Shown: piece after piece, positions 1 through 64,000 of the stretch
Layout: the number at the start of each line of letters is the position of its first letter
Numbering within the stretch: the stretch's first letter is position 1
Assembly (NCBI RefSeq): GCF_003234795.2
Contig: NZ_CP126268.1
Location: 248,001 to 312,000 of the forward strand
Length of the DNA stretch: 64,000 nucleotides
DNA from: Curtobacterium sp. MCLR17_032
GTDB taxonomy: Bacteria; Actinomycetota; Actinomycetes; Actinomycetales; Microbacteriaceae
Direction of reading: 5' to 3'
Position numbers and translations under genes: made by a program
Notes under the pieces: model-generated
Database searches by the model: none
What the model saw: the letters and a program-made list of their open reading frames with translations, nothing else
What the model was told of the DNA's origin: nothing

Positions 1-1315
1 GGACGCGATCGGCAGTGCGCCGCCCGCGAAGGACGACGTCGACGGCCGCGCGATGAACATCCTGCTCGTCGGCGACGACCACCGTCCGGACAACGCGACG
101 CCGGAGCAGATGGCGGAGCTCAACACCCAGTCCGACGGCGGCGCGACCAACACGGACACGATGATCGTGCTGCACATCGCCGCGGACGGCCGGAGCGCGA
201 CGATGATCTCGTTCCCGCGCGACTCGTACGTGGACATCCCGGGCGTCGGCAAGGGCAAGCTCAACAGCGCGTTCTCGTACGGCACGATGAACGGCGGTGG
301 GGACACCGGCGGTGCGAAGAAGCTCATCGCGACGATCCAGGGCCTCAGCGGGCTGACGATCGACCACTACGTGCGCGTCTCGCTGCTCGGGTTCTACGAG
401 ATCGTCAAGCAGCTCGGTCCGGTGAACGTCTGCCTGAACCAGGCTGCCCAGGACGACTTCTCGGGTGTCGACCTGCCGGCCGGCGTCTCGGAGCTCAACG
501 CGGCGCAGGCCCTGTCGTTCGTCCGGCAGCGGCACGGTCTGCCGAACGGTGACCTCGACCGCCAGGTCCGCCAGCAGTACTTCCTGTCGCAGGAGGCCCG
601 GAAGATCCTGTCCGCCGGCACCCTGCTCAACCCGGTGAAGACGACGAACATCATCGACGCGATCGGCAGCTCGGTGGAGACCGACCAGGGGCTCGACATG
701 CTGACCCTGGCGCGGCAGATGAGCAACCTGCGGCCGTCGAACATCAAGTCGGCGACGATCCCGATCCTCGGCACCCCGACGATCTACCCGAACGGGTCGG
801 CACTGTCGATCGTCGAGGTCGACACCGCCGGCATGCCCGCGTTCGTGCAGAGCCTGGTCGGCGAGCCGCCGGCGTACACGCAGGCGACCGCGGCTGCGGC
901 CGGGTCGGTCTCGGTGACGGTCTCGAACGGCAGCGGCGTCACGGGTGCCGCGGCCGCCGCTTCCGCGGTGCTCGCGGGTCGTGGCTTCCAGGTCGGCGCC
1001 CCGGGTTCCTCGGACACCACGGCGACGACGATGGTGCAGTACCCGGTCGGCATGGAGGCGCAGGCCAAGGCCCTGGTCGCCGTCGTGCCCGGCGCGGTGC
1101 CGGTCCAGAGCACCGCCGTGCAGGGGGTCACCCTGGTGCTCGGCACCGACGGCAAGACGCCGCAGGCCGCCGCCCAGCCGGGCACGTCGACGCCCGCCCC
1201 GGCGGAGCCGTCGAAGGAGGCCGCAGCGCCGAAGCCGACGACGGCGCCCGCCGAGCCGAGCCCGTCGTCCACCGCCGTCCACGAGTACGGCCAGGAGGGC
1301 GTCTGCATCAACTGA
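1..1315 (+). CDS. LytR-CpsA-Psr (LCP) family cell-wall ligase, 5' truncated
   Basis: LCP enzymes attach undecaprenyl-linked glycopolymers to peptidoglycan on the outer face of the membrane. The frame is open from base 2, upstream of the ATG at 53, so the membrane anchor lies outside the window. Visible: the LCP start NILLVGDDHR, the TNTDTMIVLH strand, the FPRDSYV motif with the phosphate-binding Arg, and the DLDRQVRQQ helix. A second domain (about 905-1165) starting VSVTVSNGSG matches the LytR_C domain. The last 50 or so residues are a Pro/Ala/Ser/Thr tail ending EGVCIN. The family and two-domain order are secure; the glycopolymer substrate cannot be told. Confidence 0.93.
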   Translation, partial: DAIGSAPPAKDDVDGRAMNILLVGDDHRPDNATPEQMAELNTQSDGGATNTDTMIVLHIAADGRSATMISFPRDSYVDIPGVGKGKLNSAFSYGTMNGGGDTGGAKKLIATIQGLSGLTIDHYVRVSLLGFYEIVKQLGPVNVCLNQAAQDDFSGVDLPAGVSELNAAQALSFVRQRHGLPNGDLDRQVRQQYFLSQEARKILSAGTLLNPVKTTNIIDAIGSSVETDQGLDMLTLARQMSNLRPSNIKSATIPILGTPTIYPNGSALSIVEVDTAGMPAFVQSLVGEPPAYTQATAAAAGSVSVTVSNGSGVTGAAAAASAVLAGRGFQVGAPGSSDTTATTMVQYPVGMEAQAKALVAVVPGAVPVQSTAVQGVTLVLGTDGKTPQAAAQPGTSTPAPAEPSKEAAAPKPTTAPAEPSPSSTAVHEYGQEGVCIN

Positions 1316-1376
1316 CGCCGGCCGGTCGGCCACGTCTCGCCGCTGTCATCCAGACTGGCATGTCACATTACGGGAC

Positions 1377-1991
1377 GTGGATGACGAGCTGCGCCGACGA
1401 CGGGACGAGGAGCGCGCCCTGCTGCTGCGGGTCGCCGCGGGGGACCGGGAGGCCTTCCGCCGGATCGACGAACGGTTCCGGCCGCTCGTCCTGCAGGTCG
1501 CCCGGCGCCAGCTGCACGACGCCTGGCTCGCTGAGGACGTCACGCAGGACGTGATGCTCGAGGTCTGGCGGCTCGCTCCCCGCTACGACCCGTCACACCC
1601 GGTGATCGCCTGGATCCGGACCATCGCGACCCGGCGGGCGATCGACCGGGTCCGGAAGGCCCAGGCGGACCGCGAGCGGGACCGGCGTCTGGGCATCCGC
1701 GACCACGAGGCACTCGACCACAGCTCACTGGACCGCGCCGAGGCCGTGCTCGACCGACAGGCGCTCCGCCGGGCACTGGGCACGCTGCCGGAGCGACAGC
1801 GGCACGCGGTGGTCCTGCGCTACCTGGCCGACCTGTCCGGCCCGGAGCTCGGGCGGGCGCTCGGGGTCCCCACCGGCACGGCGAAGTCGCGCGCGCGGGA
1901 CGGCGTGCTGACGCTCCGGCGGACCCTGGTCGGTCCGGCAGGCGAAGGCAGCGAGGGCTCCGGGCGCCGCCTGGGTAGGTTCGAGGGGTGA
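1377..1991 (+). CDS. ECF-type sigma-70 family RNA polymerase sigma factor
   Basis: About 204 residues. Region 2 is visible as DAWLAEDVTQDVMLEVWRLA followed by AWIRTIATRRAIDRVRK. Region 4 is LPERQRHAVVLRYLADLSG followed by a helix-turn-helix reading ELGRALGVPTGTAKSRARDG. I chose the GTG at 1377: a -10-like CACATT lies 7 bases before it and there is no Shine-Dalgarno, so the transcript is probably leaderless. The open frame runs much further upstream but only as an Arg-rich shadow of the LCP gene. No anti-sigma gene lies next to it; the next gene starts inside its stop codon (GTGA) and encodes an unrelated hydrolase. Sequence resembles SigK-like group members of actinobacteria. Confidence 0.85.
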   Translation: MDDELRRRRDEERALLLRVAAGDREAFRRIDERFRPLVLQVARRQLHDAWLAEDVTQDVMLEVWRLAPRYDPSHPVIAWIRTIATRRAIDRVRKAQADRERDRRLGIRDHEALDHSSLDRAEAVLDRQALRRALGTLPERQRHAVVLRYLADLSGPELGRALGVPTGTAKSRARDGVLTLRRTLVGPAGEGSEGSGRRLGRFEG

Positions 1992-2770
1992 CCAGCACCG
2001 CACGCCCGATCACCCTCATGACCTACAACATCAAGAACCCGGACCCGGTGCACGACTGGCCCGCCCGACTGCCCGTCGTCCTCGACGTCATCCGCCGCCA
2101 CGACCCCGACCTGCTCTGCGTGCAGGAGGCCTTCGACCACCAGATGGACGCCCTCCGCCAAGGCCTGCCGGACCACGACGCCGTCGGCCAGGGACGAGAG
2201 GGCGGTACGGCGGGCGAGCACGCCGCGGTGTTCTACCGGCGCGACCGGTTCCGCCCCGTCGACTCCGGATCGTTCTGGTTGTCGGACACCCCGGACGAGC
2301 CCGTCTCGAACACCTGGGACAGCCTGTACCCGCGGATCGCGAACCACGCGCGGTTCCTCGATGCCGAGGGTCCGGCGTTCACGCTGCTGACGACGCACAT
2401 GGACCACGAGCAGGGCCCGCACGGCGACGAGGTCCGCGCCCGCAGTGCCGCGCTCGTCGTGCAGCGGCTGTCGGTCGTCGACGGCCCGGTGCTCTTCGCG
2501 GGGGACTGCAACGAGCCGGCCGGGGCGGGTGCGGCCTCGCAGGTGTTCGCGGACGCCGGCTACACCGACGCCTGGAGCGTGGCGGGGGACCCGGACGACC
2601 ACACGGCGTCCTACAACGACTGGCAGCCGCCGGTGGCGACCGGGGAGCGCATCGACTGGGTCTTCACGCGTGACGTCACCGCGGTCGACCGGGTGCGGAT
2701 CGACCACGACGGGCCGGAGACCTGGTTCGCGAGCGACCACTTCCCGGTGATCGCGACGATCCGGGTCTGA
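1988..2770 (+). CDS. Endonuclease/exonuclease/phosphatase (EEP) family protein
   Basis: 260-residue metal-dependent phosphodiesterase fold. The EEP signature residues are present in order: N in MTYNIKN, E in LLCVQEAFD, D and N in FAGDCNEPA, D in GERIDWVFT and the terminal SDHFPVIATI with catalytic Asp-His. No signal peptide is seen, so it is probably cytoplasmic. The substrate could be a nucleic acid, a phosphoinositide-like lipid or a sugar phosphate; the sequence does not decide. GTG start at 1988 overlaps the sigma factor stop, but a TAGGTT box 6 bases upstream (1976-1981) also places a leaderless promoter exactly here. Confidence 0.9.
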   Translation: MTSTARPITLMTYNIKNPDPVHDWPARLPVVLDVIRRHDPDLLCVQEAFDHQMDALRQGLPDHDAVGQGREGGTAGEHAAVFYRRDRFRPVDSGSFWLSDTPDEPVSNTWDSLYPRIANHARFLDAEGPAFTLLTTHMDHEQGPHGDEVRARSAALVVQRLSVVDGPVLFAGDCNEPAGAGAASQVFADAGYTDAWSVAGDPDDHTASYNDWQPPVATGERIDWVFTRDVTAVDRVRIDHDGPETWFASDHFPVIATIRV

Positions 2771-2790
2771 ACCTCAGAAGCCGCGGGGCC

Positions 2791-3585
2791 TCAGCAGCCG
2801 CGGGCGGGGCGGATCGGCATCGGCGACCCGATCACGGTGACGGTGGAGTCGTCGGTCAGGACCGAGACGCCGTTGGCACCGTCGCCGTTTGCACCGTCGC
2901 CCTCGGTGCCGTGGTGGCCGCCGGTCCCGCGGTCGCCATCGTGGTCACTGTCGTCGGTCCACCCGCGCTGCAGCAGGAGCTGCCACGCCTGGGCGTCGTC
3001 CGACCCGAGGGACTCGCGGTCGCTCGCCGGTGCGTCGTCGATCTGGTCAGAGACGTCGTCGCCGACCTGGACCCCGTCCGGCCCGGAGAGCTCGATGACC
3101 GCGCCGAGACGGGAGCGGACGTGGTCGCGGAGCACGCGGACCTCGACCCGGTTGCCGGCGGTGCCGGGCTCCGCCAACGCGGCGACGCGGATCGCACCGC
3201 CCCACGTCGAGGTCGTGCTGGCCGGCACGCAGCGACCGGCGTCGCCGACGGCGGTCTGCGTGCGTGCGGGGGTGCCGAGGATGCGGTTGAGGACCGAGAC
3301 GGTGTGCTTGGCGTCGCGCATCGACACGGTCGTGACGGTGTGGTCGTCGGAGCGGAACACGATCGACTCGGCGCGGAGCTCGACGGCGTCGACGGACTTC
3401 AGCGCGCCGGACGACACCGGACGCCAGGTCGGCACGGGATCGGCGGTGCGGGTCGCGGACGCGGTCGGCTCAGCGGCAGCAGCGCGGTCGGCGTCCTGGC
3501 CGGACCAGTGCACGACCGCCTGGCCGTTGCCCACCACGAGGGCGAGCGCCACGGCGCCGATCGTCATCACAGTCCTGGGAGTCAC
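2791..3585 (-). CDS. Secreted or membrane-anchored protein of unknown function
   Basis: 264 residues. The N-terminus (VMTIGAVALALVVGNGQAVV) is a hydrophobic signal or anchor segment, followed by an Ala/Thr/Pro linker and a soluble domain with many beta-type stretches. A low-complexity stretch near residues 205-235 is rich in Asp, Gly and His (DDSDHDGDRGTGGHHGTEGD), then the chain ends with PARGC. I do not recognise a family. The GTG at 3585 is 7 bases after a TACGGT -10-like box (3593-3598, minus strand) and has no Shine-Dalgarno, so it looks leaderless. It converges with the EEP gene. Confidence 0.7.
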   Translation of the reverse strand: MTPRTVMTIGAVALALVVGNGQAVVHWSGQDADRAAAAEPTASATRTADPVPTWRPVSSGALKSVDAVELRAESIVFRSDDHTVTTVSMRDAKHTVSVLNRILGTPARTQTAVGDAGRCVPASTTSTWGGAIRVAALAEPGTAGNRVEVRVLRDHVRSRLGAVIELSGPDGVQVGDDVSDQIDDAPASDRESLGSDDAQAWQLLLQRGWTDDSDHDGDRGTGGHHGTEGDGANGDGANGVSVLTDDSTVTVIGSPMPIRPARGC

Positions 3586-3713
3586 TCGCTCGACCGTAGC
3601 GGCCCCTCCCGGGCTGGGCGACGGGTGTTACCGAAACGGGTCCGCACCGTCACCGGACCGTGACATTCCCAGGACGCAGGCCGGACGGGGTCGCGCCGCG
3701 TACCGTCGGACCC

Positions 3714-3920
3714 ATGGCGGAGTACGTGGTGGACAGCACGGGAGACAACGCGGCGCACGGCGTCGACCTGATCGACGGCGACGAACCGGCGGTGCGGATG
3801 ATCGTGCACGGTGACCTGCCGGCGACCATCGACCACGACGGCCGGACGTGGGCGCGCACCGGCGACGCCGAGGACCAGGGTGACGACGCCCCGCCGATCG
3901 CGGTGTACCGCCCGGTCTGA
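3714..3920 (+). CDS. Small acidic hypothetical protein
   Basis: 68 residues, starting MAEYVVDST and ending IAVYRPV. Very acidic, no membrane segment, no Cys. The start is chosen because TACCGT (3701-3706) sits 7 bases before the ATG, the same arrangement as the next gene 300 bases on; the longer upstream frame has no such signal. Function unknown. The pattern GDLPATIDHDGRTWARTGD suggests a small beta-rich fold, but this is only an impression. Confidence 0.6.
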   Translation: MAEYVVDSTGDNAAHGVDLIDGDEPAVRMIVHGDLPATIDHDGRTWARTGDAEDQGDDAPPIAVYRPV

Positions 3921-4019
3921 GGGCGGCCCACTGCGGGTCCACGCGGCAGCAGCCGGTCTGCGCGGCGGGGGACAGCCTCCTGAACGGGGACCGGAGCGGC
4001 CGTGCGTACCGTCGCAGCC

Positions 4020-4931
4020 ATGACGGACCAGCGGATCGACCAGTACACCATGCAGGACCCGACGAAGCTCTACGCCGACAAGAAGCCGGACGAGCAGTAC
4101 CTCGAGGGCGCCGGCACCGACGCCGAGATGGCGGAGAACGTCCCGGCCGACCACGGCGAGGACACCTACCGCGGCTCCGGCCGTCTCGAGGGTCGCAAGG
4201 CGCTCATCACCGGCGGCGACTCCGGCATCGGCGCGGCCGTCGCGATCGCCTACGCCCGTGAAGGCGCGGACGTCGCGATCGGCTACCTGCCCGAGGAGCA
4301 GGAGGACGCCGACCGCATCGTCGCCCTCATCGAGGCCGCCGGTCGCAAGGCCGTCGCCCTGCCCGGGGACATCAAGGACCTGGCGTTCTGCGAGCAGCTC
4401 GTCGAGACGGCCGTGCAGGAGCTCGGCGGCCTGGACATCCTGGTCAACAACGCCGGCAAGCAGCAGAACGTCGACGACATCACGAAGATCTCCGACGACG
4501 AGTTCGACGAGACCTTCAAGACGAACGCGTACGCGACGTTCCGCATCACGAAGGCCGCCGTGCCGCACCTCAAGCCGGGTTCGACGATCATCAACACCAC
4601 GTCGATCCAGGCGTACGCACCGTCCCCGCACCTGGTGCACTACGCCGCCACGAAGGCGACCGTGAACAACCTGGCGAAGGGCCTGGCCGCGCAGCTCGCG
4701 CCGAAGGGCATCCGCGTCAACGCCGTCGCACCGGGCCCGATCTGGACCCCGCTGCAGCCGGCCGGCGGCCAGCCGTCCGACGCGCTGCCGTCCGCGGGCG
4801 AGCAGACCTACCTCGGCCGCTGGGGCCAGCCCGCCGAGCTCGCGCCGGCGTTCGTGTTCCTCGCCAGCGGTGAGTCGTCCTACGTGGTCGGCGAGACGCT
4901 GCACGTCGACGGCGGCATGCCGACGCCGTAG
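4020..4931 (+). CDS. SDR family oxidoreductase (YghA/YhdG-like)
   Basis: 303 residues. The nucleotide-binding motif TGGDSGIGAA, the NNAG motif and the catalytic Ser...Tyr-x-x-x-Lys (TTSIQ... HYAATK) are all present. The extended N-terminal tail with QYTMQDPTKLY is typical of the SDR subgroup that includes E. coli YghA and Bacillus general stress proteins, whose members reduce aldehydes or ketones with NADPH. I place the start at ATG 4020 because TACCGT lies 7 bases upstream (4007-4012), indicating a leaderless transcript, rather than at the GTG 18 bases earlier, which would fall across that box. The strong terminator at 4960 closes it. Confidence 0.9.
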   Translation: MTDQRIDQYTMQDPTKLYADKKPDEQYLEGAGTDAEMAENVPADHGEDTYRGSGRLEGRKALITGGDSGIGAAVAIAYAREGADVAIGYLPEEQEDADRIVALIEAAGRKAVALPGDIKDLAFCEQLVETAVQELGGLDILVNNAGKQQNVDDITKISDDEFDETFKTNAYATFRITKAAVPHLKPGSTIINTTSIQAYAPSPHLVHYAATKATVNNLAKGLAAQLAPKGIRVNAVAPGPIWTPLQPAGGQPSDALPSAGEQTYLGRWGQPAELAPAFVFLASGESSYVVGETLHVDGGMPTP

Positions 4932-4959
4932 TCGGTCAACCGGCGGCGACGCCGCGCAC

Positions 4960-4999
4960 GACGGGAGGCCCGTGGCTGCTCAGCCACGGGCCTCCCGTC
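4960..4999. terminator. Perfect 19-bp hairpin terminator built on GACGGGAGGC
   Basis: Arms 4960-4978 and 4981-4999 are perfectly complementary with a 2-base centre; each arm begins with GACGGGAGGC read inward. It sits between the convergent SDR and minus-strand gene at 5033, so it can end both transcripts. There is no U tract, as is common in high-GC actinobacteria. Confidence 0.85.
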
Positions 5000-5032
5000 A
5001 TGCGGTCGGACCAGCCGCGTGCCGGCGGACCG

Positions 5033-5353
5033 TCAGTGCGTGCCGCAGGTCCGCGCCATCGACTCGAGCAGCTCGCGCGCTGCGAGGGCCGCGGCCAGCT
5101 CGACCTCGACGGGGTTGATGCCGACGGCCTGCTCGAACTGCCGACGCCGGGCCTGCAGCGCGACCGGTACCTCGGGCCGCTGCGGCAGGACGGCGATCGC
5201 GGCGGCGGCGGCCTCGAACGCACCCTCCGGGCGGCCGAGGTGCTCCCACATCGTGCGGACGTCGTGCGCCACCTGCTCCGGGGTGCTCGCGAACTCGAAC
5301 CCGGCGGACGCCATGGTCGCCAAGCCCTGTGCGGTGGAGTCGTTCGGGGACAT
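5033..5353 (-). CDS. Hypothetical protein, 106 aa
   Basis: Starts MSPNDSTAQG and ends MARTCGTH. Soluble and mostly helical by composition: a run FEAAAAAIAVLPQ, then PVALQARRRQFEQAV and VELAAALAARELLE. I do not recognise the family. The ATG at 5353 is chosen as the first Met where the reading frame becomes protein-like; a GACGAT box 6 bases upstream could be a leaderless -10. The long upstream extension of the same frame is the shadow of the TetR gene on the other strand. Confidence 0.6.
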   Translation of the reverse strand: MSPNDSTAQGLATMASAGFEFASTPEQVAHDVRTMWEHLGRPEGAFEAAAAAIAVLPQRPEVPVALQARRRQFEQAVGINPVEVELAAALAARELLESMARTCGTH

Positions 5354-5434
5354 CCCGGCATCGTCACACACCCCGCCGCGGACACGCCCAGGCAGTGGCC
5401 GTCGGACGCCTCCGCTTGTCCCCCATGTTGCCGA

Positions 5435-5448
5435 CCCCCGGACCGGGG
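5435..5448. promoter_or_regulatory. Palindrome CCCCCGG-A-CCGGGG upstream of TetR
   Basis: Lies 110 bases before the TetR start. A nearly identical site, CCCCCGG-A-CCGGGGG, occurs at 19664-19678 before the lectin-peptidase gene. The shared centre and flanks suggest a protein-binding site rather than chance, but no regulator is assigned. Confidence 0.35.
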
Positions 5449-5557
5449 ATGCGCCGGACCCCCGATCTCCGCCAAGATCGACATGCGGACAGGACGTCCG
5501 CACCGCCTGGACGCGACGGCCACGACCTGACCGTGCGTCCCGGACACGGAGGGCACG

Positions 5558-6250
5558 ATGCTCGAGGACACCAGCGCCGACACGATGGCTGCCGCTGCGG
5601 CTGCGGCGACCCTGCACCTGCGGATCAGGATCGTGGGTGCCACCGTCGACCTGCTCCGTGACGTGCCCTTCCACGAGGCACGCGCCGAACACGTCGCCGA
5701 GCGGCTGGACATCTCGACGCACGAGCTGCAGCAGCACTTCCCGTCGTGGGACGGGCTCGTCCTGGCAGCGGTGGACCGGTGGAACGGCGCCCGGATGGAC
5801 GAGGTCACCCGCGAGGTCGGCAACGGCAGCACCGTCGAGCTCCTCCGCGCGATCGTCGCCTCGAACGCCGACGACCCGGCACTGATGCGTCTGCTCGTCG
5901 CACTGCTCAGTGTCGCCGGCAACCCGCAGCACGCCATGTCGAACTACCTGCGGTCGCGGTACCAGCTGTTCTTCGCCCAGGTGAGGCGCGGTCTGGAGCA
6001 CGACATCGCGGTCGGACGAGCCCCGCACACGATGGACCCCCGCCGTGGAGCCGAGCAGCTCATCGCCCTGTACGAGGGGCTGCAGCTGCAGGCGCTCCTC
6101 CGCAGCGACCTCGACCTGGTCGCGGCCTTCGACCGGGCTGTCGCCCGCCTGGAGCGCGGCTGGATGGAACGGTACGAGGCGACCGCGCAGCGCCGGCTGT
6201 CGACCTGGGGCGACGTGTCCTGGTCCGACGACGAGACCTGGTCGGTCTGA
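5558..6250 (+). CDS. TetR/AcrR family transcriptional regulator
   Basis: 230 residues. The N-terminal helix-turn-helix is visible at about 20-65: IVGATVDLLRDVPFHEARAE, then HVAERLDISTHELQQHFPSW, which matches the TetR recognition helix with the aromatic-Phe ending. The remaining 165 residues are the variable ligand-binding helical domain. ATG 5558 has a clear GGAGGG Shine-Dalgarno 7 bases upstream. The N-terminus carries an Ala run (MAAAAAAAT). No adjacent target gene is obvious; the divergent gene at 5033-5353 is the nearest candidate. Confidence 0.85.
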   Translation: MLEDTSADTMAAAAAAATLHLRIRIVGATVDLLRDVPFHEARAEHVAERLDISTHELQQHFPSWDGLVLAAVDRWNGARMDEVTREVGNGSTVELLRAIVASNADDPALMRLLVALLSVAGNPQHAMSNYLRSRYQLFFAQVRRGLEHDIAVGRAPHTMDPRRGAEQLIALYEGLQLQALLRSDLDLVAAFDRAVARLERGWMERYEATAQRRLSTWGDVSWSDDETWSV

Positions 6251-6274
6251 CGGAGCGGCCTCCGCCGGGACTGT

Positions 6275-6319
6275 CCCTGCCGGGCCGGCTCCTGCCGGGT
6301 CGGCCCCGGCCGGGCAGGG
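6275..6319 (+). terminator. GC-rich hairpin after TetR
   Basis: Arms 6275-6288 and 6306-6319 pair at 13 of 14 positions (CCCTGCC-GGGCCGG type). It follows the TetR stop by 25 bases and fits a rho-independent-like terminator without a U tract. Confidence 0.55.
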
Positions 6320-6411
6320 AGGGCCCGTCCGTGCTGGCCGCCGACCGCACCCGCTGGGACGTCGCCGAGGGGAGCCCGGGTACGCCGGGAAGCCCATCGG
6401 AAGGAACGATC

Positions 6412-6606
6412 GTGGCAGCACCGAACCCCATCCAGATCCAGAAGTACCTGAGCGGCATCGACTACCCGGCCTCGAAGGACGACGTCGTGTCGACCGCCGA
6501 GAAGGAGAACGCCCCCGACGACGTGCTCGAGGCGCTCCGTGCGATCCCGGACGGCGAGTACGACGGCCCCACCGACGTGTCGAAGGCCGTCTCGGACGCG
6601 AGCTAG
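6412..6606 (+). CDS. DUF2795 domain small protein
   Basis: 64 residues. The core IQKYLSGIDYPASKDDVVST, then AEKENAPDDVLEALRAIPDG and YDGPTDVSKAV, is the typical DUF2795 pattern found in many actinobacterial and other small proteins, usually one of several paralogues per genome. Function is not established; the fold is small and helical. GTG 6412 is preceded by an AAGGAA Shine-Dalgarno. The gene stands alone between two hairpins. Confidence 0.85.
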   Translation: MAAPNPIQIQKYLSGIDYPASKDDVVSTAEKENAPDDVLEALRAIPDGEYDGPTDVSKAVSDAS

Positions 6607-6646
6607 CGGCTGCGGCTGCGGCTGCGGCCTGCTGCGGCCTGCCGCG

Positions 6647-6706
6647 GTTCGCGCTGGGCGACACGGCACGCGGCCCCGTGCCCGCGTCGTGTCGCTCAGC
6701 GCGAAC
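6647..6706. terminator. 60-bp palindrome, copy 1 of the GCGCTGAGCGACA family
   Basis: Arms 6647-6664 and 6689-6706 (GTTCGCGCTGRGCGACAC) pair with one mismatch; an inner stem GGCACG/CGTGCC also forms. It lies between the convergent DUF2795 and ThrE genes, so it may act as a two-way terminator. Related copies at 52271, 55144 and 62299. Confidence 0.7.
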
Positions 6707-6724
6707 CCGGGCGCCGCGACCGGC

Positions 6725-8227
6725 TCACCAGCGCGGGACGCTGCCGTTGCCCGGGTCGTAGCCGGAGTCGCGGATGACCGGCAACGCGGTGGTGTCGCTG
6801 TGCACCGAGTGCACCTCGATCCGGCGCCCGCGACGCAGCGCACGCCGTGCCCCGGGGGTCGCGAAGAGCCCGCCGAGCACCAGTCCGGCCCCGATCGCGA
6901 GCGCCACGGTCACCGCCGACCCGAAGTCCAGCACCGAGCTCGACGACCCGCTCATCACGTTGAGCAGCGCGTTCGACACCGCGACACCGGGCAGCAGCGC
7001 CCCGCAGAACGCCGGCACCGCGATAGCCGAGACGGCCGTGCGCATCCGGACGGCCGCGTAGGTCGAGAGCACGCCGAGCAGCACCGCCGCCAGGAACGTC
7101 GCACCGAGCAGCGGCAGGCCGAACTCCTTGAGCTGCCAGAGCGCCGCCCCCGCCGCGACCGAGAACACCACCGCGACCGGGATCACCCGTGCGCTGGCCT
7201 GCTGCACGAAGCAGTTCGCCCCGGCCGACGCCACGGTCAGGGACAGCGACGCCCAGAGCGGCAGGGCCTGGGTGACGATGCCGGACGGCTCGACCTCGAG
7301 CCGGAGCCAGTGCGTCACGGCGATGCCCGCCGGCACCCCGACGACGATCGCCGCGATGAGCATGCCGATCGTGAACGCCCGGGCGACCGCCATCGCGCGG
7401 AACCCCGAGATCGCGTCCTGCGCCCACGTCACGAGTTGCACGTGCGGCAGCAGGAGCACCACGAGGGCCGCGACCATCGTCGCCGCGCCGGTCGGGGTGA
7501 GCACACCCGCCCAGATCGCGAGCGTGCCGATCACCGACGCCACCGCCCCCTGCGCGCCGGAGACGAAGAACTGCGGGTACCCGCGGCCGGTCAGCCACCG
7601 GCCGGAGACGATGATGCCGAGCATCAGGATGAACGCCCCGACGCCGGCCCGCCAACCACCACCGGCCTGCAGCGCGATCGAGGTCCCGAGCACCGACAAC
7701 CCGACGTCGGCGAGCCACATCGGCCACCGCGGCGGCATCCGGAGCACCGCCACGAGGGCGCTCACCGCGCTGGTCATGTCCCGGTCGTCGTGGATGACGT
7801 CGTCGACGATCTGGTTCGCCCACGTCAGCCGTCCGAGGTCGGCCCCGTCGGAGCGCGTGCTGCGCATCTTGACGAGCGGCGGGCCCTCGGTCGGCGAGTA
7901 CTGGATCGTCACCGAGCTGCCCGAGAAGTCCAGGTCGAGCGGTGCGAGGTTCCACTTCGTCGCCACCGCGATCACGGCGGTCTCGACGCTCCGGGTGTCG
8001 GCACCGGAGGCGAGCATCACCTCGGTCAGGTCGAGACAGAAGTCGACGATCTGCCGGGCCGAGTACTGCTCCCGCAGCGAGCGCGTGTCCGGCGTGACGT
8101 GCTCGTAGATCGTGCCGCGCAGTCGCGCGCGGACGTCCCGCATGTCGTGCTGGGCGACGCTCCGGGCCTTCGGGCGCGGACGGGGTGGACGGCCCGGCCG
8201 GGGGCCGGGAGGGAGCGGTTCGGCCAT
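6725..8227 (-). CDS. Threonine/serine exporter family (ThrE-like) membrane protein
   Basis: 500 residues. The first part (about 35-270) matches the ThrE N-terminal domain: SGADTRSVETAVIAVATKWN, then the LDFSGSSVTIQYSP region and several membrane segments. The second part repeats membrane segments, including a Gly-rich AGANCFVQQASAR turn, as in the C-terminal ThrE domain. In Corynebacterium ThrE exports threonine and serine in an energy-dependent way; the exact substrate here is inferred. Start ATG 8227 has CACAAT 6 bases upstream on the minus strand and no Shine-Dalgarno, so it looks leaderless. The N-terminal 25 residues are Pro/Arg-rich. Confidence 0.88.
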   Translation of the reverse strand: MAEPLPPGPRPGRPPRPRPKARSVAQHDMRDVRARLRGTIYEHVTPDTRSLREQYSARQIVDFCLDLTEVMLASGADTRSVETAVIAVATKWNLAPLDLDFSGSSVTIQYSPTEGPPLVKMRSTRSDGADLGRLTWANQIVDDVIHDDRDMTSAVSALVAVLRMPPRWPMWLADVGLSVLGTSIALQAGGGWRAGVGAFILMLGIIVSGRWLTGRGYPQFFVSGAQGAVASVIGTLAIWAGVLTPTGAATMVAALVVLLLPHVQLVTWAQDAISGFRAMAVARAFTIGMLIAAIVVGVPAGIAVTHWLRLEVEPSGIVTQALPLWASLSLTVASAGANCFVQQASARVIPVAVVFSVAAGAALWQLKEFGLPLLGATFLAAVLLGVLSTYAAVRMRTAVSAIAVPAFCGALLPGVAVSNALLNVMSGSSSSVLDFGSAVTVALAIGAGLVLGGLFATPGARRALRRGRRIEVHSVHSDTTALPVIRDSGYDPGNGSVPRW

Positions 8228-8281
8228 CGGACCATTGTGCCTGCCGTCCTCGTGCGCCGCCTGGTGCCGGGTGGGACGACG

Positions 8282-8322
8282 GACGGGAGGCTCCCCACCG
8301 GTCCGGTGCGGAGCCTCCCGTC
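8282..8322. terminator. Terminator hairpin with paired GACGGGAGGC
   Basis: Arms 8282-8294 and 8310-8322 are perfectly complementary; the loop carries CACCGG-T-CCGGTG, extending the stem. It follows the OsmC stop on the minus strand. The same build, with CACCGG-A-CCGGTG inside, recurs at 44278-44317. Confidence 0.85.
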
Positions 8323-8339
8323 AGTACGGTGCGCGCTGC

Positions 8340-8777
8340 TTACTGCTCGAACGTGGCGTGCAGTTCGATGTCGACGCCGGTGAGGGCCTTGCTGACCGGG
8401 CAGGTCGCCTTGGCCTCGTCGGCGGCCTTGAGGAAGGTCGCCTCGTCGATGCCGGTGACCTCGCCGTGCACGGTGAGGACGATGCCGGTGAGCTTGAAGC
8501 CGGCCGTGTCCGGGCCGAGCGAGACGTCGGCCTTGACGTCGAGGGACTCGACGGTGCCGCCGGCCTCGCCGAGGACGGCGGAGAACTGCATGGCGTAGCA
8601 GGCCGAGTGCGCTGCGGCGATGAGCTCTTCGGGGCTGGTGGTGCCGCCGGCCTCGTCAGCGGCGCGCTTCGGGAAGGACACGTCGTAGGTGCCGACCTTC
8701 GAGCTGGAGAGTTCGACCTGGCCGGAACCGTCGTTGAGGCCGCCGTTCCAGGCGGTGCGTGCGGTGCGCGTGGGCAT
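8340..8777 (-). CDS. OsmC family peroxiredoxin
   Basis: 145 residues, a normal OsmC length. OsmC proteins reduce organic hydroperoxides with two cysteines, both present: the buried Cys in IAAAHSACYAMQFS and the second in DEAKATCPVSKAL. The N-terminal RTARTAWNGGLNDGSG matches the OsmC (not Ohr) type, as does the TSPEEL motif before the first Cys. Strong AAAGGAG Shine-Dalgarno before ATG 8777. Monocistronic, ended by the hairpin at 8282. Cytoplasmic antioxidant role is inferred from family. Confidence 0.92.
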   Translation of the reverse strand: MPTRTARTAWNGGLNDGSGQVELSSSKVGTYDVSFPKRAADEAGGTTSPEELIAAAHSACYAMQFSAVLGEAGGTVESLDVKADVSLGPDTAGFKLTGIVLTVHGEVTGIDEATFLKAADEAKATCPVSKALTGVDIELHATFEQ

Positions 8778-8972
8778 GGCCGCTCCTTTCGTTCGGGGTG
8801 CGGGCCGGGTGCGACCCTCGGTGCCGAGTCAATCGGAGAACGCTCGTTCTCGCAACCGGTTCCCGGGGAAGACGCAGGCTGACGGCTCCCGGGGTTCAGG
8901 TGGTGCGCAAGGCGGACTGTCGCGCGCCCTCCGGTCCGACGGCGATTTCGGCAACAGGTGTAGTTTTGGGCC

Positions 8973-10016
8973 ATGCGTGCAGTCGTCTTCGAGCAGTACC
9001 AGACCTCCCCGTCCCTGACCGACGTCGAGAAGCCCGCGCCCGGTCCGGGCGAGGTGCTCCTCAAGGTGGCCGGTGCCGGTGCCTGCCACTCCGACGTCGC
9101 CGTCTACCGCGAGTTCCGAGAGGGCCAGCCCGGCGCACAGCAGCCCGCGTTCGTCCTCGGCCACGAGAACTCCGGCTGGGTCGAGTCCGTTGGGGACGGC
9201 GTCACCGGGTTCACCGAGGGGGACGCCTACCTGGTCTACGGCCCGGTCGGCTGCGGGCACTGCCGGTACTGCTCGAAGGGGCAGGACACCTACTGCGAGA
9301 ACGCCGCCACCAACCCGTACATGGGCATCGGCCTCGGGCGCGACGGCGGCATGGCGGAGTACGTGACCGTCCCGGCCCGCAACCTCGTCCCGCTCGGTGA
9401 CGCCGACCCGATCGCGGCCGCACCCCTCAGCGACGCCGCCCTGACGCCGTACCACGCGATCAAGAACTCCCTGCCGAACCTGGCCGGCGGCGGCAAGTAC
9501 GCGCTCGTCGTCGGACTGGGTGGCCTCGGGCAGATCGCCGTCCAGATCCTCACCGCCCTCACCGGAGCGACCGTCATCGCGACGGACATGAAGGAGGACG
9601 CGATGGCGCGCGCTGCCGAGCGCGGCGCGATCACCGTCCCCGGGGGCCCCGACCAGGCCGACCGGATCCGCGAGATCACCGGCGGCAAGGGTGTCGACGC
9701 GGCGTTCGACTTCGTCGGTGCGACCCCGACCGTCAAGCTCGCGCAGGCGTCGATGGCCGTCGGCGGCCGCTTCACCGTCGTCGGGATCGCCGGCGGGACC
9801 ACCGAGTGGAACTTCTTCTCGACGCCGTACGAGTCGACCATCACGAACACCTACTGGGGCACGATCGAGGACCTGCACGACGTCGTCGCGATGTACCGCG
9901 CGAGGCAGATCGAGCCGGACATCGAGCGGTTCGCCCTGGCCGACGCGCTCGAGGCCTACCGGAAGCTCGAGGCCGGCGAGCTCAGTGGCCGCGCGGTGGT
10001 CGTCCCGACGCTCTAG
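8973..10016 (+). CDS. NAD-dependent zinc alcohol dehydrogenase
   Basis: 347 residues of the medium-chain dehydrogenase family. Catalytic zinc ligands: Cys in GAGACHSDV and HE in VLGHENSGW. Structural zinc Cys cluster CGHCRYCSKGQDTYC. Rossmann motif VVGLGGLGQIA. The overall pattern, including NPYMGIGLGRDGGMAEY, resembles NAD-dependent alcohol dehydrogenases of actinobacteria that act on simple or aromatic alcohols. Leaderless start: TAGTTT at 8961-8966 is 6 bases before ATG 8973. Divergent from the OsmC gene. Confidence 0.92.
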   Translation: MRAVVFEQYQTSPSLTDVEKPAPGPGEVLLKVAGAGACHSDVAVYREFREGQPGAQQPAFVLGHENSGWVESVGDGVTGFTEGDAYLVYGPVGCGHCRYCSKGQDTYCENAATNPYMGIGLGRDGGMAEYVTVPARNLVPLGDADPIAAAPLSDAALTPYHAIKNSLPNLAGGGKYALVVGLGGLGQIAVQILTALTGATVIATDMKEDAMARAAERGAITVPGGPDQADRIREITGGKGVDAAFDFVGATPTVKLAQASMAVGGRFTVVGIAGGTTEWNFFSTPYESTITNTYWGTIEDLHDVVAMYRARQIEPDIERFALADALEAYRKLEAGELSGRAVVVPTL

Positions 10017-10051
10017 CGTGCGCCGGTCATCGGGCCCTAGGGTCGGGTCCG

Positions 10052-11011
10052 ATGACCGACACCGCAGTCCACTCGGCACTCGAGTCCTGGTCCCCGGCAC
10101 AGCTGCGGGACTGGAACCCGTCCTGGCGACAGGACCTGGCGGCGTCGGCGGCCCCGGCGCTCACCCTGGTCGGTGACGCCTCGTGGGGTGCAGCCGTCCG
10201 CGATGCCGTGCAGCTCCCCGTCGCCGATCCACTGTTGTGGGCCAACCGACGCCTCGACCTGTCGTCCGGGCACTGGGCGATCACGGGCATCCGGTTCCGC
10301 GGACGGGACATCGCGAAGCCCTTCGTCGACGTGATCGCCACGGACGTGACCCCGGACACCGCCGGCATCGCAGAACTCGCCGAGGTGCTCACCGCCCACC
10401 GGGAGTTCGCTCCGCTGTGCCTCCGTGTGCACCTGCCCGGCGACCAGCGGTCGGCGCCGGCGTCGGACGGGTTCACCGCCGTGCCGGACCTGCTCGTGGT
10501 GGCGGCCCCGGTCGCGCGAGTGGCCGCCGGCGCCGCGAGCACCGGTGTGGACGTCGAACTCGTCCGGGCCGAGCCGGCCGGCGCCGCGGTCCGAGTCGCC
10601 GATGCTTACGACGGGCTACGGCGCTCGGAGCCGGACCTGGACCAGTGGGCGACCGCCGCCGACCAGGACTCGCTCGCCGACGCGGACGAGGAAGGGCTGC
10701 TGTTCGACGTGGTGATCGCCGGACGCACCGCCGGGGTCGTCGCTGCGGCGCGGGACGACGTGGACGGCTTCACCGGGTTCACGGTCGAGGAGATCGTCCT
10801 GGACGCCGAGCACCGCGGGCACGGGTACGGGCCGCTCGTCCTGCGCCAGCTCGCTCGTGCGCTGCCGGCCGGCCCCTCGGACGTGCTCCGCGGGCACATC
10901 CACCCCGGCAACACCCGGTCGCTCCGGAACGCCCTGGCGAGTGGTCGCGAGGTGGTGTCGTCGCTGGTGTGGGTCACGCCGACCGGCTACCCGGGCATGC
11001 CGACGATCTGA
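10052..11011 (+). CDS. GNAT family N-acetyltransferase
   Basis: 319 residues. The C-terminal half carries the GNAT acetyl-CoA site: TVEEIVLDAEHRGHGYGPLV, followed by LRQLARAL and a GHIHPGNTRSLRNALASGRE motif typical of the beta6-alpha4 part. The N-terminal 150 residues are not recognised and may be a degenerate second GNAT half. The open frame starts earlier, but TAGGGT (10038-10043) 8 bases before ATG 10052 marks a leaderless start, placing the gene just after the ADH stop. Substrate unknown. Confidence 0.8.
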   Translation: MTDTAVHSALESWSPAQLRDWNPSWRQDLAASAAPALTLVGDASWGAAVRDAVQLPVADPLLWANRRLDLSSGHWAITGIRFRGRDIAKPFVDVIATDVTPDTAGIAELAEVLTAHREFAPLCLRVHLPGDQRSAPASDGFTAVPDLLVVAAPVARVAAGAASTGVDVELVRAEPAGAAVRVADAYDGLRRSEPDLDQWATAADQDSLADADEEGLLFDVVIAGRTAGVVAAARDDVDGFTGFTVEEIVLDAEHRGHGYGPLVLRQLARALPAGPSDVLRGHIHPGNTRSLRNALASGREVVSSLVWVTPTGYPGMPTI

Positions 11012-11055
11012 GGGATCGCAGCGCACGTATGGGCAACATTTGTGTTCATTAGTCA

Positions 11056-11070
11056 ATGCAATCGTTGCAT
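11056..11070. promoter_or_regulatory. Palindrome ATGCAA-TCG-TTGCAT upstream of VOC gene
   Basis: Perfect 6-bp arms around 3 bases in an AT-richer stretch (11030-11070) that is likely the promoter of the VOC protein at 11125. Operator-like; no regulator assigned. Confidence 0.4.
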
Positions 11071-11124
11071 CGCAGGTGCGGTGATGCCTTGACGGGGGAC
11101 CTCGGCAGCAGGAGTGTTGCGCGC

Positions 11125-11526
11125 ATGACCCTCTTCATCAGCTGTCCGGTCGCGAGCGTCGAGCGTGCGACCGCCTTCTACGAAGCGCTCGGCTGGACGC
11201 AGAACGCCGAGATGTCCGGCGACGCGGTGTCCTGCTTCGCGATCGCCCCCGAGCAGTACGTCATGCTCGCCAGTCGGGAGATGTACGCCAGCGTCGGCGG
11301 CACCGAGGACCTCATCGGCGGCCCGGACACCCCCTCGAAGACGACGGTGTCGTTCGACCTCCCCAGCCAGGAGGCCGTGGACGAGCTCGTCGAACGCGCG
11401 GCCGCTGCGGGCGGCAGGATCGGCGACACCGACGACTACCCGTTCATGTACCAGCGCCAGTTCGACGACCCGGACGGGTACCACTGGTCGCCGTTCTGGA
11501 TGAAGCCCGTCGCCGCCACCGCCTGA
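11125..11526 (+). CDS. VOC (glyoxalase/bleomycin-resistance) family protein
   Basis: 133 residues with the two VOC halves: FISCPVASVERATAFYEALG at the start and a second half ending FDDPDGYHWSPFWM. Members are metal-dependent lyases, dioxygenases or binding proteins; this single-domain type with glyoxalase-like IAPEQYVMLAS strand is usually of unknown substrate. ATG 11125 is chosen because the protein then begins exactly at the first VOC strand; AGGAG lies about 10 bases upstream. Monocistronic. Confidence 0.85.
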   Translation: MTLFISCPVASVERATAFYEALGWTQNAEMSGDAVSCFAIAPEQYVMLASREMYASVGGTEDLIGGPDTPSKTTVSFDLPSQEAVDELVERAAAAGGRIGDTDDYPFMYQRQFDDPDGYHWSPFWMKPVAATA

Positions 11527-11605
11527 CGGCCCGCGCCTCCGGTCGTCAGCCGGCGCGCTCGACCGCAGGCGGACGGCACCCTGGTGCAGGAGGTCGACGG
11601 CACGG

Positions 11606-12316
11606 TCACCGGGCGCGGTCCGGGGTCCGTGCCGCGTACCCGACGCGGCTCTGCTGGACGTGCGCTGCCATGCGCGCGACCGCCGTCTCGACGTCTCCCG
11701 CGTCGATCGCCGACAGGATCTGTCGGTGCTCGGGCCAGAGCCGCTTGCCGCGCGAGAAGGTGTCCATCGCGTACAGCCACTCGATCTTCCGCGAGAGCTG
11801 GCGGAGCAGCGTGGCGAGCGTGGTGCTGCCGGAGAGCTCGGCGACCAGGAAGTGGAAGCGGTCGTTGAGGTCGACGAGCTGCCCGAGGTCGTCGCGCTCC
11901 ACGGCTCGGTCCCCGGCGTCGAGGACCTCGCCGAGCTCCCGGCGCACCCGCCACCAGTCCGCCGGTGGGGTGTCGCCGTCGAACAGTGTCCTGGCACGGG
12001 TCGCGGCACGCCTGGCGGTGGCGACCTCGAGCGACTCGCGCACCGCGAACAGGTCGTCGGCCTCGTCGAAGGGGATCGCGGCGATGCGCGAGCCGACGTT
12101 CGGCTGCGACACGACGAAGCCCTCGCCCTCGAGCCCGCGGAGCGCCTCGCGCACGGGCACCCGGGAGACGCCGTAGCGCTCCGCGAGGAACGCCTCGGTC
12201 ACCCGGGTGCCGGGCAGCAGGTCGCCCGCGACGATGTCGCGGCGGATCGCGTCGAGGACACCGGCTCCGTTCAGCACGGGGCCAAGCGTCCCACAACCGG
12301 CCGGGACGCTCGTCAC
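11606..12316 (-). CDS. GntR family regulator with FCD ligand domain
   Basis: 236 residues. The winged helix is visible at about 20-80: IRRDIVAGDLLPGTRVTEAF, then LAERYGVSRVPVREALRGLE. The C-terminal FCD domain includes the metal-site pattern with DLNDRFHFLV and EHRQILSAIDAGD, whose Asp and His residues normally bind Zn or Ni. It is the last gene of the peptide-uptake operon; its GTG (12316) overlaps the ATPase stop as GTGA, so it is translationally coupled. An alternative GTG at 12277 would give 223 residues. It most likely controls its own operon through TTGYRYACAA-type palindromes at 19499 and 19529. Confidence 0.9.
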   Translation of the reverse strand: MTSVPAGCGTLGPVLNGAGVLDAIRRDIVAGDLLPGTRVTEAFLAERYGVSRVPVREALRGLEGEGFVVSQPNVGSRIAAIPFDEADDLFAVRESLEVATARRAATRARTLFDGDTPPADWWRVRRELGEVLDAGDRAVERDDLGQLVDLNDRFHFLVAELSGSTTLATLLRQLSRKIEWLYAMDTFSRGKRLWPEHRQILSAIDAGDVETAVARMAAHVQQSRVGYAARTPDRAR

Positions 12317-13986
12317 ACCGCGCTCTCCGCGAGGGACCGGCCCGGGATCGCGTCGAGCAGGTCCTTCGTGTACTGCTCCTGCGGGTCGTCGAACACCCGG
12401 GCGACCGAGCCCCGCTCGACGACCGCACCGCGCCGCATCACCACGACGTCGTCCGCGATCCGCCGGACCACCCCGAGGTCGTGCGTGATGAACAGGTAGC
12501 TCAACCCGAGTCGGTCCTGCAGGTCGTCGAGCAGGGCGAGGATCTGCTCCTGCACGAGCACGTCGAGCGCGGAGACCGCCTCGTCGAGGATGAGCAGGTC
12601 CGGCTCGAGCGCGAGCGCCCGGGCGATCGCGACACGCTGCCGCTGTCCGCCGGAGAGTTCGTTCGGCCGCAGCTGGGCGACGGCCCGGGGCAGGGCGACC
12701 TGGTCGAGCAGGGTCGCCACCCGCTCGGTGCGCGCGGCCCGGTCGCCGATGCCGAACACCCGGAGCGGTTCGTCGATCACCCGCTCGATGGTGGACGTCG
12801 GGTCGAGCGACCCGTACGGGTCCTGGAACACCGGCTGCACCCGTCGCCGGACGCCCCGCCGTTCCGCCCCGCGGGCACTGCCGATCGAGAGCCCGTCGAC
12901 CAGGGCGCTGCCGGACGTCGGCGCCTCGAGCCCGAGCACGATGCGCGCGACGGTCGTCTTCCCCGAGCCGGACTCCCCGACGACGGCGGTGGTGGTCCCG
13001 CGGCGGACCGCGAACGACACCCCGTCCGCCGCCCGGAGCGTGCCGGCACCACGACCACGGATCCGGTACTCCTTGACCAGGTCCGACACGACGAGGATCG
13101 GCTCACCGGTGACGGTCGGCTCGGGCGGCAGCCCGGACAGTGCCGGTGCGGCCGCGATGAGCCGCTTCGTGTACTCGTGCTGCGGGTTCCGCAGGATCTC
13201 GCCGGGCGCGCCCTGCTCGACGACCTCGCCGTCGAGCATGACGACCACCCGGTCGGTCCGGTCGGCCGCGACCCCGAGGTCGTGCGTGACGAACAGCAGC
13301 GTCGTGCCGTGCTGGTCCACGAGCGTCTGCAGGTGGTCGAGGATCTGCCGCTGCACGGTCACGTCGAGTGCGCTCGTCGGCTCGTCCGCGATGAGCAGCT
13401 CCGGCTGGCGGGCCAGCGCGATCGCGATGAGGATGCGCTGCCGCATGCCGCCGGAGAACTCGTGCGGGAACTGGTCCGCGCGCCGGCTCGCCTCCGGGAT
13501 CCCGGCCTCGGTCATCAGGGCGACCACCCGCTGGCGGATCGTGGCCCGCCCGCGCATCCCCCCGGCGCGCAGCGTGTCCGCGATCTGCGCCCCGACCCGC
13601 ATCGAGGGGTTCAGGTTCGTCGACGGGTCCTGCGGGACGAGCCCGATCCGGCCACCGCGGACGCGCCGCATCGCGGACTCGTCGGCCCCGGTCACGTCGA
13701 GGTCGCCGAGTCGGATCGACCCGCCCGTGACGTGTCCGGCACCCGGAAGCAGCCGCAGCACCGCCGCGATGAGCGTCGACTTGCCGGAACCGGACTGGCC
13801 GACGATCGCGACGCGCTCGCCGCGGCGGACGTCGAGGTCGACTCCGTGCAGCACCTCGGTACTGCCGAACGCGACCCGCAGGTCACGCACGGAGAGCAGG
13901 GGCTCGCCGGGGTCGGACGGGAGGCTCGGCTCGCGTCCGTCGGTCGTCGTCCGGTCGGTCATGGGTGCGTCAGCGTCCTGTGGCAT
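12313..13986 (-). CDS. Dipeptide/oligopeptide ABC transporter, fused double ATPase
   Basis: 557 residues carrying two complete ABC ATPase halves, equivalent to DppD plus DppF in one chain. Half 1: Walker A GQSGSGKST (about 63-71), signature FSGGMRQRI, Walker B LLIADEPTSALD. Half 2: GESGSGKTT, signature LSGGQRQRV, Walker B LLILDEAVSALD; here Ala replaces the usual Pro-Thr after DE. ATG 13986 has an AGAGGAG Shine-Dalgarno 8 bases away and overlaps the end of the gamma-glutamyltransferase gene by 17 bases. Energises the permease pair encoded upstream in the same operon. The N-terminal tail contains one GACGGGAGGC motif (13916-13925). Confidence 0.93.
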   Translation of the reverse strand: MPQDADAPMTDRTTTDGREPSLPSDPGEPLLSVRDLRVAFGSTEVLHGVDLDVRRGERVAIVGQSGSGKSTLIAAVLRLLPGAGHVTGGSIRLGDLDVTGADESAMRRVRGGRIGLVPQDPSTNLNPSMRVGAQIADTLRAGGMRGRATIRQRVVALMTEAGIPEASRRADQFPHEFSGGMRQRILIAIALARQPELLIADEPTSALDVTVQRQILDHLQTLVDQHGTTLLFVTHDLGVAADRTDRVVVMLDGEVVEQGAPGEILRNPQHEYTKRLIAAAPALSGLPPEPTVTGEPILVVSDLVKEYRIRGRGAGTLRAADGVSFAVRRGTTTAVVGESGSGKTTVARIVLGLEAPTSGSALVDGLSIGSARGAERRGVRRRVQPVFQDPYGSLDPTSTIERVIDEPLRVFGIGDRAARTERVATLLDQVALPRAVAQLRPNELSGGQRQRVAIARALALEPDLLILDEAVSALDVLVQEQILALLDDLQDRLGLSYLFITHDLGVVRRIADDVVVMRRGAVVERGSVARVFDDPQEQYTKDLLDAIPGRSLAESAV

Positions 13987-15937
13987 GTCCCTGGGCTCCT
14001 CTCGGGTTGGCGGCGGCGCCGAGGACGCCGGTGGCGGGGTCCCGCGTCACGCAGGACAGACGGCCGAGCGACCAGTCGCCGGCGCGGGTGACGACGTGCC
14101 CGAGGGCCTCGAGGCCGGCGATGACGTCGTCGCCGAGGCGGTCCTCGACCACCAGGCCACCGGGCGTCCAGGTCCGGGGCCAGAACGAGCCCGGGAAGGA
14201 CGTGGTGTGCAGCGCGGGAGCGTCGATGGCCTGCTGGGGGGTGTACCCGCCGACGATCGTCCGGAGCAGGAACAGCAGCTGCCACTGGTCCTGCTGGTCA
14301 CCGCCGGGGGAGCCGAGCGCCGTGACCGGCGCGCCGTCGCGGAGCACCAGGGTCGGCGTGAGGGTCGTCCGCGGGCGCTGGCCGGGGCGCAGCGTCGACG
14401 CGGTGCCGTCCTCGAGCCAGACCATCTGCAGGCGGGTGCCGAGGCAGAACCCGAGCTCCGGGATCGTCGGCGAGGACTGCAGCCAGCCGCCGGACGGAGT
14501 CGCGCTGACGATGTTGCCCCAGCGGTCGACGACGTCGATGTGGACCGTGTCGCCCCGGGTCTCGCCGGTCGCCATCACGATCGGCTCGCCGCGGTCCTCG
14601 GTCAGGGCGTCGTCCTCGGCGGGGGCCGCGACCGCGTTCCCACGGGCACCGGGCACGGTCGGTTCGCCGACACCGGCGACGGGTTCGCCCCTCGGTGTGT
14701 ACGTCTCGCGGAGTGGCGGGAGCGCCCCGGCGGCGACGGACACCGACCCCGGACGGAGCTCGTGCGAGGCATGCTCGCCGATGAGGGTGCGGCGCTCGTC
14801 CGAGTACGCGTCGGAGAGCAGCTCGGCCATCGGGACGTCGCCGTCGCCGTAGTACGCCTCGCGGTCGGCGAGGGCGAGCTTCTGCGCCTCGACGATCGTG
14901 TGCGCACCGGCGACGGTGGACGGGTCGAGCAGGGCGTCGTCGAGCGGGTCGAGCAGTCGCAGCGTCTGGAGCAGCGCCGGCCCCTGTCCCCACGGCCCGG
15001 TCTTCGCGATCGTGCAGCCGCGGAACTCGGCCGTCGTCGCCGGTTCGTACGACGCCCGGAACGCGGCGAGGTCGTCGGCGCGGATGACCCCGGCGTGGTC
15101 GGTGCCCGAGGCGTGACGGTGCGGGGCCCGCACGAAGCGGTCGATCGCCTCGGCGACGAACCCGGTCGCCCACGCCTCCCGGGCGGCGTCGATCCGGGCG
15201 ACGCGGCCCTCCGCTGCGGCCCCGTCGTGACCGGAGCCGGCGTCGACGAGCCGCTCGAGCACGGAAGCCCACGTCTCGTTCCGGACGACGTCCCCGGCGA
15301 CCGGCACCGTCCCCACGGGCTCGGCCGCCACGTCGCTCCGCAAGCTCCGCGACGCGTCGGAACCGGCCCGCGTGGGCCCACCTCCCGTCAGCCACAGAGC
15401 GGCGGAGGACGGCCAGTGGTCGCGGAACAGGCTCTCCACCGTCGCGATCGTCGCGGCCACGCGCGGCGCGATCGGGTGCCCGTCACGGGCGTAGCCGACG
15501 GCCGGCGCGAGGACGTCGGCGAGTTCCCACGTGCCGTGGTCGCGGAGCAGCAGGAGCCAGGCGTCGACGGCGCCCGGGACGGCCGCGGCGAGTGCCCCGG
15601 CGCCGGGGACCAGGTCGAGGCCCTCGGCGCGGAAGTGCTCCGGCGTCGCGCCGGCCGGAGCCGGACCCTGCCCCATGAGGACCCGGGGCGTCGGGTCGTC
15701 CGCGGTGGCGAAGATCCCGGTCATGTCGCCACCGGGGCCGTTCAGGTGCGGTTCCACGACGTGCAGGACGAACGCGCCGGCGACGGCGGCGTCGAAGGCG
15801 TTGCCGCCGCGCTCCAGGACGGACTGCGCGGTGGCGGTCGCGATCCAGTGCGTGGACGCGGCCATGCCGAACGTGCCCAGCAGGTCCGGCCGGGTGGTCT
15901 CGGCACTCGGTTCGACGAAGGCGGGGTTGGTGCTCAC
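13970..15937 (-). CDS. ggt: Gamma-glutamyltransferase family protein
   Basis: 655 residues. Gamma-glutamyltransferases hydrolyse gamma-glutamyl bonds, for instance in glutathione, after self-cleaving before a Thr. The likely processing Thr is in ETRGDTVHIDVVDRWGN near residue 463, matching the family T-x-H-x-x-V-x-D pattern; PSGGW and LGTR lie downstream. The N-terminus (MAASTHWIATATAQSVLERG, NAFDAAVAGAF) is typical of the large subunit. There is no signal peptide, which is unusual for this class and suggests cytoplasmic action on imported peptides. It sits inside a peptide ABC operon between the permease and ATPase genes. Confidence 0.9.
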   Translation of the reverse strand: MSTNPAFVEPSAETTRPDLLGTFGMAASTHWIATATAQSVLERGGNAFDAAVAGAFVLHVVEPHLNGPGGDMTGIFATADDPTPRVLMGQGPAPAGATPEHFRAEGLDLVPGAGALAAAVPGAVDAWLLLLRDHGTWELADVLAPAVGYARDGHPIAPRVAATIATVESLFRDHWPSSAALWLTGGGPTRAGSDASRSLRSDVAAEPVGTVPVAGDVVRNETWASVLERLVDAGSGHDGAAAEGRVARIDAAREAWATGFVAEAIDRFVRAPHRHASGTDHAGVIRADDLAAFRASYEPATTAEFRGCTIAKTGPWGQGPALLQTLRLLDPLDDALLDPSTVAGAHTIVEAQKLALADREAYYGDGDVPMAELLSDAYSDERRTLIGEHASHELRPGSVSVAAGALPPLRETYTPRGEPVAGVGEPTVPGARGNAVAAPAEDDALTEDRGEPIVMATGETRGDTVHIDVVDRWGNIVSATPSGGWLQSSPTIPELGFCLGTRLQMVWLEDGTASTLRPGQRPRTTLTPTLVLRDGAPVTALGSPGGDQQDQWQLLFLLRTIVGGYTPQQAIDAPALHTTSFPGSFWPRTWTPGGLVVEDRLGDDVIAGLEALGHVVTRAGDWSLGRLSCVTRDPATGVLGAAANPRGAQGHATGR

Positions 15938-15941
15938 GGTG

Positions 15942-16829
15942 TCACTTCCGGTCGGAGGCGGTGGGGTCGAGGGCGTCGCGCAGGGCGTCCCCGAACAGGT
16001 TGAAGCCGAGGCAGATGACGGCGATGGCGATGCCGGGGACGACCGCGGCCCACGGCGCCTGGCCGAGGTACTGCTGGGCGTCCGAGAGCATGATGCCGAG
16101 GCTCGGCGTGGGCGGCTGGATGCCGAGCCCGAGGAAGGACAGCAGCGCCTCGCCGATCACGGCGACCGGCATGATCACCGTCGCCTGCACGATGATCGCC
16201 GACACGCAGTTCGGCAGCACGTGCTGGGCGATGATGCGGGCGCCACCGGCGTCGAGGGTCTTCGCGCTCGTGACGAAGTCGGCACTCGTGATGCGGAGCG
16301 TCTCACCGCGGACGATGCGGATCATCGCCGGGACGTGCGAGACGCCGATCGCGATGACCGCGTTCGACAGGCTCGGGCCGCTGATGGCGGCGAGGCCGAC
16401 CGCGATGATGAGGAACGGGAACGCGAGGGCCACGTCGGTCAGGCGGGAGATGACCGCGTCGAGCCACTTCCAGTACCCGGCGAGCAGGCCGAGCGGCGTG
16501 CCGATGACGACGGACACCAGGACGGACAGCGCGCCGACGATCAGCGAGACCTGCACGCCGTAGAGCGTGCGGGACAGGATGTCGCGCCCCAGGTCGTCGG
16601 TGCCGAGGCCGAACCCGACCGTGAACGGCACCTGGAACGGCAGGTCGAAGTGCGTCTCGGTGGGGTCGTGCGGGGCGACGAGCGGTGCGGTGAGCGCCGC
16701 GAGGACGACGACCGCGAGCATGATGCCCCCGGTCATGCCGAGGCGGTTCGATCGGACCTGCCGCCAGACACGGCCGCGGCTGGAGCCGAGGTCGAACGCG
16801 GCGGCTTCGGTCGGGGTGAGCGTGGTCAC
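15942..16829 (-). CDS. ABC transporter permease, DppC type
   Basis: 295 residues. An N-terminal cytoplasmic tail and one membrane helix (MTGGIMLAVVVLAALTAPLV) precede the pattern DDLGRDILSRTLYGVQVSL and the permease domain with about five further helices. The ATPase-contacting EAA loop reads TSAKTLDAGGARIIAQHVLP. C-terminus FNLFGDALRDALDP is typical of DppC. GTG 16829 overlaps the DppB stop as GTGA. Forms the membrane channel with the next protein. Confidence 0.92.
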   Translation of the reverse strand: MTTLTPTEAAAFDLGSSRGRVWRQVRSNRLGMTGGIMLAVVVLAALTAPLVAPHDPTETHFDLPFQVPFTVGFGLGTDDLGRDILSRTLYGVQVSLIVGALSVLVSVVIGTPLGLLAGYWKWLDAVISRLTDVALAFPFLIIAVGLAAISGPSLSNAVIAIGVSHVPAMIRIVRGETLRITSADFVTSAKTLDAGGARIIAQHVLPNCVSAIIVQATVIMPVAVIGEALLSFLGLGIQPPTPSLGIMLSDAQQYLGQAPWAAVVPGIAIAVICLGFNLFGDALRDALDPTASDRK

Positions 16830-17779
16830 TTGGTCCCTCCCACGCGGATCTTCGGGTTGATGACGGAGTAGAGCACGTCGACGGCGAAGTTGATGAGCAC
16901 GTAGCCGAGCGTGATGACGAGGACGACGGCCTGGATCACCGGGTAGTCCCGGGTGAACACCGAGTCGAGCGTGAGCTTGCCGAAGCCGGGCAGCGCGAAG
17001 ATGCGCTCGGTGACGACGGCGCCCGAGATGAGCCCGCCGAGCTGCAGCCCGACGATGGTGACGACCACGATCATCGAGTTCCGCAGGCCGTACCGGAACA
17101 GCACCCGACCGCGGGAGAGCCCCTTGGCCCGGGCGGTCCGGACGAAGTCGGTCTTCATCGTCTCGATCATCGACGCCCGGGTCTGCCGCATGATCACGGC
17201 TGCCAGGGACGTGCCGAGGATCACGGCCGGGAGCGTCAGGTGGTACAGCGCGCTCAGCGGGTTCGTCGTCATCGGGACGTAGCCCGAGGCGGGGAACCAC
17301 CCGAGGCCGGCCGCGAGCCACACGATCGCCAGGATCCCGAGCCAGAAGTTCGGCACCGAGAGCCCGACGAGCGCCGCGGCGTTCGCCATCCACTCGGGCC
17401 AGCGGCCGCGGTACCGCTCGGCCAGGGTGCCGAGGGCGACGCCGACCAGCACCGCGACGACGATCGCGTACAGCGCCAGCCACAGCGTGACCGGGAGCGT
17501 CGCGCCGAGGAGCTCGGTGACGGGGGTGCCGGTGCGGGTCGAGCGGCCGAGGTCGCCCTGCAGCGCGTTGACGACGAACCGCCAGTACTGCACGACGATC
17601 GAGTCGTCGAGGCCGAGCGAGGCGCGGACCGCGGCGAGGCGGGCGGGGCTCGCTTCCTCACCGGCCAGGGCGAGCGCCGGGTCGCCCGGCAGCTGCCGGA
17701 CGCCGACGAACACCACGATCGACGCGAGCACGAGGGTGAGCGCCGCCTGCCACAGGCGGGTCGTCACGTAGCGGATCAC
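16826..17779 (-). CDS. ABC transporter permease, DppB type
   Basis: 317 residues, the usual DppB length. Begins with VIRYVTTRLWQAALTLVLAS, followed by the periplasmic domain with LPGDPALALAGEEASPARLA, and EAA loop TARAKGLSRGRVLFRYGLRN. Ends VLYSVINPKIRVGG, the standard DppB C-terminus. GTG 17779 overlaps the binding-protein stop as GTGA. The much longer open frame upstream on this strand is a shadow of the binding-protein gene. Confidence 0.93.
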   Translation of the reverse strand: MIRYVTTRLWQAALTLVLASIVVFVGVRQLPGDPALALAGEEASPARLAAVRASLGLDDSIVVQYWRFVVNALQGDLGRSTRTGTPVTELLGATLPVTLWLALYAIVVAVLVGVALGTLAERYRGRWPEWMANAAALVGLSVPNFWLGILAIVWLAAGLGWFPASGYVPMTTNPLSALYHLTLPAVILGTSLAAVIMRQTRASMIETMKTDFVRTARAKGLSRGRVLFRYGLRNSMIVVVTIVGLQLGGLISGAVVTERIFALPGFGKLTLDSVFTRDYPVIQAVVLVITLGYVLINFAVDVLYSVINPKIRVGGTK

Positions 17780-19434
17780 TTGTCGGTCCCTTCCACGAAC
17801 GCGGCCTGGCTGAGCCGGACCACGCCGTCCGCGTACGTCGAGACGCCCGCGACGTCGTTCCGGAGACCGGTGATGCTCCGGGTCCGGTAGAGGTAGATGA
17901 TCGGGTCGTCGCGCTGCACCAGCTCGGTCATCTGCCCGTACAGGTCGGCACGCTCCTGCTCGTCGGTCGCCTGCGCGGCGCGGTCGATCAGGTCGTCGAC
18001 CTCGGGGTTGCTGTACCCGGCGTAGTTGTTGCCGCCGCCGGTCGCCAGGAACCCGCCGATGTTGCCGTGCGGGTCCACGCGGCCCGACCAACCGAGCTGC
18101 AGCGCCTGGAAGTCGCCACGGGTCTGGTCGTCGAGCAGCGTCGTGTACTCCACCGGGGTGATCGTGATCGCGAAGCCACCGGCACGGGCCTGCGCCTGCA
18201 GGGCCTGGGCGAACCGGACCGTGTCGGGGGTGTTCGTCACCTCCATGTCGATCGGGAACGGCTGCTGCACGCCGGCCTTCCGCAGGATCTCCTTCGCGGC
18301 GTCCGGGTCGTACGCGGGGCACGCCTTGCTGGCGTCGCTCGCGAAGATGCTCGTGTCCGGCACCGGGGAGCAGGCGACGTCCGCCCAGCCGTGGAACACG
18401 CTCTGCACGAGCTCGGCGCGGTTGATCGACATCGACAGCGCTCGTCGCACGTCCGCACGCTTCGCCAGCGGGGTGTCGATCTGCCGCGGGTCGGTGCCGA
18501 CGCCGTCCTGGTTGCCGATGTTCACCGTGATGCCCTGGTACCCGAGCGACCCGGTGCGCAGGACGGTCAGGTCCTTCCGCTTCCGCAGGTCGTCGACGTC
18601 CTGGGTGGAGATCGTGTCCGCCACCTGCACGTCCCCGGACTTCAGGTTCGCCGCACGGATGCTGGCGTCGGTGATGATCCGGTAGGTGATCGTGTCGAAG
18701 TGGGCGCTCGCCGTGTCGTAGTACTCCGGGTCGCGCTCGACCTGGATCGAGGTCTGCGGCACCCGCTTGACGAACTTGTACGGGCCGACGCACACCGGGG
18801 CGTCCCCGAACCCGTCGCCTTCCTCCTGGAGCGCGGTCGGTGACATCACCATGCCCGCGCGGTCGGCGAGCGCCGCCGTGATCGGTGCGAACGGGGTGTC
18901 GTAGTGCAGCCGGACGGTGTGGTCGTCCACCGCGGTGACGTCCGACACCGGCCCCATCTCGCTCTTCCGGCTTGAGTCGGCTTTGGTGAGGTTCCGCTCG
19001 AGCGTCGTGACCACGGCCGCCGCGTCGAACGGGGTGCCGTCGGCGAACCGGACGCCGGTCTTGACGGGGAACGTGACCGTCTTCCCGCCGTCGGACACCG
19101 TCGGCAGCGCCGTCGCGAGCATCGGCACGATCGCGCCCTCGTCGTCGATGTCGTACAGCTTCTGGCACATCGTCTCCATGACGTACCGGGTGTACAGCGA
19201 CGACGAGGTCGTGGGGTCGAGACGGTCCGGCTCCGCGGAGAGGGCCATCACGAGGTCGCCGCCCTCGCGGACCTGGCGGTCGCCGATCGGTGCGGTGGTG
19301 ACGGTGCCGGCGGTCGTGCCACCGGCCTTCGAGCGTTGGACGGGCACGCACGCGGTCAGGGCGAGCGTGGCGGCGATGACGACCGCGGGCAGGGCGAGGA
19401 GCGTGCGGCGGCGACGGGGACTGATCGGGGACAT
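17776..19434 (-). CDS. ABC transporter substrate-binding lipoprotein (SBP_bac_5)
   Basis: 552 residues. Signal peptide with Arg-rich start (SPRRRRTLLA) and lipobox LTAC around residues 26-29, so it is a membrane-anchored lipoprotein. Family motifs include GGDLVMALSAEPDRLDPTTS, the PVKTGVRFADGTPFDAAAVV strand and the ALSMSINRAELVQ helix region, as in dipeptide, oligopeptide and nickel binding proteins. First gene of a six-gene operon; with the gamma-glutamyltransferase downstream, gamma-glutamyl peptides or glutathione are likely ligands. This ligand is inferred from context only. Confidence 0.93.
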   Translation of the reverse strand: MSPISPRRRRTLLALPAVVIAATLALTACVPVQRSKAGGTTAGTVTTAPIGDRQVREGGDLVMALSAEPDRLDPTTSSSLYTRYVMETMCQKLYDIDDEGAIVPMLATALPTVSDGGKTVTFPVKTGVRFADGTPFDAAAVVTTLERNLTKADSSRKSEMGPVSDVTAVDDHTVRLHYDTPFAPITAALADRAGMVMSPTALQEEGDGFGDAPVCVGPYKFVKRVPQTSIQVERDPEYYDTASAHFDTITYRIITDASIRAANLKSGDVQVADTISTQDVDDLRKRKDLTVLRTGSLGYQGITVNIGNQDGVGTDPRQIDTPLAKRADVRRALSMSINRAELVQSVFHGWADVACSPVPDTSIFASDASKACPAYDPDAAKEILRKAGVQQPFPIDMEVTNTPDTVRFAQALQAQARAGGFAITITPVEYTTLLDDQTRGDFQALQLGWSGRVDPHGNIGGFLATGGGNNYAGYSNPEVDDLIDRAAQATDEQERADLYGQMTELVQRDDPIIYLYRTRSITGLRNDVAGVSTYADGVVRLSQAAFVEGTDK

Positions 19435-19498
19435 GGGGTTCCTGATGCGGTGTGTGGCGTGGCGTTCCTCGTGGGATCGCGCTCAGGAGCGGGGTTGA

Positions 19499-19538
19499 TT
19501 GCATACAATCACGGATGAGGGCCCCCGTTTGTGCACAA
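19499..19538. promoter_or_regulatory. Paired GntR-type operators
   Basis: TTGCATACAA (19499-19508) lies within the larger palindrome TGATTG-CATA-CAATCA (19496-19511). TTGTGCACAA (19529-19538) is a perfect palindrome. Both fit the FCD-GntR pattern TTGTNNACAA and are centred 30 bases apart, about three helical turns. They precede the operon that ends with a GntR/FCD gene. Confidence 0.7.
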
Positions 19539-19663
19539 TCTGTTTCGATCGTGTAAAACCATCGCCCCCGATACGGCCACCTCGAACGCGGTCCCGACTG
19601 AGCGCGCATGCGCGCGTCGTGTCTCCGGAACGCCGGGAGCACACGGACCCGCGTCGCGCAACG

Positions 19664-19678
19664 CCCCCGGACCGGGGG
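19664..19678. promoter_or_regulatory. Palindrome CCCCCGG-A-CCGGGGG upstream of lectin-peptidase
   Basis: Perfect 7-bp arms. Followed by ATACCCC, giving a second overlapping symmetry GGGG-ATA-CCCC. Matches the site before the TetR gene at 5435. Possible response-regulator or other operator. Confidence 0.4.
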
Positions 19679-19809
19679 ATACCCCAGGCGCGCCCGGCCT
19701 GCGACCCTTGACCGTCGAGCTGTACAGGGACCGCTCGACACAGGACACGCACCGCGCTGGCGCTCGGCCGCCCGCGGTGGGCCTCACCACGAGCAGGGAC
19801 GACCACCAC

Positions 19810-20970
19810 ATGATCAGGGCACGAGCACGCTTCGCCGCGGCCGTCACCGCCGTCGCGATCGCGGCCGCGGGACTCGTCGCGGTCGCCGCACCGGCACACG
19901 CAGCGACCACCTACACCGGCTCCGCACCGGCGGGCACCTGGCTGCGCGCCGGCGACCAGGTGACCTCCCCGAACGGGCAGTTCCGCCTGGTGATGCAGGG
20001 CGACGGCAACCTCGTCGAGTACGGCATCGGCAACGTGGTGCTCTGGGCGTCGAACACCCCGAACCAGTACGGGGCCGCCACGGTCGTCCAGAAGGAGGGG
20101 CCGCTGTCGATCATCAAGGACGGCAAGCTGGTGGCGCAGTGGGGCCCGAAGAGCTCCCCGACGAAGGCCCTGACCGTCAGCGGTGACGGCAGCCTGCGCC
20201 TGCTCGACACCGCCGGCAAGACCACGTGGAAGCTCGACACGTTCCAGAACCGGGTCCCCGCCGGCACGACGATCCTGCCCGGCACCGTCCTGCGATCCGG
20301 TTCCGGCCGGCAGCAGACGTTCACGATGCAGGCCGACGGCAACCTCGTGCAGTACGTCGGGACCGCTGCCGCGTGGTCGTCCAAGACCTTCCGGCACCCC
20401 GGCGCGACCGCCGCGGTGCAGGCCGACGGCAACCTGGTGGTCTACCCGAAGGGCGGCGGCAAGGCGCTCTGGGCGTCGAACACGTCCCGCAAGGGCGGCG
20501 GAGCACTGCTGGTGCAGCTCGACGGCAACGTCGTCCTCTACGGCAAGGCGGACACCCGGTCCTGGTCGACGAAGAAGGTCACCGGACTGCAGTGGCCGGT
20601 CGCCGGCACCACGATCACCGGGCGCTACGGCGACGACCGCGGCGCGGGACACGTGCCGCGCTACCACCAGGGCACGGACTCGCCGGTGAAGGTCGGCACG
20701 CCGGTCTACGCCTCCGGTGCCGGTCGCGTGACGACGGTGGTGCGCAACAACGCCAGCTACGGCAACTACGTCATCGTGACCTACGGCCTGACCACGGTGC
20801 TGACGGCGCACATGAGCTCGATCGCCGTGACCAAGGACCAGGTCGTCTCGCTGGGCACGCAGCTCGGCAAGTCCGGCAACACCGGGCAGTCGACCGGCCC
20901 GCACGTCCACGTCGAGACGCGCGTGAACGGGACACTCAAGGACCCGCTGACGATCCTCGCGTTCCGCTGA
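19810..20970 (+). CDS. Secreted B-type lectin plus M23 metallopeptidase
   Basis: 386 residues. Signal peptide 1-33 (ARFAAAVTAVAIAAAGLVAV, cleaved near AHAA). Then two bulb-lectin beta-prism domains with the mannose-site pattern QGDGNLVEYG, QADGNLVQYV, QADGNLVVYP and QLDGNVVLYG, covering roughly 35-255. C-terminal M23 (LytM) endopeptidase: zinc ligands H286 and D290 in YHQGTDSPV and catalytic/zinc H365 and H367 in GPHVHVE. It probably cleaves peptidoglycan cross-bridges, with the lectin part binding a mannose-like polymer on its own or another cell. ATG 19810 is chosen at the signal peptide; the frame is open further upstream. Confidence 0.9.
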   Translation: MIRARARFAAAVTAVAIAAAGLVAVAAPAHAATTYTGSAPAGTWLRAGDQVTSPNGQFRLVMQGDGNLVEYGIGNVVLWASNTPNQYGAATVVQKEGPLSIIKDGKLVAQWGPKSSPTKALTVSGDGSLRLLDTAGKTTWKLDTFQNRVPAGTTILPGTVLRSGSGRQQTFTMQADGNLVQYVGTAAAWSSKTFRHPGATAAVQADGNLVVYPKGGGKALWASNTSRKGGGALLVQLDGNVVLYGKADTRSWSTKKVTGLQWPVAGTTITGRYGDDRGAGHVPRYHQGTDSPVKVGTPVYASGAGRVTTVVRNNASYGNYVIVTYGLTTVLTAHMSSIAVTKDQVVSLGTQLGKSGNTGQSTGPHVHVETRVNGTLKDPLTILAFR

Positions 20971-21007
20971 CGCCGGCCCGCCGAGCCCCGGCCGTAGGGT
21001 GGTGGGG

Positions 21008-21649
21008 ATGTCACGCCCCACCGCCGAGGACGTCCTCGTCGCGTTCGCCCGGACGCCCGCGGACGTCGGTGCCGCACGCCGCGTCGCCCGCCGCTTCGCG
21101 GACCTGGACCCGGGGGAGCGATCGGCACTGCTCTGGAGCGAGGACCCCGGTGGCCGGCTCGTCGCCGTCGTGCTGCTCCTGCAGGCGGCCCGCGAACGGC
21201 AGGCCGCACGCCGGACTCCGGATCCCGACCTGACCGACGAGTACCTGTCCGCACTCCGGGCCGAGCGGATCGACGACCCGGCGCTGGTCGACCTGGCCGC
21301 CGAGGACCTGGTCGGCGCCCCGCTGCTCGGCGGCTCGACCGGGCCGCTGTTCGCGCTCGCGAAGTCCGACGTGGCGCTCGTCCGTCGGGCCGCGGTGGTG
21401 GCGACCCTGGCGTTCGCGAAGCAGGGCGACGCCGAGGTCCCGCTCGCCGTCGTCGGTCGACTGGTCCGGGAGCGCGGCGACCTCGTGCAGTCCGCCCTCG
21501 GCTGGGTGCTGCGCGAGACCGGCAAGCGGGCGTCCGAGGCCGAGCTGATCGGGTTCCTGGAACGCCAGGGCCGGTTCCTCAGTCGTGCGGCGCTGGAGAC
21601 CGCGACCGAGCACCTGCCGCCGGCCGAACGGGACCGATTGCGCGGCTGA
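21008..21649 (+). CDS. DNA alkylation repair (AlkD-like) HEAT-repeat protein
   Basis: 213 residues, all helical. The pattern LWSEDPGGRLVAVVLLLQAA, then DPALVDLAAEDLVG, VRRAAVVATLAFAK and LVQSALGWVLRETGKRASEA follows AlkD, a glycosylase that removes bulky or positively charged alkyl bases. The usual WDLVD and WLRR Trp residues are changed here (PALVDLAAED, LVRRAAVV), so activity is uncertain and a non-catalytic relative is possible. Leaderless start: TAGGGT at 20995-21000, 7 bases before ATG 21008. Confidence 0.75.
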   Translation: MSRPTAEDVLVAFARTPADVGAARRVARRFADLDPGERSALLWSEDPGGRLVAVVLLLQAARERQAARRTPDPDLTDEYLSALRAERIDDPALVDLAAEDLVGAPLLGGSTGPLFALAKSDVALVRRAAVVATLAFAKQGDAEVPLAVVGRLVRERGDLVQSALGWVLRETGKRASEAELIGFLERQGRFLSRAALETATEHLPPAERDRLRG

Positions 21650-21728
21650 CCAGTCGTTGATCCCGGTCGCGCCGAACACAGCGCACCGGTCTCCGACAGG
21701 ATGGTCGGAACACGACAGGAGCTCATCG

Positions 21729-22559
21729 GTGCACTCTCACGGCGGCATGCTCGGGACCTTCGCCCTCATCGCCCTCACCGTGGCGGGCGCGGTGTACATC
21801 GTCGGCGCGGCCGGACAGCGGCGACGCGGTCACGCCGCCTGGCCCCTGGCCCGCACGGTCTCCTGGATCGCCGGACTGCTCGCCGTCGCCGCGGTCCTGG
21901 TCGGTCCGCTCGGCCACGCCGGAGGCCACGACCTCACCACGCACGTCCTCGGGCACGTCGTCATCGGCATGGTCGCCCCGGTGCTGCTGGTGCTCGGCTC
22001 GCCGGTGACGCTCGCCCGCCGCACGCTCGAGCCCGTCCCGCTGCAGCGCCTCGGTCGGCTGGCCGGCAACCCGCTCACCCGGGCGCTCGCGTTCCCGGTG
22101 GTCGCCGCCGTCCTCGCCGTCGGCGGCTCCTGGCTGCTCTACACCGGCACCACCGCGGCCGACTCGACCCGCGACCCGGCGCTGCACTCGGTCGTGATGA
22201 TCGGGTTCCTGCTCGCCGGCCTGCTGCTGACCGCGGGCGTGGTCGGCGTCTCGGCCGGCATCCGCCGCACCCCGCGCTGGCTGCGCGTGACCGTCGTCGT
22301 GCTGTCGACCGCGGTCCTCTGCGTCGAGGCCGCGCTGATGGGCGCCTCCGGTGTGCCCGGGATCCCCGCCGACCAGGTGCCGTCGGCCTCGGCCGCCCTG
22401 TGGATCGGCGCGGTCCTGTACGCGGTCGCGCTCGGCGTCGTCATCGCCGGCGAACGGGCGCGCGACGAGCGGACCGCACACGACGAGCAGGTGGCCGCTG
22501 ACGTCCGGGAGGCCCGCCCCGCGCCCGCAGCACCCGTCACTTCCGACGCGGCGAGCTGA
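21729..22559 (+). CDS. Cytochrome c oxidase assembly (CtaG-type) membrane protein
   Basis: 276 residues with about seven membrane helices. Conserved histidines for copper or haem delivery appear in GHAGGHDLTTHVLGHVVIGM and PALHSVVMIGFLLAG. The family (caa3_CtaG) helps insert copper into terminal oxidase. The C-terminal 35 residues are a charged cytoplasmic tail. GTG 21729 has an AGGAG Shine-Dalgarno at 8 bases. No oxidase genes are adjacent. Confidence 0.82.
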   Translation: MHSHGGMLGTFALIALTVAGAVYIVGAAGQRRRGHAAWPLARTVSWIAGLLAVAAVLVGPLGHAGGHDLTTHVLGHVVIGMVAPVLLVLGSPVTLARRTLEPVPLQRLGRLAGNPLTRALAFPVVAAVLAVGGSWLLYTGTTAADSTRDPALHSVVMIGFLLAGLLLTAGVVGVSAGIRRTPRWLRVTVVVLSTAVLCVEAALMGASGVPGIPADQVPSASAALWIGAVLYAVALGVVIAGERARDERTAHDEQVAADVREARPAPAAPVTSDAAS

Positions 22560-22748
22560 GCGCACCCCGAGGCGTCCGCTCCGTCGGCGTGTCCGTTCCC
22601 CTGCGGCGGCGTGTCCGGCGCGTTCGCTGCCCTCTCGCAGCGCTGAGCGACCCACGCTGGGAAGTCCGCACGAGGCGGAGGCGTACCGATGGGACGACGC
22701 GTGCCGGGCCTCCCGTCCGGCCGCGACCGCGACGAGAGGAGCGCACGC

Positions 22749-23948
22749 ATGCGCGCACTGACCTGGCAGGGCACCGAGAAGGTGTCCGTCGAGACCGTTC
22801 CCGACCCGACCATCCAGGAGCCCACGGACGCGATCGTCCGGATCACCTCCACGGCGATCTGCGGCTCCGACCTGCACCTGTACCGCGTCCTCGGCCCGTA
22901 CATCGACAAGGGCGACGTCCTGGGCCACGAGCCGATGGGCATCGTCGAGGAGGTCGGCTCGGCCGTCACGAACCTCAAGGTCGGCGACCGCGTCGTCGTC
23001 CCCTTCAACATCTCCTGCGGCCACTGCTACATGTGCAAGCGCGGGCTGCAGTCCCAGTGCGAGACCACCCAGGTGACCGCGTACGGCAGCGGCGCCGCAC
23101 TGTTCGGCTACACGAAGATGTACGGCCAGGTCCCCGGCGGCCAGGCCGAGTACCTCCGCGTGCCGCACGCCGACTACGGCCCCATCAAGGTGCCCGACAC
23201 CGGCGCCGACGACCAGTGGCTGTTCATGAGCGACATCCTGCCGACCGCGTGGCAGGCCGTGCAGTACGCGGACGTGCCCGAGGGCGGGACGCTCGCGGTC
23301 CTCGGCCTCGGCCCGGTCGGGCAGTTCGCCGCCCGCATCGGCAAGCACCTCGGCTACCGCGTGCTCGCCGTCGAGCCGGAGCAGGTCCGTCGTGACCTCG
23401 CGGCGAAGTACGACATCGAGACGTTCGACCTGTCGAAGGACCTCGTCGCGGAGCTCGTCGACCTGACCGACGGCCGTGGCCCCGACGCCGTCGTCGACGG
23501 GGTCGGCATGGAGGCGCACGGCAACCCCGTCGCCGGGTTCGCCCAGCGTGCCGCCGGTCTGCTGCCCGACAAGCTCGCGCAGAAGGCCATCGAGACGGCC
23601 GGTGTCGACCGGCTCGACGCCGTGCACACCGCGATCGACCTGGTCCGCCGCGGTGGCACCGTCTCGCTGAGCGGTGTCTACGGCGGCATGGCCGACCCGA
23701 TGCCGATGATGACGATGTTCGACAAGCAGATCACCATCCGCGAGGGCCAGTGCAACGTGAAGCGCTGGATCGACGACATCATGCCGCTCGTCGAGGACCC
23801 GTCCGACCCGCTCGGCACCCTCGACCTGACGACCCACCGGGTGTCGCTCGAGGACGCCCCGCACATGTACGAGGTCTTCCAGAAGAAGGAGGACGACTGC
23901 ATCAAGGTCGTCCTCGACCCGGCACTCGCCGCCTCCTCCGCAGCATGA
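22749..23948 (+). CDS. Zinc-dependent dehydrogenase (formaldehyde dehydrogenase-like)
   Basis: 399 residues. Catalytic zinc ligands in STAICGSDLHLY and VLGHEPMGIVEEVG; structural zinc Cys cluster CGHCYMCKRGLQSQC; Rossmann motif GLGPVGQFAARIG. The insert with DAVVDGVGMEAHG and the length of about 400 fit the glutathione-independent formaldehyde dehydrogenase-like branch. Substrate is not certain. GAGAGGAG Shine-Dalgarno before ATG 22749. The leader contains one GCCTCCCGTC motif at 22708. Its stop overlaps the next ATG (ATGA), so the two form an operon. Confidence 0.9.
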   Translation: MRALTWQGTEKVSVETVPDPTIQEPTDAIVRITSTAICGSDLHLYRVLGPYIDKGDVLGHEPMGIVEEVGSAVTNLKVGDRVVVPFNISCGHCYMCKRGLQSQCETTQVTAYGSGAALFGYTKMYGQVPGGQAEYLRVPHADYGPIKVPDTGADDQWLFMSDILPTAWQAVQYADVPEGGTLAVLGLGPVGQFAARIGKHLGYRVLAVEPEQVRRDLAAKYDIETFDLSKDLVAELVDLTDGRGPDAVVDGVGMEAHGNPVAGFAQRAAGLLPDKLAQKAIETAGVDRLDAVHTAIDLVRRGGTVSLSGVYGGMADPMPMMTMFDKQITIREGQCNVKRWIDDIMPLVEDPSDPLGTLDLTTHRVSLEDAPHMYEVFQKKEDDCIKVVLDPALAASSAA

Positions 23949-24970
23949 CCCGCATCGTCGTCGTCGGCGCCACCGGGAACGTCGGGACCGCGCTGCTCCG
24001 CCGCTTCCGGGACGCCGGCGCCGACGTGGTCGGTGTCGCCCGCCGCCAGCCCGACCTGCGCGCCCAGCCGTACGACAGTGCGCTCTGGCACACGGTCGAC
24101 GTCGGTGCCCCGGACGCCATCGACCGGCTGACCGCCGTGTTCCGCGGAGCCGACGCCGTCGTGCACCTGGCGTGGGCGCTGCAGCCGACGCACGACATCC
24201 CGGCGCAGCACCGCACCGACGTCCGGGGCACCGCGAACGTCCTGGCCGCCGTCGCCGCCGCGGGCGTGCCGCAGGTCGTCGTCGCGTCCTCGGTCGGCAC
24301 CTACCGCGGGGTCGACGCCGACGGCAAGCGCACCCCGGTGGACGAGTCCTGGCCGACCGACGGCATCCCGACCGCCACCTACTCGATCCACAAGGCCGAG
24401 AACGAGCGGGCGATGGACGTCTTCGAGCGCGAGCACCCGGACGTCGTCGTGACCCGGCTGCGCCCCGGGCTGGTCTTCCAGCGGGACGCCGCCGCCGAGA
24501 TCCGCGGGCTGTTCCTCGGACACCTGGTGCCGATGCGGATCGTGCGCTGGATCCGCTGGGCCGTCCTGCCGCTGCCGTACCCGTTCGTGTTCCAGGCCGT
24601 GCACGCCGACGACCTGGCCGACGCCTACTGGCGGGCGATCGACCGGAAGGCCGCGGGAGCGTTCAACATCGCCGCTGCCCCCGTGCTCACGCCACCGCGG
24701 ATGGCGCGGGTCTTCGGGATGCTCGGCGCGGTCCGCGTGCCGCTCGGCCTGGTGCGCGGCCTCGTCACGCTGACCTGGCGGCTGCGCCTGCAGCCGACCG
24801 ACGCCGGCTGGGTGGACATCGCCGCCGGGGTGCCGATCATGCGCACCGACCGGGCGCGCGAGGTCCTCGGGTGGGAGGCCCGACACAGTGCCGAGGACGC
24901 CATGCGTGACCTCGTGGCCGGGTTCGCCGACGAGCACGGCGTGCCGGCGTCGCCGCCGCTGCGCGGCTGA
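23945..24970 (+). CDS. NAD-dependent epimerase/dehydratase family protein
   Basis: 341 residues, extended SDR type. Nucleotide motif VVGATGNVGTALLRR at the N-terminus, catalytic region VVASSVGTYRG and YSIHKAENE (Tyr-x-x-x-Lys). The middle VHADDLADAYWRAI strand is typical of the family. It is translationally coupled to the dehydrogenase upstream, suggesting joint action on an aldehyde or a sugar derivative, which is inference. No signal peptide. Confidence 0.88.
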   Translation: MTRIVVVGATGNVGTALLRRFRDAGADVVGVARRQPDLRAQPYDSALWHTVDVGAPDAIDRLTAVFRGADAVVHLAWALQPTHDIPAQHRTDVRGTANVLAAVAAAGVPQVVVASSVGTYRGVDADGKRTPVDESWPTDGIPTATYSIHKAENERAMDVFEREHPDVVVTRLRPGLVFQRDAAAEIRGLFLGHLVPMRIVRWIRWAVLPLPYPFVFQAVHADDLADAYWRAIDRKAAGAFNIAAAPVLTPPRMARVFGMLGAVRVPLGLVRGLVTLTWRLRLQPTDAGWVDIAAGVPIMRTDRAREVLGWEARHSAEDAMRDLVAGFADEHGVPASPPLRG

Positions 24971-25037
24971 GGTCGGGCGGCCGGGTCCGCTGAAGAGCGG
25001 ACTGGCGTGGCCCTCTGCGGCGGGTGAGGATACGAGT

Positions 25038-25056
25038 CAGTTGCAGTACGCAACTG
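25038..25056. promoter_or_regulatory. Palindrome CAGTTGC-AGTAC-GCAACTG upstream of protease
   Basis: Perfect 7-bp arms around 5 bases, 30 bases before the protease start. Operator-like; the inner GTTGC-N5-GCAAC form resembles sites of small winged-helix repressors. It could also form a hairpin in the leader. Confidence 0.45.
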
Positions 25057-25085
25057 TCTTGTGCTTCACCGACAGAGGAGTCGAC

Positions 25086-25814
25086 ATGCAGAAGTCCATC
25101 GCGGCCGCCGCCGTGGCCACCGTCATCGCCGCCGGCCTGTTCGCCGCCGCCCCCGCTTCGGCGCTCACCGCGTCGACCCGCGTGGTCGGCGGCGAGAAGG
25201 CCCCGGCGACGGCGTCGATCGTCCAGCTCCAGGCGACGGGCGGCACGATCCCCGCCGGCTACGCCAGCTCGTGCACCGGCGAGCAGATCTCCGCGTCCTG
25301 GGTCCTCACCGCCCGGCACTGCATCGACGGCATCGGGGCGATGAACGTCTACCACTCGAACTCGACGGTGAACCGCGGCACCCCGGTCGCCGTCGACCGG
25401 ATCAGCGCCGCCCCCACCGGTGACGTCGCCCTGGTGCACCTGCGCACCGCGTACGCGCTGTCCTCGTACACGCCGCTGGACCTGGCCGCGACCGCGAAGT
25501 CGAGCGGCACCGGCACCATCCAGGGCTACGGCCTCCGCGCGAACGCCGTGCAGTCCGACGGGCTGTACCAGGCGTCCGTGTCCCTGACCGGGGCGAGCAC
25601 GGACGCGTTCGGCGGTCGGGCGCAGCACGTGACCGGTGTCTCGGGAGCCTCGAACCACGGCGACTCCGGCGGGCCGCTCATCGTCAACGGCAAGGTCGTC
25701 GGCGTGTGCTCCACCGGTGACAGCGCCGACCCGGGGGCGAACACCCGTGCCGGGTCGAACTACGCGCTGCTCGCGCAGGCGTCCTCGTGGATCCGGAGCA
25801 CGGCGGGCATCTGA
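25086..25814 (+). CDS. Secreted trypsin-like serine protease (S1)
   Basis: 242 residues. Signal peptide AAAAVATVIAAGLFAAAPAS, then short propeptide and mature start near RVVGGEKAPA. Catalytic triad visible: H78 in LTARHC, D113 in GDVALVHL, S194 in HGDSGGPL; oxyanion Gly present. Disulphide-type cysteines flank the His (SCTG, ARHC). Such small proteases are abundant in plant-associated Microbacteriaceae, where Pat-1/Chp-type relatives matter in Clavibacter; a virulence role here is only a possibility. GAGGAG Shine-Dalgarno before ATG 25086. Confidence 0.93.
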   Translation: MQKSIAAAAVATVIAAGLFAAAPASALTASTRVVGGEKAPATASIVQLQATGGTIPAGYASSCTGEQISASWVLTARHCIDGIGAMNVYHSNSTVNRGTPVAVDRISAAPTGDVALVHLRTAYALSSYTPLDLAATAKSSGTGTIQGYGLRANAVQSDGLYQASVSLTGASTDAFGGRAQHVTGVSGASNHGDSGGPLIVNGKVVGVCSTGDSADPGANTRAGSNYALLAQASSWIRSTAGI

Positions 25815-25822
25815 TCCTCTGC

Positions 25823-25893
25823 CGGACCTCCTGGGAACGACACCGAGCGGGAACGCGGGTTCACGGCGTCGATGTGTCCACCCAGGAGGTCCG
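25823..25893. repeat. Long inverted repeat CGGACCTCCTGGG ... CCCAGGAGGTCCG
   Basis: Perfect 13-bp arms (25823-25835 and 25881-25893) separated by 45 bases just after the protease stop. Too widely spaced for a normal terminator; may be a structured 3' end or a remnant. Confidence 0.6.
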
Positions 25894-25991
25894 ACGCAGC
25901 TCGGCGTCGCGTGCGCAGGGCCGGCGTGAGCCGGATGGACTGCTCGATCGCGACCCGGACCATCGTCACCGGCTCGACGCTCGTCTCCCGG

Positions 25992-26102
25992 TCATCTGCG
26001 GCGGCTCCTGATGATGGTCACGGCGACGATCACAGCAGCCAACACTGCGACGATCGCCGTGGGGATCGGTTCGAAACCCACGCCGGTGAATGCGGCAGTC
26101 AA
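25992..26102 (-). CDS. 36-residue single-span membrane peptide, TTG start
   Basis: Reads TAAFTGVGFEPIPTAIVAVL then AAVIVAVTIIRSRRR and stop. One strong membrane helix followed by a positive RSRRR end, so an N-out topology is expected. The start is TTG at 26102, supported by GAGAGGAC four to ten bases upstream. The short Pro-flanked head and Arg tail resemble small membrane proteins or sortase-like tails, but there is no LPXTG. Lies downstream of nothing on its strand except MarR (transcribed toward it), so it may be co-transcribed with marR. Function unknown. Confidence 0.5.
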   Translation of the reverse strand: MTAAFTGVGFEPIPTAIVAVLAAVIVAVTIIRSRRR

Positions 26103-26179
26103 CGTGTCCTCTCGGTGAGCGTGTCGGTGTGCGCTCCCCAGGAACGGTACCCCGACGCCGCTGCTGTCCGGCGGCGGGG

Positions 26180-26647
26180 TCAGTCCGGGGCGTCCGCCGG
26201 TGCAGGGCCGGCCGTCGCGGCCTGCTCGAACAGGCCGGTCGCCAGGTCGTTGAGGACCGCGTGCAGGTCCCCGCGGTGGCCGGAGTCGACGGCGCGGAGC
26301 ATGGCGGCGTAGCGCTCCCGGTAGTCCGCGACCACGGCCTCGCCCGCCGAACTAAGGCGCAGGAGCGACCCTCGTCGGTCGGACGGGTTCGGTGTGCGCT
26401 CGAGGAGTCCCGCCGTCGAGAGTCGGTCGACCATGTTCGTCACCGCGCCGGAGGTCAGGCCGAGGAACCCGGCGACCTCGGTGGGGGTGGAGTAGCCGGT
26501 GTCGCTGATGAGCACGAGCGCGCGGAGGCCGCTCTCGTGCACGCCGGCGCGGGCGCTGAGCTGCCCCACCAGGCTCGCGTTGGCGCGCACGACGGCGTCG
26601 AACGCGGCCATCAGGTCCGTCGCGTCCTTCTCGTCTCGCGTGCTCAC
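26180..26647 (-). CDS. MarR family transcriptional regulator
   Basis: 155 residues. Winged helix visible at about 50-110: STPTEVAGFLGLTSGAVTNM, VDRLSTAGLLERTPNPSDRR and GSLLRLSSAG. GTG 26647 is chosen with GGAG 9 bases upstream; the frame extends further but as a low-quality shadow. Divergent from the SipW-type surface cluster, with a MarR-like palindrome CTTAATCATTGAG (26788-26800) between, so it probably regulates that cluster and itself. Confidence 0.88.
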   Translation of the reverse strand: MSTRDEKDATDLMAAFDAVVRANASLVGQLSARAGVHESGLRALVLISDTGYSTPTEVAGFLGLTSGAVTNMVDRLSTAGLLERTPNPSDRRGSLLRLSSAGEAVVADYRERYAAMLRAVDSGHRGDLHAVLNDLATGLFEQAATAGPAPADAPD

Positions 26648-26787
26648 CAGTCGTTCTCCAGATCTCTCTCGTTGCGGGAGGTTACCGGTCCGAGGCGTGC
26701 CTGCCGGACGTGGATGCGCCTCCAGTCCGTCGTGTCCCCCGCTCTGGGGGCCACACGGCGGTTCCATCTTGTTGAACCGGTGACTAT

Positions 26788-26800
26788 CTTAATCATTGAG
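26788..26800. promoter_or_regulatory. MarR-type operator CTTAATCATTGAG
   Basis: Symmetric at 10 of the 12 paired positions, in a clearly AT-rich stretch (26765-26815) between divergent marR and the surface-protein gene. TTGAAC at 26772-26777 may be a -35 box for the plus strand. Confidence 0.5.
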
Positions 26801-26854
26801 CAATCGGCCAGACGGAGATTGCGAACCAGACCCCCACGAACATCGAGGTACCCC

Positions 26855-27502
26855 GTGTCCAACCAGCTCCGCACCTCCCCGCTGAAGCGCATCCGTTTCG
26901 CACCCGTGGCGCTCCTCGCGGGCATCTTCGCCGCCGTGCTCCTCTCCCTCTCGCTCACCGGCACCCTCTCCGGGTTCGCCGCGAGCATCACCAACAGCAG
27001 CAACACCGCTGCCAGCGGCACGCTGATCATGCAGGAGCAGAACGCCAACGCGTCGGTCACCTGCCTCAGCACCGACGGCGGCTCGGTCTCCACCAACGCC
27101 GCGACCTGCTCCACCATCAACAAGTTCGGTGGCAGCACGACGATGACCCCGGGCAACACGGTCAACACCCCGATCACCATCAAGAACACCGGCACCGCAG
27201 CCGCCAGCACCTTCACCCTGACCCCGGGCGCCGCCTGCACGCAGAGCGCGAACGGCACGTCGAACGGCACCGCGACCGACCTGTGCGCGAAGATGAACCT
27301 CGTCGTCACCTCGGGCTCCACCACCGTCTTCTCCGGCACCCTCGCCAGCTTCAAGGGCGGCGCCGCGATCACCCTGCCGACCGCTCCCGCCGCCGGTGCG
27401 AGCGTCCCCTTCAACTTCGCGGTCACCCTCGACTCCTCGGCCGGCAACACCTACCAGGGCCTCGCCGCCTCGGTGCCGATGACCTGGACCTTCACCGCCT
27501 GA
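26855..27502 (+). CDS. SipW-dependent secreted protein (TasA/camelysin-like)
   Basis: 215 residues. The N-terminus (RIRFAPVALLAGIFAAVLLS, then LSLTGTLSGFAASITNSSNTA) has the SipW-type signal: a helix followed by GT-x-S-x-F and N-x-x-N-T-A-x-SGT. The body is a Thr/Ser/Asn-rich beta sandwich with four Cys residues, including CLSTDGG and ATC. TasA and related proteins form biofilm fibres on the cell surface. It heads a three-gene cluster with its presumed signal peptidase and is separated from it by a strong hairpin, which fits high output of a structural subunit. GTG 26855 with GAGG upstream. Confidence 0.78.
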   Translation: MSNQLRTSPLKRIRFAPVALLAGIFAAVLLSLSLTGTLSGFAASITNSSNTAASGTLIMQEQNANASVTCLSTDGGSVSTNAATCSTINKFGGSTTMTPGNTVNTPITIKNTGTAAASTFTLTPGAACTQSANGTSNGTATDLCAKMNLVVTSGSTTVFSGTLASFKGGAAITLPTAPAAGASVPFNFAVTLDSSAGNTYQGLAASVPMTWTFTA

Positions 27503-27520
27503 TCCGCAGCACCCCAGACC

Positions 27521-27559
27521 GGCGACGCTCGACCGACCCCCCTACGGTCGAGCGTCGCC
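27521..27559 (+). terminator. Intercistronic hairpin, 15-bp stem
   Basis: GGCGACGCTCGACCG (27521-27535) pairs perfectly with 27545-27559, loop 9 bases. Lies between the SipW-type substrate and its peptidase, so it probably attenuates downstream transcription or stabilises the first message. Confidence 0.75.
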
Positions 27560-27597
27560 AATCCCCGTGACCACGACCGACCAGGACGGAGCAGCAC

Positions 27598-28482
27598 ATG
27601 AGCCTCACCTCGGCCATCCCGCTCAGCGGTACCCTCCCGCGGCCGCTCCTCGGCGGCCGTGCGATCAGCCGCTCCGAGACCGTCCTCGCCTGGTCGGTCG
27701 CCACGATCGCGGCACTGCTCCTCACCGCCGCCGTCCTCTTCCTCACCAACGGCGGCCGCTGGTTCGTCGTCGAGACCCCGTCGATGGGCGAAGCCGCACC
27801 CGTCGGCACACTCGTGCTCGACATGCCGGTGCAGGCGTCGTCCCTCCGGATCGGCGACATCGTGTCCTACCAGACGCCCGCGAACCCCGACGTCACCTAC
27901 ACGCACCGCATCGTCGCGATCGACCCCGACGGCGGCATCCACGCCCGCGGTGACGTGAACGGTGCCGAGGACCCGTGGACGCTCACCCAGGAGAACCTGG
28001 TCGGCGCCCCGGTCCTGCTCGTCCCGCACCTGGGCTGGCTCTTCCGGGCGGCTCCGATCCTCCTGATCGGCACGCTCCTGATCTGGGCACTGACCAGCGC
28101 CTTCACCGACCGGATCACCCGTGGCAGCCTGCGCATCGCGGGCAGCGCGCTCACCGTGGCGTACGCCGCGTTCCTGCTCAAGCCGTTCGTCAACGTCACC
28201 ACGATCTCGAACACGTCCGCGAAGGGCACCGTCGAGGCGACCGTGGTCTCCTCCGGCATGTTCCCCGTCCGCATCGACGCGGTCGGTGGCAACACCGTGC
28301 ACCTGGTCGACGGCGAGGTCGGTCGGGTCACCATCCACGAACTCTCCCACCACGGGCAGTACCAGCTGATGTCGAACATCGACCTGGACCCGATGGGCTG
28401 GGCCGCGCTCATCGCCGCCTGCCTGCTGCCGCTGCTGTTCTGCATGGCGATCGGCCGCGTCGAGGCGGTGCGTGCCGCGTGA
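27598..28482 (+). CDS. Signal peptidase I, SipW/ER type (S26B)
   Basis: 294 residues. One N-terminal membrane helix, then the catalytic Ser62 in ETPSMGEAAPVGT. The general base is His103 in YTHRIVAID, not Lys, as in SipW and ER-type enzymes; D119 in RGDVN completes the family pattern. Two more helices follow, and after them a 90-residue extracytoplasmic domain and a last helix (WAALIAACLLPLLFCMAIG), which is longer than Bacillus SipW. It should mature the two neighbouring SipW-type preproteins. GTGA overlap with the next gene. Confidence 0.88.
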   Translation: MSLTSAIPLSGTLPRPLLGGRAISRSETVLAWSVATIAALLLTAAVLFLTNGGRWFVVETPSMGEAAPVGTLVLDMPVQASSLRIGDIVSYQTPANPDVTYTHRIVAIDPDGGIHARGDVNGAEDPWTLTQENLVGAPVLLVPHLGWLFRAAPILLIGTLLIWALTSAFTDRITRGSLRIAGSALTVAYAAFLLKPFVNVTTISNTSAKGTVEATVVSSGMFPVRIDAVGGNTVHLVDGEVGRVTIHELSHHGQYQLMSNIDLDPMGWAALIAACLLPLLFCMAIGRVEAVRAA

Positions 28483-29330
28483 ACCTGCACCGACTCCGTG
28501 ACGGCAAGGTGGTCGCCGTCCTGCTCGTCGTCGCACTCGCCGTCGTCATCGTGCTCAACCAGTTCGCGCCGACCCGGTCCGCGTTCAGCGCGAAGGTGAC
28601 CAACGGCTCGAACAGCGCCGGCACCGCCAGCTACTTCACCTGCGCGAGCGCCGTCGACGTGGACAACGCCAACGCACTGTTCACCTACCAGCTCACCGAG
28701 GCCAGCAACGCGAAGACCGCCGTCGACGACTCCGGCAAGGCCGCGAACGGCACGTACCAGGGGTCGATGACCACGGCGACGACCACCCCCAAGGCCTGCC
28801 CGCGGGACACCGGCGGTGCGTACGTGCTGGACGGGTCGTCGAGCTTCGTCTCCACGCCGACGATGTACCGCAACCCGACCACCTTCAGCGAGGAGGTCTG
28901 GTTCCGGACCACGGTCGCCGGCGGCCTGCTCATCGGGTTCGGCAGCAACCAGGTCTCCGTCTCGGGGCAGCACGACCGCCAGGTGTACCTCAACACCAGC
29001 GGGCAGCTCGTCTTCGGCACGTACAACAACACCACGCAGGTCGTCACGTCGCCCAAGGCGTACAGCGACGGAGCCTGGCACCACGTCGTCGCGACGATGT
29101 CCCCCTCGACGGGCATGCGGCTCTACGCCGACGGGGCCTTGGTCGCGTCGAACACCGCCTTCACCACCCCGGAGAACGCGACCGGGTACTTCCGCGTCGG
29201 CTACGACACGATCACCGGGTGGCCGGGCGCGGGCAACTACTACTACGCCGGCTCGATGCGGTTCGCCGCCGTGTACAGCTCGGTGCTCTCCGCGACACAG
29301 GTCGCGAACCACTACAACGCCGGGCGCTGA
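28479..29330 (+). CDS. LamG-domain surface protein with SipW-type signal
   Basis: 283 residues. N-terminal helix VVAVLLVVALAVVIVLNQFA is followed by PTRSAFSAKVTNGSNSAGTA, again the SipW-type cleavage pattern. Residues about 90-283 form a concanavalin-like LamG domain: SEEVWFRTTVAGGLLIGFGS, WHHVVATMSPSTGMRLYADG, FRVGYD and the ending SVLSATQVANHY. LamG folds bind sugars or proteins. Coupled to the peptidase gene by GTGA. Probably a minor fibre or adhesin component. Confidence 0.83.
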   Translation: MNLHRLRDGKVVAVLLVVALAVVIVLNQFAPTRSAFSAKVTNGSNSAGTASYFTCASAVDVDNANALFTYQLTEASNAKTAVDDSGKAANGTYQGSMTTATTTPKACPRDTGGAYVLDGSSSFVSTPTMYRNPTTFSEEVWFRTTVAGGLLIGFGSNQVSVSGQHDRQVYLNTSGQLVFGTYNNTTQVVTSPKAYSDGAWHHVVATMSPSTGMRLYADGALVASNTAFTTPENATGYFRVGYDTITGWPGAGNYYYAGSMRFAAVYSSVLSATQVANHYNAGR

Positions 29331-29464
29331 GGCGGGCCGCGGTCTTCCGCCAGGCCGTGGCGGTTCTCCGTAGATCGGCTGGCATGTCCATGGTGACCTG
29401 CCTGGTCCGGGCGAAGATCGCTGTGGCGTCCGGTACGAGGCCGGGTGCCGAGGGGAGATCCGTG

Positions 29465-30118
29465 GTGTCGTTGCGCGCAGAAGTGAAGAACGCCGCGTTC
29501 GTGCGGTCGATCAAGCTCCGGGGGTACCGCCGGATCGGCGGGCAGGGATGGGGGAAGCCGGTCGGGTCGATCACGCGCACCCTGGGGTGGACGCGGAGCG
29601 GGTTCAACGAGTACATCCAATGGGGACTGGTCAACGAGCAAGTGTCGTCGATCATCTGGGAACCGGGGTACGGCAGCAGTGTCGCGTGGTCGTTCATGAG
29701 CGGAGTCCTGCGGGACAGCGGTGCGGGTCCGGGCCGGATCCTCTCAGCGATCCTCGGCGACGAACTCGGCGAGATGGACCTCGCGGAGCTGTCGAACGGC
29801 ATCGGGAACGCGCTCTCAAGCGCCGATGACCTCATGGCACGCTTCGACTCGCTGGAAGCAGTGCGGGACGTCCTGCTGGCGCACGACGACGACGACTTCA
29901 CCGTTCCTTGGGGCCATCCGGGCGGTCCTGTGCAACGTGTGTTCTACGCGGCAGCCTGCGAGGTCGTCGCGAGTGAGCGACCGGATGAGGAACTCGTCCG
30001 GTCGTCGATCGCGACCCTCCGGGGCCGCGGCTACCCGGAGGCATCAGGGCGCGCGAAGCGCCTCGAAACCGCGTTCCTGCGGAAGGTCGGCCAGAGCGCC
30101 TCGGTGCTCGACGGATAG
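29465..30118 (+). CDS. Hypothetical protein, about 217 aa
   Basis: Not recognised. Begins SLRAEVKNAAFVRSIKLRGY, then RRIGGQGWGKPVGSITRTLG and a mostly helical body ending QSASVLDG. An acidic patch LAHDDDDFTVPWG sits in the middle. GTG 29465 is preferred because AGGGGAG lies 7 bases upstream; ATG 29384 would add 27 residues. GC content is slightly below its neighbours and Ser/Arg usage includes rarer codons, so acquisition from elsewhere is possible. No membrane segment. Confidence 0.6.
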   Translation: MSLRAEVKNAAFVRSIKLRGYRRIGGQGWGKPVGSITRTLGWTRSGFNEYIQWGLVNEQVSSIIWEPGYGSSVAWSFMSGVLRDSGAGPGRILSAILGDELGEMDLAELSNGIGNALSSADDLMARFDSLEAVRDVLLAHDDDDFTVPWGHPGGPVQRVFYAAACEVVASERPDEELVRSSIATLRGRGYPEASGRAKRLETAFLRKVGQSASVLDG

Positions 30119-30196
30119 GCGTTCCACACGCCGGCGACCGAGCGGATCCCATCACCAGATCGGCACCTCGTCGGTGCCGCGCGCCAGACTGGGGGC

Positions 30197-30862
30197 ATGG
30201 CACGGAAGACCGGCGTCACGGCGCCCCGCATCACGCTGACCGAACCGACGGACCTGGAGGACTGGACGCCCGGCCCCGGCGACGTCCTGACCGGCGACCG
30301 CATCGAGGGCAAGCGCATCGGCTTCCTCGACCTGTCCGGTGAGCGCCTGCCCGACCTGGAGGTCGAGGAGTGCGTCATCGAGACCCTCCGCGCCGGCGAC
30401 GCCGAACTCCGTGGCTTCCGGATCCGCGACAGCGTGGTGGAGGTCCTCGATGCCCCTGTGCTCCGCGCCGTCAGCGGTGCCTGGCGGGAGGTCCGGATCG
30501 CCGGTGGCCGGGTCGGCTCGGCCGAACTGCACGACAGCTCGCTCGCCAGCGTCGAGTTCGTCGGCCTGAAGCTCGGGTTCGTCAACCTCCGCGCCTCGAC
30601 GCTCACCGACGTCGTGTTCCGCGACTGCGTCATCGACGAGATCGACATCGCGGACGCCCGACTGCTGCGGGTGTCGTTCCCGGGCAGCACCGTCCGGGAG
30701 TTCGCGGGCACGAACACCCGCATCGAGGACGTCGACCTGCGGGGCGCCGACCTCGACCGACTCGAGCGGCTGGACGGTCTGCGCGGTGCGACGATCGGCG
30801 GCGAGCAGCTGTTCACGCTCGCCCCGCTGCTGGCCGCCCAGGCTGGCTACCGGGTCGAGTGA
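30197..30862 (+). CDS. Pentapeptide-repeat-like protein
   Basis: 221 residues. The middle shows the A(D/N)Lxx-type five-residue periodicity, e.g. ERLPDLEVEECVIETLRAGD, LGFVNLRASTLTDVVFRDCV and IEDVDLRGADLDRLERLDGL, which builds a right-handed quadrilateral beta helix. Role of such proteins is mostly unknown; some mimic DNA. CAGACT 6 bases before ATG 30197 suggests a leaderless start. GTGA overlap with the next gene. Confidence 0.78.
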   Translation: MARKTGVTAPRITLTEPTDLEDWTPGPGDVLTGDRIEGKRIGFLDLSGERLPDLEVEECVIETLRAGDAELRGFRIRDSVVEVLDAPVLRAVSGAWREVRIAGGRVGSAELHDSSLASVEFVGLKLGFVNLRASTLTDVVFRDCVIDEIDIADARLLRVSFPGSTVREFAGTNTRIEDVDLRGADLDRLERLDGLRGATIGGEQLFTLAPLLAAQAGYRVE

Positions 30863-31299
30863 CCGACGCACTCGCGCCCACCGACCTGCTCGGGCAGTGG
30901 GTGCTCGAGCGGACCGTGCACGACCGGCTGGCCGACCTGCGCGGCACCGTCACCGGCACGACCGAGCTCACGACGGTCGACGACGACACCGTGCGCTGGC
31001 ACGAGGCCGGCACGATGGTCCTCGGCGAGCGCACGACCCCGGTGTGGCGGACACTGACGGTCCGACGCGCTCTTGCCGGTGACGGCCCGGATGACCCGGC
31101 CGACCGGTGGCGGGTCTGCTTCGCCGACGGCCGTCCGTTCCACGACTGGGTGTGGGGCATGCAGGTCGAGCACGCCTGCGCCCCCGACGACTACACCGGT
31201 CTGCTCGCCGGGACACCCGAGCGGTGGACCGTCCGCTGGCACGCACGGGGCCCGGCGAAGGACCTGCTCCTCGCGAGCACGCTCACGCCGACGGGGTGA
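30859..31299 (+). CDS. DUF6314-like protein
   Basis: 146 residues. Begins with DLLGQWVLERTVHDRLADLR; GTVTGTTELT and the ending EHACAPDDYTGLLAGTPERW suggest a small lipocalin-like barrel, as in DUF6314 proteins. RPFHDWVWG is a likely conserved core. Coupled to the pentapeptide gene by GTGA. Function unknown. Confidence 0.7.
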   Translation: MTDALAPTDLLGQWVLERTVHDRLADLRGTVTGTTELTTVDDDTVRWHEAGTMVLGERTTPVWRTLTVRRALAGDGPDDPADRWRVCFADGRPFHDWVWGMQVEHACAPDDYTGLLAGTPERWTVRWHARGPAKDLLLASTLTPTG

Positions 31300-31363
31300 C
31301 GGCCGGTCGGGACGCGATCGCGCGGTGCCCGCTCGGAGGTGCATACTGGTCTCGTCATCCGAC

Positions 31364-31460
31364 CCGGCAGTGGGGCTTGCCGGACCCAACCTCGACGTCC
31401 GTCGACAACAGTCCCTATCTCAGCTGGTCGCGTTCTGACGCGCCTGAGGTAGGGAGAGCC
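31364..31460 (+). promoter_or_regulatory. Candidate fluoride riboswitch (crcB motif-like) with RBS-sequestering helix
   Basis: P1 is CCGGCA/TGCCGG (31364-31369, 31378-31383) with an 8-base loop GTGGGGCT. AACC follows, then P3 TCGAC/GTCGA (31392-31396, 31401-31405). Loop bases GGGGCT (31372-31377) can pair with AGTCCC (31410-31415), the crcB-type pseudoknot, which is followed by TA. CCCTATCTCAG (31413-31423) can instead pair with CTGAGGTAGGG (31444-31454), which contains the ribosome binding site. The two pairings share 31413-31415 and exclude each other. A -10-like CATACT lies at 31342-31347. The conserved GAUG elements of the consensus are changed, so this would be a divergent member. Confidence 0.62.
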
Positions 31461-31949
31461 ATGTCCGAACCCGTGGGGGTCGACCCCGACATCGACGACG
31501 CGTCGCTGTCGCCGGCCACGTCCGCGACACCGCGGCCGGTGCACCTGCGCTGGCGGTACCTCGGCCTCGTGGCGGTCGGCGGTACGATCGGCACCGCCGC
31601 GCGCGAAGCGATCAGCACGGCGTTCCCGGCGCAGCAGGGGGTGTCGTGGGCGGTCTTCTGGATCAACGTCTCCGGTGCACTCCTGCTGGGGCTGCTGCTC
31701 GAGCACCTCGCCCGTCGGGGCGCTGATGCGGGCCATCGCCGTACGGTGCGGCTCCTGCTCGGTACCGGAGTCCTCGGCGGCTTCACCACGTACAGCACCC
31801 TCGCGACGAGCACAGCGGTCCTGTTCCGCGACGGCCGCGGCCTCGACGGGACCGGGTACGCGCTGCTGACCGTGCTCTCCGGTGCCGTCGCGACCGGTGT
31901 CGGCATCGCCGTCGCCGGCCGGATCCGGTCGAACGGAGCGCGGGCATGA
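31461..31949 (+). CDS. crcB: Fluoride channel subunit CrcB/Fluc (first of pair)
   Basis: 162 residues with four membrane helices after a 33-residue acidic cytoplasmic head. Family motifs: GGTIGTAAREAIS, WINVSGALLLGLLLEH and the fluoride-path GVLGGFTTYSTLATSTAVLF. Fluc channels expel fluoride passively as dual-topology dimers; in many actinobacteria two different genes supply the halves, as here. Next ATG overlaps the stop (ATGA). RBS GGTAGGGAGAG lies in the riboswitch helix. Confidence 0.93.
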   Translation: MSEPVGVDPDIDDASLSPATSATPRPVHLRWRYLGLVAVGGTIGTAAREAISTAFPAQQGVSWAVFWINVSGALLLGLLLEHLARRGADAGHRRTVRLLLGTGVLGGFTTYSTLATSTAVLFRDGRGLDGTGYALLTVLSGAVATGVGIAVAGRIRSNGARA

Positions 31950-32317
31950 GCGCGGTGGTCTTCCTCGGCGTCGCGGCTGCCGGCGGCCTCGGTGCGGCGC
32001 TGCGCTTCTTCCTGGACGGGGCGGTCAACCGTGGGCGGGAGTTCCGGATCCCGGTCGGGACGCTGACGATCAACGTCACCGGTTCGTTCCTCCTGGGCAT
32101 CGTGACCGGCGCCGCCGGGCACCTCGGTGTCGTGCCGGTCGCGGTCCTCGGCACCGGGCTCCTGGGCGGCTACACGACGTTCAGCACCGCCAGCTTCGAG
32201 ACCGTCCGCCTGGCCCGCAGCGGCCGCACCACGGCCGCCGCGGTCAACGGGCTCGGGATGCTCGTGGTGTCGGTGGCCGCTGCTGCCGCGGGTGTCGCGC
32301 TCGGCACCCTCACCTGA
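31946..32317 (+). CDS. crcB: Fluoride channel subunit CrcB/Fluc (second of pair)
   Basis: 123 residues, four membrane helices. Motifs GGLGAALRFFLDGAV, LTINVTGSFLLGIVTGA and GTGLLGGYTTFSTASFETV. It should pair with the preceding protein in opposite topology to form the two-pore channel. Its last 8 bases overlap the convergent oxidoreductase gene. Confidence 0.94.
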   Translation: MSAVVFLGVAAAGGLGAALRFFLDGAVNRGREFRIPVGTLTINVTGSFLLGIVTGAAGHLGVVPVAVLGTGLLGGYTTFSTASFETVRLARSGRTTAAAVNGLGMLVVSVAAAAAGVALGTLT

Positions 32318-33308
32318 CCGGGAGGGGCGCATCGACTGCCTCCGCTGCGCACCCCAGGACCGCGGCCGCGACGTCCGCCTGCAGCAGGTCGCCGTGCACG
32401 GCCGCCCCGGTCTGCGACCCCGCCGCTGCCGCGACGACCACGGTGTGCATCGCGTTCGCCGCGTTGCCCGCCGCGTACACGCCGGGCACGTCGGTCCGTC
32501 CGACCGCGTCGACCGCCAGCACCCGGCCGATCACCGTGCCGTTGACCTCCTGGTCAACCGGTGTCAGCCCGAGTCCGGCGGCCCACTCGACCCGGGCCTC
32601 GACCCGGCTCGCAGCCGCCAGGGCATCGAGTCCGACGATCGTCCCGTCGGCGAGCTCCACTCCGGACAGCGCGTCGCCGTCGGAGCGCACACGGACGATC
32701 GGGGTCCGGACCACCCGGATGTCGCGGGCTGCGAAACCGGCCAGCACGGTGTCGTCGAGCAGGTCGGGATCCGCCACGAACGCCGTGACGTCGTCGCTCA
32801 GCGCGCGGAACAGCTGTACCTGGTGCGCGGCCGCCGCCATCGTGACGAGGACCCCGATCCGGCGGTCGCGGACCTCCCACCCGTGGCAGAACGGGCAGTG
32901 CACGACCCCGCGGCCCCACTGCTCCGCCAGCCCCGGGACGTCGGGCAGGACGTCGACCGCCCCGCCGGCCACGACCACACGGCGGGCAGCGACGACCTCG
33001 CCGGATGACAGGGTCAGTCGGAAGCCGACCGGGTCGTCGGCGGTCGCGGGTGTGGCGGACGCGGCCACGATCCTCCCGTCCGTCACGGTGACCCCGTAGC
33101 GGGCGACCTCCTGGCGCCCGATCCGGACCAGCTCGCGGGGTGCGGTGCCCTCCTGGCCCAGCAGGTTGTGGACGCCCTCGGCGGGTGCGTTGCGGGGCTC
33201 ACCCGCGTCGACGACCAGGACGGAGCGGCGCGAGCGCCCGAGGATGAGGGCGGCGGACAGGCCGGCGGGACCGCCGCCGACGACGATGACGTCGAAGTGT
33301 TGAGACAT
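32310..33308 (-). CDS. NAD(P)/FAD-dependent oxidoreductase (thioredoxin reductase-like)
   Basis: 332 residues. FAD-binding VIVVGGGPAGLSAALILGRS at the N-terminus, then the redox-type HCPFCHGWEVRD with Cys-x-x-Cys, and the C-terminal FAD motif with GVYAAGNAAN. This matches the short TrxR-like family often found beside XRE/cupin or thioredoxin-independent regulators. The NADPH motif is less canonical (GVLVTMAAAAHQVQLF). ATG 33308 is selected with GAGG about 8 bases upstream; a longer frame exists. Divergent from an XRE-cupin regulator. Confidence 0.88.
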   Translation of the reverse strand: MSQHFDVIVVGGGPAGLSAALILGRSRRSVLVVDAGEPRNAPAEGVHNLLGQEGTAPRELVRIGRQEVARYGVTVTDGRIVAASATPATADDPVGFRLTLSSGEVVAARRVVVAGGAVDVLPDVPGLAEQWGRGVVHCPFCHGWEVRDRRIGVLVTMAAAAHQVQLFRALSDDVTAFVADPDLLDDTVLAGFAARDIRVVRTPIVRVRSDGDALSGVELADGTIVGLDALAAASRVEARVEWAAGLGLTPVDQEVNGTVIGRVLAVDAVGRTDVPGVYAAGNAANAMHTVVVAAAAGSQTGAAVHGDLLQADVAAAVLGCAAEAVDAPLPVR

Positions 33309-33339
33309 GCGGTGATCCTCGGTCGCCCGTGACCGACGT

Positions 33340-33355
33340 GGCAAGTGCTGTTGCC
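33340..33355. promoter_or_regulatory. Operator GGCAA-N6-TTGCC between oxidoreductase and XRE-cupin
   Basis: Perfect 5-bp arms around GTGCTG; a further GGCAA (33362-33366) follows directly, preceded each time by GT. Placed between divergent starts 33308 and 33376, so binding could control both genes. Confidence 0.6.
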
Positions 33356-33375
33356 GGTGTGGCAAGATCGGCCAC

Positions 33376-33981
33376 ATGACATCCGGCCGGGAGGCACGCC
33401 CCACCGAACCGACGACGGCCGACGTCGTCGACGCGGTCGGCCCGCGCCTGCGGGCGCTCCGCACCCGACGCGACGTCACCCTTGCGGCACTCGCGGAGCG
33501 GACCGGGATCTCGATCAGCACCCTGTCGCGCCTGGAGTCGGGGCAGCGGAAGCCCACCCTGGAACTGCTGCTGCCGCTGGCACGCGCGTACCAGGTGCCG
33601 CTCGACGATCTGGTCGGGGCGCCGGCGACCGGGGACCCGCGGGTGCACCTCAAGCCGGAGCGACACGGCCGCCGCGTGGTGATCCCGCTGACGAAGCGGA
33701 CCGGGGGAGTGCGGTCGTTCAAGCAGCTCATCGAACCGAACGACCACGGCTCGGACACGACGCTGAAGACGCACGAGGGCTACGAGTGGCTCTACGTGCT
33801 CTCGGGTCGGCTCCGACTGGCGCTCGGCGACGAGGTGTTCGACCTCGGCCCGGGTGAGGTCGCCGAGTTCGACACCCACACCCCGCACTGGGTCGGCAAC
33901 GTCTCGGACCAGGTGACCGAGGTGCTCTGCCTGTACGGGCCGCAGGGGGAGCGGGCGCACGTGCGGTCGAAGCCAGCCTGA
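33376..33981 (+). CDS. XRE family regulator with C-terminal cupin domain
   Basis: 201 residues. Helix-turn-helix at about 20-70: LRTRRDVTLAALAERTGISI then STLSRLESGQRKPTLELLLP. Cupin sensor at about 105-195: KTHEGYEWLYVLSGRLRLAL and EVAEFDTHTPHWVGN with metal-type His residues. CAAGAT 7 bases before ATG 33376 suggests a leaderless start. Likely regulates the divergent oxidoreductase and itself through GGCAA-type sites. Confidence 0.9.
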   Translation: MTSGREARPTEPTTADVVDAVGPRLRALRTRRDVTLAALAERTGISISTLSRLESGQRKPTLELLLPLARAYQVPLDDLVGAPATGDPRVHLKPERHGRRVVIPLTKRTGGVRSFKQLIEPNDHGSDTTLKTHEGYEWLYVLSGRLRLALGDEVFDLGPGEVAEFDTHTPHWVGNVSDQVTEVLCLYGPQGERAHVRSKPA

Positions 33982-33990
33982 ACGGCGCCC

Positions 33991-34060
33991 GCAGAACGCA
34001 ACATCGGCGACGAACCACAACGCGATCGCGTTGCGTCTCGCCGCCGACGTTGCGTCTTGC
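33991..34060. terminator. 70-bp imperfect palindrome centred on CAACGCGATCGCGTTG
   Basis: The core 34018-34033 is a perfect 16-bp palindrome; the outer arms (33991-34023 against 34028-34060) match at 26 of 33. Located between convergent XRE and xylB, so probably a two-way terminator of a third type. Confidence 0.65.
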
Positions 34061-34062
34061 GG

Positions 34063-35571
34063 TCAGGCGACGGCCGCGCGGTACCGCTCGAGCACCTCGG
34101 GGTGCGGGTCCGCCGGGATCGACGTCGTGGGGATCGACCAGCCGGGGAGCTCCCCGGTGACGACCCACGCCGCCTGTCGTGCAGCACCCGCGGCGACGTA
34201 CTCGCCGGGTTCGGGCACCAGGACCTCGCGGCCGAAGACCTGCGCCGCGACGACGCGGACGGCCTCGTTCTGCGCGGCCCCACCGATGAGCAGCAGTCGC
34301 TCCACGATGACACCGGTGCGCTCCACCGCGGCCAGTCCGTCGGCGAGGGCGCAGAGCATGCCCTCCACCGCGGCACGGGCCAGGTGTGCCCGGTCCGTCG
34401 TGCCGGGCGTCATGCCGAGCAGTGATGCGGTGGCGTCCGGCCGGTTCGGGGTGCGCTCACCGACGAAGTACGGCACCAGGACGAGCCCGTCGGCGCCGGC
34501 CGGAGCGTGCAGCGCCAGCCGACCGAGTTCGGCGTGGTCGACACCGAGCAGGCCGCCGATCACCTCGAGCACCCGCGCCGCGTTCAGCGTGGTGACGATC
34601 GGCAGGCGGGAGCCCGTGGCGTCGGCGAACCCAGCGACGGTGCCGGACGGGTCCGCGATCGCGGTGTCGGTCACGCCGAACACGGTGCCGCTCGTGCCGA
34701 GGGACACCGCGACGTCGCCGGCGGCCAGGCCGAGTCCGAGCGCGGCGCCGGCGTTGTCCCCGGCGCCCGCCGTGACGACGAGCCCACGGGAGGCCCGTGC
34801 ACCGCCCGGCAGGTCGACGTCCTGCTCGAGGGTCCCCATCGCCTCGGCCGGCTCCACCACGCGCGGCACGACGACCGCGTCCCCGTCGTCGCCGGTCTCG
34901 GCGACCCGGAGCGGGCGGCCGAGCGCGAGCTCGAACAGCTCCGCGTCGTACTCGCGGCGTGCCGGGTCCCAGTAGGCGGTGCCGCTGGCGTCGGAGCCGT
35001 CGGTCGCGAGCGCGTCCAGGTCCGGGCCGAGCGGGCTCTCGTCCGCCGGGCCGTAGCCGCGGAGGCGCCAGGACAGCCAGTCGTGCGGCAGCGCGACGGC
35101 GGCCGCGCGGGCCGCGTGCGAGGGCTCGGCGTCGCGGAGCCAGCGCAGCTTCGTGGCGGTGAACGAGGCCACCGGGACCAGACCCGTGCGGGCGACCCAT
35201 GCCTCCCGGCCGAGTTCCTCGACCATCTCGGCAGCGGCGGCCGCACTGCGGACGTCGTTCCAGAGCAGGGCCGGGCGGATCACGCGACCGCCGGCGTCGA
35301 GCACGACCATGCCGTGCTGCTGCCCGCCGATGCCGATCGCGGCGACGTCGTCCAGGCCGCCGGCGTCGGCGACCGCGGTGCCGAGGGCGTCCCACCAGGC
35401 GGCGGGGTCGACTTCGGTGCCGTCGGGGTGCGTGGCACGGCCGGAGCGGACGACCTCGCCGGTCGAGGCGCGGCGGACGACGACCTTGCAGGACTGCGTG
35501 GACGAGTCGACCCCGGCGACGAGGAGGTCCTCGTCACCGGGGTCGGTCGCGCTGGAGGCGAGATCAGCCAC
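34063..35571 (-). CDS. xylB: Xylulokinase
   Basis: 502 residues of the FGGY kinase family, which phosphorylates D-xylulose to xylulose 5-phosphate. N-terminal [15 protein letters not shown] carries the ATP-site Asp; the substrate loop contains [12 protein letters not shown]; the C-terminal half has [23 protein letters not shown] and [14 protein letters not shown]. Begins with GTG at 35571, overlapping the xylA stop by 8 bases, so the two are co-translated. Ends before the palindrome at 33991. Confidence 0.95.
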
Positions 35572-36757
35572 GAGCGCCCATGAGGTGCTCGACGGCGAGC
35601 TGCTGCAGTCGGACGAAGCCGAAGCCCTTGCCGCCGAAGTAGGCGTCGGTGTCGAAGCCCTCGTACGCCGAGGTGTCGGCGAGGAGCGCGTCGTAGCTCT
35701 CGCCCGGGTTCAGCGTCGGCTTGGCGAGCTCGGAGACCTTGGCTGCCTCGAGCGCTGCCTGGACCTCGGGGTCGGCGCGGAAGGCCTGCGCGCGCTCCTT
35801 GAGGAGCAGGTACATGCGCATGTTCGCGGCGGCCGAGTCCCAGACGCCCGTGATGTCCTCGGTGCGGGACGGCTTGTAGTCGAAGTGACGGGGGCCGTCG
35901 TAGGCGCGGCCACCCTGCGGGGCACCGTGCTCGAGCAGGTCGACGAGCGAGAACGCGTTCTGCAGGTCGCCGTGACCGAAGACGAGGTCCTGGTCGTACT
36001 TGATGCCGCGCTGACCGTTGAGGTCGATGTGGAAGAGCTTGCCCGAGTACAGCGCCTGGGCGATGCCGGCCGTGAAGTTCAGACCTGCCATCTGCTCGTG
36101 GCCGACCTCGGGGTTCACACCGAAGAGCTCGGGGCGCTCGAGGGTGTCGATGAACGCGATCGCGTGGCCGAGCGTCGGAAGCAGGATGTCGCCGCGGGGC
36201 TCGTTCGGCTTGGGCTCGATGGCGAACTTGATGCCGTAGCCCTTGTCGGTGACGTACTGGGCGAGCAGGTTCACGGCCTCGCGGTAGCGCTCGAGCGCAG
36301 CCTGGACGTCCTTGGCGGCGTCGTACTCGGCGCCTTCACGGCCACCCCACATGACGAACGTCTCGGCGCCGAGCTCGGCGGCGAGGTCGACGTTGCGGAG
36401 CACCTTGCGGAGGGCGAAGCGGCGGACGTCGCGGTCGTTCGAGGTGAAGCCGCCGTCCTTGAAGACCGGGGCGGAGAAGAGGTTCGTGGTCACCATCGGG
36501 ACGACGACGCCGGTCGACTCGAGCGCGCCCTTGAGGCGGTCGATCTGGGTCTGCCGCTCGGCGTCGGTCGAGCCGAACGCGAAGAGGTCGTCGTCGTGGA
36601 AGGTGAGGCCGTAGGCGCCGAGCTCGTCGAGCTTCTCGACCGCCTCGACCACGTCGAGCTGGGGGCGCGTCGGGCCGCCGAAGGGGTCCGAGCCGTTGTA
36701 ACCGATGGTCCAGAGACCGAAGGAGAACTTGTCGTCGCGGGTGGGCTGCACTGCCAT
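35564..36757 (-). CDS. xylA: Xylose isomerase
   Basis: 397 residues, close to the 385-395 typical of actinobacterial (class I) enzymes. Interconverts D-xylose and D-xylulose, cytoplasmic and metal dependent. Active-site features: [29 protein letters not shown] with catalytic His, [15 protein letters not shown], the Lys/Glu metal site [16 protein letters not shown], then [16 protein letters not shown] and [20 protein letters not shown] 36757 follows a promoter at 36801-36829 overlapped by a XylR-type operator. First gene of xylAB. Confidence 0.98.
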
Positions 36758-36784
36758 GGGGGTCTGCCGATCGTCGTCGAGCGG

Positions 36785-36829
36785 ATTTGTTGTCAGCGAG
36801 AACATATCCCGTCCATCCGGCGTCCGCAA
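36785..36829 (-). promoter_or_regulatory. xylA promoter with overlapping XylR-type operator
   Basis: On the minus strand -35 TTGCGG (36829-36824), spacer 17, -10 TATGTT (36806-36801). Inverted repeat ATTTGT-N11-ACATAT (36785-36807, plus-strand reading) covers the -10. The same ATTTGT-N11-ACAAAT occurs at 55292-55314. Confidence 0.75.
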
Positions 36830-37009
36830 CCCCCGTCCGCGCCTCCGACGCTGTGAGGACGGTCATCGGATGGCCACCCGCTGTTCGACCCGACGCCGCG
36901 AACCGGACGAGCGCGCGGGGCGGTCCGTTCACCCCGCGCGCGGAGGCTCCTGCCGGTACCGCGTCCGCCACGACGCCGGGACCGCATCCGCCATGACGAA
37001 GGAGCCCCG

Positions 37010-39181
37010 ATGAGCCGGCCGAAGCCCGAGCAGCACGCACCCGACGTCACCCTGGGCGCGGCACCGCCGCTCGCTCCCGGCGCCACGCACCCCGCCGCCG
37101 TCCGACACGGCGTCAGCCGCCGGACGGTGCTGCTCGGCGGTGCGGCCGCCATCGCCGCGGGTGTCGCCGCCGGGTCACTGACGGGAGGCCCGTCCTCCGA
37201 CACCGCGCAGGCCGCGGCTCCGCGACACGGTCGGCACCGGTCGATCAAGGACGTCCAGCACGTCGTCGTGCTCATGCAGGAGAACCGATCGTTCGACCAC
37301 TACTACGGCACCTTCCCCGGCGTCCGCGGCTTCGGCGACAAGCAGGCCGTCGAACTGCCCGGCGGCACCGACGTCTTCGCCCAGCCCGACCCCACCCGCA
37401 CCGACGGCGGCGTCCTGCTGCCGTTCCCGCTCGACTCCGCGAACCACGACGCCCAGAACGCCGGCGGCCTCGACCACTCGTGGGGCGGCGGACACACCGC
37501 GTGGAACGGCGGCGCGTGGAACCGCTGGGTCACCGCGAAGAGCGGGCAGACGATGGGCTACTTCACCGGCGAGGACCTGCCGTTCCACCACGCGCTGGCC
37601 TCGGCGTTCACCGTCGCCGACCACTACCACGCGTCGCTCATCGGACCGACGACCCCGAACCGGCTGTTCCAGTGGTCCGGCACGATCAACCCGCAGGGCG
37701 GACTCGGCGGCCCGGCGACCGACAACCCCGACGACTACCTGCCCGTCTACCACTGGACGACCTACCCGGAGCGGCTGCAGCAGGCCGGGGTGACGTGGAA
37801 GACCTACGCGAACGCCGAGGTCGGCGACGACGGCACCCACCCCTACGTCGGCGACTACGGCGACAACCCGCTCTGGCTGTTCCAGCAGTACCACGACGCC
37901 CTGGCCTCGAAGGACCCCGCGGTGCACGACCTGGCCGACCGCGGTGGGCTGCACGACGGGTGGCTGCCGGACTCAGGCAAGGGCCTGGACGTGCAGCACC
38001 TGCTCAGCGACTTCGGTCGGGACGCCGCCGCGAACACGCTGCCCGCCGTCTCGTTCGTCGTCGCGCCCTACGGCTGGAGCGAACACCCCGCCGCGAGCCC
38101 CGACTACGGCGCCCACTACACGAACGCGGTGATCCAGGCGCTGATGAGCAACCCGGACACCTGGGCCAGCACCGTCCTGCTCATCAACTACGACGAGAAC
38201 GACGGCTACTTCGACCACGTGCTGCCGCCGCTCGCCGAACCCGGGACCCCCGACGAGTACGTCGCGGGGCTGCCGGTCGGCTACGGCACCCGCGTCCCGC
38301 TCACCGTCGTCTCGCCGTGGTCCCGCGGCGGATGGGTCGACTCGCAGGTGTTCGACCACACCTCGGTCATCCGCTTCCTCGAGACCTGGACCGGCGTCCA
38401 CGAGCCGAACATCTCCGCCTGGCGCCGGACCATCTCCGGCGACCTGACCTCGTGCTTCGACTTCGCGAACCCGGACTTCTCGATCCCCACCCCGGCCGAG
38501 GTCCCGCCGCTCAGCGAGACGCAGAAGCTCGTCGCCGCGGCCGACGCCGACCGTGGCAAGCCGAAGGTCACCGAGCCCGCCGTCGGAGCCCAGCGTCGGC
38601 CGACGCAGGAGCCCGGCACCTCGACGCGGCACCGTTCCCTGCCCTACCGGCAGTCCGCGGACGTCTCCGTCGACCGGACCCGTGGCGTGGTGACCCTGAC
38701 GATGCGGAACGACGGACGGCAGGGTGTCTCGCACCAGGTCTTCCCGAACACGGGGCTGCCGTTCGTGTCCAGCCCGCACACCGTCGCCGCCCGTTCGACC
38801 GCTGCCTACGAGTGGGACACCGCAGCGCACGACGGCGCCTACGACTTCAGCGTCTACGGCCCGGACCGCTTCCTCCGCCGGTTCGCCGGGAAGGTCGTCG
38901 CCGGCTCCGACCGGGACCTGGCACTGCCGGAGGTCACGGCGACGCCACGCACCGGTCGCGACGCCGGACTGCTCCTGCGACTCGGCAACGGCGGGCGGAA
39001 GCCGGTGCGGTTCACCCTCACCGCGAACGACTTCGTGGAGCACCACGAGACCGTCGTGCTCGCCGGACGGCACTCGGACGCGGTGCGGTGGCCCCTCGAC
39101 GCGTGGGGCTACTACGACGTCGTGGTGACGGCCGACGACGGCACCGGGTTCCGGTACCGGTTCGCGGGGCGGGTGGAGTGA
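37010..39181 (+). CDS. Phosphocholine-specific phospholipase C, Tat-exported
   Basis: 723 residues, the normal length. Twin-arginine signal SRRTVLLGGAAAIAAGVAAG at about 32-51. The phosphoesterase domain has VVVLMQENRSFDHYYGTFPG, where Asn and Asp sit at the active site, plus YDENDGYFDHV and TSVIRFLETW. Two C-terminal repeats of the Phospholip_C_C domain cover about 530-720. Hydrolyses phosphatidylcholine or sphingomyelin outside the cell, giving phosphate or choline and a possible host-membrane effect. GAAGGAG Shine-Dalgarno before ATG 37010. A GACGGGAGGC motif lies in the signal region. Confidence 0.94.
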   Translation: MSRPKPEQHAPDVTLGAAPPLAPGATHPAAVRHGVSRRTVLLGGAAAIAAGVAAGSLTGGPSSDTAQAAAPRHGRHRSIKDVQHVVVLMQENRSFDHYYGTFPGVRGFGDKQAVELPGGTDVFAQPDPTRTDGGVLLPFPLDSANHDAQNAGGLDHSWGGGHTAWNGGAWNRWVTAKSGQTMGYFTGEDLPFHHALASAFTVADHYHASLIGPTTPNRLFQWSGTINPQGGLGGPATDNPDDYLPVYHWTTYPERLQQAGVTWKTYANAEVGDDGTHPYVGDYGDNPLWLFQQYHDALASKDPAVHDLADRGGLHDGWLPDSGKGLDVQHLLSDFGRDAAANTLPAVSFVVAPYGWSEHPAASPDYGAHYTNAVIQALMSNPDTWASTVLLINYDENDGYFDHVLPPLAEPGTPDEYVAGLPVGYGTRVPLTVVSPWSRGGWVDSQVFDHTSVIRFLETWTGVHEPNISAWRRTISGDLTSCFDFANPDFSIPTPAEVPPLSETQKLVAAADADRGKPKVTEPAVGAQRRPTQEPGTSTRHRSLPYRQSADVSVDRTRGVVTLTMRNDGRQGVSHQVFPNTGLPFVSSPHTVAARSTAAYEWDTAAHDGAYDFSVYGPDRFLRRFAGKVVAGSDRDLALPEVTATPRTGRDAGLLLRLGNGGRKPVRFTLTANDFVEHHETVVLAGRHSDAVRWPLDAWGYYDVVVTADDGTGFRYRFAGRVE

Positions 39182-39517
39182 CCCGGCGCGGGGTGGTGGC
39201 CATCAGGGATCAGGGCACGCCCATCGGATGAGTGAGCCACTTCTGACGCGAAGGCGCTCGGGCCGGGCTCATCAGAGACTTGGCAGGGGGGTGTGACGGC
39301 CAGCGAAGGTCGTAGTCGCGGAACCTCGTCCAGTTGATGTTCCGCTGCTGACTTGCTCCGACTCGTGTGTTCAGCCAGGCTGGGCAGGGGGTTCGGCAGT
39401 CGGATCCACTCGTCGTGGGGGCGAGGGCGAGGGCGAGGGGACGCTGATGACGTCAGTTCAATTCGATCGCCGACGCGCTTCTGCTGCAGACCCTCTCGCG
39501 CTGCATGCGGTGTTGCC
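39182..39517. other. 336-base stretch without a supported gene
   Basis: GC content is lower than around it. A hexamer GGGCGA repeats three times near 39420-39440. Short open frames on both strands are not convincing. It could be a decayed gene; the promoter of the lipoprotein at 39518 should lie in its right end. Confidence 0.5.
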
Positions 39518-40009
39518 GTGACGGGGCGTCGAACGATCCGTCGATCTGCCCTCGTTGCAGCACTTGCTGGAGCTGCACTCCTGCTCACGAGCTGTCACCA
39601 AGGACCTTCCATGGAACCGAGCGAAGCGAAGACCGCCATACGCACCGTCGTCGACCGCACGACTGCCGCCGTCGGCGGCAACTGGACGGTGCGGAGTGGT
39701 CCGGCGTTGAGCATGTGTCCGGGCTCTGCTGACGGCCGCGGCGTCACGTACAAGCTCATCCTCGACCGCGACGGAGCCGGGGACCGCGAGGCCGACCTCG
39801 CGGAGGTGCAGAAGTCGTGGGAGGCCGAGGGCATGACCACCCGGCGGTACGAGAGCAGGGGCGAGCACCCGATCACGAGCGTCATCGGCCACGGCGGGCC
39901 GACCACGTCCATCCAGCTGCTCACCCGCGAGGACGGGTACAGCCTGACCGGGGTGTCGGAGTGCGCCGACGGCGACTTCGACAAGATGGTGCTCGAGAAC
40001 GACTTCTGA
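39518..40009 (+). CDS. Hypothetical lipoprotein
   Basis: 163 residues. The start GTG 39518 gives RRTIRRSALVAALAGAALLL and a lipobox LTSC, so it is exported and lipidated. The mature part (about 140 residues) reads AKTAIRTVVDRTTAAVGGNW, with CPGS and ECADGD cysteines, resembling small mycobacterial-type lipoproteins of unknown role. The frame upstream of 39518 is Arg/Gly-rich and unlikely to be protein. Confidence 0.75.
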   Translation: MTGRRTIRRSALVAALAGAALLLTSCHQGPSMEPSEAKTAIRTVVDRTTAAVGGNWTVRSGPALSMCPGSADGRGVTYKLILDRDGAGDREADLAEVQKSWEAEGMTTRRYESRGEHPITSVIGHGGPTTSIQLLTREDGYSLTGVSECADGDFDKMVLENDF

Positions 40010-40092
40010 GATCGTCCTGCCAGCACCGGCACTCATCCACAGATCCGCTGCGCAGCCGCCGGCACCCCGACCCGCCCTGGGATACTCGGCAC

Positions 40093-41796
40093 ATGTCCAT
40101 CGACCCCGCGGAACGGTCCGGCTCGCGCCCCACGCTCGAGGCCATCGCGCGCCGTGCGTCGGTGTCCCCGGCCACCGTGTCGAAGGTCCTGAACGGCCGC
40201 CCCGGCGTCTCCGGACCCACCCGGGAGCGCGTCGAACACCTGCTCGCCGCCTCCGGTTACGCCCAGCGCGACACCCCGCCCGGCCCCGGCTCGCTCGTCG
40301 AACTCGTCGTCGAGGACCTGTCCAGCGAATGGTCGATCGAGATCGTCCGCGGGGTCGAGTCCGTCGCCCGCGAGCACGGGTACGCCCTGTCGCTCTCCGC
40401 CCTCGGCCCGGACCACGCCGTCGGCGAGGACTGGATCACCGGCGTCCTGCACCGCCGACCCGCGGCGATCGTGCTGCAGTTCTCCGCGCTCACCGCGGGC
40501 CGTCGCGACCAGCTCCGTGCCCGCGGCATCCCGTTCACGGTCGTCGACCCGGTCGGCGACCCGCCCGCCGACGTCCCCGTCGTGGGCGCGACGAACACCG
40601 CCGGGGGAGCGGCCGCGACCCAGCACCTGCTGGACCTCGGCCACACCCGCATCGCGGCGATCGCCGGGCCGCTCGACATGGCCTGCGCGGTCGACCGGCT
40701 GGCCGGGCACCGTGCGGCGCTCGCCGCGGCCGGACTGGAGGCCCGCCACGCCGCCGCCACGCCCGTCCCCTCCGATGCGCCCGTCCCGTCCGGTGCGCCC
40801 GATCCGTCCGTCGTCGTCGCGCGGTTCAGCCGGGAGGACGGCGAACGCGCGGCCCGCGAGCTGCTGGCCGCCGACCCTCGGCCGACGGCGATCGTCACCG
40901 GCAACGACCTGCAGGCCCTCGGCGTGCTCGATGCCGCACGGTCGCTCGGGCTCCGGGTGCCGGAGGACCTGTCCGTCGTCGGCTTCGACGACGTCGCTCC
41001 CGCACGGTGGGCACGGCCCGCACTGACGACGATCCGGCAGCCCCTGCAGGAGATGGCGGAGCGGGCGACCCGGATGGCGCTGCGCCAGCACGCCGGCGTG
41101 GGTGCGGACGAGCACGCGGGTGACGCGCCGGGCGAGCCGGTCCGGGTCGAGCTCGCCACGACGCTCGTGGTCCGCGACTCGACGGCCGCACCCGCTGTCG
41201 GGACGGGGGACGAGCCTCCCGTCCGTGACCACGTGCTGGCCGACGAGCGCCGTGACGTGACCACCGTCGAGATCATCGGCGGGCCCGAGGCGCTGTGTGT
41301 CGGCCTGCACGAGTACGACCGGGCCTGGGCGGTGACGTTCACGGAGCACCGGGATCGGATCCTCCGCGCGGTCGGCGCGCTCGACGTGCGGGTCGAGCAC
41401 ATCGGGTCGACCTCGGTGCCGGGGCTCGCCGCCAAGCCGATCGTCGACCTGGTCGTCGTCGTGCCGGACGTCACGGACGAGTCCGCGTACCTCGAACCGC
41501 TGCTGGGCGCCGGGTACGAGCTGCGGGTCCGGGAACCCGGCCACCGGCTGGTGCGGACGCCGGCGCGGGACGTCCACGTGCACGTCTACGAACGTGGCGC
41601 GACCGCGGTCGAGGACTACCTGCTGCTGCGTGACCGGTTGCGGAGCGACCCGGACGACCGGGCGCTGTACGAGCAGACGAAGCGGGCGCTGCTCGGCGGG
41701 ACATGGGACGACATGAACGACTACGCGGACGCGAAGACCGACGTGATCCGTGCCGTGATGGGGCGTGCACGGGCAGCGGCTGCGTTACCCGGGTAA
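40093..41796 (+). CDS. LacI family regulator fused to a GrpB domain
   Basis: 567 residues in one unbroken frame. LacI part: helix-turn-helix ATVSKVLNGRPGVSGPTRER at about 29-48, then a sugar-binding domain to about 365 (motifs DLSSEWSIEIVRGVESVA, GDPPADVPVVGATNTAGG, VVGFDDVAPARW). After a linker, residues 392-560 are GrpB (UPF0157), with EHIGSTSVPGLAAKPIVDLV at 436 on, the nucleotidyltransferase-fold signature including the GS and paired Asp positions. Such a fusion is not a standard architecture. A GCCTCCCGTC motif with partial inverted partner lies in the linker (41201-41224). GATACT 6 bases before ATG 40093 suggests a leaderless start. Confidence 0.88.
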   Translation: MSIDPAERSGSRPTLEAIARRASVSPATVSKVLNGRPGVSGPTRERVEHLLAASGYAQRDTPPGPGSLVELVVEDLSSEWSIEIVRGVESVAREHGYALSLSALGPDHAVGEDWITGVLHRRPAAIVLQFSALTAGRRDQLRARGIPFTVVDPVGDPPADVPVVGATNTAGGAAATQHLLDLGHTRIAAIAGPLDMACAVDRLAGHRAALAAAGLEARHAAATPVPSDAPVPSGAPDPSVVVARFSREDGERAARELLAADPRPTAIVTGNDLQALGVLDAARSLGLRVPEDLSVVGFDDVAPARWARPALTTIRQPLQEMAERATRMALRQHAGVGADEHAGDAPGEPVRVELATTLVVRDSTAAPAVGTGDEPPVRDHVLADERRDVTTVEIIGGPEALCVGLHEYDRAWAVTFTEHRDRILRAVGALDVRVEHIGSTSVPGLAAKPIVDLVVVVPDVTDESAYLEPLLGAGYELRVREPGHRLVRTPARDVHVHVYERGATAVEDYLLLRDRLRSDPDDRALYEQTKRALLGGTWDDMNDYADAKTDVIRAVMGRARAAAALPG

Positions 41797-41799
41797 CGC
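41782..41799. promoter_or_regulatory. Perfect palindrome GCGTTACCCGGGTAACGC
   Basis: 18 bp, covers the TAA stop of the LacI-GrpB gene and lies 125 bases before the oxidoreductase start. Operator-like with central CG, as LacI-type sites often have. Confidence 0.55.
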
Positions 41800-41834
41800 C
41801 AGGTTCCTGCTGATTCGGCAGGGCAAGCGAACCA

Positions 41835-41868
41835 TGGGTTGACACGAGTAAACCCACGCCGTCACACT
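41835..41868 (+). promoter_or_regulatory. Promoter TTGACA with overlapping LacI-type operator
   Basis: -35 TTGACA at 41839-41844 and a -10-like CACACT at 41863-41868 (spacer 18). A 22-bp near-palindrome (41835-41856), TGGGTT-N10-AACCCA with central CG and inner AC..GT symmetry, covers the -35. This should control the oxidoreductase at 41924. Confidence 0.6.
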
Positions 41869-41923
41869 GACTGCACGCTCCGTCGGACCCGGCGGTGTGC
41901 AACGACGCACAGGAGGACAGCAC

Positions 41924-43174
41924 ATGACGTTCACCCTCGGCATGGTCGGTGCCGGCCAGTTCTCGTCCCACTTCGCCGCACTGTTCCAGCTGCACCCGGG
42001 CATCTCGGCCGTGTACGCCACCGATGTCGTCGAGGGCCGTGCGCAGCGCCTGGTCGACGACCTCGGCCTCGCCGGCACGTACGCCGACCTGGACGCGATG
42101 CTCGCCGACCCCGCGATCGACGCCGTCGCCGTCTTCACCCAGCGGTGGACGCACGGGCCGATCGTCGCCCGGGCGCTGCAGGCCGGCAAGCACGTGTACT
42201 CCGCGGTGCCGATGGCCGTGACGCAGCAGGAGATCGCCGAGGTCATCGACCTGGTGTCCGCCACCGGGCTGACCTACATGATGGGTGAGACCAGCCAGTA
42301 CAACCCGGCGACGGTCTTCGCACGCCAGAAGGCCGAGCAGGGTGCGTTCGGCCGGGTGTTCTACGCCGAGGGCGACTACCTGCACGACATGGACCTCGGG
42401 TTCTACGACGCGTACAAGTACAGCGGCGGCGACGACTGGAAGGCCACTGCCAGCTACCCGCCGATGTGGTACCCGACGCACGCGATCGGCGGCGTCCTGG
42501 GTGCCATGCCCCGGCACGCGACGAGCGTCAGCTGCATCGGTGTGCGCGACGACCGCGACGACGGGGTGTTCGACAAGCAGGTCAGCATGTTCGACAACGA
42601 CTTCTCGAACATGACCGCCCTGTTCGAGCTCGACGGCGGCGGGTCCATGCGCATCAACGAGTTCCGCCGCGTCGGCTACCCGTCCCCGATCCGTGAGAGC
42701 CGCTTCCGCTGGTTCGGCACCGAGGGCAGCTTCGAACAGCTCGCGGAGACCTCGGTCTGGCAGGACAAGGACGGCGTGCAGGACGTCTCCGACCTGCTCG
42801 CCTCGGAGCCCGCGATCGGTCTGGACGACCCGTTGTTGGCGGACATCGCGCCGTCCCTCCGCGAAGCCTTCAGCTCCGGGCACGCGAAGGTGCACCAGGC
42901 GGAGGCCGAGCGCCTACCGTCCGAGTTCGACGTCGCCCCGGACGGACACGAGGGCAGCCACCGGTTCCTGGTCGACGACTTCGTCCGCGCGGTCGCCGGC
43001 GGCACGCTGCCCACCGTCAACGCCTGGGTCGCAGCGCGGTACACGCTCCCCGGCCTGATCGCGTTCCAGTCCGCCCTGCAGGACGGCGCACGGCTGCCGA
43101 TCCCCGACTTCGGGGACGCCCCGGTGCCCGTCGGGTCGCCGCTGCCGGTCCGGAGCGCATCGTCCGGAGCGTGA
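41924..43174 (+). CDS. Gfo/Idh/MocA family oxidoreductase
   Basis: 416 residues. NAD(P)-binding TLGMVGAGQFSSHFAALFQL at the start, and the family strand with GKHVYSAVPMAVTQQEI, where the conserved EKP Lys is replaced (AVPMA). Catalytic-type residues appear in DVVEGRAQRLVDD and YPPMWYPTHAIGGVLG. Substrate is probably a sugar or inositol-like compound. The missing EKP Lys is odd, since it normally assists hydride transfer. AGGAGG Shine-Dalgarno before ATG 41924. Flanked by two LacI-type regulators. Confidence 0.9.
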   Translation: MTFTLGMVGAGQFSSHFAALFQLHPGISAVYATDVVEGRAQRLVDDLGLAGTYADLDAMLADPAIDAVAVFTQRWTHGPIVARALQAGKHVYSAVPMAVTQQEIAEVIDLVSATGLTYMMGETSQYNPATVFARQKAEQGAFGRVFYAEGDYLHDMDLGFYDAYKYSGGDDWKATASYPPMWYPTHAIGGVLGAMPRHATSVSCIGVRDDRDDGVFDKQVSMFDNDFSNMTALFELDGGGSMRINEFRRVGYPSPIRESRFRWFGTEGSFEQLAETSVWQDKDGVQDVSDLLASEPAIGLDDPLLADIAPSLREAFSSGHAKVHQAEAERLPSEFDVAPDGHEGSHRFLVDDFVRAVAGGTLPTVNAWVAARYTLPGLIAFQSALQDGARLPIPDFGDAPVPVGSPLPVRSASSGA

Positions 43175-43221
43175 CCGGCCAGGCGGCGCGACCGCGTGCG
43201 CGCCGCCCTAGGCTGGCCTCC

Positions 43222-43242
43222 GTGCGGAGCAGCAGGGCATGA
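43222..43242 (+). other. Leaderless micro-ORF coupled to LacI
   Basis: TAGGCT (43209-43214) is followed after 7 bases by GTG 43222, which opens a six-codon frame (V-R-S-S-R-A) whose TGA stop overlaps the LacI ATG as ATGA. Translating it would deliver ribosomes to the LacI start; AGCAGGG inside is a possible Shine-Dalgarno. Confidence 0.5.
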
Positions 43243-44276
43243 CCGACCGGACGCCGGCGCCACGGAAGGCGACCCGACGGGACGTCGCCCGGCTCGCCGG
43301 AGTGAGCGACGCGGTCGTCAGCTACACCTTGAACGGCACGGCGCCGGTCGCCGCCGCGACGGCGGAACGGGTCCTGGCCGCCGTCGAACAGCTCGGCTAC
43401 CGGCCGAACCAGGCCGCACGCGCCCTGCGCTCCGGCTCGGCCGACACGCTCGCCTTCCTGGTGCCGAGCAGCAGCGACCCCGTCTTCACCAACCCGTTCT
43501 TCGGTGAGTACGCGAGCACCCTGGAGGCTGCTGCTCGCGACCGCGGGTACGCCCTGTACACGACGGCCACGTCCTTCCACCCCGACGAGGTGCTCGCCCG
43601 GTTCCGCGAGTTCGCCGCGCGCCAGATCGACGGCGTGCTCGTGCTGGCAGGGGACAAGCCGCTCGACAGCACGGCCCTCGACCGTGTCGGCCTGCCGTGG
43701 ATCGCCCTCAACGTCGCCACCCGGGAACGCGGGGTCGCCAGCCTCGGCACCGACCTCCGCGCGGGGGCGGTCGCAACGACGACGCACCTGCTCGAGCACG
43801 GCCACGGATCCGTCGGGTTCGTCGGTCAGGACGACCCGAGCGAGCCGCGGTACATAGGGTGGCTGCAGGCCTGCGCCGCTGCCGGGGTACCGGCCGGGCC
43901 GTTCGTCGCGGCCGAGGTCACCCGCCCGGGCGGTCGGGACGCCGGGCACCGGATCGTCGACGACCGGTCAGCGCACCCGGGTCGGGCGCCCCGGGCGTTC
44001 TTCGTCGCGTCCGACCGGACCGCGGTGGGTGTGCTGCGGGCCTTCCACGAGCGCGGCGTCCGGGTGCCGGAGGACATCGCGATCGCGTCCTTCGACGGTT
44101 CCTCGGAAGCGGAGTACGCCTGGCCGGGCCTGACCACCTTCCGGCAGCCGGTCGACGAGATGGCGCGGAGTGCGGTCACGCGGCTGCTGGCGACCGACCG
44201 TGACCACGCGCACGAACTGTTCCCCGGCGAGCTCGTCCTCCGACGCTCGTGCGGGTGTCCCGACGCAGGTCGCTGA
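43239..44276 (+). CDS. LacI family transcriptional regulator
   Basis: 345 residues. Helix-turn-helix at about 13-40: RRDVARLAGVSDAVVSYTLN then GTAPVAAATAERVL, and the hinge YRPNQAARALRSG. Sugar-binding core with PSSSDPVFTNPFFGEYASTL and RVPEDIAIASFDG. Start ATG 43239 overlaps the micro-ORF stop. Ended by the hairpin at 44278. Likely controls the oxidoreductase gene next to it, through the sites at 41782 and 41835; it ends RRSCGCP, a common tail. Confidence 0.92.
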   Translation: MTDRTPAPRKATRRDVARLAGVSDAVVSYTLNGTAPVAAATAERVLAAVEQLGYRPNQAARALRSGSADTLAFLVPSSSDPVFTNPFFGEYASTLEAAARDRGYALYTTATSFHPDEVLARFREFAARQIDGVLVLAGDKPLDSTALDRVGLPWIALNVATRERGVASLGTDLRAGAVATTTHLLEHGHGSVGFVGQDDPSEPRYIGWLQACAAAGVPAGPFVAAEVTRPGGRDAGHRIVDDRSAHPGRAPRAFFVASDRTAVGVLRAFHERGVRVPEDIAIASFDGSSEAEYAWPGLTTFRQPVDEMARSAVTRLLATDRDHAHELFPGELVLRRSCGCPDAGR

Positions 44277-44277
44277 C

Positions 44278-44317
44278 GACGGGAGGCGGCCCACCGGACC
44301 GGTGACCGCCTCCCGTC
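44278..44317. terminator. Terminator hairpin with paired GACGGGAGGC
   Basis: Arms 44278-44289 and 44306-44317 are perfectly complementary, with CACCGG-A-CCGGTG in the loop region. Between convergent LacI and aquaporin genes. Same build as 8282-8322. Confidence 0.85.
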
Positions 44318-44338
44318 ATCCGCATGCGGACCGAGCCG

Positions 44339-45130
44339 TCAGTGCCGGTCGCGCCGACGCACGAGGCGGACGACGATGCCCGCGACGACGCCGCCGACGA
44401 TCGGCGCCACGATGAACGCCCACAGCTGCCCGAGCGGCACCGCACCGCCGTAGACCGCGGTCGCGATCGACCGTGCCGGGTTCACCGAGGTGTTGCTGAT
44501 CGGGATGCTGACCAGGTGGATCAGGGTGAGCGTCAGCCCGATGCCGATCGGGGCGAGCGCCTGGTACTCCTGCTTCGCCGTGACGGACAGGATGACGGCG
44601 ACGAAGACACCGGTGAGCACGGCCTCGGCGAGCAGCACGGACCCGAGCCCGAAGCCGCCGGGGCTCGAGGCGCCGAAGCCGTTCGACGCGAAGCCGGAGT
44701 CGACCGCCGCGCTGAACGCGCCCTGCTTGCCGGACAGGACGGCGGCGATGACGCTCGTGGCCGCGAGCCCGCCCAGGACCTGGGACACCAGGTACCCGGG
44801 GACGTGGCGGCCGTCGGTGCGTCCGGCCGCGAGCAGGCCGAGGGTCACCGCGGGGTTGAAGTGGCCACCCGAGATGTGCCCGACGGCGGCGATGCCGGCC
44901 ATCACGGCGAGGCCGAACGCCAGCGCGACACCGAGGAACCCGACACCGGTCTGGTTGTCCGTCGTGCTCGGGAACCCCGCGGTGAACAGCGCCGTACCGA
45001 CACCGCCCAGGACGAGCAGGAAGGTGCCGAAGAACTCGGCCAGGTACCGGGCACCGGGGGACCAGGCGGCAGCGTCTTCTCGGCGCTGCTCGGAGGTCGA
45101 CGTGCTGACGGGTTCACGATCGCGGGCCAC
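44339..45130 (-). CDS. Aquaporin (MIP family)
   Basis: 263 residues, six membrane helices plus a 25-residue cytoplasmic head. Both pore motifs are present: SGGHFNPAVTLGLL and SNTSVNPARSIATAVYGG. The second-half filter SVNPARS with an AqpZ-like LIHLVSIPISNTS loop fits a water channel more than a glycerol facilitator. Small protein gene upstream on the same strand. Confidence 0.93.
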   Translation of the reverse strand: MARDREPVSTSTSEQRREDAAAWSPGARYLAEFFGTFLLVLGGVGTALFTAGFPSTTDNQTGVGFLGVALAFGLAVMAGIAAVGHISGGHFNPAVTLGLLAAGRTDGRHVPGYLVSQVLGGLAATSVIAAVLSGKQGAFSAAVDSGFASNGFGASSPGGFGLGSVLLAEAVLTGVFVAVILSVTAKQEYQALAPIGIGLTLTLIHLVSIPISNTSVNPARSIATAVYGGAVPLGQLWAFIVAPIVGGVVAGIVVRLVRRRDRH

Positions 45131-45188
45131 GGGCGTTCCTCTCGCTGGTCTCTCGGTGCTGTGCGGTGTGGTGTTCTTCTGGGGGCGG

Positions 45189-45389
45189 TCAGCGGCGGTT
45201 GCGGGCGGCCTTCACGAGCTTCTTGCCGAGCTTCTTGCGTCCCTTGCGGGCGCGGGGGTCGTTCCAGATCCGGCGGGCGGTCTCGCGCTTCGACGACCCG
45301 CCGTTCTTGACGACCGGTCGGTTGGACCGGGAGCCCAGGAAGAAGCCGATGAGGGTGATCACACCGGTGACGATGAGGCGGTTGCGCAT
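45189..45389 (-). CDS. Small basic membrane protein
   Basis: 66 residues. One membrane helix (LIVTGVITLIGFFLGS) then a Lys/Arg-rich tail NDPRARKGRKKLGKKLVKAA. Such proteins are common near Asp23 genes in actinobacteria, and a membrane-associated accessory role is likely. AGGAG 9 bases before ATG 45389. The longer frame upstream is not supported. Confidence 0.75.
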   Translation of the reverse strand: MRNRLIVTGVITLIGFFLGSRSNRPVVKNGGSSKRETARRIWNDPRARKGRKKLGKKLVKAARNRR

Positions 45390-45473
45390 GGGGGTACTCC
45401 TTGTCGGTGGTGCTCCGAGCACGGCCGGTCGGCCGGTCCCGCGTCACCCGGTCGCTCGACCGCGGTGGGGGTC

Positions 45474-45500
45474 GGGGCGGCACCGTCGTGGTGCCGCCCC
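45474..45500 (-). terminator. Hairpin terminator after the Asp23 gene
   Basis: GGGGCGGCACC (45474-45484) pairs perfectly with 45490-45500, loop 5 bases, just past the stop at 45511 on the minus strand. Confidence 0.75.
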
Positions 45501-45510
45501 GCGTGCGCGG

Positions 45511-45966
45511 CTACTCGACCCGCGATTCCTTCTTGTCGTCGTCGTTGTCGTCGTCACCCGGGATGTGGACGTCCTGGATCGTGACGTTGACCTCGGCGAC
45601 CTCCATGCCGACGATCTGCTCCAGTGCACGGGAGACCGACGAGCGGACGCCCTCGGCGACCTGCTGCAGCTTCACCGGGTACTCGGCGACGATGGTGATG
45701 TCGGCGGCGACCTGCTTCTCGCCGACCTCGACCTTGACGCCCTGACCCAGGTCGCGCTGGCCGATGGCGTCGCGGATCGCGCCGATGGCACGGGCTGCGC
45801 CGCCACCGAGCGAGTGCACGCCGTTGACCTCGCGGGCGGCGATGCCGGCGACCTTCGAGACGACGGTGTCGTCGATGACGGTCTTGCCCGTCGCGGCGTG
45901 GCTGCCGGTGTTCGCCCCGGACTTGCTGGTGGCGAGGGTGTTGGGGGTGGTCGTGGTGTCGGCCAT
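45511..45966 (-). CDS. Asp23/Gls24 family envelope stress protein
   Basis: 151 residues. Core VIDDTVVSKVAGIAAREVNG then VHSLGGG and VKVEVGEKQVAADITIVAEY, and the ending SRALEQIVGMEVAEVNVTIQ is the full Asp23 pattern. The tail GDDDNDDDKKESRVE is acidic. Asp23 coats the inner membrane face in staphylococci, usually with an AmaP-type partner. GGAGACAGC upstream of ATG 45966 supplies a Shine-Dalgarno. Divergent from a sigma/Asp23 operon. Confidence 0.93.
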   Translation of the reverse strand: MADTTTTPNTLATSKSGANTGSHAATGKTVIDDTVVSKVAGIAAREVNGVHSLGGGAARAIGAIRDAIGQRDLGQGVKVEVGEKQVAADITIVAEYPVKLQQVAEGVRSSVSRALEQIVGMEVAEVNVTIQDVHIPGDDDNDDDKKESRVE

Positions 45967-46188
45967 TGCTGTCTCCTTCCGAGTGGCCCGCCGGGCGTTC
46001 CCAGCGGGTGCTGTTCACGGATGAGACGGGCTGGAGAGGACGATCGTCACGGCCGTGTCACGACTTCCAGCAGCGTTCCAGGAAGTGCGTCAACCGGCTG
46101 GCTCCTTGTCCCCCGGTGCCCGGATCGAGCCGTACGGACATTCGGGAAGCGGCTCCCGCTCTTCGCCGACCGACGCGACCGAGTGGGG

Positions 46189-46443
46189 TCAGAGCGCGCT
46201 GAGGTCGTGGCCGTCCAGGGCGTCGTTCCAGGTGGTGCGTCCCTTCTGCTCCTCGGCCACGTGGAGTCCGCCGTGCCCCTGCTGCAGCCCGCAGTGCCAG
46301 CGGTCGAAGCGGCTCGGGCAGCGCTCGTCGTCATGCGGTGCCGGGCCTCCGAGGGGCGGTTCGTGGTTCGTGGCGTCGGGTGCTTCGTCGGGCGCGTCGC
46401 GGGGTGTCTCGAGCCGGGGATCGGCGGTCGAACGGTCGTGCAT
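46189..46443 (-). CDS. Small zinc-ribbon-like hypothetical protein
   Basis: 84 residues. The C-terminal motif DERCPSRFDRWHCGLQQGHG then GLHVAEEQKGRTTW has the Cys...Cys-Gly-Leu...Gly-His-x-G-x-His pattern seen in many small actinobacterial proteins and is probably a zinc site. The first 45 residues are Pro/Asp-rich and likely disordered. AGGAAG Shine-Dalgarno before ATG 46443. Divergent from the sigma factor. Confidence 0.7.
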   Translation of the reverse strand: MHDRSTADPRLETPRDAPDEAPDATNHEPPLGGPAPHDDERCPSRFDRWHCGLQQGHGGLHVAEEQKGRTTWNDALDGHDLSAL

Positions 46444-46618
46444 CGTCTGCTTCCTGTCGTGCGGTCCTCCAGTAGGACGAGTCGAGCGGGCGTTCCGTCA
46501 CGAACCCGGTGCACGCAGGCGCGTCGGGGGATGACGGTGCATGCTCGGATGCGGCCGTCGACCCGCAACGGACGCGGCCTTGAGGACCTCGGATGGTCCC
46601 GGAGACCGGAAGGTGAGG

Positions 46619-47176
46619 ATGACCGACGACGACCCGCTCGGCCGCGCCGACGACTCGACGCTCGTCGTCCGTGCCGCCGACGGCGACGTGCCCGCGTTCG
46701 CGGTCCTCGCCCGCCGACACGGGCCGCTGATGCGCGTCTACGCCGAGCAGATGCTCGGGTCGAACGTCGAGTCCGACGACGTCGTGCAGGAGTCGTTCCT
46801 CACCGGGTGGCGTCGACTGTCCGACCTCGACACACCCGCCCACTTCCGGCCGTGGATGATGCAGATCGTCACCCGCAAGGCCATCGACCGCCTCCGCCGA
46901 CGTCGGCACCACGACGACGTCGACGACCTGCAGCAGTCCGCCGACCCAGCACAGAGCCCGGAGCGTATCGTCGAGGCGCGGCTGCAGCTCGACGCGATGT
47001 GGGCTGCGCTGGACCGGCTCCCTGCCGACCAGCGTCGCTGCTGGCTGTTGCGGGAGACAGCCGGGTACAGCTACCAGGAGATCAGCGAAGCGCTCGAGCT
47101 GCCGGTCTCGACGGTCCGAGGGCTCCTCGCTCGGGCGCGGCAGTTCCTGCTCCGGGAGATGGAGGCGTGGCGATGA
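46619..47176 (+). CDS. ECF sigma factor
   Basis: 185 residues. Region 2: HGPLMRVYAEQMLGSNVESD then DVVQESFLTGWRRLSDLD; region 4: LPADQRRCWLLRETAGYSYQ then EISEALELPVSTVRGLLARA. ATG 46619 follows AAGGTGAGG. ATGA overlap with the following Asp23-type gene, the usual place of an anti-sigma factor. Probably drives this envelope stress module. Confidence 0.92.
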   Translation: MTDDDPLGRADDSTLVVRAADGDVPAFAVLARRHGPLMRVYAEQMLGSNVESDDVVQESFLTGWRRLSDLDTPAHFRPWMMQIVTRKAIDRLRRRRHHDDVDDLQQSADPAQSPERIVEARLQLDAMWAALDRLPADQRRCWLLRETAGYSYQEISEALELPVSTVRGLLARARQFLLREMEAWR

Positions 47177-47775
47177 GCGACGACGACCAGACCCTGCCCG
47201 CTGACGCCATGCCCGCCGACGCCGACCTCGACGGCCACACCTTCGACGAGCTCGCCGACTACCTGGACCGCGGTCGGACCCCGCGTGACCCCGACATCGA
47301 GTCCTCGGCCGCCTGCCGTCTGGCGCTGTCCAACATGCAGCGCCTCCGCGAGCTGTCGATCGGCGCCATGCAGCGACGCGGCGACACGGACCCCGACCCC
47401 GACCGTGAGAACCGCTGGATCGACGGCCTGCTCGCCACCATCCGGGCCGAGATCACCTCCGGCCGCGACGTCCCCGTCAGCCACCCGGACCCCCGGCTGC
47501 GGCTCACCCTCACCGAGGCGGCCGTCCGCAACCTGGTCCGTCGCGCCGGCGACACCACCGGCGGCATCGTGATGGGACGCTGCACCCTGACCGGTGACGT
47601 CTCGACCCCGGGTTCGCCGGTCACGGTCGAACTGACCGCGGCGATCGCGTACGGGCAGGTCGCCGACCAGACGGCCGAGCGACTCCGCCGACGGGTCGCG
47701 GACGTGCTCGCCCGGCACACCGAACTCGTCATCGAGCAGATCGACGTCACCTTCGACGACGTCTACGTCCCCTAG
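47173..47775 (+). CDS. Asp23/Gls24-type protein, possible anti-sigma factor
   Basis: 200 residues. The first half reads FDELADYLDRGRTPRDPDIE then SSAACRLALSNMQRLRELSI, like the N-terminal helices of ECF anti-sigma proteins. The second half (about 95-200) is Asp23-like: LTLTEAAVRNLVRRAGDTTG, VTVELTAAIAYGQVADQTAE and LVIEQIDVTFDDVYVP. Coupled to the sigma gene by ATGA. Binding of the sigma factor by its first half is inferred from position. Confidence 0.82.
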   Translation: MSDDDQTLPADAMPADADLDGHTFDELADYLDRGRTPRDPDIESSAACRLALSNMQRLRELSIGAMQRRGDTDPDPDRENRWIDGLLATIRAEITSGRDVPVSHPDPRLRLTLTEAAVRNLVRRAGDTTGGIVMGRCTLTGDVSTPGSPVTVELTAAIAYGQVADQTAERLRRRVADVLARHTELVIEQIDVTFDDVYVP

Positions 47776-47783
47776 GAGCACCC

Positions 47784-48155
47784 GTGTCCGACGACCGCGA
47801 GCTGTCCCGCCGCCTGACCGACCTCGCCCGTGCGACCGACGGCGTCAGCCACGTGTTCCCGGCGCAGTCGCTCGTGCAGGTCGCGGCCGACGCCGTCGCC
47901 GCCCAGCTGGAGATCCGCGACCCGGGCACGATGGTGGACGTGCACCGCGGCAGCGGTGCGGTGCGGATCACCGCCGAGGTCGCGGTCGACGGCGCCCGCC
48001 CGGCGACGGAGACCGTCCGCGAGGTCGGCGAACGCATCCGTTCCGTCGTGGACGCCGAGCCCGGCCCCCGACCGGACACCATCACGGTCGTCGTGCGGCT
48101 CGTCGAGGACACCGTCGGGATCACGGCGGACGACGTCGCGGCCGACCTGGTCTGA
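47784..48155 (+). CDS. Hypothetical protein of the Asp23 operon
   Basis: 123 residues. DRELSRRLTDLARATDGVSH then VFPAQSLVQVAADAVAAQLE, and the ending TITVVVRLVEDTVGITADDV, are alpha-beta. Resembles a truncated Asp23 half (the pattern SGAVRITAEVAVDGARPATE is close), so it could be a third paralogue. GTG 47784 with AGGAG upstream, 8 bases after the previous stop. Confidence 0.75.
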   Translation: MSDDRELSRRLTDLARATDGVSHVFPAQSLVQVAADAVAAQLEIRDPGTMVDVHRGSGAVRITAEVAVDGARPATETVREVGERIRSVVDAEPGPRPDTITVVVRLVEDTVGITADDVAADLV

Positions 48156-48215
48156 CGACGGACCCACCGAGGGCACGGTCGCGGCCGGGACGCACGGCTC
48201 GCTAGGGTCGGGCGC

Positions 48216-49064
48216 ATGAGCACCGACCACGTCGACGTCGACTGGGAGCACGCCCGCGACACGAACCGCGCCAACTGGGACGACCGCGTGCCGATCCACG
48301 AGGGTGCCTACGGGCTCGACGCCTACGCCGACCCGGCACACCGTTCCGACGTCGTCCGGCAGGACCTCCCGGTGCTCACCCCGTGGCTGCCGGGTGGTTC
48401 GCTCGCCGGACTCGACCTGTGCCACCTGCAGTGCCACATCGGTACCGACACCGTCTCGCTCGCCCGGGAGGGTGCCCGCGTCACCGGCGTCGACTTCTCC
48501 CATCCGGCGCTGGTGTCCGCCGCCGCCCTGGCCGAGCGAGCCGGCGTCGACGTCACCTGGGTGGAGACCGACGTCCTCGACGCCCGGGCCGCGGTCGCCG
48601 GGGACTTCGACGTCGTCTACACGAGCATCGGCACGATCTGTTGGCTGGCGGACCTCGACCGGTGGGCGGCGCAGGTCGCCGGACTGCTCCGACCCGGCGG
48701 CGTCTTCTTCATCCGCGACGGCCACCCGGCCCTGTTCGCGCTCGACGAGAACGCCGACGAGCTGGTCACCCGGCACCGGTACTTCCCGGACGGCACCGCC
48801 CAGCAGTGGGACGACGCCAGCACCTACGCGGGCGAGGGCACGGTCGCGCGGACCCGGACCTACGAGTGGCCGCACCCGCTGTCCGAGATCGTGAACGCCC
48901 TGCTCGGTGCCGGCCTGCGCCTCCGCCGACTCGACGAGGGCCGCACGCTGCCGTGGCGGTTCAGCCCGCGGATGGAGCAGGCGGCGGACGGCGACTGGGT
49001 CTGGCCCGCTGCGGACCGAGACCGCATCCCGACCACCTTCACCATCGTCGCCACCCGCGACTGA
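48216..49064 (+). CDS. Class I SAM-dependent methyltransferase
   Basis: 282 residues. SAM site LAGLDLCHLQCHIGTDTVSL then AREGARVTGVDFSHPALVSA; the LDLCHLQCHIG form is typical of a subfamily with Cys/His near motif I. Post-motif III region GGVFFIRDGHPALFALDE. Leaderless: TAGGGT at 48203-48208, 7 bases before ATG 48216. Substrate unknown; not part of the Asp23 operon by this promoter. Confidence 0.88.
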   Translation: MSTDHVDVDWEHARDTNRANWDDRVPIHEGAYGLDAYADPAHRSDVVRQDLPVLTPWLPGGSLAGLDLCHLQCHIGTDTVSLAREGARVTGVDFSHPALVSAAALAERAGVDVTWVETDVLDARAAVAGDFDVVYTSIGTICWLADLDRWAAQVAGLLRPGGVFFIRDGHPALFALDENADELVTRHRYFPDGTAQQWDDASTYAGEGTVARTRTYEWPHPLSEIVNALLGAGLRLRRLDEGRTLPWRFSPRMEQAADGDWVWPAADRDRIPTTFTIVATRD

Positions 49065-49144
49065 GCTGCCGGCAGGACCGCCCTCAGCAGGCCACCCGCG
49101 GGCGCGACCCGTCCCACGAAAGTTTTCCGATCCTCCCGTCCGGC

Positions 49145-49174
49145 TTGTCCAGGCCACCCGCCCGTCCGTAGCGT
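49145..49174 (+). promoter_or_regulatory. Promoter of the oxidoreductase-ThuA operon
   Basis: -35 TTGTCC (49145-49150), spacer 18, -10 TAGCGT (49169-49174). Same -10 and spacing as the LacI promoter at 55317-55346. GAAAGTTTTC (49119-49128) just upstream is a small palindrome. Confidence 0.6.
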
Positions 49175-49207
49175 CGACGGCGGACGCACGATGCGAGGGA
49201 GCATGCG

Positions 49208-50401
49208 ATGACGGATGACCGGTTGCGGGTCGCGATGGTGGGCCACGGCTTCATGGGAGCCGCCCACTCACAGGCCTGGCGGGTCGCGCCGCGGTTCTTC
49301 CCGCTCGACCGCGAACCCGAGATGACCGTCGTCGTCGGACGCGACCCCGAGCGCACCGAGGCCGCCCGCGCCCGCTTCGGGTGGCAGCGTGCCGAGACCG
49401 ACTGGCGCCGCGTCGTCGAGGACCCGGACATCGACGTCGTCGACGTCTGCTCGCCCGGCTCCTCGCACGTCGAGGTCGCGATCGCGGCCCTGGAGGCCGG
49501 CAAACACGTCCTCTGCGAGAAGCCGCTCGCCAACACCGTCGCCGAGGCGGAGGCCATGGTCGCCGCCGCCGAGTCGGCCGCCGCGCGCGGGATCCGCTCG
49601 ATGGTCGGCTTCAGCTACCGGCGCGTTCCGGCCCTGGCGTTCGCCCGCCAGCTCGTGCAGGCCGGCCGGATCGGCGAGGTCCGCCACGCCCGCGCGCTCT
49701 ACCTGCAGGACTGGCTCACCGACGCCGACGGTCCGATGACGTGGCGGTTGGACGCCTCGCTCGCCGGGTCCGGCTCACTCGGTGACATCGGCGCGCACGC
49801 CGTGGACCTGGTCGAACACATCACCGGCGCCACGCTCGCCTCCGTCAGCGGCACGCTCGAGACGTTCGTGCACGAGCGCCCGCTGCTCGCCGACGGCGTC
49901 GGCCTGTCCGGCACCGCCTCGGACCAGCGCGGACAGGTCACCGTGGACGACGCCGCCTGGTTCACGGGTCGACTGACGGGAGGCGCGGCTCGGCCGGGCG
50001 GGACCGTCGCCACGTTCGAGGCCACCCGGTACGCGACCGGGCGGAAGAACGGTCTGACCATCGAGATCAGCGGGTCCACCGGGGCGATCGCCTTCGACCT
50101 CGAGGCGATGAACGAACTCCGCGTGTACGACACGACCGCGCCGGCGGGGGAGCAGGGGTTCCGCCGGGTCCTCGTCACCGAGCCGGAGCACCCGTACATG
50201 GCGAACTGGTGGCCGACCGGGCACCCGATCGGCTACGAGCACACGTTCGTGCACGAGGTCGTCGACTTCGTCACCGCGATCACCGGCGGGCAGCAGCCCG
50301 AGCCGTCCTTCGCCGTGGGGTTGCACGTGCAGGACGTCCTGGACGCCGTACAGCGGAGCGCGGCCGACGGCAGCGCCTGGACCCCGATCCCCACCCGATG
50401 A
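49208..50401 (+). CDS. Gfo/Idh/MocA family oxidoreductase (first)
   Basis: 397 residues. Rossmann motif VAMVGHGFMGAAHSQAW and the conserved GKHVLCEKPLANTVAEAEAM with the EKP Lys. Substrate region SLGDIGAHAVDLVEHITG carries the Asp-His pair of the family. Heads an operon oxidoreductase-ThuA-oxidoreductase that resembles ThuAB-type disaccharide or sugar-acid modules. GAGGGAG Shine-Dalgarno, ATG 49208. Contains one GACGGGAGGC motif (49975-49984). Confidence 0.93.
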   Translation: MTDDRLRVAMVGHGFMGAAHSQAWRVAPRFFPLDREPEMTVVVGRDPERTEAARARFGWQRAETDWRRVVEDPDIDVVDVCSPGSSHVEVAIAALEAGKHVLCEKPLANTVAEAEAMVAAAESAAARGIRSMVGFSYRRVPALAFARQLVQAGRIGEVRHARALYLQDWLTDADGPMTWRLDASLAGSGSLGDIGAHAVDLVEHITGATLASVSGTLETFVHERPLLADGVGLSGTASDQRGQVTVDDAAWFTGRLTGGAARPGGTVATFEATRYATGRKNGLTIEISGSTGAIAFDLEAMNELRVYDTTAPAGEQGFRRVLVTEPEHPYMANWWPTGHPIGYEHTFVHEVVDFVTAITGGQQPEPSFAVGLHVQDVLDAVQRSAADGSAWTPIPTR

Positions 50402-50436
50402 CCTTCCCTTCCCCCGATCCGCAAGGAGCACCTCCC

Positions 50437-51129
50437 GTGCAACGCCAGGCACTCGTCGTCCGCGGCGGTTGGGACGGGCACATGCCCGTCGAGACCACCG
50501 AGCTGTTCATCCCCTTCCTCCGCGAGCACGGGTTCGACGTCCGCGTCGAGGAGGGCACCGCCGTCTACGCCGACCAGTCCGTGATGGACACGATCGACCT
50601 CGTCGTGCAGGTGAACACCATGTCGACCATCGCGAAGGAGGAGTTCGACGGCCTGCAGCGCGCCGTCCTCGCCGGCACCGGGATGGCCGGCTGGCACGGC
50701 GGCATCGCCGACTCGTACCGGGACAACGCCGACTACCTCCACATGATCGGCGGCCAGTTCGCCCACCACGCGGGCAAACACCCGGACGAGCGGGTGGGCG
50801 AGCAGTCCGACAACTACATCCCCTACACGGTGCACGTCACCGACCTCGGCCGCGAGCACCCGATCATGCAGGGCATCGACGACTTCGACCTGGTCAGCGA
50901 GCAGTACTGGGTGCTCAGCGACGAGTACGACGACGTCCTCGCCACCACCACCCAGGAGGCCCGTGCCTGGGACGCGTGGAACCGTCCCGTGACCTCGCCC
51001 GCGATCTGGACCCGGCAGTGGGGCCAGGGGCGCATCTTCGTCTCGGCGCCCGGGCACCGGATCGAGATCGTCGAGTCGCAGCCGGTCCGCACCATCATCG
51101 AGCGTGGCCTGCTGTGGGCAGCCCGATGA
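50437..51129 (+). CDS. ThuA-like protein (trehalose utilisation fold)
   Basis: 230 residues. ThuA proteins have a class I glutamine amidotransferase-like fold without the catalytic Cys; seen here as QALVVRGGWDGHMPVETTEL and AGTGMAGWHGGIADSYRDNA. In Rhizobium ThuA acts with ThuB (Gfo type) in 3-keto-disaccharide metabolism. The start GTG 50437 has AAGGAG 9 bases upstream; ATG 50398 overlaps the previous stop and would add 13 residues. Confidence 0.88.
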   Translation: MQRQALVVRGGWDGHMPVETTELFIPFLREHGFDVRVEEGTAVYADQSVMDTIDLVVQVNTMSTIAKEEFDGLQRAVLAGTGMAGWHGGIADSYRDNADYLHMIGGQFAHHAGKHPDERVGEQSDNYIPYTVHVTDLGREHPIMQGIDDFDLVSEQYWVLSDEYDDVLATTTQEARAWDAWNRPVTSPAIWTRQWGQGRIFVSAPGHRIEIVESQPVRTIIERGLLWAAR

Positions 51130-52241
51130 GCGCCGGGGTCGAAGGTGGTGCCGGACCTCGTGCCACCGCACCGCTGCGGGTCGGGATGGTCGGGGTCGGG
51201 AACATCAGCAAGCAGTACCTCGAGCAGTTCCCGTCGTTGCCGGACCTGCGGCTCACCGCGGTCGCCGACCTTGACACCGCCCGGGCAGCAGCCGTCGCCG
51301 ACGAACAGGGTGTCCAGGCGCTCGGCGTCGACGAGCTGCTGGCGTCCCCGGACGTCGACGTCGTCCTCAACCTGACGATCCCCGCCGCCCACGCCGACGT
51401 CGCCACCCGGGCACTCGCCGCGGGCAAGCACGTCTACGGCGAGAAGCCGCTGGCCCTGACCACCGCCGAGGCCGAGCCGGTCCTCGCCGCCGCCCACGCC
51501 GCGGGTCTGCGGGTCGGCAGCGCCCCGGACACCGTGCTCGGCACCGGGATCCAGACCGCCCGCGCTGCGATCGACGCCGGCCGCATCGGCACCCCGGTCG
51601 CCGCCGCGGTGTCCTGGAGTGCTCCGGGCCACGAACTCTGGCACCCCGCACCGGGCTTCTACTACCAGCCGGGCGGCGGCCCGCTGCTCGACATGGGCCC
51701 GTACTACCTGACGAGCCTCGTCACGTTCTTCGGCTCCGTGGTGCGGGTCAGCGGCAGCACGACCCGGTCGACGCGGCAGCGGACCGTCGCCACCGGGCCG
51801 AACGCCGGGCAGGTCCTGCCGGTCGACGTGGACACGCACGTCGTCGCGGTCCTGGAACACGAGGACGGCGTCGTCTCCACGATCACGCTGTCGTTCGAGG
51901 TGTGGGCGACCGAGTCCCCGCTGTTCGAGGTGCACGGCACCGCCGGATCGCTGTCGGTCGCCGACCCGAACCGGTTCTCGGACCCGACCCGCATCGCCAC
52001 CGCCGAGGACCGGACCTTCCAGGAGCTCCCCGTCCTCGCCGGTCACCGCGACGCCGGGCGCGGGGTGGGCCTGGCTGACATGGCGCGGGCGATCGCCTCG
52101 GGGCAGCCGCACCGGGCCTCGGGCGAGCTGGCGTTCCACGTGCTCGACGTCATGGAGTCGATCGCGACCGCGGGGCGGGAGCGAACCGTCGTCGAGGTGG
52201 CGAGTCGGGCCTCCCGGCCGGCGGCGGTCCCGCTGGGGTAG
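51126..52241 (+). CDS. Gfo/Idh/MocA family oxidoreductase (second)
   Basis: 371 residues. LRVGMVGVGNISKQYLEQFP and GKHVYGEKPLALTTAEAEPV are the nucleotide and EKP motifs. The substrate part PGGGPLLDMGPYYLTSLVTF has the family Asp. ATGA overlap with ThuA. The last residues ASRASRPAAVPLG lie over a near match to the GCCTCCCGTC motif. With its neighbours it probably oxidises a sugar at C3 and processes the keto product. Confidence 0.93.
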   Translation: MSAGVEGGAGPRATAPLRVGMVGVGNISKQYLEQFPSLPDLRLTAVADLDTARAAAVADEQGVQALGVDELLASPDVDVVLNLTIPAAHADVATRALAAGKHVYGEKPLALTTAEAEPVLAAAHAAGLRVGSAPDTVLGTGIQTARAAIDAGRIGTPVAAAVSWSAPGHELWHPAPGFYYQPGGGPLLDMGPYYLTSLVTFFGSVVRVSGSTTRSTRQRTVATGPNAGQVLPVDVDTHVVAVLEHEDGVVSTITLSFEVWATESPLFEVHGTAGSLSVADPNRFSDPTRIATAEDRTFQELPVLAGHRDAGRGVGLADMARAIASGQPHRASGELAFHVLDVMESIATAGRERTVVEVASRASRPAAVPLG

Positions 52242-52270
52242 TCGGCGCGCGGTGGCGGCTCCGCGAGGCT

Positions 52271-52324
52271 CGCGTCCAGCGACACGGCTCGGCCCTGCAG
52301 GGGCGCGTCCTGTCGCTGCACGCG
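52271..52324. repeat. Palindrome, copy 2 of the GCGCTGAGCGACA family
   Basis: CGCGTCCAGCGACACG (52271-52286) pairs with CCTGTCGCTGCACGCG (52309-52324) at 14 of 16. Between convergent oxidoreductase and dicarboxylate transporter genes; probable two-way terminator. Confidence 0.65.
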
Positions 52325-52330
52325 AAAACC

Positions 52331-52375
52331 GTCGGGCATTGACCCGTCGGGCGCTGACCCGTCGGGCGTTGACCC
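52331..52375. repeat. Three tandem 15-bp repeats GTCGGGCRYTGACCC
   Basis: Units 52331-52345, 52346-52360 and 52361-52375, directly after the palindrome; a fourth partial unit GTCGCGC follows. Length variation between strains is likely. Confidence 0.85.
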
Positions 52376-52408
52376 GTCGCGCCGGTCGCGCCTCGACCGC
52401 GGCGCGGG

Positions 52409-53737
52409 TCAGGAGAGCGACGTCGTCTCGGGCAGGAGCGTCCTCGCCGGCGCGCCGTGCTGCGGGCGGAGCACGGCGTCGACCTGCTCACGATCGAGGG
52501 CACCCTGCCAGCGGGCCACGACGAGTGCGGCGACGCAGTTGCCGAGCAGGTTCACACTCACGCGCATCGAGTCCATGATCCGGTCCGCGCCGAGCAGCAA
52601 CGCGACGCCGGCGACCGGGAAGAGCCCGAGGCTCGTCGCGGTGGCCGACAGGGCCAGGAAGGACGACCCCGGCACGCCCGCCATGCCCTTCGAGGTCAGC
52701 AGGAGCACCCCGAGGGCCGCGACCTGCTGCTCGAGGGTGAGCGGCACCCCGAACGCCTGGGTCAGGAAGAGCAGCGCGATCGACAGGTAGATCGCCGCCC
52801 CGTCGAGGTTGAACGAGTAGCCGGTCGGGACCACGAGCCCGGCGACGCTGCGGGAGACGCCGACGTCGGTGAGGCGCGTGATCATCCGCGGCAGCACGGC
52901 CTCGGTCGACGCGGTCCCGAGCGCGAGCCCGAACTCGGCACGCGTGTGCCAGACGAACCGCCAGACGGGGACGCCGGACAGGAGCTGCCCGACCACGAGG
53001 AGCAGCACGATGAACACCGCCGCAGCGGCGTAGCAGGCAGCGATCAGCAGCCCGTACGAGCCGAGCGTCGCGACGCCGTACTGCCCGACCACGAACGCCA
53101 TCGCACCGAAGGCGCCGAGCGGGGACAGCCGCATCACCCAGCCCAGGATCCGGTAGACGACCTCGAGACACAGGTCGAGTCCGCGCACCAACGGGCGCGT
53201 CCGCTCCGGTCCGATCGCCGCGATCGCGGCGCCGACGAACACCGCGAAGACGAGCACCTGCAGGATGTCGTTCGTCGCGAACGCGTTGACGACGCTGGAC
53301 GGGATGAGGTCGAGGATGAACGTGCCGGCGTCCGGGATCTCCCCACCGGCGGTCTTCGCCGTGACCGCGGAGGCGTCCAACGACGACGGGTCGATCCGGA
53401 GGCCCGCGCCCGGCCGGACCAGGTTCCCGACCAGCAGCCCGAACACGAGCGCGCACGTCGAGGCGACGACGAAGTACGTCATCGCCTTGCCCGCGATGCG
53501 TCCCACGGACCGCAGGTCACCGACGTGGACGATGCCGGTGACCACGACGATGAAGACCAGCGGTGCGATCACCATCTCGATCAGCCGGATGAACCCCTGA
53601 CCGACGACGTTCAACACCGGAGCCGCAGACGGCACGGTCACCCCGACGACGACGCCGAGGACCACCCCGATCGCGATCTGCACGAAGAGCGAGCGGTACC
53701 AGCGAGCGGGGGCACGTTCCGGTGTGGTGAGGTCCAT
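52409..53737 (-). CDS. Cation:dicarboxylate symporter (DctA/GltP type)
   Basis: 442 residues. About eight helices plus two hairpins. Hallmarks: RLIEMVIAPLVFIVVVTGIV, the Ser-rich hairpin ALGTASTEAVLPRMI, the TGYSFNLDGAAIYLSIALLF and the TSKGMAGVPGSSFLALSATA motif. Imports C4-dicarboxylates or glutamate with Na+ or H+. ATG 53737 is close behind GGTGGAGG. Confidence 0.93.
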   Translation of the reverse strand: MDLTTPERAPARWYRSLFVQIAIGVVLGVVVGVTVPSAAPVLNVVGQGFIRLIEMVIAPLVFIVVVTGIVHVGDLRSVGRIAGKAMTYFVVASTCALVFGLLVGNLVRPGAGLRIDPSSLDASAVTAKTAGGEIPDAGTFILDLIPSSVVNAFATNDILQVLVFAVFVGAAIAAIGPERTRPLVRGLDLCLEVVYRILGWVMRLSPLGAFGAMAFVVGQYGVATLGSYGLLIAACYAAAAVFIVLLLVVGQLLSGVPVWRFVWHTRAEFGLALGTASTEAVLPRMITRLTDVGVSRSVAGLVVPTGYSFNLDGAAIYLSIALLFLTQAFGVPLTLEQQVAALGVLLLTSKGMAGVPGSSFLALSATATSLGLFPVAGVALLLGADRIMDSMRVSVNLLGNCVAALVVARWQGALDREQVDAVLRPQHGAPARTLLPETTSLS

Positions 53738-53862
53738 GCCTCCACCCCAGCGTGGGCCCGTTTCGCCCGCGTTACGTCTGTGTTCCCACTCCGGGAACGG
53801 CGCCGTCGGCGGAACGGCGACGGCGGTTGAACGGCGCCTCGGTCCGGTCGGGAGGCCCCGGG

Positions 53863-54282
53863 TCAGTGGGCGAGCTGGGGCGGCCCGCTCGTCCGGTCGT
53901 CCTGGGCCCGATCGGCGGCGGGCCTGCTGAACAGGTTCACGACGTTGCCGTCGGGGTCGCGCACCAGTGCGGAGCGGTTGCCCCACGGCATCGTGGTCGG
54001 CTCGAGGACGACGTCCTGGCTCCCGAGCTGCAGGTCGGCGAAGTCACGGTCGACGTCGGCGACCTCGAACTCGATGAACACCGATCGGTTGGTCGCCGGC
54101 ACCAGGGCGCCGCCCAGCATCGCGACGGTCGCGGTGCTGGCGATGGCGAGGTGCGCGCCCGGCCCGCTGAACTGGGCGAAGACCGGCGCGGGGCGCTCGG
54201 CCTGCTGTCCGGTGACCCGCTCGTAGAAGGCGACGAGGCCGTCGAGGTCGTCGGTGACGATGCGGATGGATGCGAACGACAT
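53863..54282 (-). CDS. VOC family protein
   Basis: 139 residues. FASIRIVTDDLDGLVAFYER is the first VOC half; FIEFEVADVDRDFADL and the ending LVRDPDGNVVNLFSRP are the second. ATG 54282 with GGAGGAA. Downstream of a WYL regulator on the same strand. The last 15 residues (RAQDDRTSGPPQLAH) are probably disordered. A substrate cannot be named. Confidence 0.87.
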   Translation of the reverse strand: MSFASIRIVTDDLDGLVAFYERVTGQQAERPAPVFAQFSGPGAHLAIASTATVAMLGGALVPATNRSVFIEFEVADVDRDFADLQLGSQDVVLEPTTMPWGNRSALVRDPDGNVVNLFSRPAADRAQDDRTSGPPQLAH

Positions 54283-54399
54283 GTGGTTCCTCCGGTGGTG
54301 CTGGTGCAGTGGGAGCATCAGCTTCACGGGGAGTCGCGACAGCGTCCTGTCGGTGTTTCCCGGAACGTACCCGATGACGGACCAGTCGTCCGTGACGGA

Positions 54400-55095
54400 T
54401 CAGTCGTCCATGACGGACCGGAGCCGTCCGTACGGGATCGCGAGCTCCTCTGGGCGGAGGGAGCGCTTCGAGGGTCGTTCGTCGGTGACCTCGACGGAGC
54501 GCATCCGGTCTCCCCGGAACGCCCGCACTCCGTCACGCAGCCGACACCAGGCGACCAGGTACCACTGTCCGTCCTTCTCGATGGACCCCAGCGGCTCGAC
54601 GTCCCGGACGGACTCCGCCCCGCTGGCGTCCTGGTAGCGCAACCGGACGACCCGGTCCGACCGGAGGGCCGCCGCGAACGCGGTCGGGACGACGACGGCG
54701 TCGTCGCTCTCGAGGAAGTGCACCCGGGACGCGAGCGCACTGGCCCGTGCAGCATCGCCGTCGGGCATGACCGCGAGCACCTTCCGGGCAGCCGTGCGGG
54801 CCGACTGCCGGAACGGGCTGTGCTGGAGCCCGCCCAGTCCGATCAGCACCGCGAGCGCCTCGTCCAGCGTGAACCCCGCTGGGCCGAGCGTTGCCGAAGC
54901 GTCGATGACGTACCCGCCGGTGCGGCCGGGTTCCGCCCAGATCGGCAGGCCCGACTGCTGCAACGCGGCGAGGTCCCGCTCGATGGTCCGGACCGACACC
55001 TCGAACCGTTCCGCGAGACGTCGAGCGCTCCGCGGACGCGGCGAGACCGCACGCAACTCCTCGACGAGGCCGTACAGGCGGTCGGTCCGGTTCAC
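54400..55095 (-). CDS. WYL domain transcriptional regulator
   Basis: 231 residues. N-terminal winged helix NRTDRLYGLVEELRAVSPRP then RSARRLAERFEVSVRTIERD; WYL domain at about 140-210 with RVVRLRYQDASGAESVRDVE and KDGQWYLVAWCRLRDGVRAF. WYL proteins bind ligands such as nucleic acid signals; in actinobacteria they often regulate nearby genes, here the VOC gene. GTG 55095 has GATGAT 6 bases upstream, so leaderless. Confidence 0.88.
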   Translation of the reverse strand: MNRTDRLYGLVEELRAVSPRPRSARRLAERFEVSVRTIERDLAALQQSGLPIWAEPGRTGGYVIDASATLGPAGFTLDEALAVLIGLGGLQHSPFRQSARTAARKVLAVMPDGDAARASALASRVHFLESDDAVVVPTAFAAALRSDRVVRLRYQDASGAESVRDVEPLGSIEKDGQWYLVAWCRLRDGVRAFRGDRMRSVEVTDERPSKRSLRPEELAIPYGRLRSVMDD

Positions 55096-55143
55096 CGGTC
55101 CATCATCCGACAGGTCGTCCTCGCCGCCGGCCGCGGCGCGGTC

Positions 55144-55197
55144 CGCGCTCAGCGACACGGCTCGGGCCGGCGAGGGCGCGTTCTGTCGCTGGGCGCG
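55144..55197. repeat. Palindrome, copy 3 of the GCGCTGAGCGACA family
   Basis: CGCGCTCAGCGACAC (55144-55158) pairs with 55183-55197 with 2 mismatches. Unlike other copies it lies between divergent genes (WYL and LacI). A run of GGGCGG follows (55203-55250). Confidence 0.6.
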
Positions 55198-55289
55198 AAA
55201 TCGGCGGGCGGGCGGGCCGGCGGGCCGGCGGGCGGGCGGGCGGGCAGGCGGCCGCGGGGGCCGGACAGCCGGGAGGCCCGTGGCGCGCT

Positions 55290-55376
55290 CCATTTGTTGG
55301 CATCGCAGACAAATGGTTGCGCGAAGCGCTTCGACGCTGTTAGCGTCGCCGTCGCGAGCCGATCGAAGCGCTTCAC
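55290..55376 (+). promoter_or_regulatory. LacI promoter with XylR-type site and two LacI operators
   Basis: CCATTTGT-N11-ACAAATGG (55290-55316) matches the site at xylA. -35 TTGCGC (55317-55322), spacer 18, -10 TAGCGT (55341-55346). GCGAAGCGCTTCGAC (55321-55335) lies between the boxes and ATCGAAGCGCTTCAC (55362-55376) follows. This gives autoregulation plus xylose-type control. Confidence 0.8.
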
Positions 55377-55433
55377 AGGCGCCGAGGGTCGGCACGGAAG
55401 ACACGACGGAGACGAGCACGAGGAGGTGCACAC

Positions 55434-56441
55434 ATGGTGACGATCCACGAGGTGGCGAAGGCCGCCGGCGTCTCGATCTCGACCGTCTCGTACGCCCTCT
55501 CCGGCAAGCGCAGCATCTCCGCCACGACCCGCGCGCGCATCGACCAGGCCGTCGCGGAGCTCGACTACCGGCCGAACGCCGGTGCACGCATGCTCGCCGG
55601 CGCCCGTACGAACATCCTCGCCCTGTCCGCCCCGATCCGGCAGGACGCACACCTGCCGACGCACATGCGCTTCGTCACCGCGGTGGTCGAGGCGGCACGG
55701 GCCCACGACGACGACGTCCTGCTCCTGGCCCGCGACGACGAGGTCACCGGCATCCGCCGCGTGGTGGACAGCTCGCTGGTCGACGGGGTGGTCGTGCTCG
55801 GGGTCTCGACGGACGACGAGCGCGCCGAGGTCGTGCGTCGCTCGGGTGCCGCGGCCGCGTTCGTCGGCGTGCCGGGTGACACCACGGGCCTGAGCTGCAT
55901 CGACCTGGACTTCGCCGAGGCCGGTCGCGCCTCGGTCCGTGCACTCGCCGCCGCCGGGCACCGCAGCATCGGCGTGATCGGCCACCCCGCCACCTACGTC
56001 GAGCGGCACACCGGCTTCATCCGCCGTTTCGCCGACGCGTTCGAGGACGAGTGCCGGGCAGCCGGCATCGCCACCCTGGCGCTGTACCCGTCCCTCGACC
56101 GCGCCGACCAGCGTGCGGCGGCGGACGAGCTGCTCGCCGGGCTGCCGGACATGACCGCGCTCGTGTTCCACTGCAACGAGCCCGTCGTCGAGGCCGTCCT
56201 CGCGCACCTGGTGGCGCGGGGTGTCCGTGTCCCCGAGGACGTGTCGGTCGTGGCCGCCTGCGCGAGCTACGACACCGACCGGCTCGAGGTCCCCCTGTCC
56301 ACCATCCCCCTCCCGCTCGAGGAGATGTGTCGCGGCGCCGTGGAGGACGCCGTCCGTCAGGTCGACGGTGCCCGCGAACCGGGCGTCACCCTCCTCCGAC
56401 CGCGGTTCATCGACCGCGGGTCCATCCGACCGGTGCACTGA
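55434..56441 (+). CDS. LacI family regulator of the xyloside operon
   Basis: 335 residues. Helix-turn-helix IHEVAKAAGVSISTVSYALS, hinge YRPNAGARMLAGARTNI, then the ligand domain. The recognition site TCGAAGCGCTTCGA occurs in its own promoter twice and before the binding protein at 56603 once, so it is the direct regulator of this operon. GAGGAGG Shine-Dalgarno before ATG 55434. The ligand is probably a xyloside or xyloglucan fragment, by context. Confidence 0.92.
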   Translation: MVTIHEVAKAAGVSISTVSYALSGKRSISATTRARIDQAVAELDYRPNAGARMLAGARTNILALSAPIRQDAHLPTHMRFVTAVVEAARAHDDDVLLLARDDEVTGIRRVVDSSLVDGVVVLGVSTDDERAEVVRRSGAAAAFVGVPGDTTGLSCIDLDFAEAGRASVRALAAAGHRSIGVIGHPATYVERHTGFIRRFADAFEDECRAAGIATLALYPSLDRADQRAAADELLAGLPDMTALVFHCNEPVVEAVLAHLVARGVRVPEDVSVVAACASYDTDRLEVPLSTIPLPLEEMCRGAVEDAVRQVDGAREPGVTLLRPRFIDRGSIRPVH

Positions 56442-56495
56442 CCGGCTTCGAACGGTCGATGGACACATCGGCCCGACGCTTTCGTCGCTGCATTG

Positions 56496-56509
56496 TCGAA
56501 GCGCTTCGA
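56496..56509. promoter_or_regulatory. LacI operator TCGAAGCGCTTCGA before the transporter
   Basis: Perfect 14-bp palindrome, 94 bases ahead of the binding-protein start. Same core as both sites in the LacI promoter. Confidence 0.85.
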
Positions 56510-56530
56510 TCATCCTGACCCACCCCCATC

Positions 56531-56580
56531 ACCCCGACAAGCCATCACCCCCGACAAGCCATCACCCCCGACAAGCCATC
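56531..56580. repeat. Three tandem repeats ACCCCCGACAAGCCATC
   Basis: Units of 16, 17 and 17 bases (56531-56546, 56547-56563, 56564-56580) in the leader of the binding-protein gene, ending 23 bases before its start. G-poor on the coding strand and unstructured, so it may keep the leader open. Confidence 0.85.
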
Positions 56581-56602
56581 CCCCCTACAAGGAAGTAGCG
56601 AC

Positions 56603-57907
56603 ATGAAGAAGTCACGCCTGCTCGGCGCACTCGCCGGGCTCGCCGCGACCGCCGTCGTCCTCACCGGCTGCTCGGCCGGCGGGAGCGCCGACGACCGCAG
56701 CAACGAGGACGGCAAGACCCTGAAGCTCTGGCACTTCGAGTCCGAGGACTCCGCCATGGGCAAGGCCTGGAAGGAGTCCATCAAGGTCTTCGAGAAGGAG
56801 ACCGGCGCGAAGGTCGAGTTCCAGGAGAAGAGCTTCGAGCAGATCCGGAAGACGGCCAGCCAGTCGCTCAACTCCGACCAGGCCCCGGACCTCATCGAGT
56901 ACAACAAGGGCAACGCGACCGCCGGCCTGCTCGCCAGCCAGGGCCTCCTCAGCCCGCTCGACGACGCCGTCAAGAAGTACGGATGGGACGACAAGCTCGC
57001 CAAGTCCCTGCAGACGACTGCCCGCTACGACGACAAGGGCGTGATGGGCTCCGGCTCCTGGTACGGCGTGCCCGACTACGGCGAGTACGTCGAGTTCTAC
57101 TACAACAAGGAGCTGTTCCAGAAGTATGGCGTCGCGGTCCCGAAGACGCAGGCCGACCTCGAGCAGGCCATGGCCACGTTCGAGTCGAAGGGCGTCACCC
57201 CGCTCGCCGAGTCCGCCGCGGAGTACCCGCTCGGGCAGCTCTGGTACCAACTCGCCCTGTCGAAGGCGGACCGCGACTGGGTGGACGACTACCAGCTGTA
57301 CAAGAACCCGGTCGACTTCTCCGACGAGGAGATCTCGTACGCCACGAAGACGATCAAGGACTGGACGGACAAGGGCTACATCTCGTCCGACGCCACCGGC
57401 ATGAAGGCCGAGGACGCGGGCACTGCCTTCATCAGCGGCAAGTACCCGATGTTCTTCTCCGGCTCGTGGTGGTACGGCCGCTTCACCACCGAGATGAAGC
57501 AGGACTGGGGAACCTTCCTGTACCCGGGCGCCGAGATGTCGCCGGGGTCCTCGGGCAACCTCTGGGTCGTCCCGACCAAGGCGAAGAACAAGACCCTGGC
57601 CGAGAAGTTCATCGACATCACCCTCCGTCCCGACATGCAGGCGATCATCGGCAACAACGGTGGCGTGCCGGTCGCGGCGAAGGAATCCGACATCACGGAC
57701 GCGAAGAGCAAGGAGCTCATCGCGAACTTCAACACCCTGACCGAGCGTGACGGTCTCGGGTACTACCCCGACTGGCCCACGTCGACGTTCTACGACCAGC
57801 TGAACGCCGGTCTGCAGAGCGTCCTCAACGGCAGCAGCTCGCCCAAGCAGGTCAACGAGGAACTCGGCCAGCAGTACGCCGACGGCGTCAAGGCCGTCAC
57901 CGGCTGA
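56603..57907 (+). CDS. ABC sugar transporter binding lipoprotein
   Basis: 434 residues. Signal peptide and lipobox LTGC at about 18-21 (ALAGLAATAVVLTGCSAGGS). Family 1 extracellular solute-binding protein: KTLKLWHFESEDSAMGKAWK, NSDQAPDLIEYNKGNATAGL and MFFSGSWWYGRFT, as in maltose or xylo-oligosaccharide binding proteins. With the alpha-xylosidase downstream a xyloside ligand is likely. AAGGAAG Shine-Dalgarno. LacI-controlled. Confidence 0.95.
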   Translation: MKKSRLLGALAGLAATAVVLTGCSAGGSADDRSNEDGKTLKLWHFESEDSAMGKAWKESIKVFEKETGAKVEFQEKSFEQIRKTASQSLNSDQAPDLIEYNKGNATAGLLASQGLLSPLDDAVKKYGWDDKLAKSLQTTARYDDKGVMGSGSWYGVPDYGEYVEFYYNKELFQKYGVAVPKTQADLEQAMATFESKGVTPLAESAAEYPLGQLWYQLALSKADRDWVDDYQLYKNPVDFSDEEISYATKTIKDWTDKGYISSDATGMKAEDAGTAFISGKYPMFFSGSWWYGRFTTEMKQDWGTFLYPGAEMSPGSSGNLWVVPTKAKNKTLAEKFIDITLRPDMQAIIGNNGGVPVAAKESDITDAKSKELIANFNTLTERDGLGYYPDWPTSTFYDQLNAGLQSVLNGSSSPKQVNEELGQQYADGVKAVTG

Positions 57908-57974
57908 CCCCGGCTCACCGGCCCCGGTCGCCGACGCGGTCGACCCGGTCGACGCAGCAGACCCGGCCATCCCG

Positions 57975-58021
57975 GGCGCGCCCCGCTCAGCAATGACGCG
58001 AAGCGTCATGCGGGGCGCGCC
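57975..58021 (+). terminator. Two-part intercistronic hairpin
   Basis: Outer arms GGCGCGCCCCGC and GCGGGGCGCGCC (57975-57986, 58010-58021) and inner arms ATGACGC/GCGTCAT (57993-58009). Between binding protein and permeases, where such hairpins keep the binding-protein message in excess. Confidence 0.75.
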
Positions 58022-58120
58022 GACCGAGCCTGCGAGGGAGGACGGTGCGCGTCCGACCCGCACCGCGCCTCCCGGCCCCCTCACCCGCTCCACCCCACTC
58101 CCCGGAAGGGAAGCCCGACG

Positions 58121-59098
58121 ATGGCGTCCAGTCCTCCGATCGCGCCGCTCCGCGGCCGCGTCCCCCGCCCCCGCCGCCGCGACGACGGCGCGATCATGCC
58201 CGCCTCCGGCCGCGGCAGCTACTGGTTCTACCTGCTCCCCGGCTTCGTCCTGCTGGCCGCGATCATCCTCGTGCCGCTCGGCTGGAACGTGTACCTGTCG
58301 TTCACGAACTACCGCGGGATCCTGCCACCGCAGTTCACCGGGCTGGACAACTGGCGCCGGCTGATGGCGGACGGGCAGTTCTGGATCTCGTTCCGGAACA
58401 GCATCGTGATGATCCTGGCGATGGTGATCGTGCCGACCAGCCTGGGCCTCGTCCTGGCCGCCGCGCTGTTCGACGTGATCGGCAAGAAGTTCGGCGGCAA
58501 GCTCGCCAGCTTCCTCCGCGCCACGTACTACCTGCCGCAGATCCTGCCCGCGGTGATCGCCGCGATCGTGATCGGGTGGATCCTCCGCCCGGAGAACGGT
58601 GCGCTCAACGCGGTGCTCGGCGCGGTCGGGCTCGACGGTCTGCAGCACAACTGGCTCGGCAGCCCGGACACCGCCCTGCTCTCCGTCGCGGTCGTGCTCG
58701 TCTGGGTGCAGATCGGCTACCCGGTCGTGGTGTTCATGGCGGCCCTGCAGCGCGTCGACCCGGAGCTGTACGAAGCGGCCGAGCTCGACGGCGCGAACTG
58801 GTTCCAGCGCTTCCGTTCCATCACGGTGCACATCATCCGACCCGAGATCTTCGTCGTCGTGCTCACGTGCACGATCGCCGCGCTCAAGGTGTTCGGCCCC
58901 GTGTACGCCCTCACCGGCGGCGGCCCCGGCAACGCGACCATCGTGCCGAGCTACTACTCGTACAGCCAGTTCTTCCAGGCGCAGCAGGTCGGGTACGGCG
59001 CGACCATCGCCACCGCGCTGACCGTCGTGATCGTCATCGTCGCCATCGGCTTCATCGCCGCCCAGACCCGGGCCGAACGCAAGGAGGAGGCACGATGA
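58121..59098 (+). CDS. ABC sugar transporter permease, MalF/UgpA type
   Basis: 325 residues. Six helices: the first FYLLPGFVLLAAIILVPLGW, last ATALTVVIVIVAIGFIAAQ. The EAA loop reads YEAAELDGANWFQRFRSITV. The Arg-rich head (RVPRPRRRDDG) is cytoplasmic. ATGA overlap with the second permease. Together they form the channel of the xyloside importer; a separate shared ATPase (MsmK-like) must be encoded elsewhere, as none is in this operon. Confidence 0.94.
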   Translation: MASSPPIAPLRGRVPRPRRRDDGAIMPASGRGSYWFYLLPGFVLLAAIILVPLGWNVYLSFTNYRGILPPQFTGLDNWRRLMADGQFWISFRNSIVMILAMVIVPTSLGLVLAAALFDVIGKKFGGKLASFLRATYYLPQILPAVIAAIVIGWILRPENGALNAVLGAVGLDGLQHNWLGSPDTALLSVAVVLVWVQIGYPVVVFMAALQRVDPELYEAAELDGANWFQRFRSITVHIIRPEIFVVVLTCTIAALKVFGPVYALTGGGPGNATIVPSYYSYSQFFQAQQVGYGATIATALTVVIVIVAIGFIAAQTRAERKEEAR

Positions 59099-60018
59099 CC
59101 GTGTCCGCACCCGACACCAGGGCGACCGTCACGGCGGACGCGGGGCGGGCCTCCCGTCCGACGGCGAAGCCGCGCAAGCGCCCCGGCGAGGGAGGGCGCA
59201 AGCGGCCGTCCGACTGGGTCGTGCTCGCCGGCGGGATCGTCATCGCGGTGCTCATCGCCGCGCCGTTCCTGCTCATCCTGCTCAACTCGTTCAAGACGCC
59301 CGCGGACTACGCGGCCGGCGGCCCGCTCGCCTGGCCGACGCAGCTGTCGTTCGACGGCATCACCACGTTCTGGAACCGGGTCGACTTCCCGCTGAAGCTC
59401 TGGAACAGCGTGTTCATCAGCGGGATGGTGGCGCTGCTCGCGGTGCTCATCTCGATCCTCAACGCCTTCGCGATCGGCATCGGCCGGGTCCGCTACCGCA
59501 CCTGGATCGTGGTGCTGTTCATGCTCGCGAACATGCTGCCGCAGGAGGTCCTGCTCTACCCGCTCTACATGATGTTCAAGGGCATCGGGCTGTACGACAA
59601 CGTGTGGAGCGTGATCATCGTCTTCACGGTGATCCAGTCCGCGTTCGGCACCTACTTGCTGTCGAGCGTCTACGGCACCTTCCCGAAGGAGATCCTGGAG
59701 GCCGCCGCCCTCGACGGCGCCGGACGCTGGCGCGTGCTCTGGCGGGTCATCGTCCCGATCAGCCGGCCGACCCTGTCGGTCCTGCTCATCTTCTTCTTCA
59801 TCTGGACGTGGAACGAGTTCCTCATCCCGCTGACCTTCCTGGTCAGCAACGACAACCAGACGGTCCCCGTCGCGATCTCCCTGCTGCAGGGCGACCGGCT
59901 GATGGACGTCACCACCACGAGCGCGTCGGCCCTGCTCGGCCTCATCCCGACGCTCGTGTTCTTCCTCATCTTCCAGCGCACCCTCGCGCGCGGCATCACG
60001 GCAGGAGCGGTCAAGTAA
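59095..60018 (+). CDS. ABC sugar transporter permease, MalG/UgpE type
   Basis: 307 residues. Six helices; EAA loop ILEAAALDGAGRWRVLWRVI. N-terminal 40 residues are basic and contain a GCCTCCCGTC motif as ASRP (59149-59158). Ends RGITAGAVK, the normal MalG-type end. TAATG overlap with the alpha-xylosidase gene. Pairs with the preceding permease. Confidence 0.95.
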   Translation: MTVSAPDTRATVTADAGRASRPTAKPRKRPGEGGRKRPSDWVVLAGGIVIAVLIAAPFLLILLNSFKTPADYAAGGPLAWPTQLSFDGITTFWNRVDFPLKLWNSVFISGMVALLAVLISILNAFAIGIGRVRYRTWIVVLFMLANMLPQEVLLYPLYMMFKGIGLYDNVWSVIIVFTVIQSAFGTYLLSSVYGTFPKEILEAAALDGAGRWRVLWRVIVPISRPTLSVLLIFFFIWTWNEFLIPLTFLVSNDNQTVPVAISLLQGDRLMDVTTTSASALLGLIPTLVFFLIFQRTLARGITAGAVK

Positions 60019-62285
60019 TGAAGTTCACCGACGGGTTCTGGCAACTCAGGCCCGGAGTCCACCCCGTGTACGCCGCGGAGGCGTACGCCATCGACGCGCG
60101 GACCTCGCCGGAGGGTGACCGTCTGGTCGTCACCGCTCCGACGAAGGTCATCGCGTCGCGGGGTGACACCCTCAACCGTCCGACGCTCACCGTCTCGCTG
60201 TCGAGCCCGATGGAGGGCGTGGTGACGGTCCGCGTCGAGCACTTCCGGGCACCCCGTCCGGAGCTGTCGTTCGACCTGGTCGGGAAGGAGGCGGGGCACG
60301 GGTCCGCCACGGTCGCGGACGGTGTCGGGACCCTCACCTCCGGCGACCTGTCGGCCGTCGTCACGCCCGGGGCGCCGTGGGACCTGCGGTTCGTGACGAC
60401 CGACGTGGGCGGCACCGAGCGCGTGCTCACCGGCTCCGGCCACAAGTCGCTCGGGTACGTCACCCTCGACCCCGGCGCCGAGGTGTCCCGAGGCGTCGTC
60501 GGCAACGCCCGCGTCCAGGGCGCGGATGCTCCGACGTCCGACCGGTTCGTGCACGCGCAGCTCGACCTGGGCGTCGGGGAGCTCGTCTACGGGCTCGGCG
60601 AACGGTTCGGGCCGCTCGTGAAGAACGGGCAGACCGTCGACATCTGGAACGCCGACGGTGGCACGTCGAGCGAGCAGGCGTACAAGAACGTGCCGTTCTA
60701 CCTGACGAACCGCGGCTACGGCGTGCTCGTCGACCACCCCGGACACGTCTCGTTCGAGGTCGGGTCCGAGACCGTCGAGCGGGTGCAGTTCTCGGTGCCG
60801 GGGGAGTCCCTGGTGTTCCACGTGATCGGCGGCGGCAGCCCGGCGGCGGTCCTCGAGCGGTACACCGCCCTGACCGGCCGTCCGGCGCAGGTGCCGGCGT
60901 GGTCGTACGGCCTGTGGTTGTCGACCTCGTTCACCACGGACTACGACGAAGCCACCGTGACGTCGTTCGTCGACGAGATGGCCGCCCGCCAGCTGCCGGT
61001 CTCGGTCTTCCACTTCGACTGCTTCTGGATGCGCGAGTTCACCTGGTGCGACTTCGAGTGGGACCCCCGGGTGTTCCCGGACCCCGCCGGCATGCTCGGA
61101 CGGCTGCACGACAAGGACCTGCGGGTCTGCGTCTGGATCAACCCGTACATCGGGCAGGCGTCGAAGCTGTTCGACGAGGCGGCGGAGGCCGGGTACCTGG
61201 TCCGGAACCCCGACGGCACCGTCTGGCAGTGGGACCTCTGGCAGGCCGGCATGGGGCTCGTGGACTTCACCAACCCGGATGCGACCGCCTGGTACCAGTC
61301 GAAGCTCCGCGCGCTCGTCGACCAGGGCGTGGACTGCTTCAAGACCGACTTCGGTGAGCGGATCCCCCTCGACGTCGTCTACGCCGACGGCAGCGACCCC
61401 GAGCGGATGCACAACTGGTACACCCAGCTGTACAACCAGGCCGTGTTCGAGGTGCTGCAGGGGACCAAGGGCCCGGGCGACGCCGTCGTCTTCGCGCGCT
61501 CGGCGACCGCCGGCGGTCAGCAGATGCCGGTGCACTGGGGCGGGGACAACACCTCGTCGTTCCCGTCGATGGCGGAGACCCTGCGCGGCGGCCTGTCTCT
61601 CGCACTGTCCGGCTTCGGCTTCTGGTCGCACGACATCGGCGGCTTCGAGGGCACCCCGGACCCCGCGGTGTTCAAGCGCTGGGTGCAGTTCGGTCTGCTG
61701 TCGTCGCACAGCCGGTTCCACGGCAGCAGCTCCTACCGGGTCCCGTGGGCGTTCGACGAAGAAGCGGTCGACATCACCCGGGCGTTCACCGAACTGAAGC
61801 TCCGACTCATGCCGTACCTGTACGCGGCCGGGCTCGAGGCATCGGCGCGGGGCCTGCCGGTGATGCGCCCGATGCCGCTGGCGTTCCCCGACGACCCGAC
61901 CGCCGCGTACTGCGACCGGCAGTACCTGCTCGGACCGGACCTGCTCGTCGCGCCGGTGTTCAGCGAGTCCGGCGACGTCGAGTACTGGCTGCCGGCGGGC
62001 TCGTGGACGAACTGGTTCACCGGCGAGGTCGTCACCGGCGGGGTCTGGCGGCGCGAGCGGCACGGGTTCGACACCCTGCCGCTGTGGGTCCGCGAGGGTG
62101 CGGTCCTGCCGTTGTCCACCCGCACCGACCGGCCGGACCACGACTACCACGAGGCGCTCGAGTTCCGGGCGTTCCCGGGTGCGGGGGGAGCGGGCTCGCG
62201 GGAGGTCGTCGTGACGTCCCCGGACGGCCGCGCGGTCACGTACCCGGTGTCGTTCGCGGCGGACGGCACGGTCACCCCCGCCTGA
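60018..62285 (+). CDS. Alpha-xylosidase, glycoside hydrolase family 31 (YicI-like)
   Basis: 755 residues, close to YicI. Catalytic nucleophile D444 in CFKTDFGERIP, the KTDFGE form typical of alpha-xylosidases, and acid/base D510 in VHWGGDNTSS. Other motifs: FHFDCFWMREFTWCDFEWDP and SHDIGGFEGTPDPAVFKRW. No signal peptide, so it releases xylose from imported xylosides such as isoprimeverose inside the cell. Xylose then enters XylA and XylB encoded at 34-37 kb. Confidence 0.96.
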   Translation: MKFTDGFWQLRPGVHPVYAAEAYAIDARTSPEGDRLVVTAPTKVIASRGDTLNRPTLTVSLSSPMEGVVTVRVEHFRAPRPELSFDLVGKEAGHGSATVADGVGTLTSGDLSAVVTPGAPWDLRFVTTDVGGTERVLTGSGHKSLGYVTLDPGAEVSRGVVGNARVQGADAPTSDRFVHAQLDLGVGELVYGLGERFGPLVKNGQTVDIWNADGGTSSEQAYKNVPFYLTNRGYGVLVDHPGHVSFEVGSETVERVQFSVPGESLVFHVIGGGSPAAVLERYTALTGRPAQVPAWSYGLWLSTSFTTDYDEATVTSFVDEMAARQLPVSVFHFDCFWMREFTWCDFEWDPRVFPDPAGMLGRLHDKDLRVCVWINPYIGQASKLFDEAAEAGYLVRNPDGTVWQWDLWQAGMGLVDFTNPDATAWYQSKLRALVDQGVDCFKTDFGERIPLDVVYADGSDPERMHNWYTQLYNQAVFEVLQGTKGPGDAVVFARSATAGGQQMPVHWGGDNTSSFPSMAETLRGGLSLALSGFGFWSHDIGGFEGTPDPAVFKRWVQFGLLSSHSRFHGSSSYRVPWAFDEEAVDITRAFTELKLRLMPYLYAAGLEASARGLPVMRPMPLAFPDDPTAAYCDRQYLLGPDLLVAPVFSESGDVEYWLPAGSWTNWFTGEVVTGGVWRRERHGFDTLPLWVREGAVLPLSTRTDRPDHDYHEALEFRAFPGAGGAGSREVVVTSPDGRAVTYPVSFAADGTVTPA

Positions 62286-62298
62286 ACCCCGTTCGCCC

Positions 62299-62358
62299 GT
62301 TCGCGCTGAGCGACAGTCCTCGCGGCCTGGACCACGAGCGCTGTCGCTCAGCGCGAAC
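62299..62358. repeat. Palindrome, copy 4 of the GCGCTGAGCGACA family
   Basis: Arms 62299-62316 and 62341-62358 (GTTCGCGCTGAGCGACAG) are perfectly complementary, 24-base centre. Follows the alpha-xylosidase stop; probable operon terminator ahead of the ROK gene. Confidence 0.75.
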
Positions 62359-62429
62359 CTCGCGGACGGGCCGCGCCACCCGCCAGCGCGGGCCGCACTA
62401 CGCTGGCGGGACGGACGATCGGAGCGGAC

Positions 62430-63617
62430 ATGTCGGAGGCGAGCACTGCCTCCCGTCCGGTGCGCACCACGGACGTCGTCCGCCGCCGCAACCTGGCCCG
62501 GGTCCTGCGCCTCGTCCACGAGCGCGGGCCGATGCCCCGCTCGGCGCTCACCCGTGAGACCGGCCTGAACCGCTCGACGGTCGCCGCTCTGGTGGGGGAG
62601 CTCGTCGACCTCGGCCTCGTCGTCGAGGGGGACGCCCCACCCGCGACCGGCGTCGGCCGTCCGAGCGCCACCGTGTCCGCGTCCGCCCAGGTCGTCGCAC
62701 TCGGCATCGTGCCCGAGATCGACGCCGTGACCCTGGCGGTCATCGGCCTCGACGGCACCGAACACGAACGCCGGACCGTCCGCACCACCTCGGTCTCGAC
62801 GCCCGGCGAGGCCCTCGCCATCGCCACCGACCTCGTCGCCGCGGCCACCGATCAGCAGCGGGACGCGGGCCGTCGGGTCGTCGGCATCGCGGTGTCCGTC
62901 CCCGGGATCGTCCGCGTCGGCGACGGCGTCGTCCGGTACGCCCCGCACCTGGCCTGGCGCGACGAGGCCTTCGCCGCACCGCTCGCCGACCGCACCGGCC
63001 TGCCGGTCCGCGCCGCGAACGACGCGAACCTCGGCGTCACGGCCGAGTTCCTCTACGGCGCCGGCCGCGGCGCCACCGACGTCGTCTACGTCAACGGCGG
63101 CGCGAGCGGCATCGGTGGCGGCATCATCACGGGCGGGCGGCCCCTCGCCGGAGCTGCCGGGTACGCGGGGGAGCTCGGCCACACCTTCGTCGCCGCGAAC
63201 GGCATCCGCTGCCACTGCGGTGCCGTCGGGTGCCTGGAGACCGAAGCCTCACAGGCCGCACTGCTCGACGCGGCGGGGCTCGGGATCGACGAGGCCGACC
63301 GGCTCGGCGACGTCCTGGCCGACGGGCCCGCACCGGCCCTCGCCGCGGTCGTCGACCGGCAGGTCACCGCGCTCGCCGTCGCCATCCGCAACGTCGTGCA
63401 CACCGTGAACCCGGACGTCGTCGTCCTGGGCGGGTTCCTCGGCACGCTCCTCCGGCACGTCGGGACCCGGCTCGAGGACGCGGTCCGCGCGCAGACGATG
63501 ACGGCGATGGGCGAGGACCTGCGGATCGTGCCGGCGGAACTCGTCGGCAGCGTGCTGTTCCGCGGTGCGGCCGAGCTGGCGTTCGCATCGGTGCTGGCCG
63601 ACCCCACGGCGGGCTGA
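62430..63617 (+). CDS. ROK family regulator (XylR/NagC type)
   Basis: 395 residues. N-terminal winged helix RRRNLARVLRLVHERGPMPR then SALTRETGLNRSTVAALVGE; ROK domain from about 85 with GRPSATVS, IGGGIITGGRPLAGAAGYAG then ELGHTFV, and the zinc motif CHCGAVGCLETEAS. ROK motif ligands are sugars such as xylose. Start ATG 62430 has a weak GGAGCGG Shine-Dalgarno. Likely reader of ATTTGT-N11-ACAAAT sites at xylA and the LacI promoter. A GCCTCCCGTC motif lies at codons 7-10. Confidence 0.93.
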   Translation: MSEASTASRPVRTTDVVRRRNLARVLRLVHERGPMPRSALTRETGLNRSTVAALVGELVDLGLVVEGDAPPATGVGRPSATVSASAQVVALGIVPEIDAVTLAVIGLDGTEHERRTVRTTSVSTPGEALAIATDLVAAATDQQRDAGRRVVGIAVSVPGIVRVGDGVVRYAPHLAWRDEAFAAPLADRTGLPVRAANDANLGVTAEFLYGAGRGATDVVYVNGGASGIGGGIITGGRPLAGAAGYAGELGHTFVAANGIRCHCGAVGCLETEASQAALLDAAGLGIDEADRLGDVLADGPAPALAAVVDRQVTALAVAIRNVVHTVNPDVVVLGGFLGTLLRHVGTRLEDAVRAQTMTAMGEDLRIVPAELVGSVLFRGAAELAFASVLADPTAG

Positions 63618-63653
63618 GCGGCGCCGCCGACCTTCGATCGGTGGCATGAGTCC

Positions 63654-63956
63654 TCACTGGTCGGTGTGCGTCCCCTGCGCTCGCCGCTGCCGACGTCGAA
63701 CTGCCCAACCGAGGTTGCCGCCCCCGAGCGCCAGGCCGGCGGCACTCGCGACCATGCTCAGCACAGGATGTCCGTCCTCCCGGAGTCCGACTGACAGCGC
63801 AGTGCCGGCGAGGAGCGTGCACAGCGCGAGGAACGCTGCGAACCCGATGCTCGAGACGACTCCGACCACGGCGGTGACCACACGGTTGAGCCCGATCACG
63901 CGCAGAACGGTGCCGGCTTGCCGGAAGCGTGGACCCGCAGGACTCTCTTCCCGCAC
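63654..63956 (-). CDS. Small membrane protein, two helices
   Basis: 100 residues. Helices VVTAVVGVVSSIGFAAFLAL and VLSMVASAAGLALGGGNLGW, and a basic tail AVRRRQRRAQGT. GTG start at 63956 without a clear Shine-Dalgarno; upstream sequence runs to the window edge. Function unknown. Confidence 0.55.
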   Translation of the reverse strand: MREESPAGPRFRQAGTVLRVIGLNRVVTAVVGVVSSIGFAAFLALCTLLAGTALSVGLREDGHPVLSMVASAAGLALGGGNLGWAVRRRQRRAQGTHTDQ

Positions 63957-64000
63957 TTGACACCACCGTTGTTGCTGATGGCAGTGAATGCAAGCAGGAC

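Follow-up and report, generated by a model that had tools for sequence, protein, structure and literature searches.

A dispersed 10-mer with inverted pairs and conserved flanks as the candidate core of a DNA uptake sequence in Curtobacterium

The 10-mer GACGGGAGGC is probably the core of a Curtobacterium DNA uptake sequence with clade-level dialects, a reading which is based on sequence patterns and to which we assign a probability of about 0.6. The window in which the word was noticed is the whole stretch of 64 kb under study, and corresponds to positions 248001-312000 of the genome record. The single-contig genome of 3,710,209 bases (3.71 Mb) contains 604 copies, 310 forward and 294 reverse, i.e., approximately one per 6 kb, versus only 16 copies of the reversed word, which was taken as control. 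The anatomy of the sites was studied in a sample of 864 kb, comprising the window plus another 40 stretches, each 20 kb long; the second batch of sampled stretches was unevenly spaced, and some of them lie close to known genome hits. The sample as a whole holds 134 copies, where 141 are predicted from the genome count. The earlier note, which proposed an uptake or recombination signal, had named a count near the Markov expectation as an outcome that would speak against it; the count observed in the 864-kb sample was 134, and the expectation from an order-4 model is 5.5. Copies were distributed across the sampled chromosome and were not confined to a single region. The word was absent from the three stretches of the sample in which GC falls below 0.66, where about ten copies would be expected at the mean density; these stretches may be recently acquired DNA, in which an uptake sequence would be rare.

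A recount on either strand recovered all 13 copies that had been reported for the window. Twelve of them were at the right coordinates, and the one placed at 37190 was wrong by ten, its true site being 37180-37189. The earlier note had estimated by hand less than one copy per window; dinucleotide shuffles gave a mean of 0.97 and reached 13 copies in none of 100 cases. The three inverted pairs described there, 4960/4990, 8282/8313 and 44278/44308, were found past the 3' ends of called genes, and all three are strong predicted hairpins folding at -35 to -50 kcal/mol. The first is a 40-bp hairpin at 4960..4999, flanked by convergent genes which end at 4931 (+) and 5033 (-), with a fold of -49.7 kcal/mol for 4950-5005. 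The second, a 41-bp hairpin at 8282..8322, is located 3' of the minus-strand gene 8340-8777 and folds at -41.0 kcal/mol (8272-8330). The third, 40 bp at 44278..44317, is again flanked by convergent genes and folds at -35.1 kcal/mol (44268-44322); both of its GACGGGAGGC copies are unchanged in G019, the closest relative found. The remaining copies in the window are single. Translation of the called genes gave the same peptides as had been read before: SLPS for the plus-strand copy 13916..13925, close to the N terminus of the minus-strand gene 12313-13986; LTGG for the plus-strand copies 37180..37189, within the plus-strand gene 37010-39181, and 49975..49984, within a dehydrogenase-like gene (49208-50401); EPPV for the minus-strand copy 41214..41223, within the plus-strand gene 40093-41796 and unchanged in G019; and ASRP for the minus-strand copies 59149..59158 and 62448..62457, each close to the N terminus of a plus-strand gene (59095-60018 and 62430-63617, respectively). 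The single copy 22708..22717 (minus strand) lies between gene calls, 31 bp 5' of the called start of a plus-strand gene at 22749, and becomes genic if an upstream ATG at 22689 is the true start. An open reading frame at 12590-16003 (+), overlying two minus-strand genes, is probably antisense. Of its best hits, the first belongs to Microbacteriaceae and the next three to Curtobacterium, and the genome is taken to be of that genus.

Copies were considered paired when a reverse-complement partner with at most one mismatch was found no more than 60 bp away. By this definition the 134 copies of the sample divide into 88 paired and 46 single ones; of the former, 82 fall between called genes and 6 within genes, and nearly all pairs are located past gene ends. 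The spacing within pairs is narrow, 73 of the 88 paired copies having their partner at an offset of 30 or 31 bp. Between convergent genes we found 45 of the 82 intergenic paired copies. Divergent gaps, which make up 120 of the 499 gaps, held none of the 78 intergenic paired copies flanked by a called gene on either side; for singles the corresponding placement was 3 of 20. Exact pairs number 162 genome-wide and take up 324 of the 604 copies. No T-run was observed 3' of the sampled hairpins examined, and these hairpins, together with the 46 of 134 copies that are single, do not match a set consisting of intrinsic terminators only. In some of the exact pairs among the sampled hairpins the inner arms are mismatched, yet both 10-mers are intact, which points to a constraint on the DNA. 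A blastn search with a 42-nt hairpin matched three plasmids and no phage.

Within called genes of the 864-kb sample there are 26 of the 46 single copies, a number that depends on gene calls from a home-made script with a coding fraction of 0.81, so that some of the "intergenic" singles may sit in missed genes. The coding DNA contains in total 32 copies (26 single, 6 paired), whereas 60 shuffles which preserve both protein and codons averaged 4.2 and never exceeded 10; the observed copies occupy several reading phases. Both results uphold the claim of the earlier note that the constraint is on the DNA. Terminators alone, which it had named as the other outcome that would speak against the signal, are ruled out as the source of the enrichment by the coding-DNA singles, as coding copies exceed the shuffles, and by a word from genus g26, treated below, which is unpaired. 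Relative to the gene, single genic copies are oriented opposite in 20 cases and in the same direction in 6; this bias was rejected as a signal, since synonymous shuffles give a like ratio (3.25 to 0.93), and it is attributed to codon use. The conserved site is longer than the 10-mer. Singles and pairs have in common C at -2, G at -1, C at +11, G at +12 and C at +16, and singles are additionally raised for T at +20 and C at +21, so that the extended site of singles reads CG-GACGGGAGGC-N-CG-NNN-C-NNN-TC. As these flank bases are fixed outside the 10-mer, the unit is a site that spans about 24 bp and is asymmetric. The fixed flanks of singles are bases that no hairpin requires.

Conservation was assessed against G019, with 93% identity across 187 kb aligned. 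Exact copies were found at 19 of the 21 alignable sites (12 of 12 paired, 7 of 9 single), and the background for random exact 10-mers was 55% within genes and 61% in intergenic DNA; alignable copies are thus better conserved than background. The other 113 of our 134 copies could not be aligned: 109 were outside the alignment, three had one flank aligned, and one, a paired copy, had both flanks aligned. Seen from the G019 side, 36 of 58 copies were outside the alignment, one was at its edge and 21 were aligned, 19 of the latter being identical in our genome. There were four aligned differences between the two genomes, going in both directions; three of these are one substitution each, and the fourth combines a gap with a mismatch. 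The copy at 49975 is retained in five relatives of 90-95% identity and absent from six of about 80%. Comparison with orthologues lacking the motif, as suggested in the earlier note, showed that four of these six distant relatives encode the same LTGG with third-position, synonymous changes only, the other two having LSGG and LGGG.

Counts of the word were 147-574 in 35 of 35 congeners and 43-627 in a further six of six, and all 41 congeners counted exceeded the reversed control, which never went above 33. In 23 genomes from other families of the order, 3-28 copies of GACGGGAGGC were found. The next highest counts in other genera of the family were 96, 67 and 42, all from genus g76. Across the genus exact pairs numbered 0-202, with 65 of 66 genomes having some and G221 none. 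One congener, G353, has 11 pairs only, and in 200 kb of its DNA GCCGGGAGGC occurred 28 times vs 2.3 expected, and GACGGGAGGC 10 times vs 1.6. G353 uses the variant dialect GCCGGGAGGC, which is a minority form in our own genome (62 vs 9). Inverted pairs of the shorter word GGAGGC were in excess in all seven genomes drawn from the own genus (96-327 vs 18-45 in the reversed control) and, as pairs cored by the same word, in all six members drawn from genus g56 (174-214 vs 31-69), with a lesser excess in some g76 and g84 genomes. The sister genus g76 gave a weak GGAGGC-centred signal, marginal in the scan of coding 9-mers described below.

A different word was found in genus g26, which was sampled as a pilus-bearing genus. 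Its top word is GGCGCAGGA with G or T as the next base and then C, at sight unrelated to GACGGGAGGC. Counts of GGGCGCAGGA in the six members drawn were 715, 424, 212, 184, 121 and 48, with reversed controls of 9-31, and outside g26 (299 family genomes) the maximum was 50, with a control of 41. In the coding DNA of one member, G145, GGCGCAGGA occurred 38 times against a mean of 7.0 in synonymous shuffles, and none of the 67 copies of GCGCAGGA, the core of the g26 word, had an exact inverted partner no more than 60 bp away in this genome. G142, from genus g105, had 57 copies of CGGATGCC vs 13.5; both G142 and G145 were picked as PilM-positive, and words found there are no measure of an association between word and pilus. 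Clade-specific words were thus seen in G353 (GCCGGGAGGC), g26 (GGGCGCAGGA) and G142 (CGGATGCC). We infer that the dialect words may be aligned on GGA[GT][GC]C.

All coding 9-mers were also scanned against synonymous shuffles, each genome being represented by 120-224 kb. The lists of their own genomes were topped by words of g26, with z up to 14.3, and by words of g105, with z up to 10.9. The 9-mers derived from GACGGGAGGC were not among the top words in our own genome or in G353, and we have counted this absence against the uptake reading. Unrelated words reached z of 7.6-7.9 in these two genomes, so values near 8 carry little meaning. In g76 the best word was GGAGGGGCG (8.5), followed by GGAGGCGC words, in G113, and TGGAGGCCG (8.2) in G236. 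A Rhodococcus megaplasmid (150 kb), used as control, peaked at z 6.5; the number of words tested there was smaller (1,166), as was the called coding fraction (0.66).

The com and pil genes that the earlier note proposed to look for are encoded in the genome, as far as can be predicted. A type IVa pilus cluster at approximately 3384955-3397615 has the order PilO, PilN, PilM, prepilin peptidase (PilD), a large protein, two minor pilins, PilA, PilC, PilT and PilB, where PilN was assigned by position only and the large protein has a weak GspK match, under its cut-off. ComEA, with HHH and SLBB domains, adjoins ComEC at approximately 1528779-1532020. Within the genus ComEC was found in 64 and the pilin signature in 65 of 66 genomes. 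The draft of one congener, G359, gave neither a pilin match nor a PilB-type match and has kept 77 exact pairs; this signal without a detectable pilus speaks against the uptake reading, and may be due to recent loss or to an assembly gap. Type IVa pili are widespread in the family: PilM was found in 145 of 299 family genomes and in 51 of 85 genera, including all members of g1 (7/7), g26 (6/6), g56 (6/6) and g76 (5/5), and 4 of 5 of g105. A plasmid collection searched with DNA of the PilA-PilC region gave short matches only, some of them annotated as pilin or pseudopilin. The ComP receptor is a pilin with a positive head. No clearly positive head was found in the four pilins (net charge 0 to +1), whose heads are near neutral, and no candidate receptor emerged among them, which counts against the uptake reading. 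Between species the pilins are 33-82% identical and PilB/PilC 78-96%; PilN and PilO vary about as much as the pilins, and the divergence of the latter is therefore unspecific.

The features of an uptake signal that can be computed fit the proposal of the earlier note, namely occurrence on both strands, pairs together with singles, constraint on the DNA, dialects, and pilus and Com genes; uptake itself would be the step from pattern to function, and here we infer. An uptake sequence would account for the dispersal on both strands, the singles and pairs, the DNA constraint, the fixed flanks, the dialects, the gaps in DNA of odd composition, and the machinery. In the mechanism which we propose, a surface or pilus-associated protein would bind the site on free DNA, and self DNA would be preferentially taken up as a result. 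Recombination of the taken-up fragments into the chromosome would then spread and restore the site (molecular drive). Inverted pairs may build up 3' of genes because they double as useful hairpins.

The best rival is that GACGGGAGGC is bound by a nucleoid protein or one that organises the chromosome, comparable to Noc, SlmA or MatP, whose sites would be paired at gene ends. We regard this as unlikely, albeit worth keeping in mind: such a protein could have a long asymmetric site under DNA-level constraint both in genes and between them, and clade-specific words could arise by co-evolution with the binding protein. It fits less well with pairs at a fixed offset of 30-31 bp past gene ends, absent from divergent gaps (0/78), and with copies that spread over the sampled chromosome instead of one region. 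The enriched close variants, within the genome and between species, suit the drift of an uptake motif at least equally.

Less probable still is the view that the word marks terminator hairpins, or mobile palindromes resembling REP elements, which form a family and have left the singles as relics. The 88 paired copies out of 134 and the strong hairpins past gene ends are what such a family would give, and the one paired copy left unaligned between G019-aligned flanks, with three more having one flank aligned, would allow gain or loss of whole units. However, the four aligned changes relative to G019 are three single substitutions and one gap with a mismatch, and singles alone (46) exceed approximately eightfold what the Markov model predicts for singles and pairs together (5.5). 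Singles in coding DNA also exceed codon constraint, and divergent gaps hold singles (3/20) but never pairs (0/78). Both 10-mers are retained where inner arms mismatch, the g26 word is unpaired, and no T-run lies downstream of the hairpins.

A Chi-like recombination-stimulating site appears quite improbable, although a dispersed, conserved and clade-specific word at about one per 6 kb would suit it. Known Chi sites are unlike inverted pairs with a footprint of about 24 bp. The strand bias relative to oriC/dif, which the earlier note had asked about, was calculated by placing the origin where the record starts and the terminus on the opposite side; 22 of the 46 singles in the 864-kb sample fell on one replication strand, i.e., there was no bias, and the overall counts were 310 vs 294. 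The Chi-like or segregation motif that the note had offered as an alternative is disfavoured by this absence of replication polarity. That codon bias or composition in a GC-rich genome produced the word as a by-product has next to no probability left, since for all the extreme base composition (70-72% GC) this is refuted by the Markov (5.5 vs 134), reversed-word (16 vs 604) and synonymous-shuffle (4.2 vs 32) counts, and the motif can use rare codons, GGA being 6% of Gly and CCT 1.2% of Pro.

Returning to the uptake sequence, a broader claim can be made for the family, which we consider close to evenly balanced with a slight lean in its favour. Microbacteriaceae with type IVa pili may carry uptake dialects (GACGGGAGGC, GCCGGGAGGC, GGCGCAGGA[GT]C and CGGATGCC) that share a GGA[GT][GC]C-like core, would limit exchange between genera, and would be independent of those in Neisseriaceae and Pasteurellaceae, amounting to sequence-specific uptake in monoderm Actinomycetota. 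A sequence-based preference for self DNA is known from the relatives of Neisseria and Haemophilus, all of them diderms. If the claim is true, a case in a monoderm phylum would show that an outer membrane is no requirement for self-recognition by a DNA tag, and there would be a further origin on which to test why tags evolve, by drive or by selection for kin DNA. It would also predict the gene-exchange partners among Microbacteriaceae, and an added tag could serve as a handle for transforming bacteria in which engineering is difficult. Among the open-access literature matches listed, none dealt with an uptake sequence in Actinomycetota or with GACGGGAGGC as a motif. Uptake is described as sequence-independent in almost all competent species besides Neisseria and Haemophilus, according to an extract of PMC12040237, so that sequence-specific uptake elsewhere is seen as an outlier, a point against the present reading.

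Several known systems can be compared with the Curtobacterium motif. Chi sites and REP elements are likewise short, repeated and dispersed, but the motif is without replication polarity, has singles in coding DNA, and no mobile unit was seen. Micrococcus luteus, another member of Actinomycetota, uses Flp/Tad pili, ComEA and ComEC in transformation, as stated in an extract of PMC6370729. Curtobacterium is also an actinobacterium with ComEA and ComEC; it has type IVa pilus genes and the motif, whereas M. luteus has Tad/Flp pili and the extract makes no mention of an uptake sequence. For the DNA uptake sequences (DUS) of Neisseriaceae, an extract of PMC3630211 describes dialects with a common core, inverted pairs tied to terminators, and, for two of the dialects, genome counts of 2,426 and 5,918. 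As far as this extract goes, the likeness of the DUS/ComP system to the present one consists of many copies, intragenic singles together with terminator-linked pairs, and clade dialects with a short core, and type IV pilus genes are present here too, in addition to ComEA and ComEC. The differences are that Curtobacterium is a monoderm actinobacterium in which no ComP-like electropositive pilin was found, and that its site is a different one, longer, GC-rich, of lower density and known from sequence alone. The uptake signal sequence (USS) of Pasteurellaceae is a long asymmetric site with a core and fixed flanks, the latter being A/T-rich stretches, and occurs as dispersed singles and inverted pairs. 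The Curtobacterium site also consists of a core and fixed flanks and is found as singles and pairs, but its flanks are fixed G/C positions, and it belongs to another phylum.

The motif was absent from the low-GC stretches L084, L087 and L097, and in the low-GC stretch at about 706000-808000 of the genome's own contig (G000:C1) no forward copy lay between positions 706247 and 808619 among the matches listed. These motif-free stretches are possibly acquired islands. A tandem array of the 7-base unit AGAGCCC was observed in L097 at 6943-7160 (reverse-strand coordinates), with 32 overlapping 13-mer matches. Within the window, two genes on the - strand are overlapped in antisense by an open frame of 1137 codons at 12590-16003 on the + strand. 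This frame, which is unlikely to be a real gene, was the query behind the homologue list used to assign the window to Curtobacterium.

Copies of the motif were also found on plasmids. A Curtobacterium citreum plasmid carried one, at 6502, and the Microbacterium sediminis plasmid NZ_CP038257.1 carried one complete Curtobacterium-type pair, at 15002 and 15032. Catabolic genes were noted as well on the latter plasmid, which comes from a genus other than Curtobacterium. The congener G359 retained 77 motif pairs, while neither pilin nor PilB-type matches were detectable in its draft assembly, which is possibly incomplete; if the draft is complete, this strain represents a natural experiment for signal decay.

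Elsewhere in Microbacteriaceae, inverted pairs with a GGAGGC core amounted to 2.5-6 times the reversed control in genus g56 (G093, G168, G225, G276, G318, and G356), and GGAGGC-cored pairs reached approximately 2 to 2.6 times the control in g84 (G187, G288, and G329). Coding DNA of G142 from genus g105 (stretches L242-L248) contained an excess of words centred on CGGATGC, e.g., CGGATGCC with 57 occurrences against 13.5 expected. In genus g26 a word unlike the Curtobacterium motif, GGGCGCAGGA, was enriched in all six genomes drawn, i.e., G145 and five others, with 48-715 copies. In G145 it is unpaired, and its excess there goes beyond codon constraint. The g26 word is a candidate for a second uptake-like dialect in the family.
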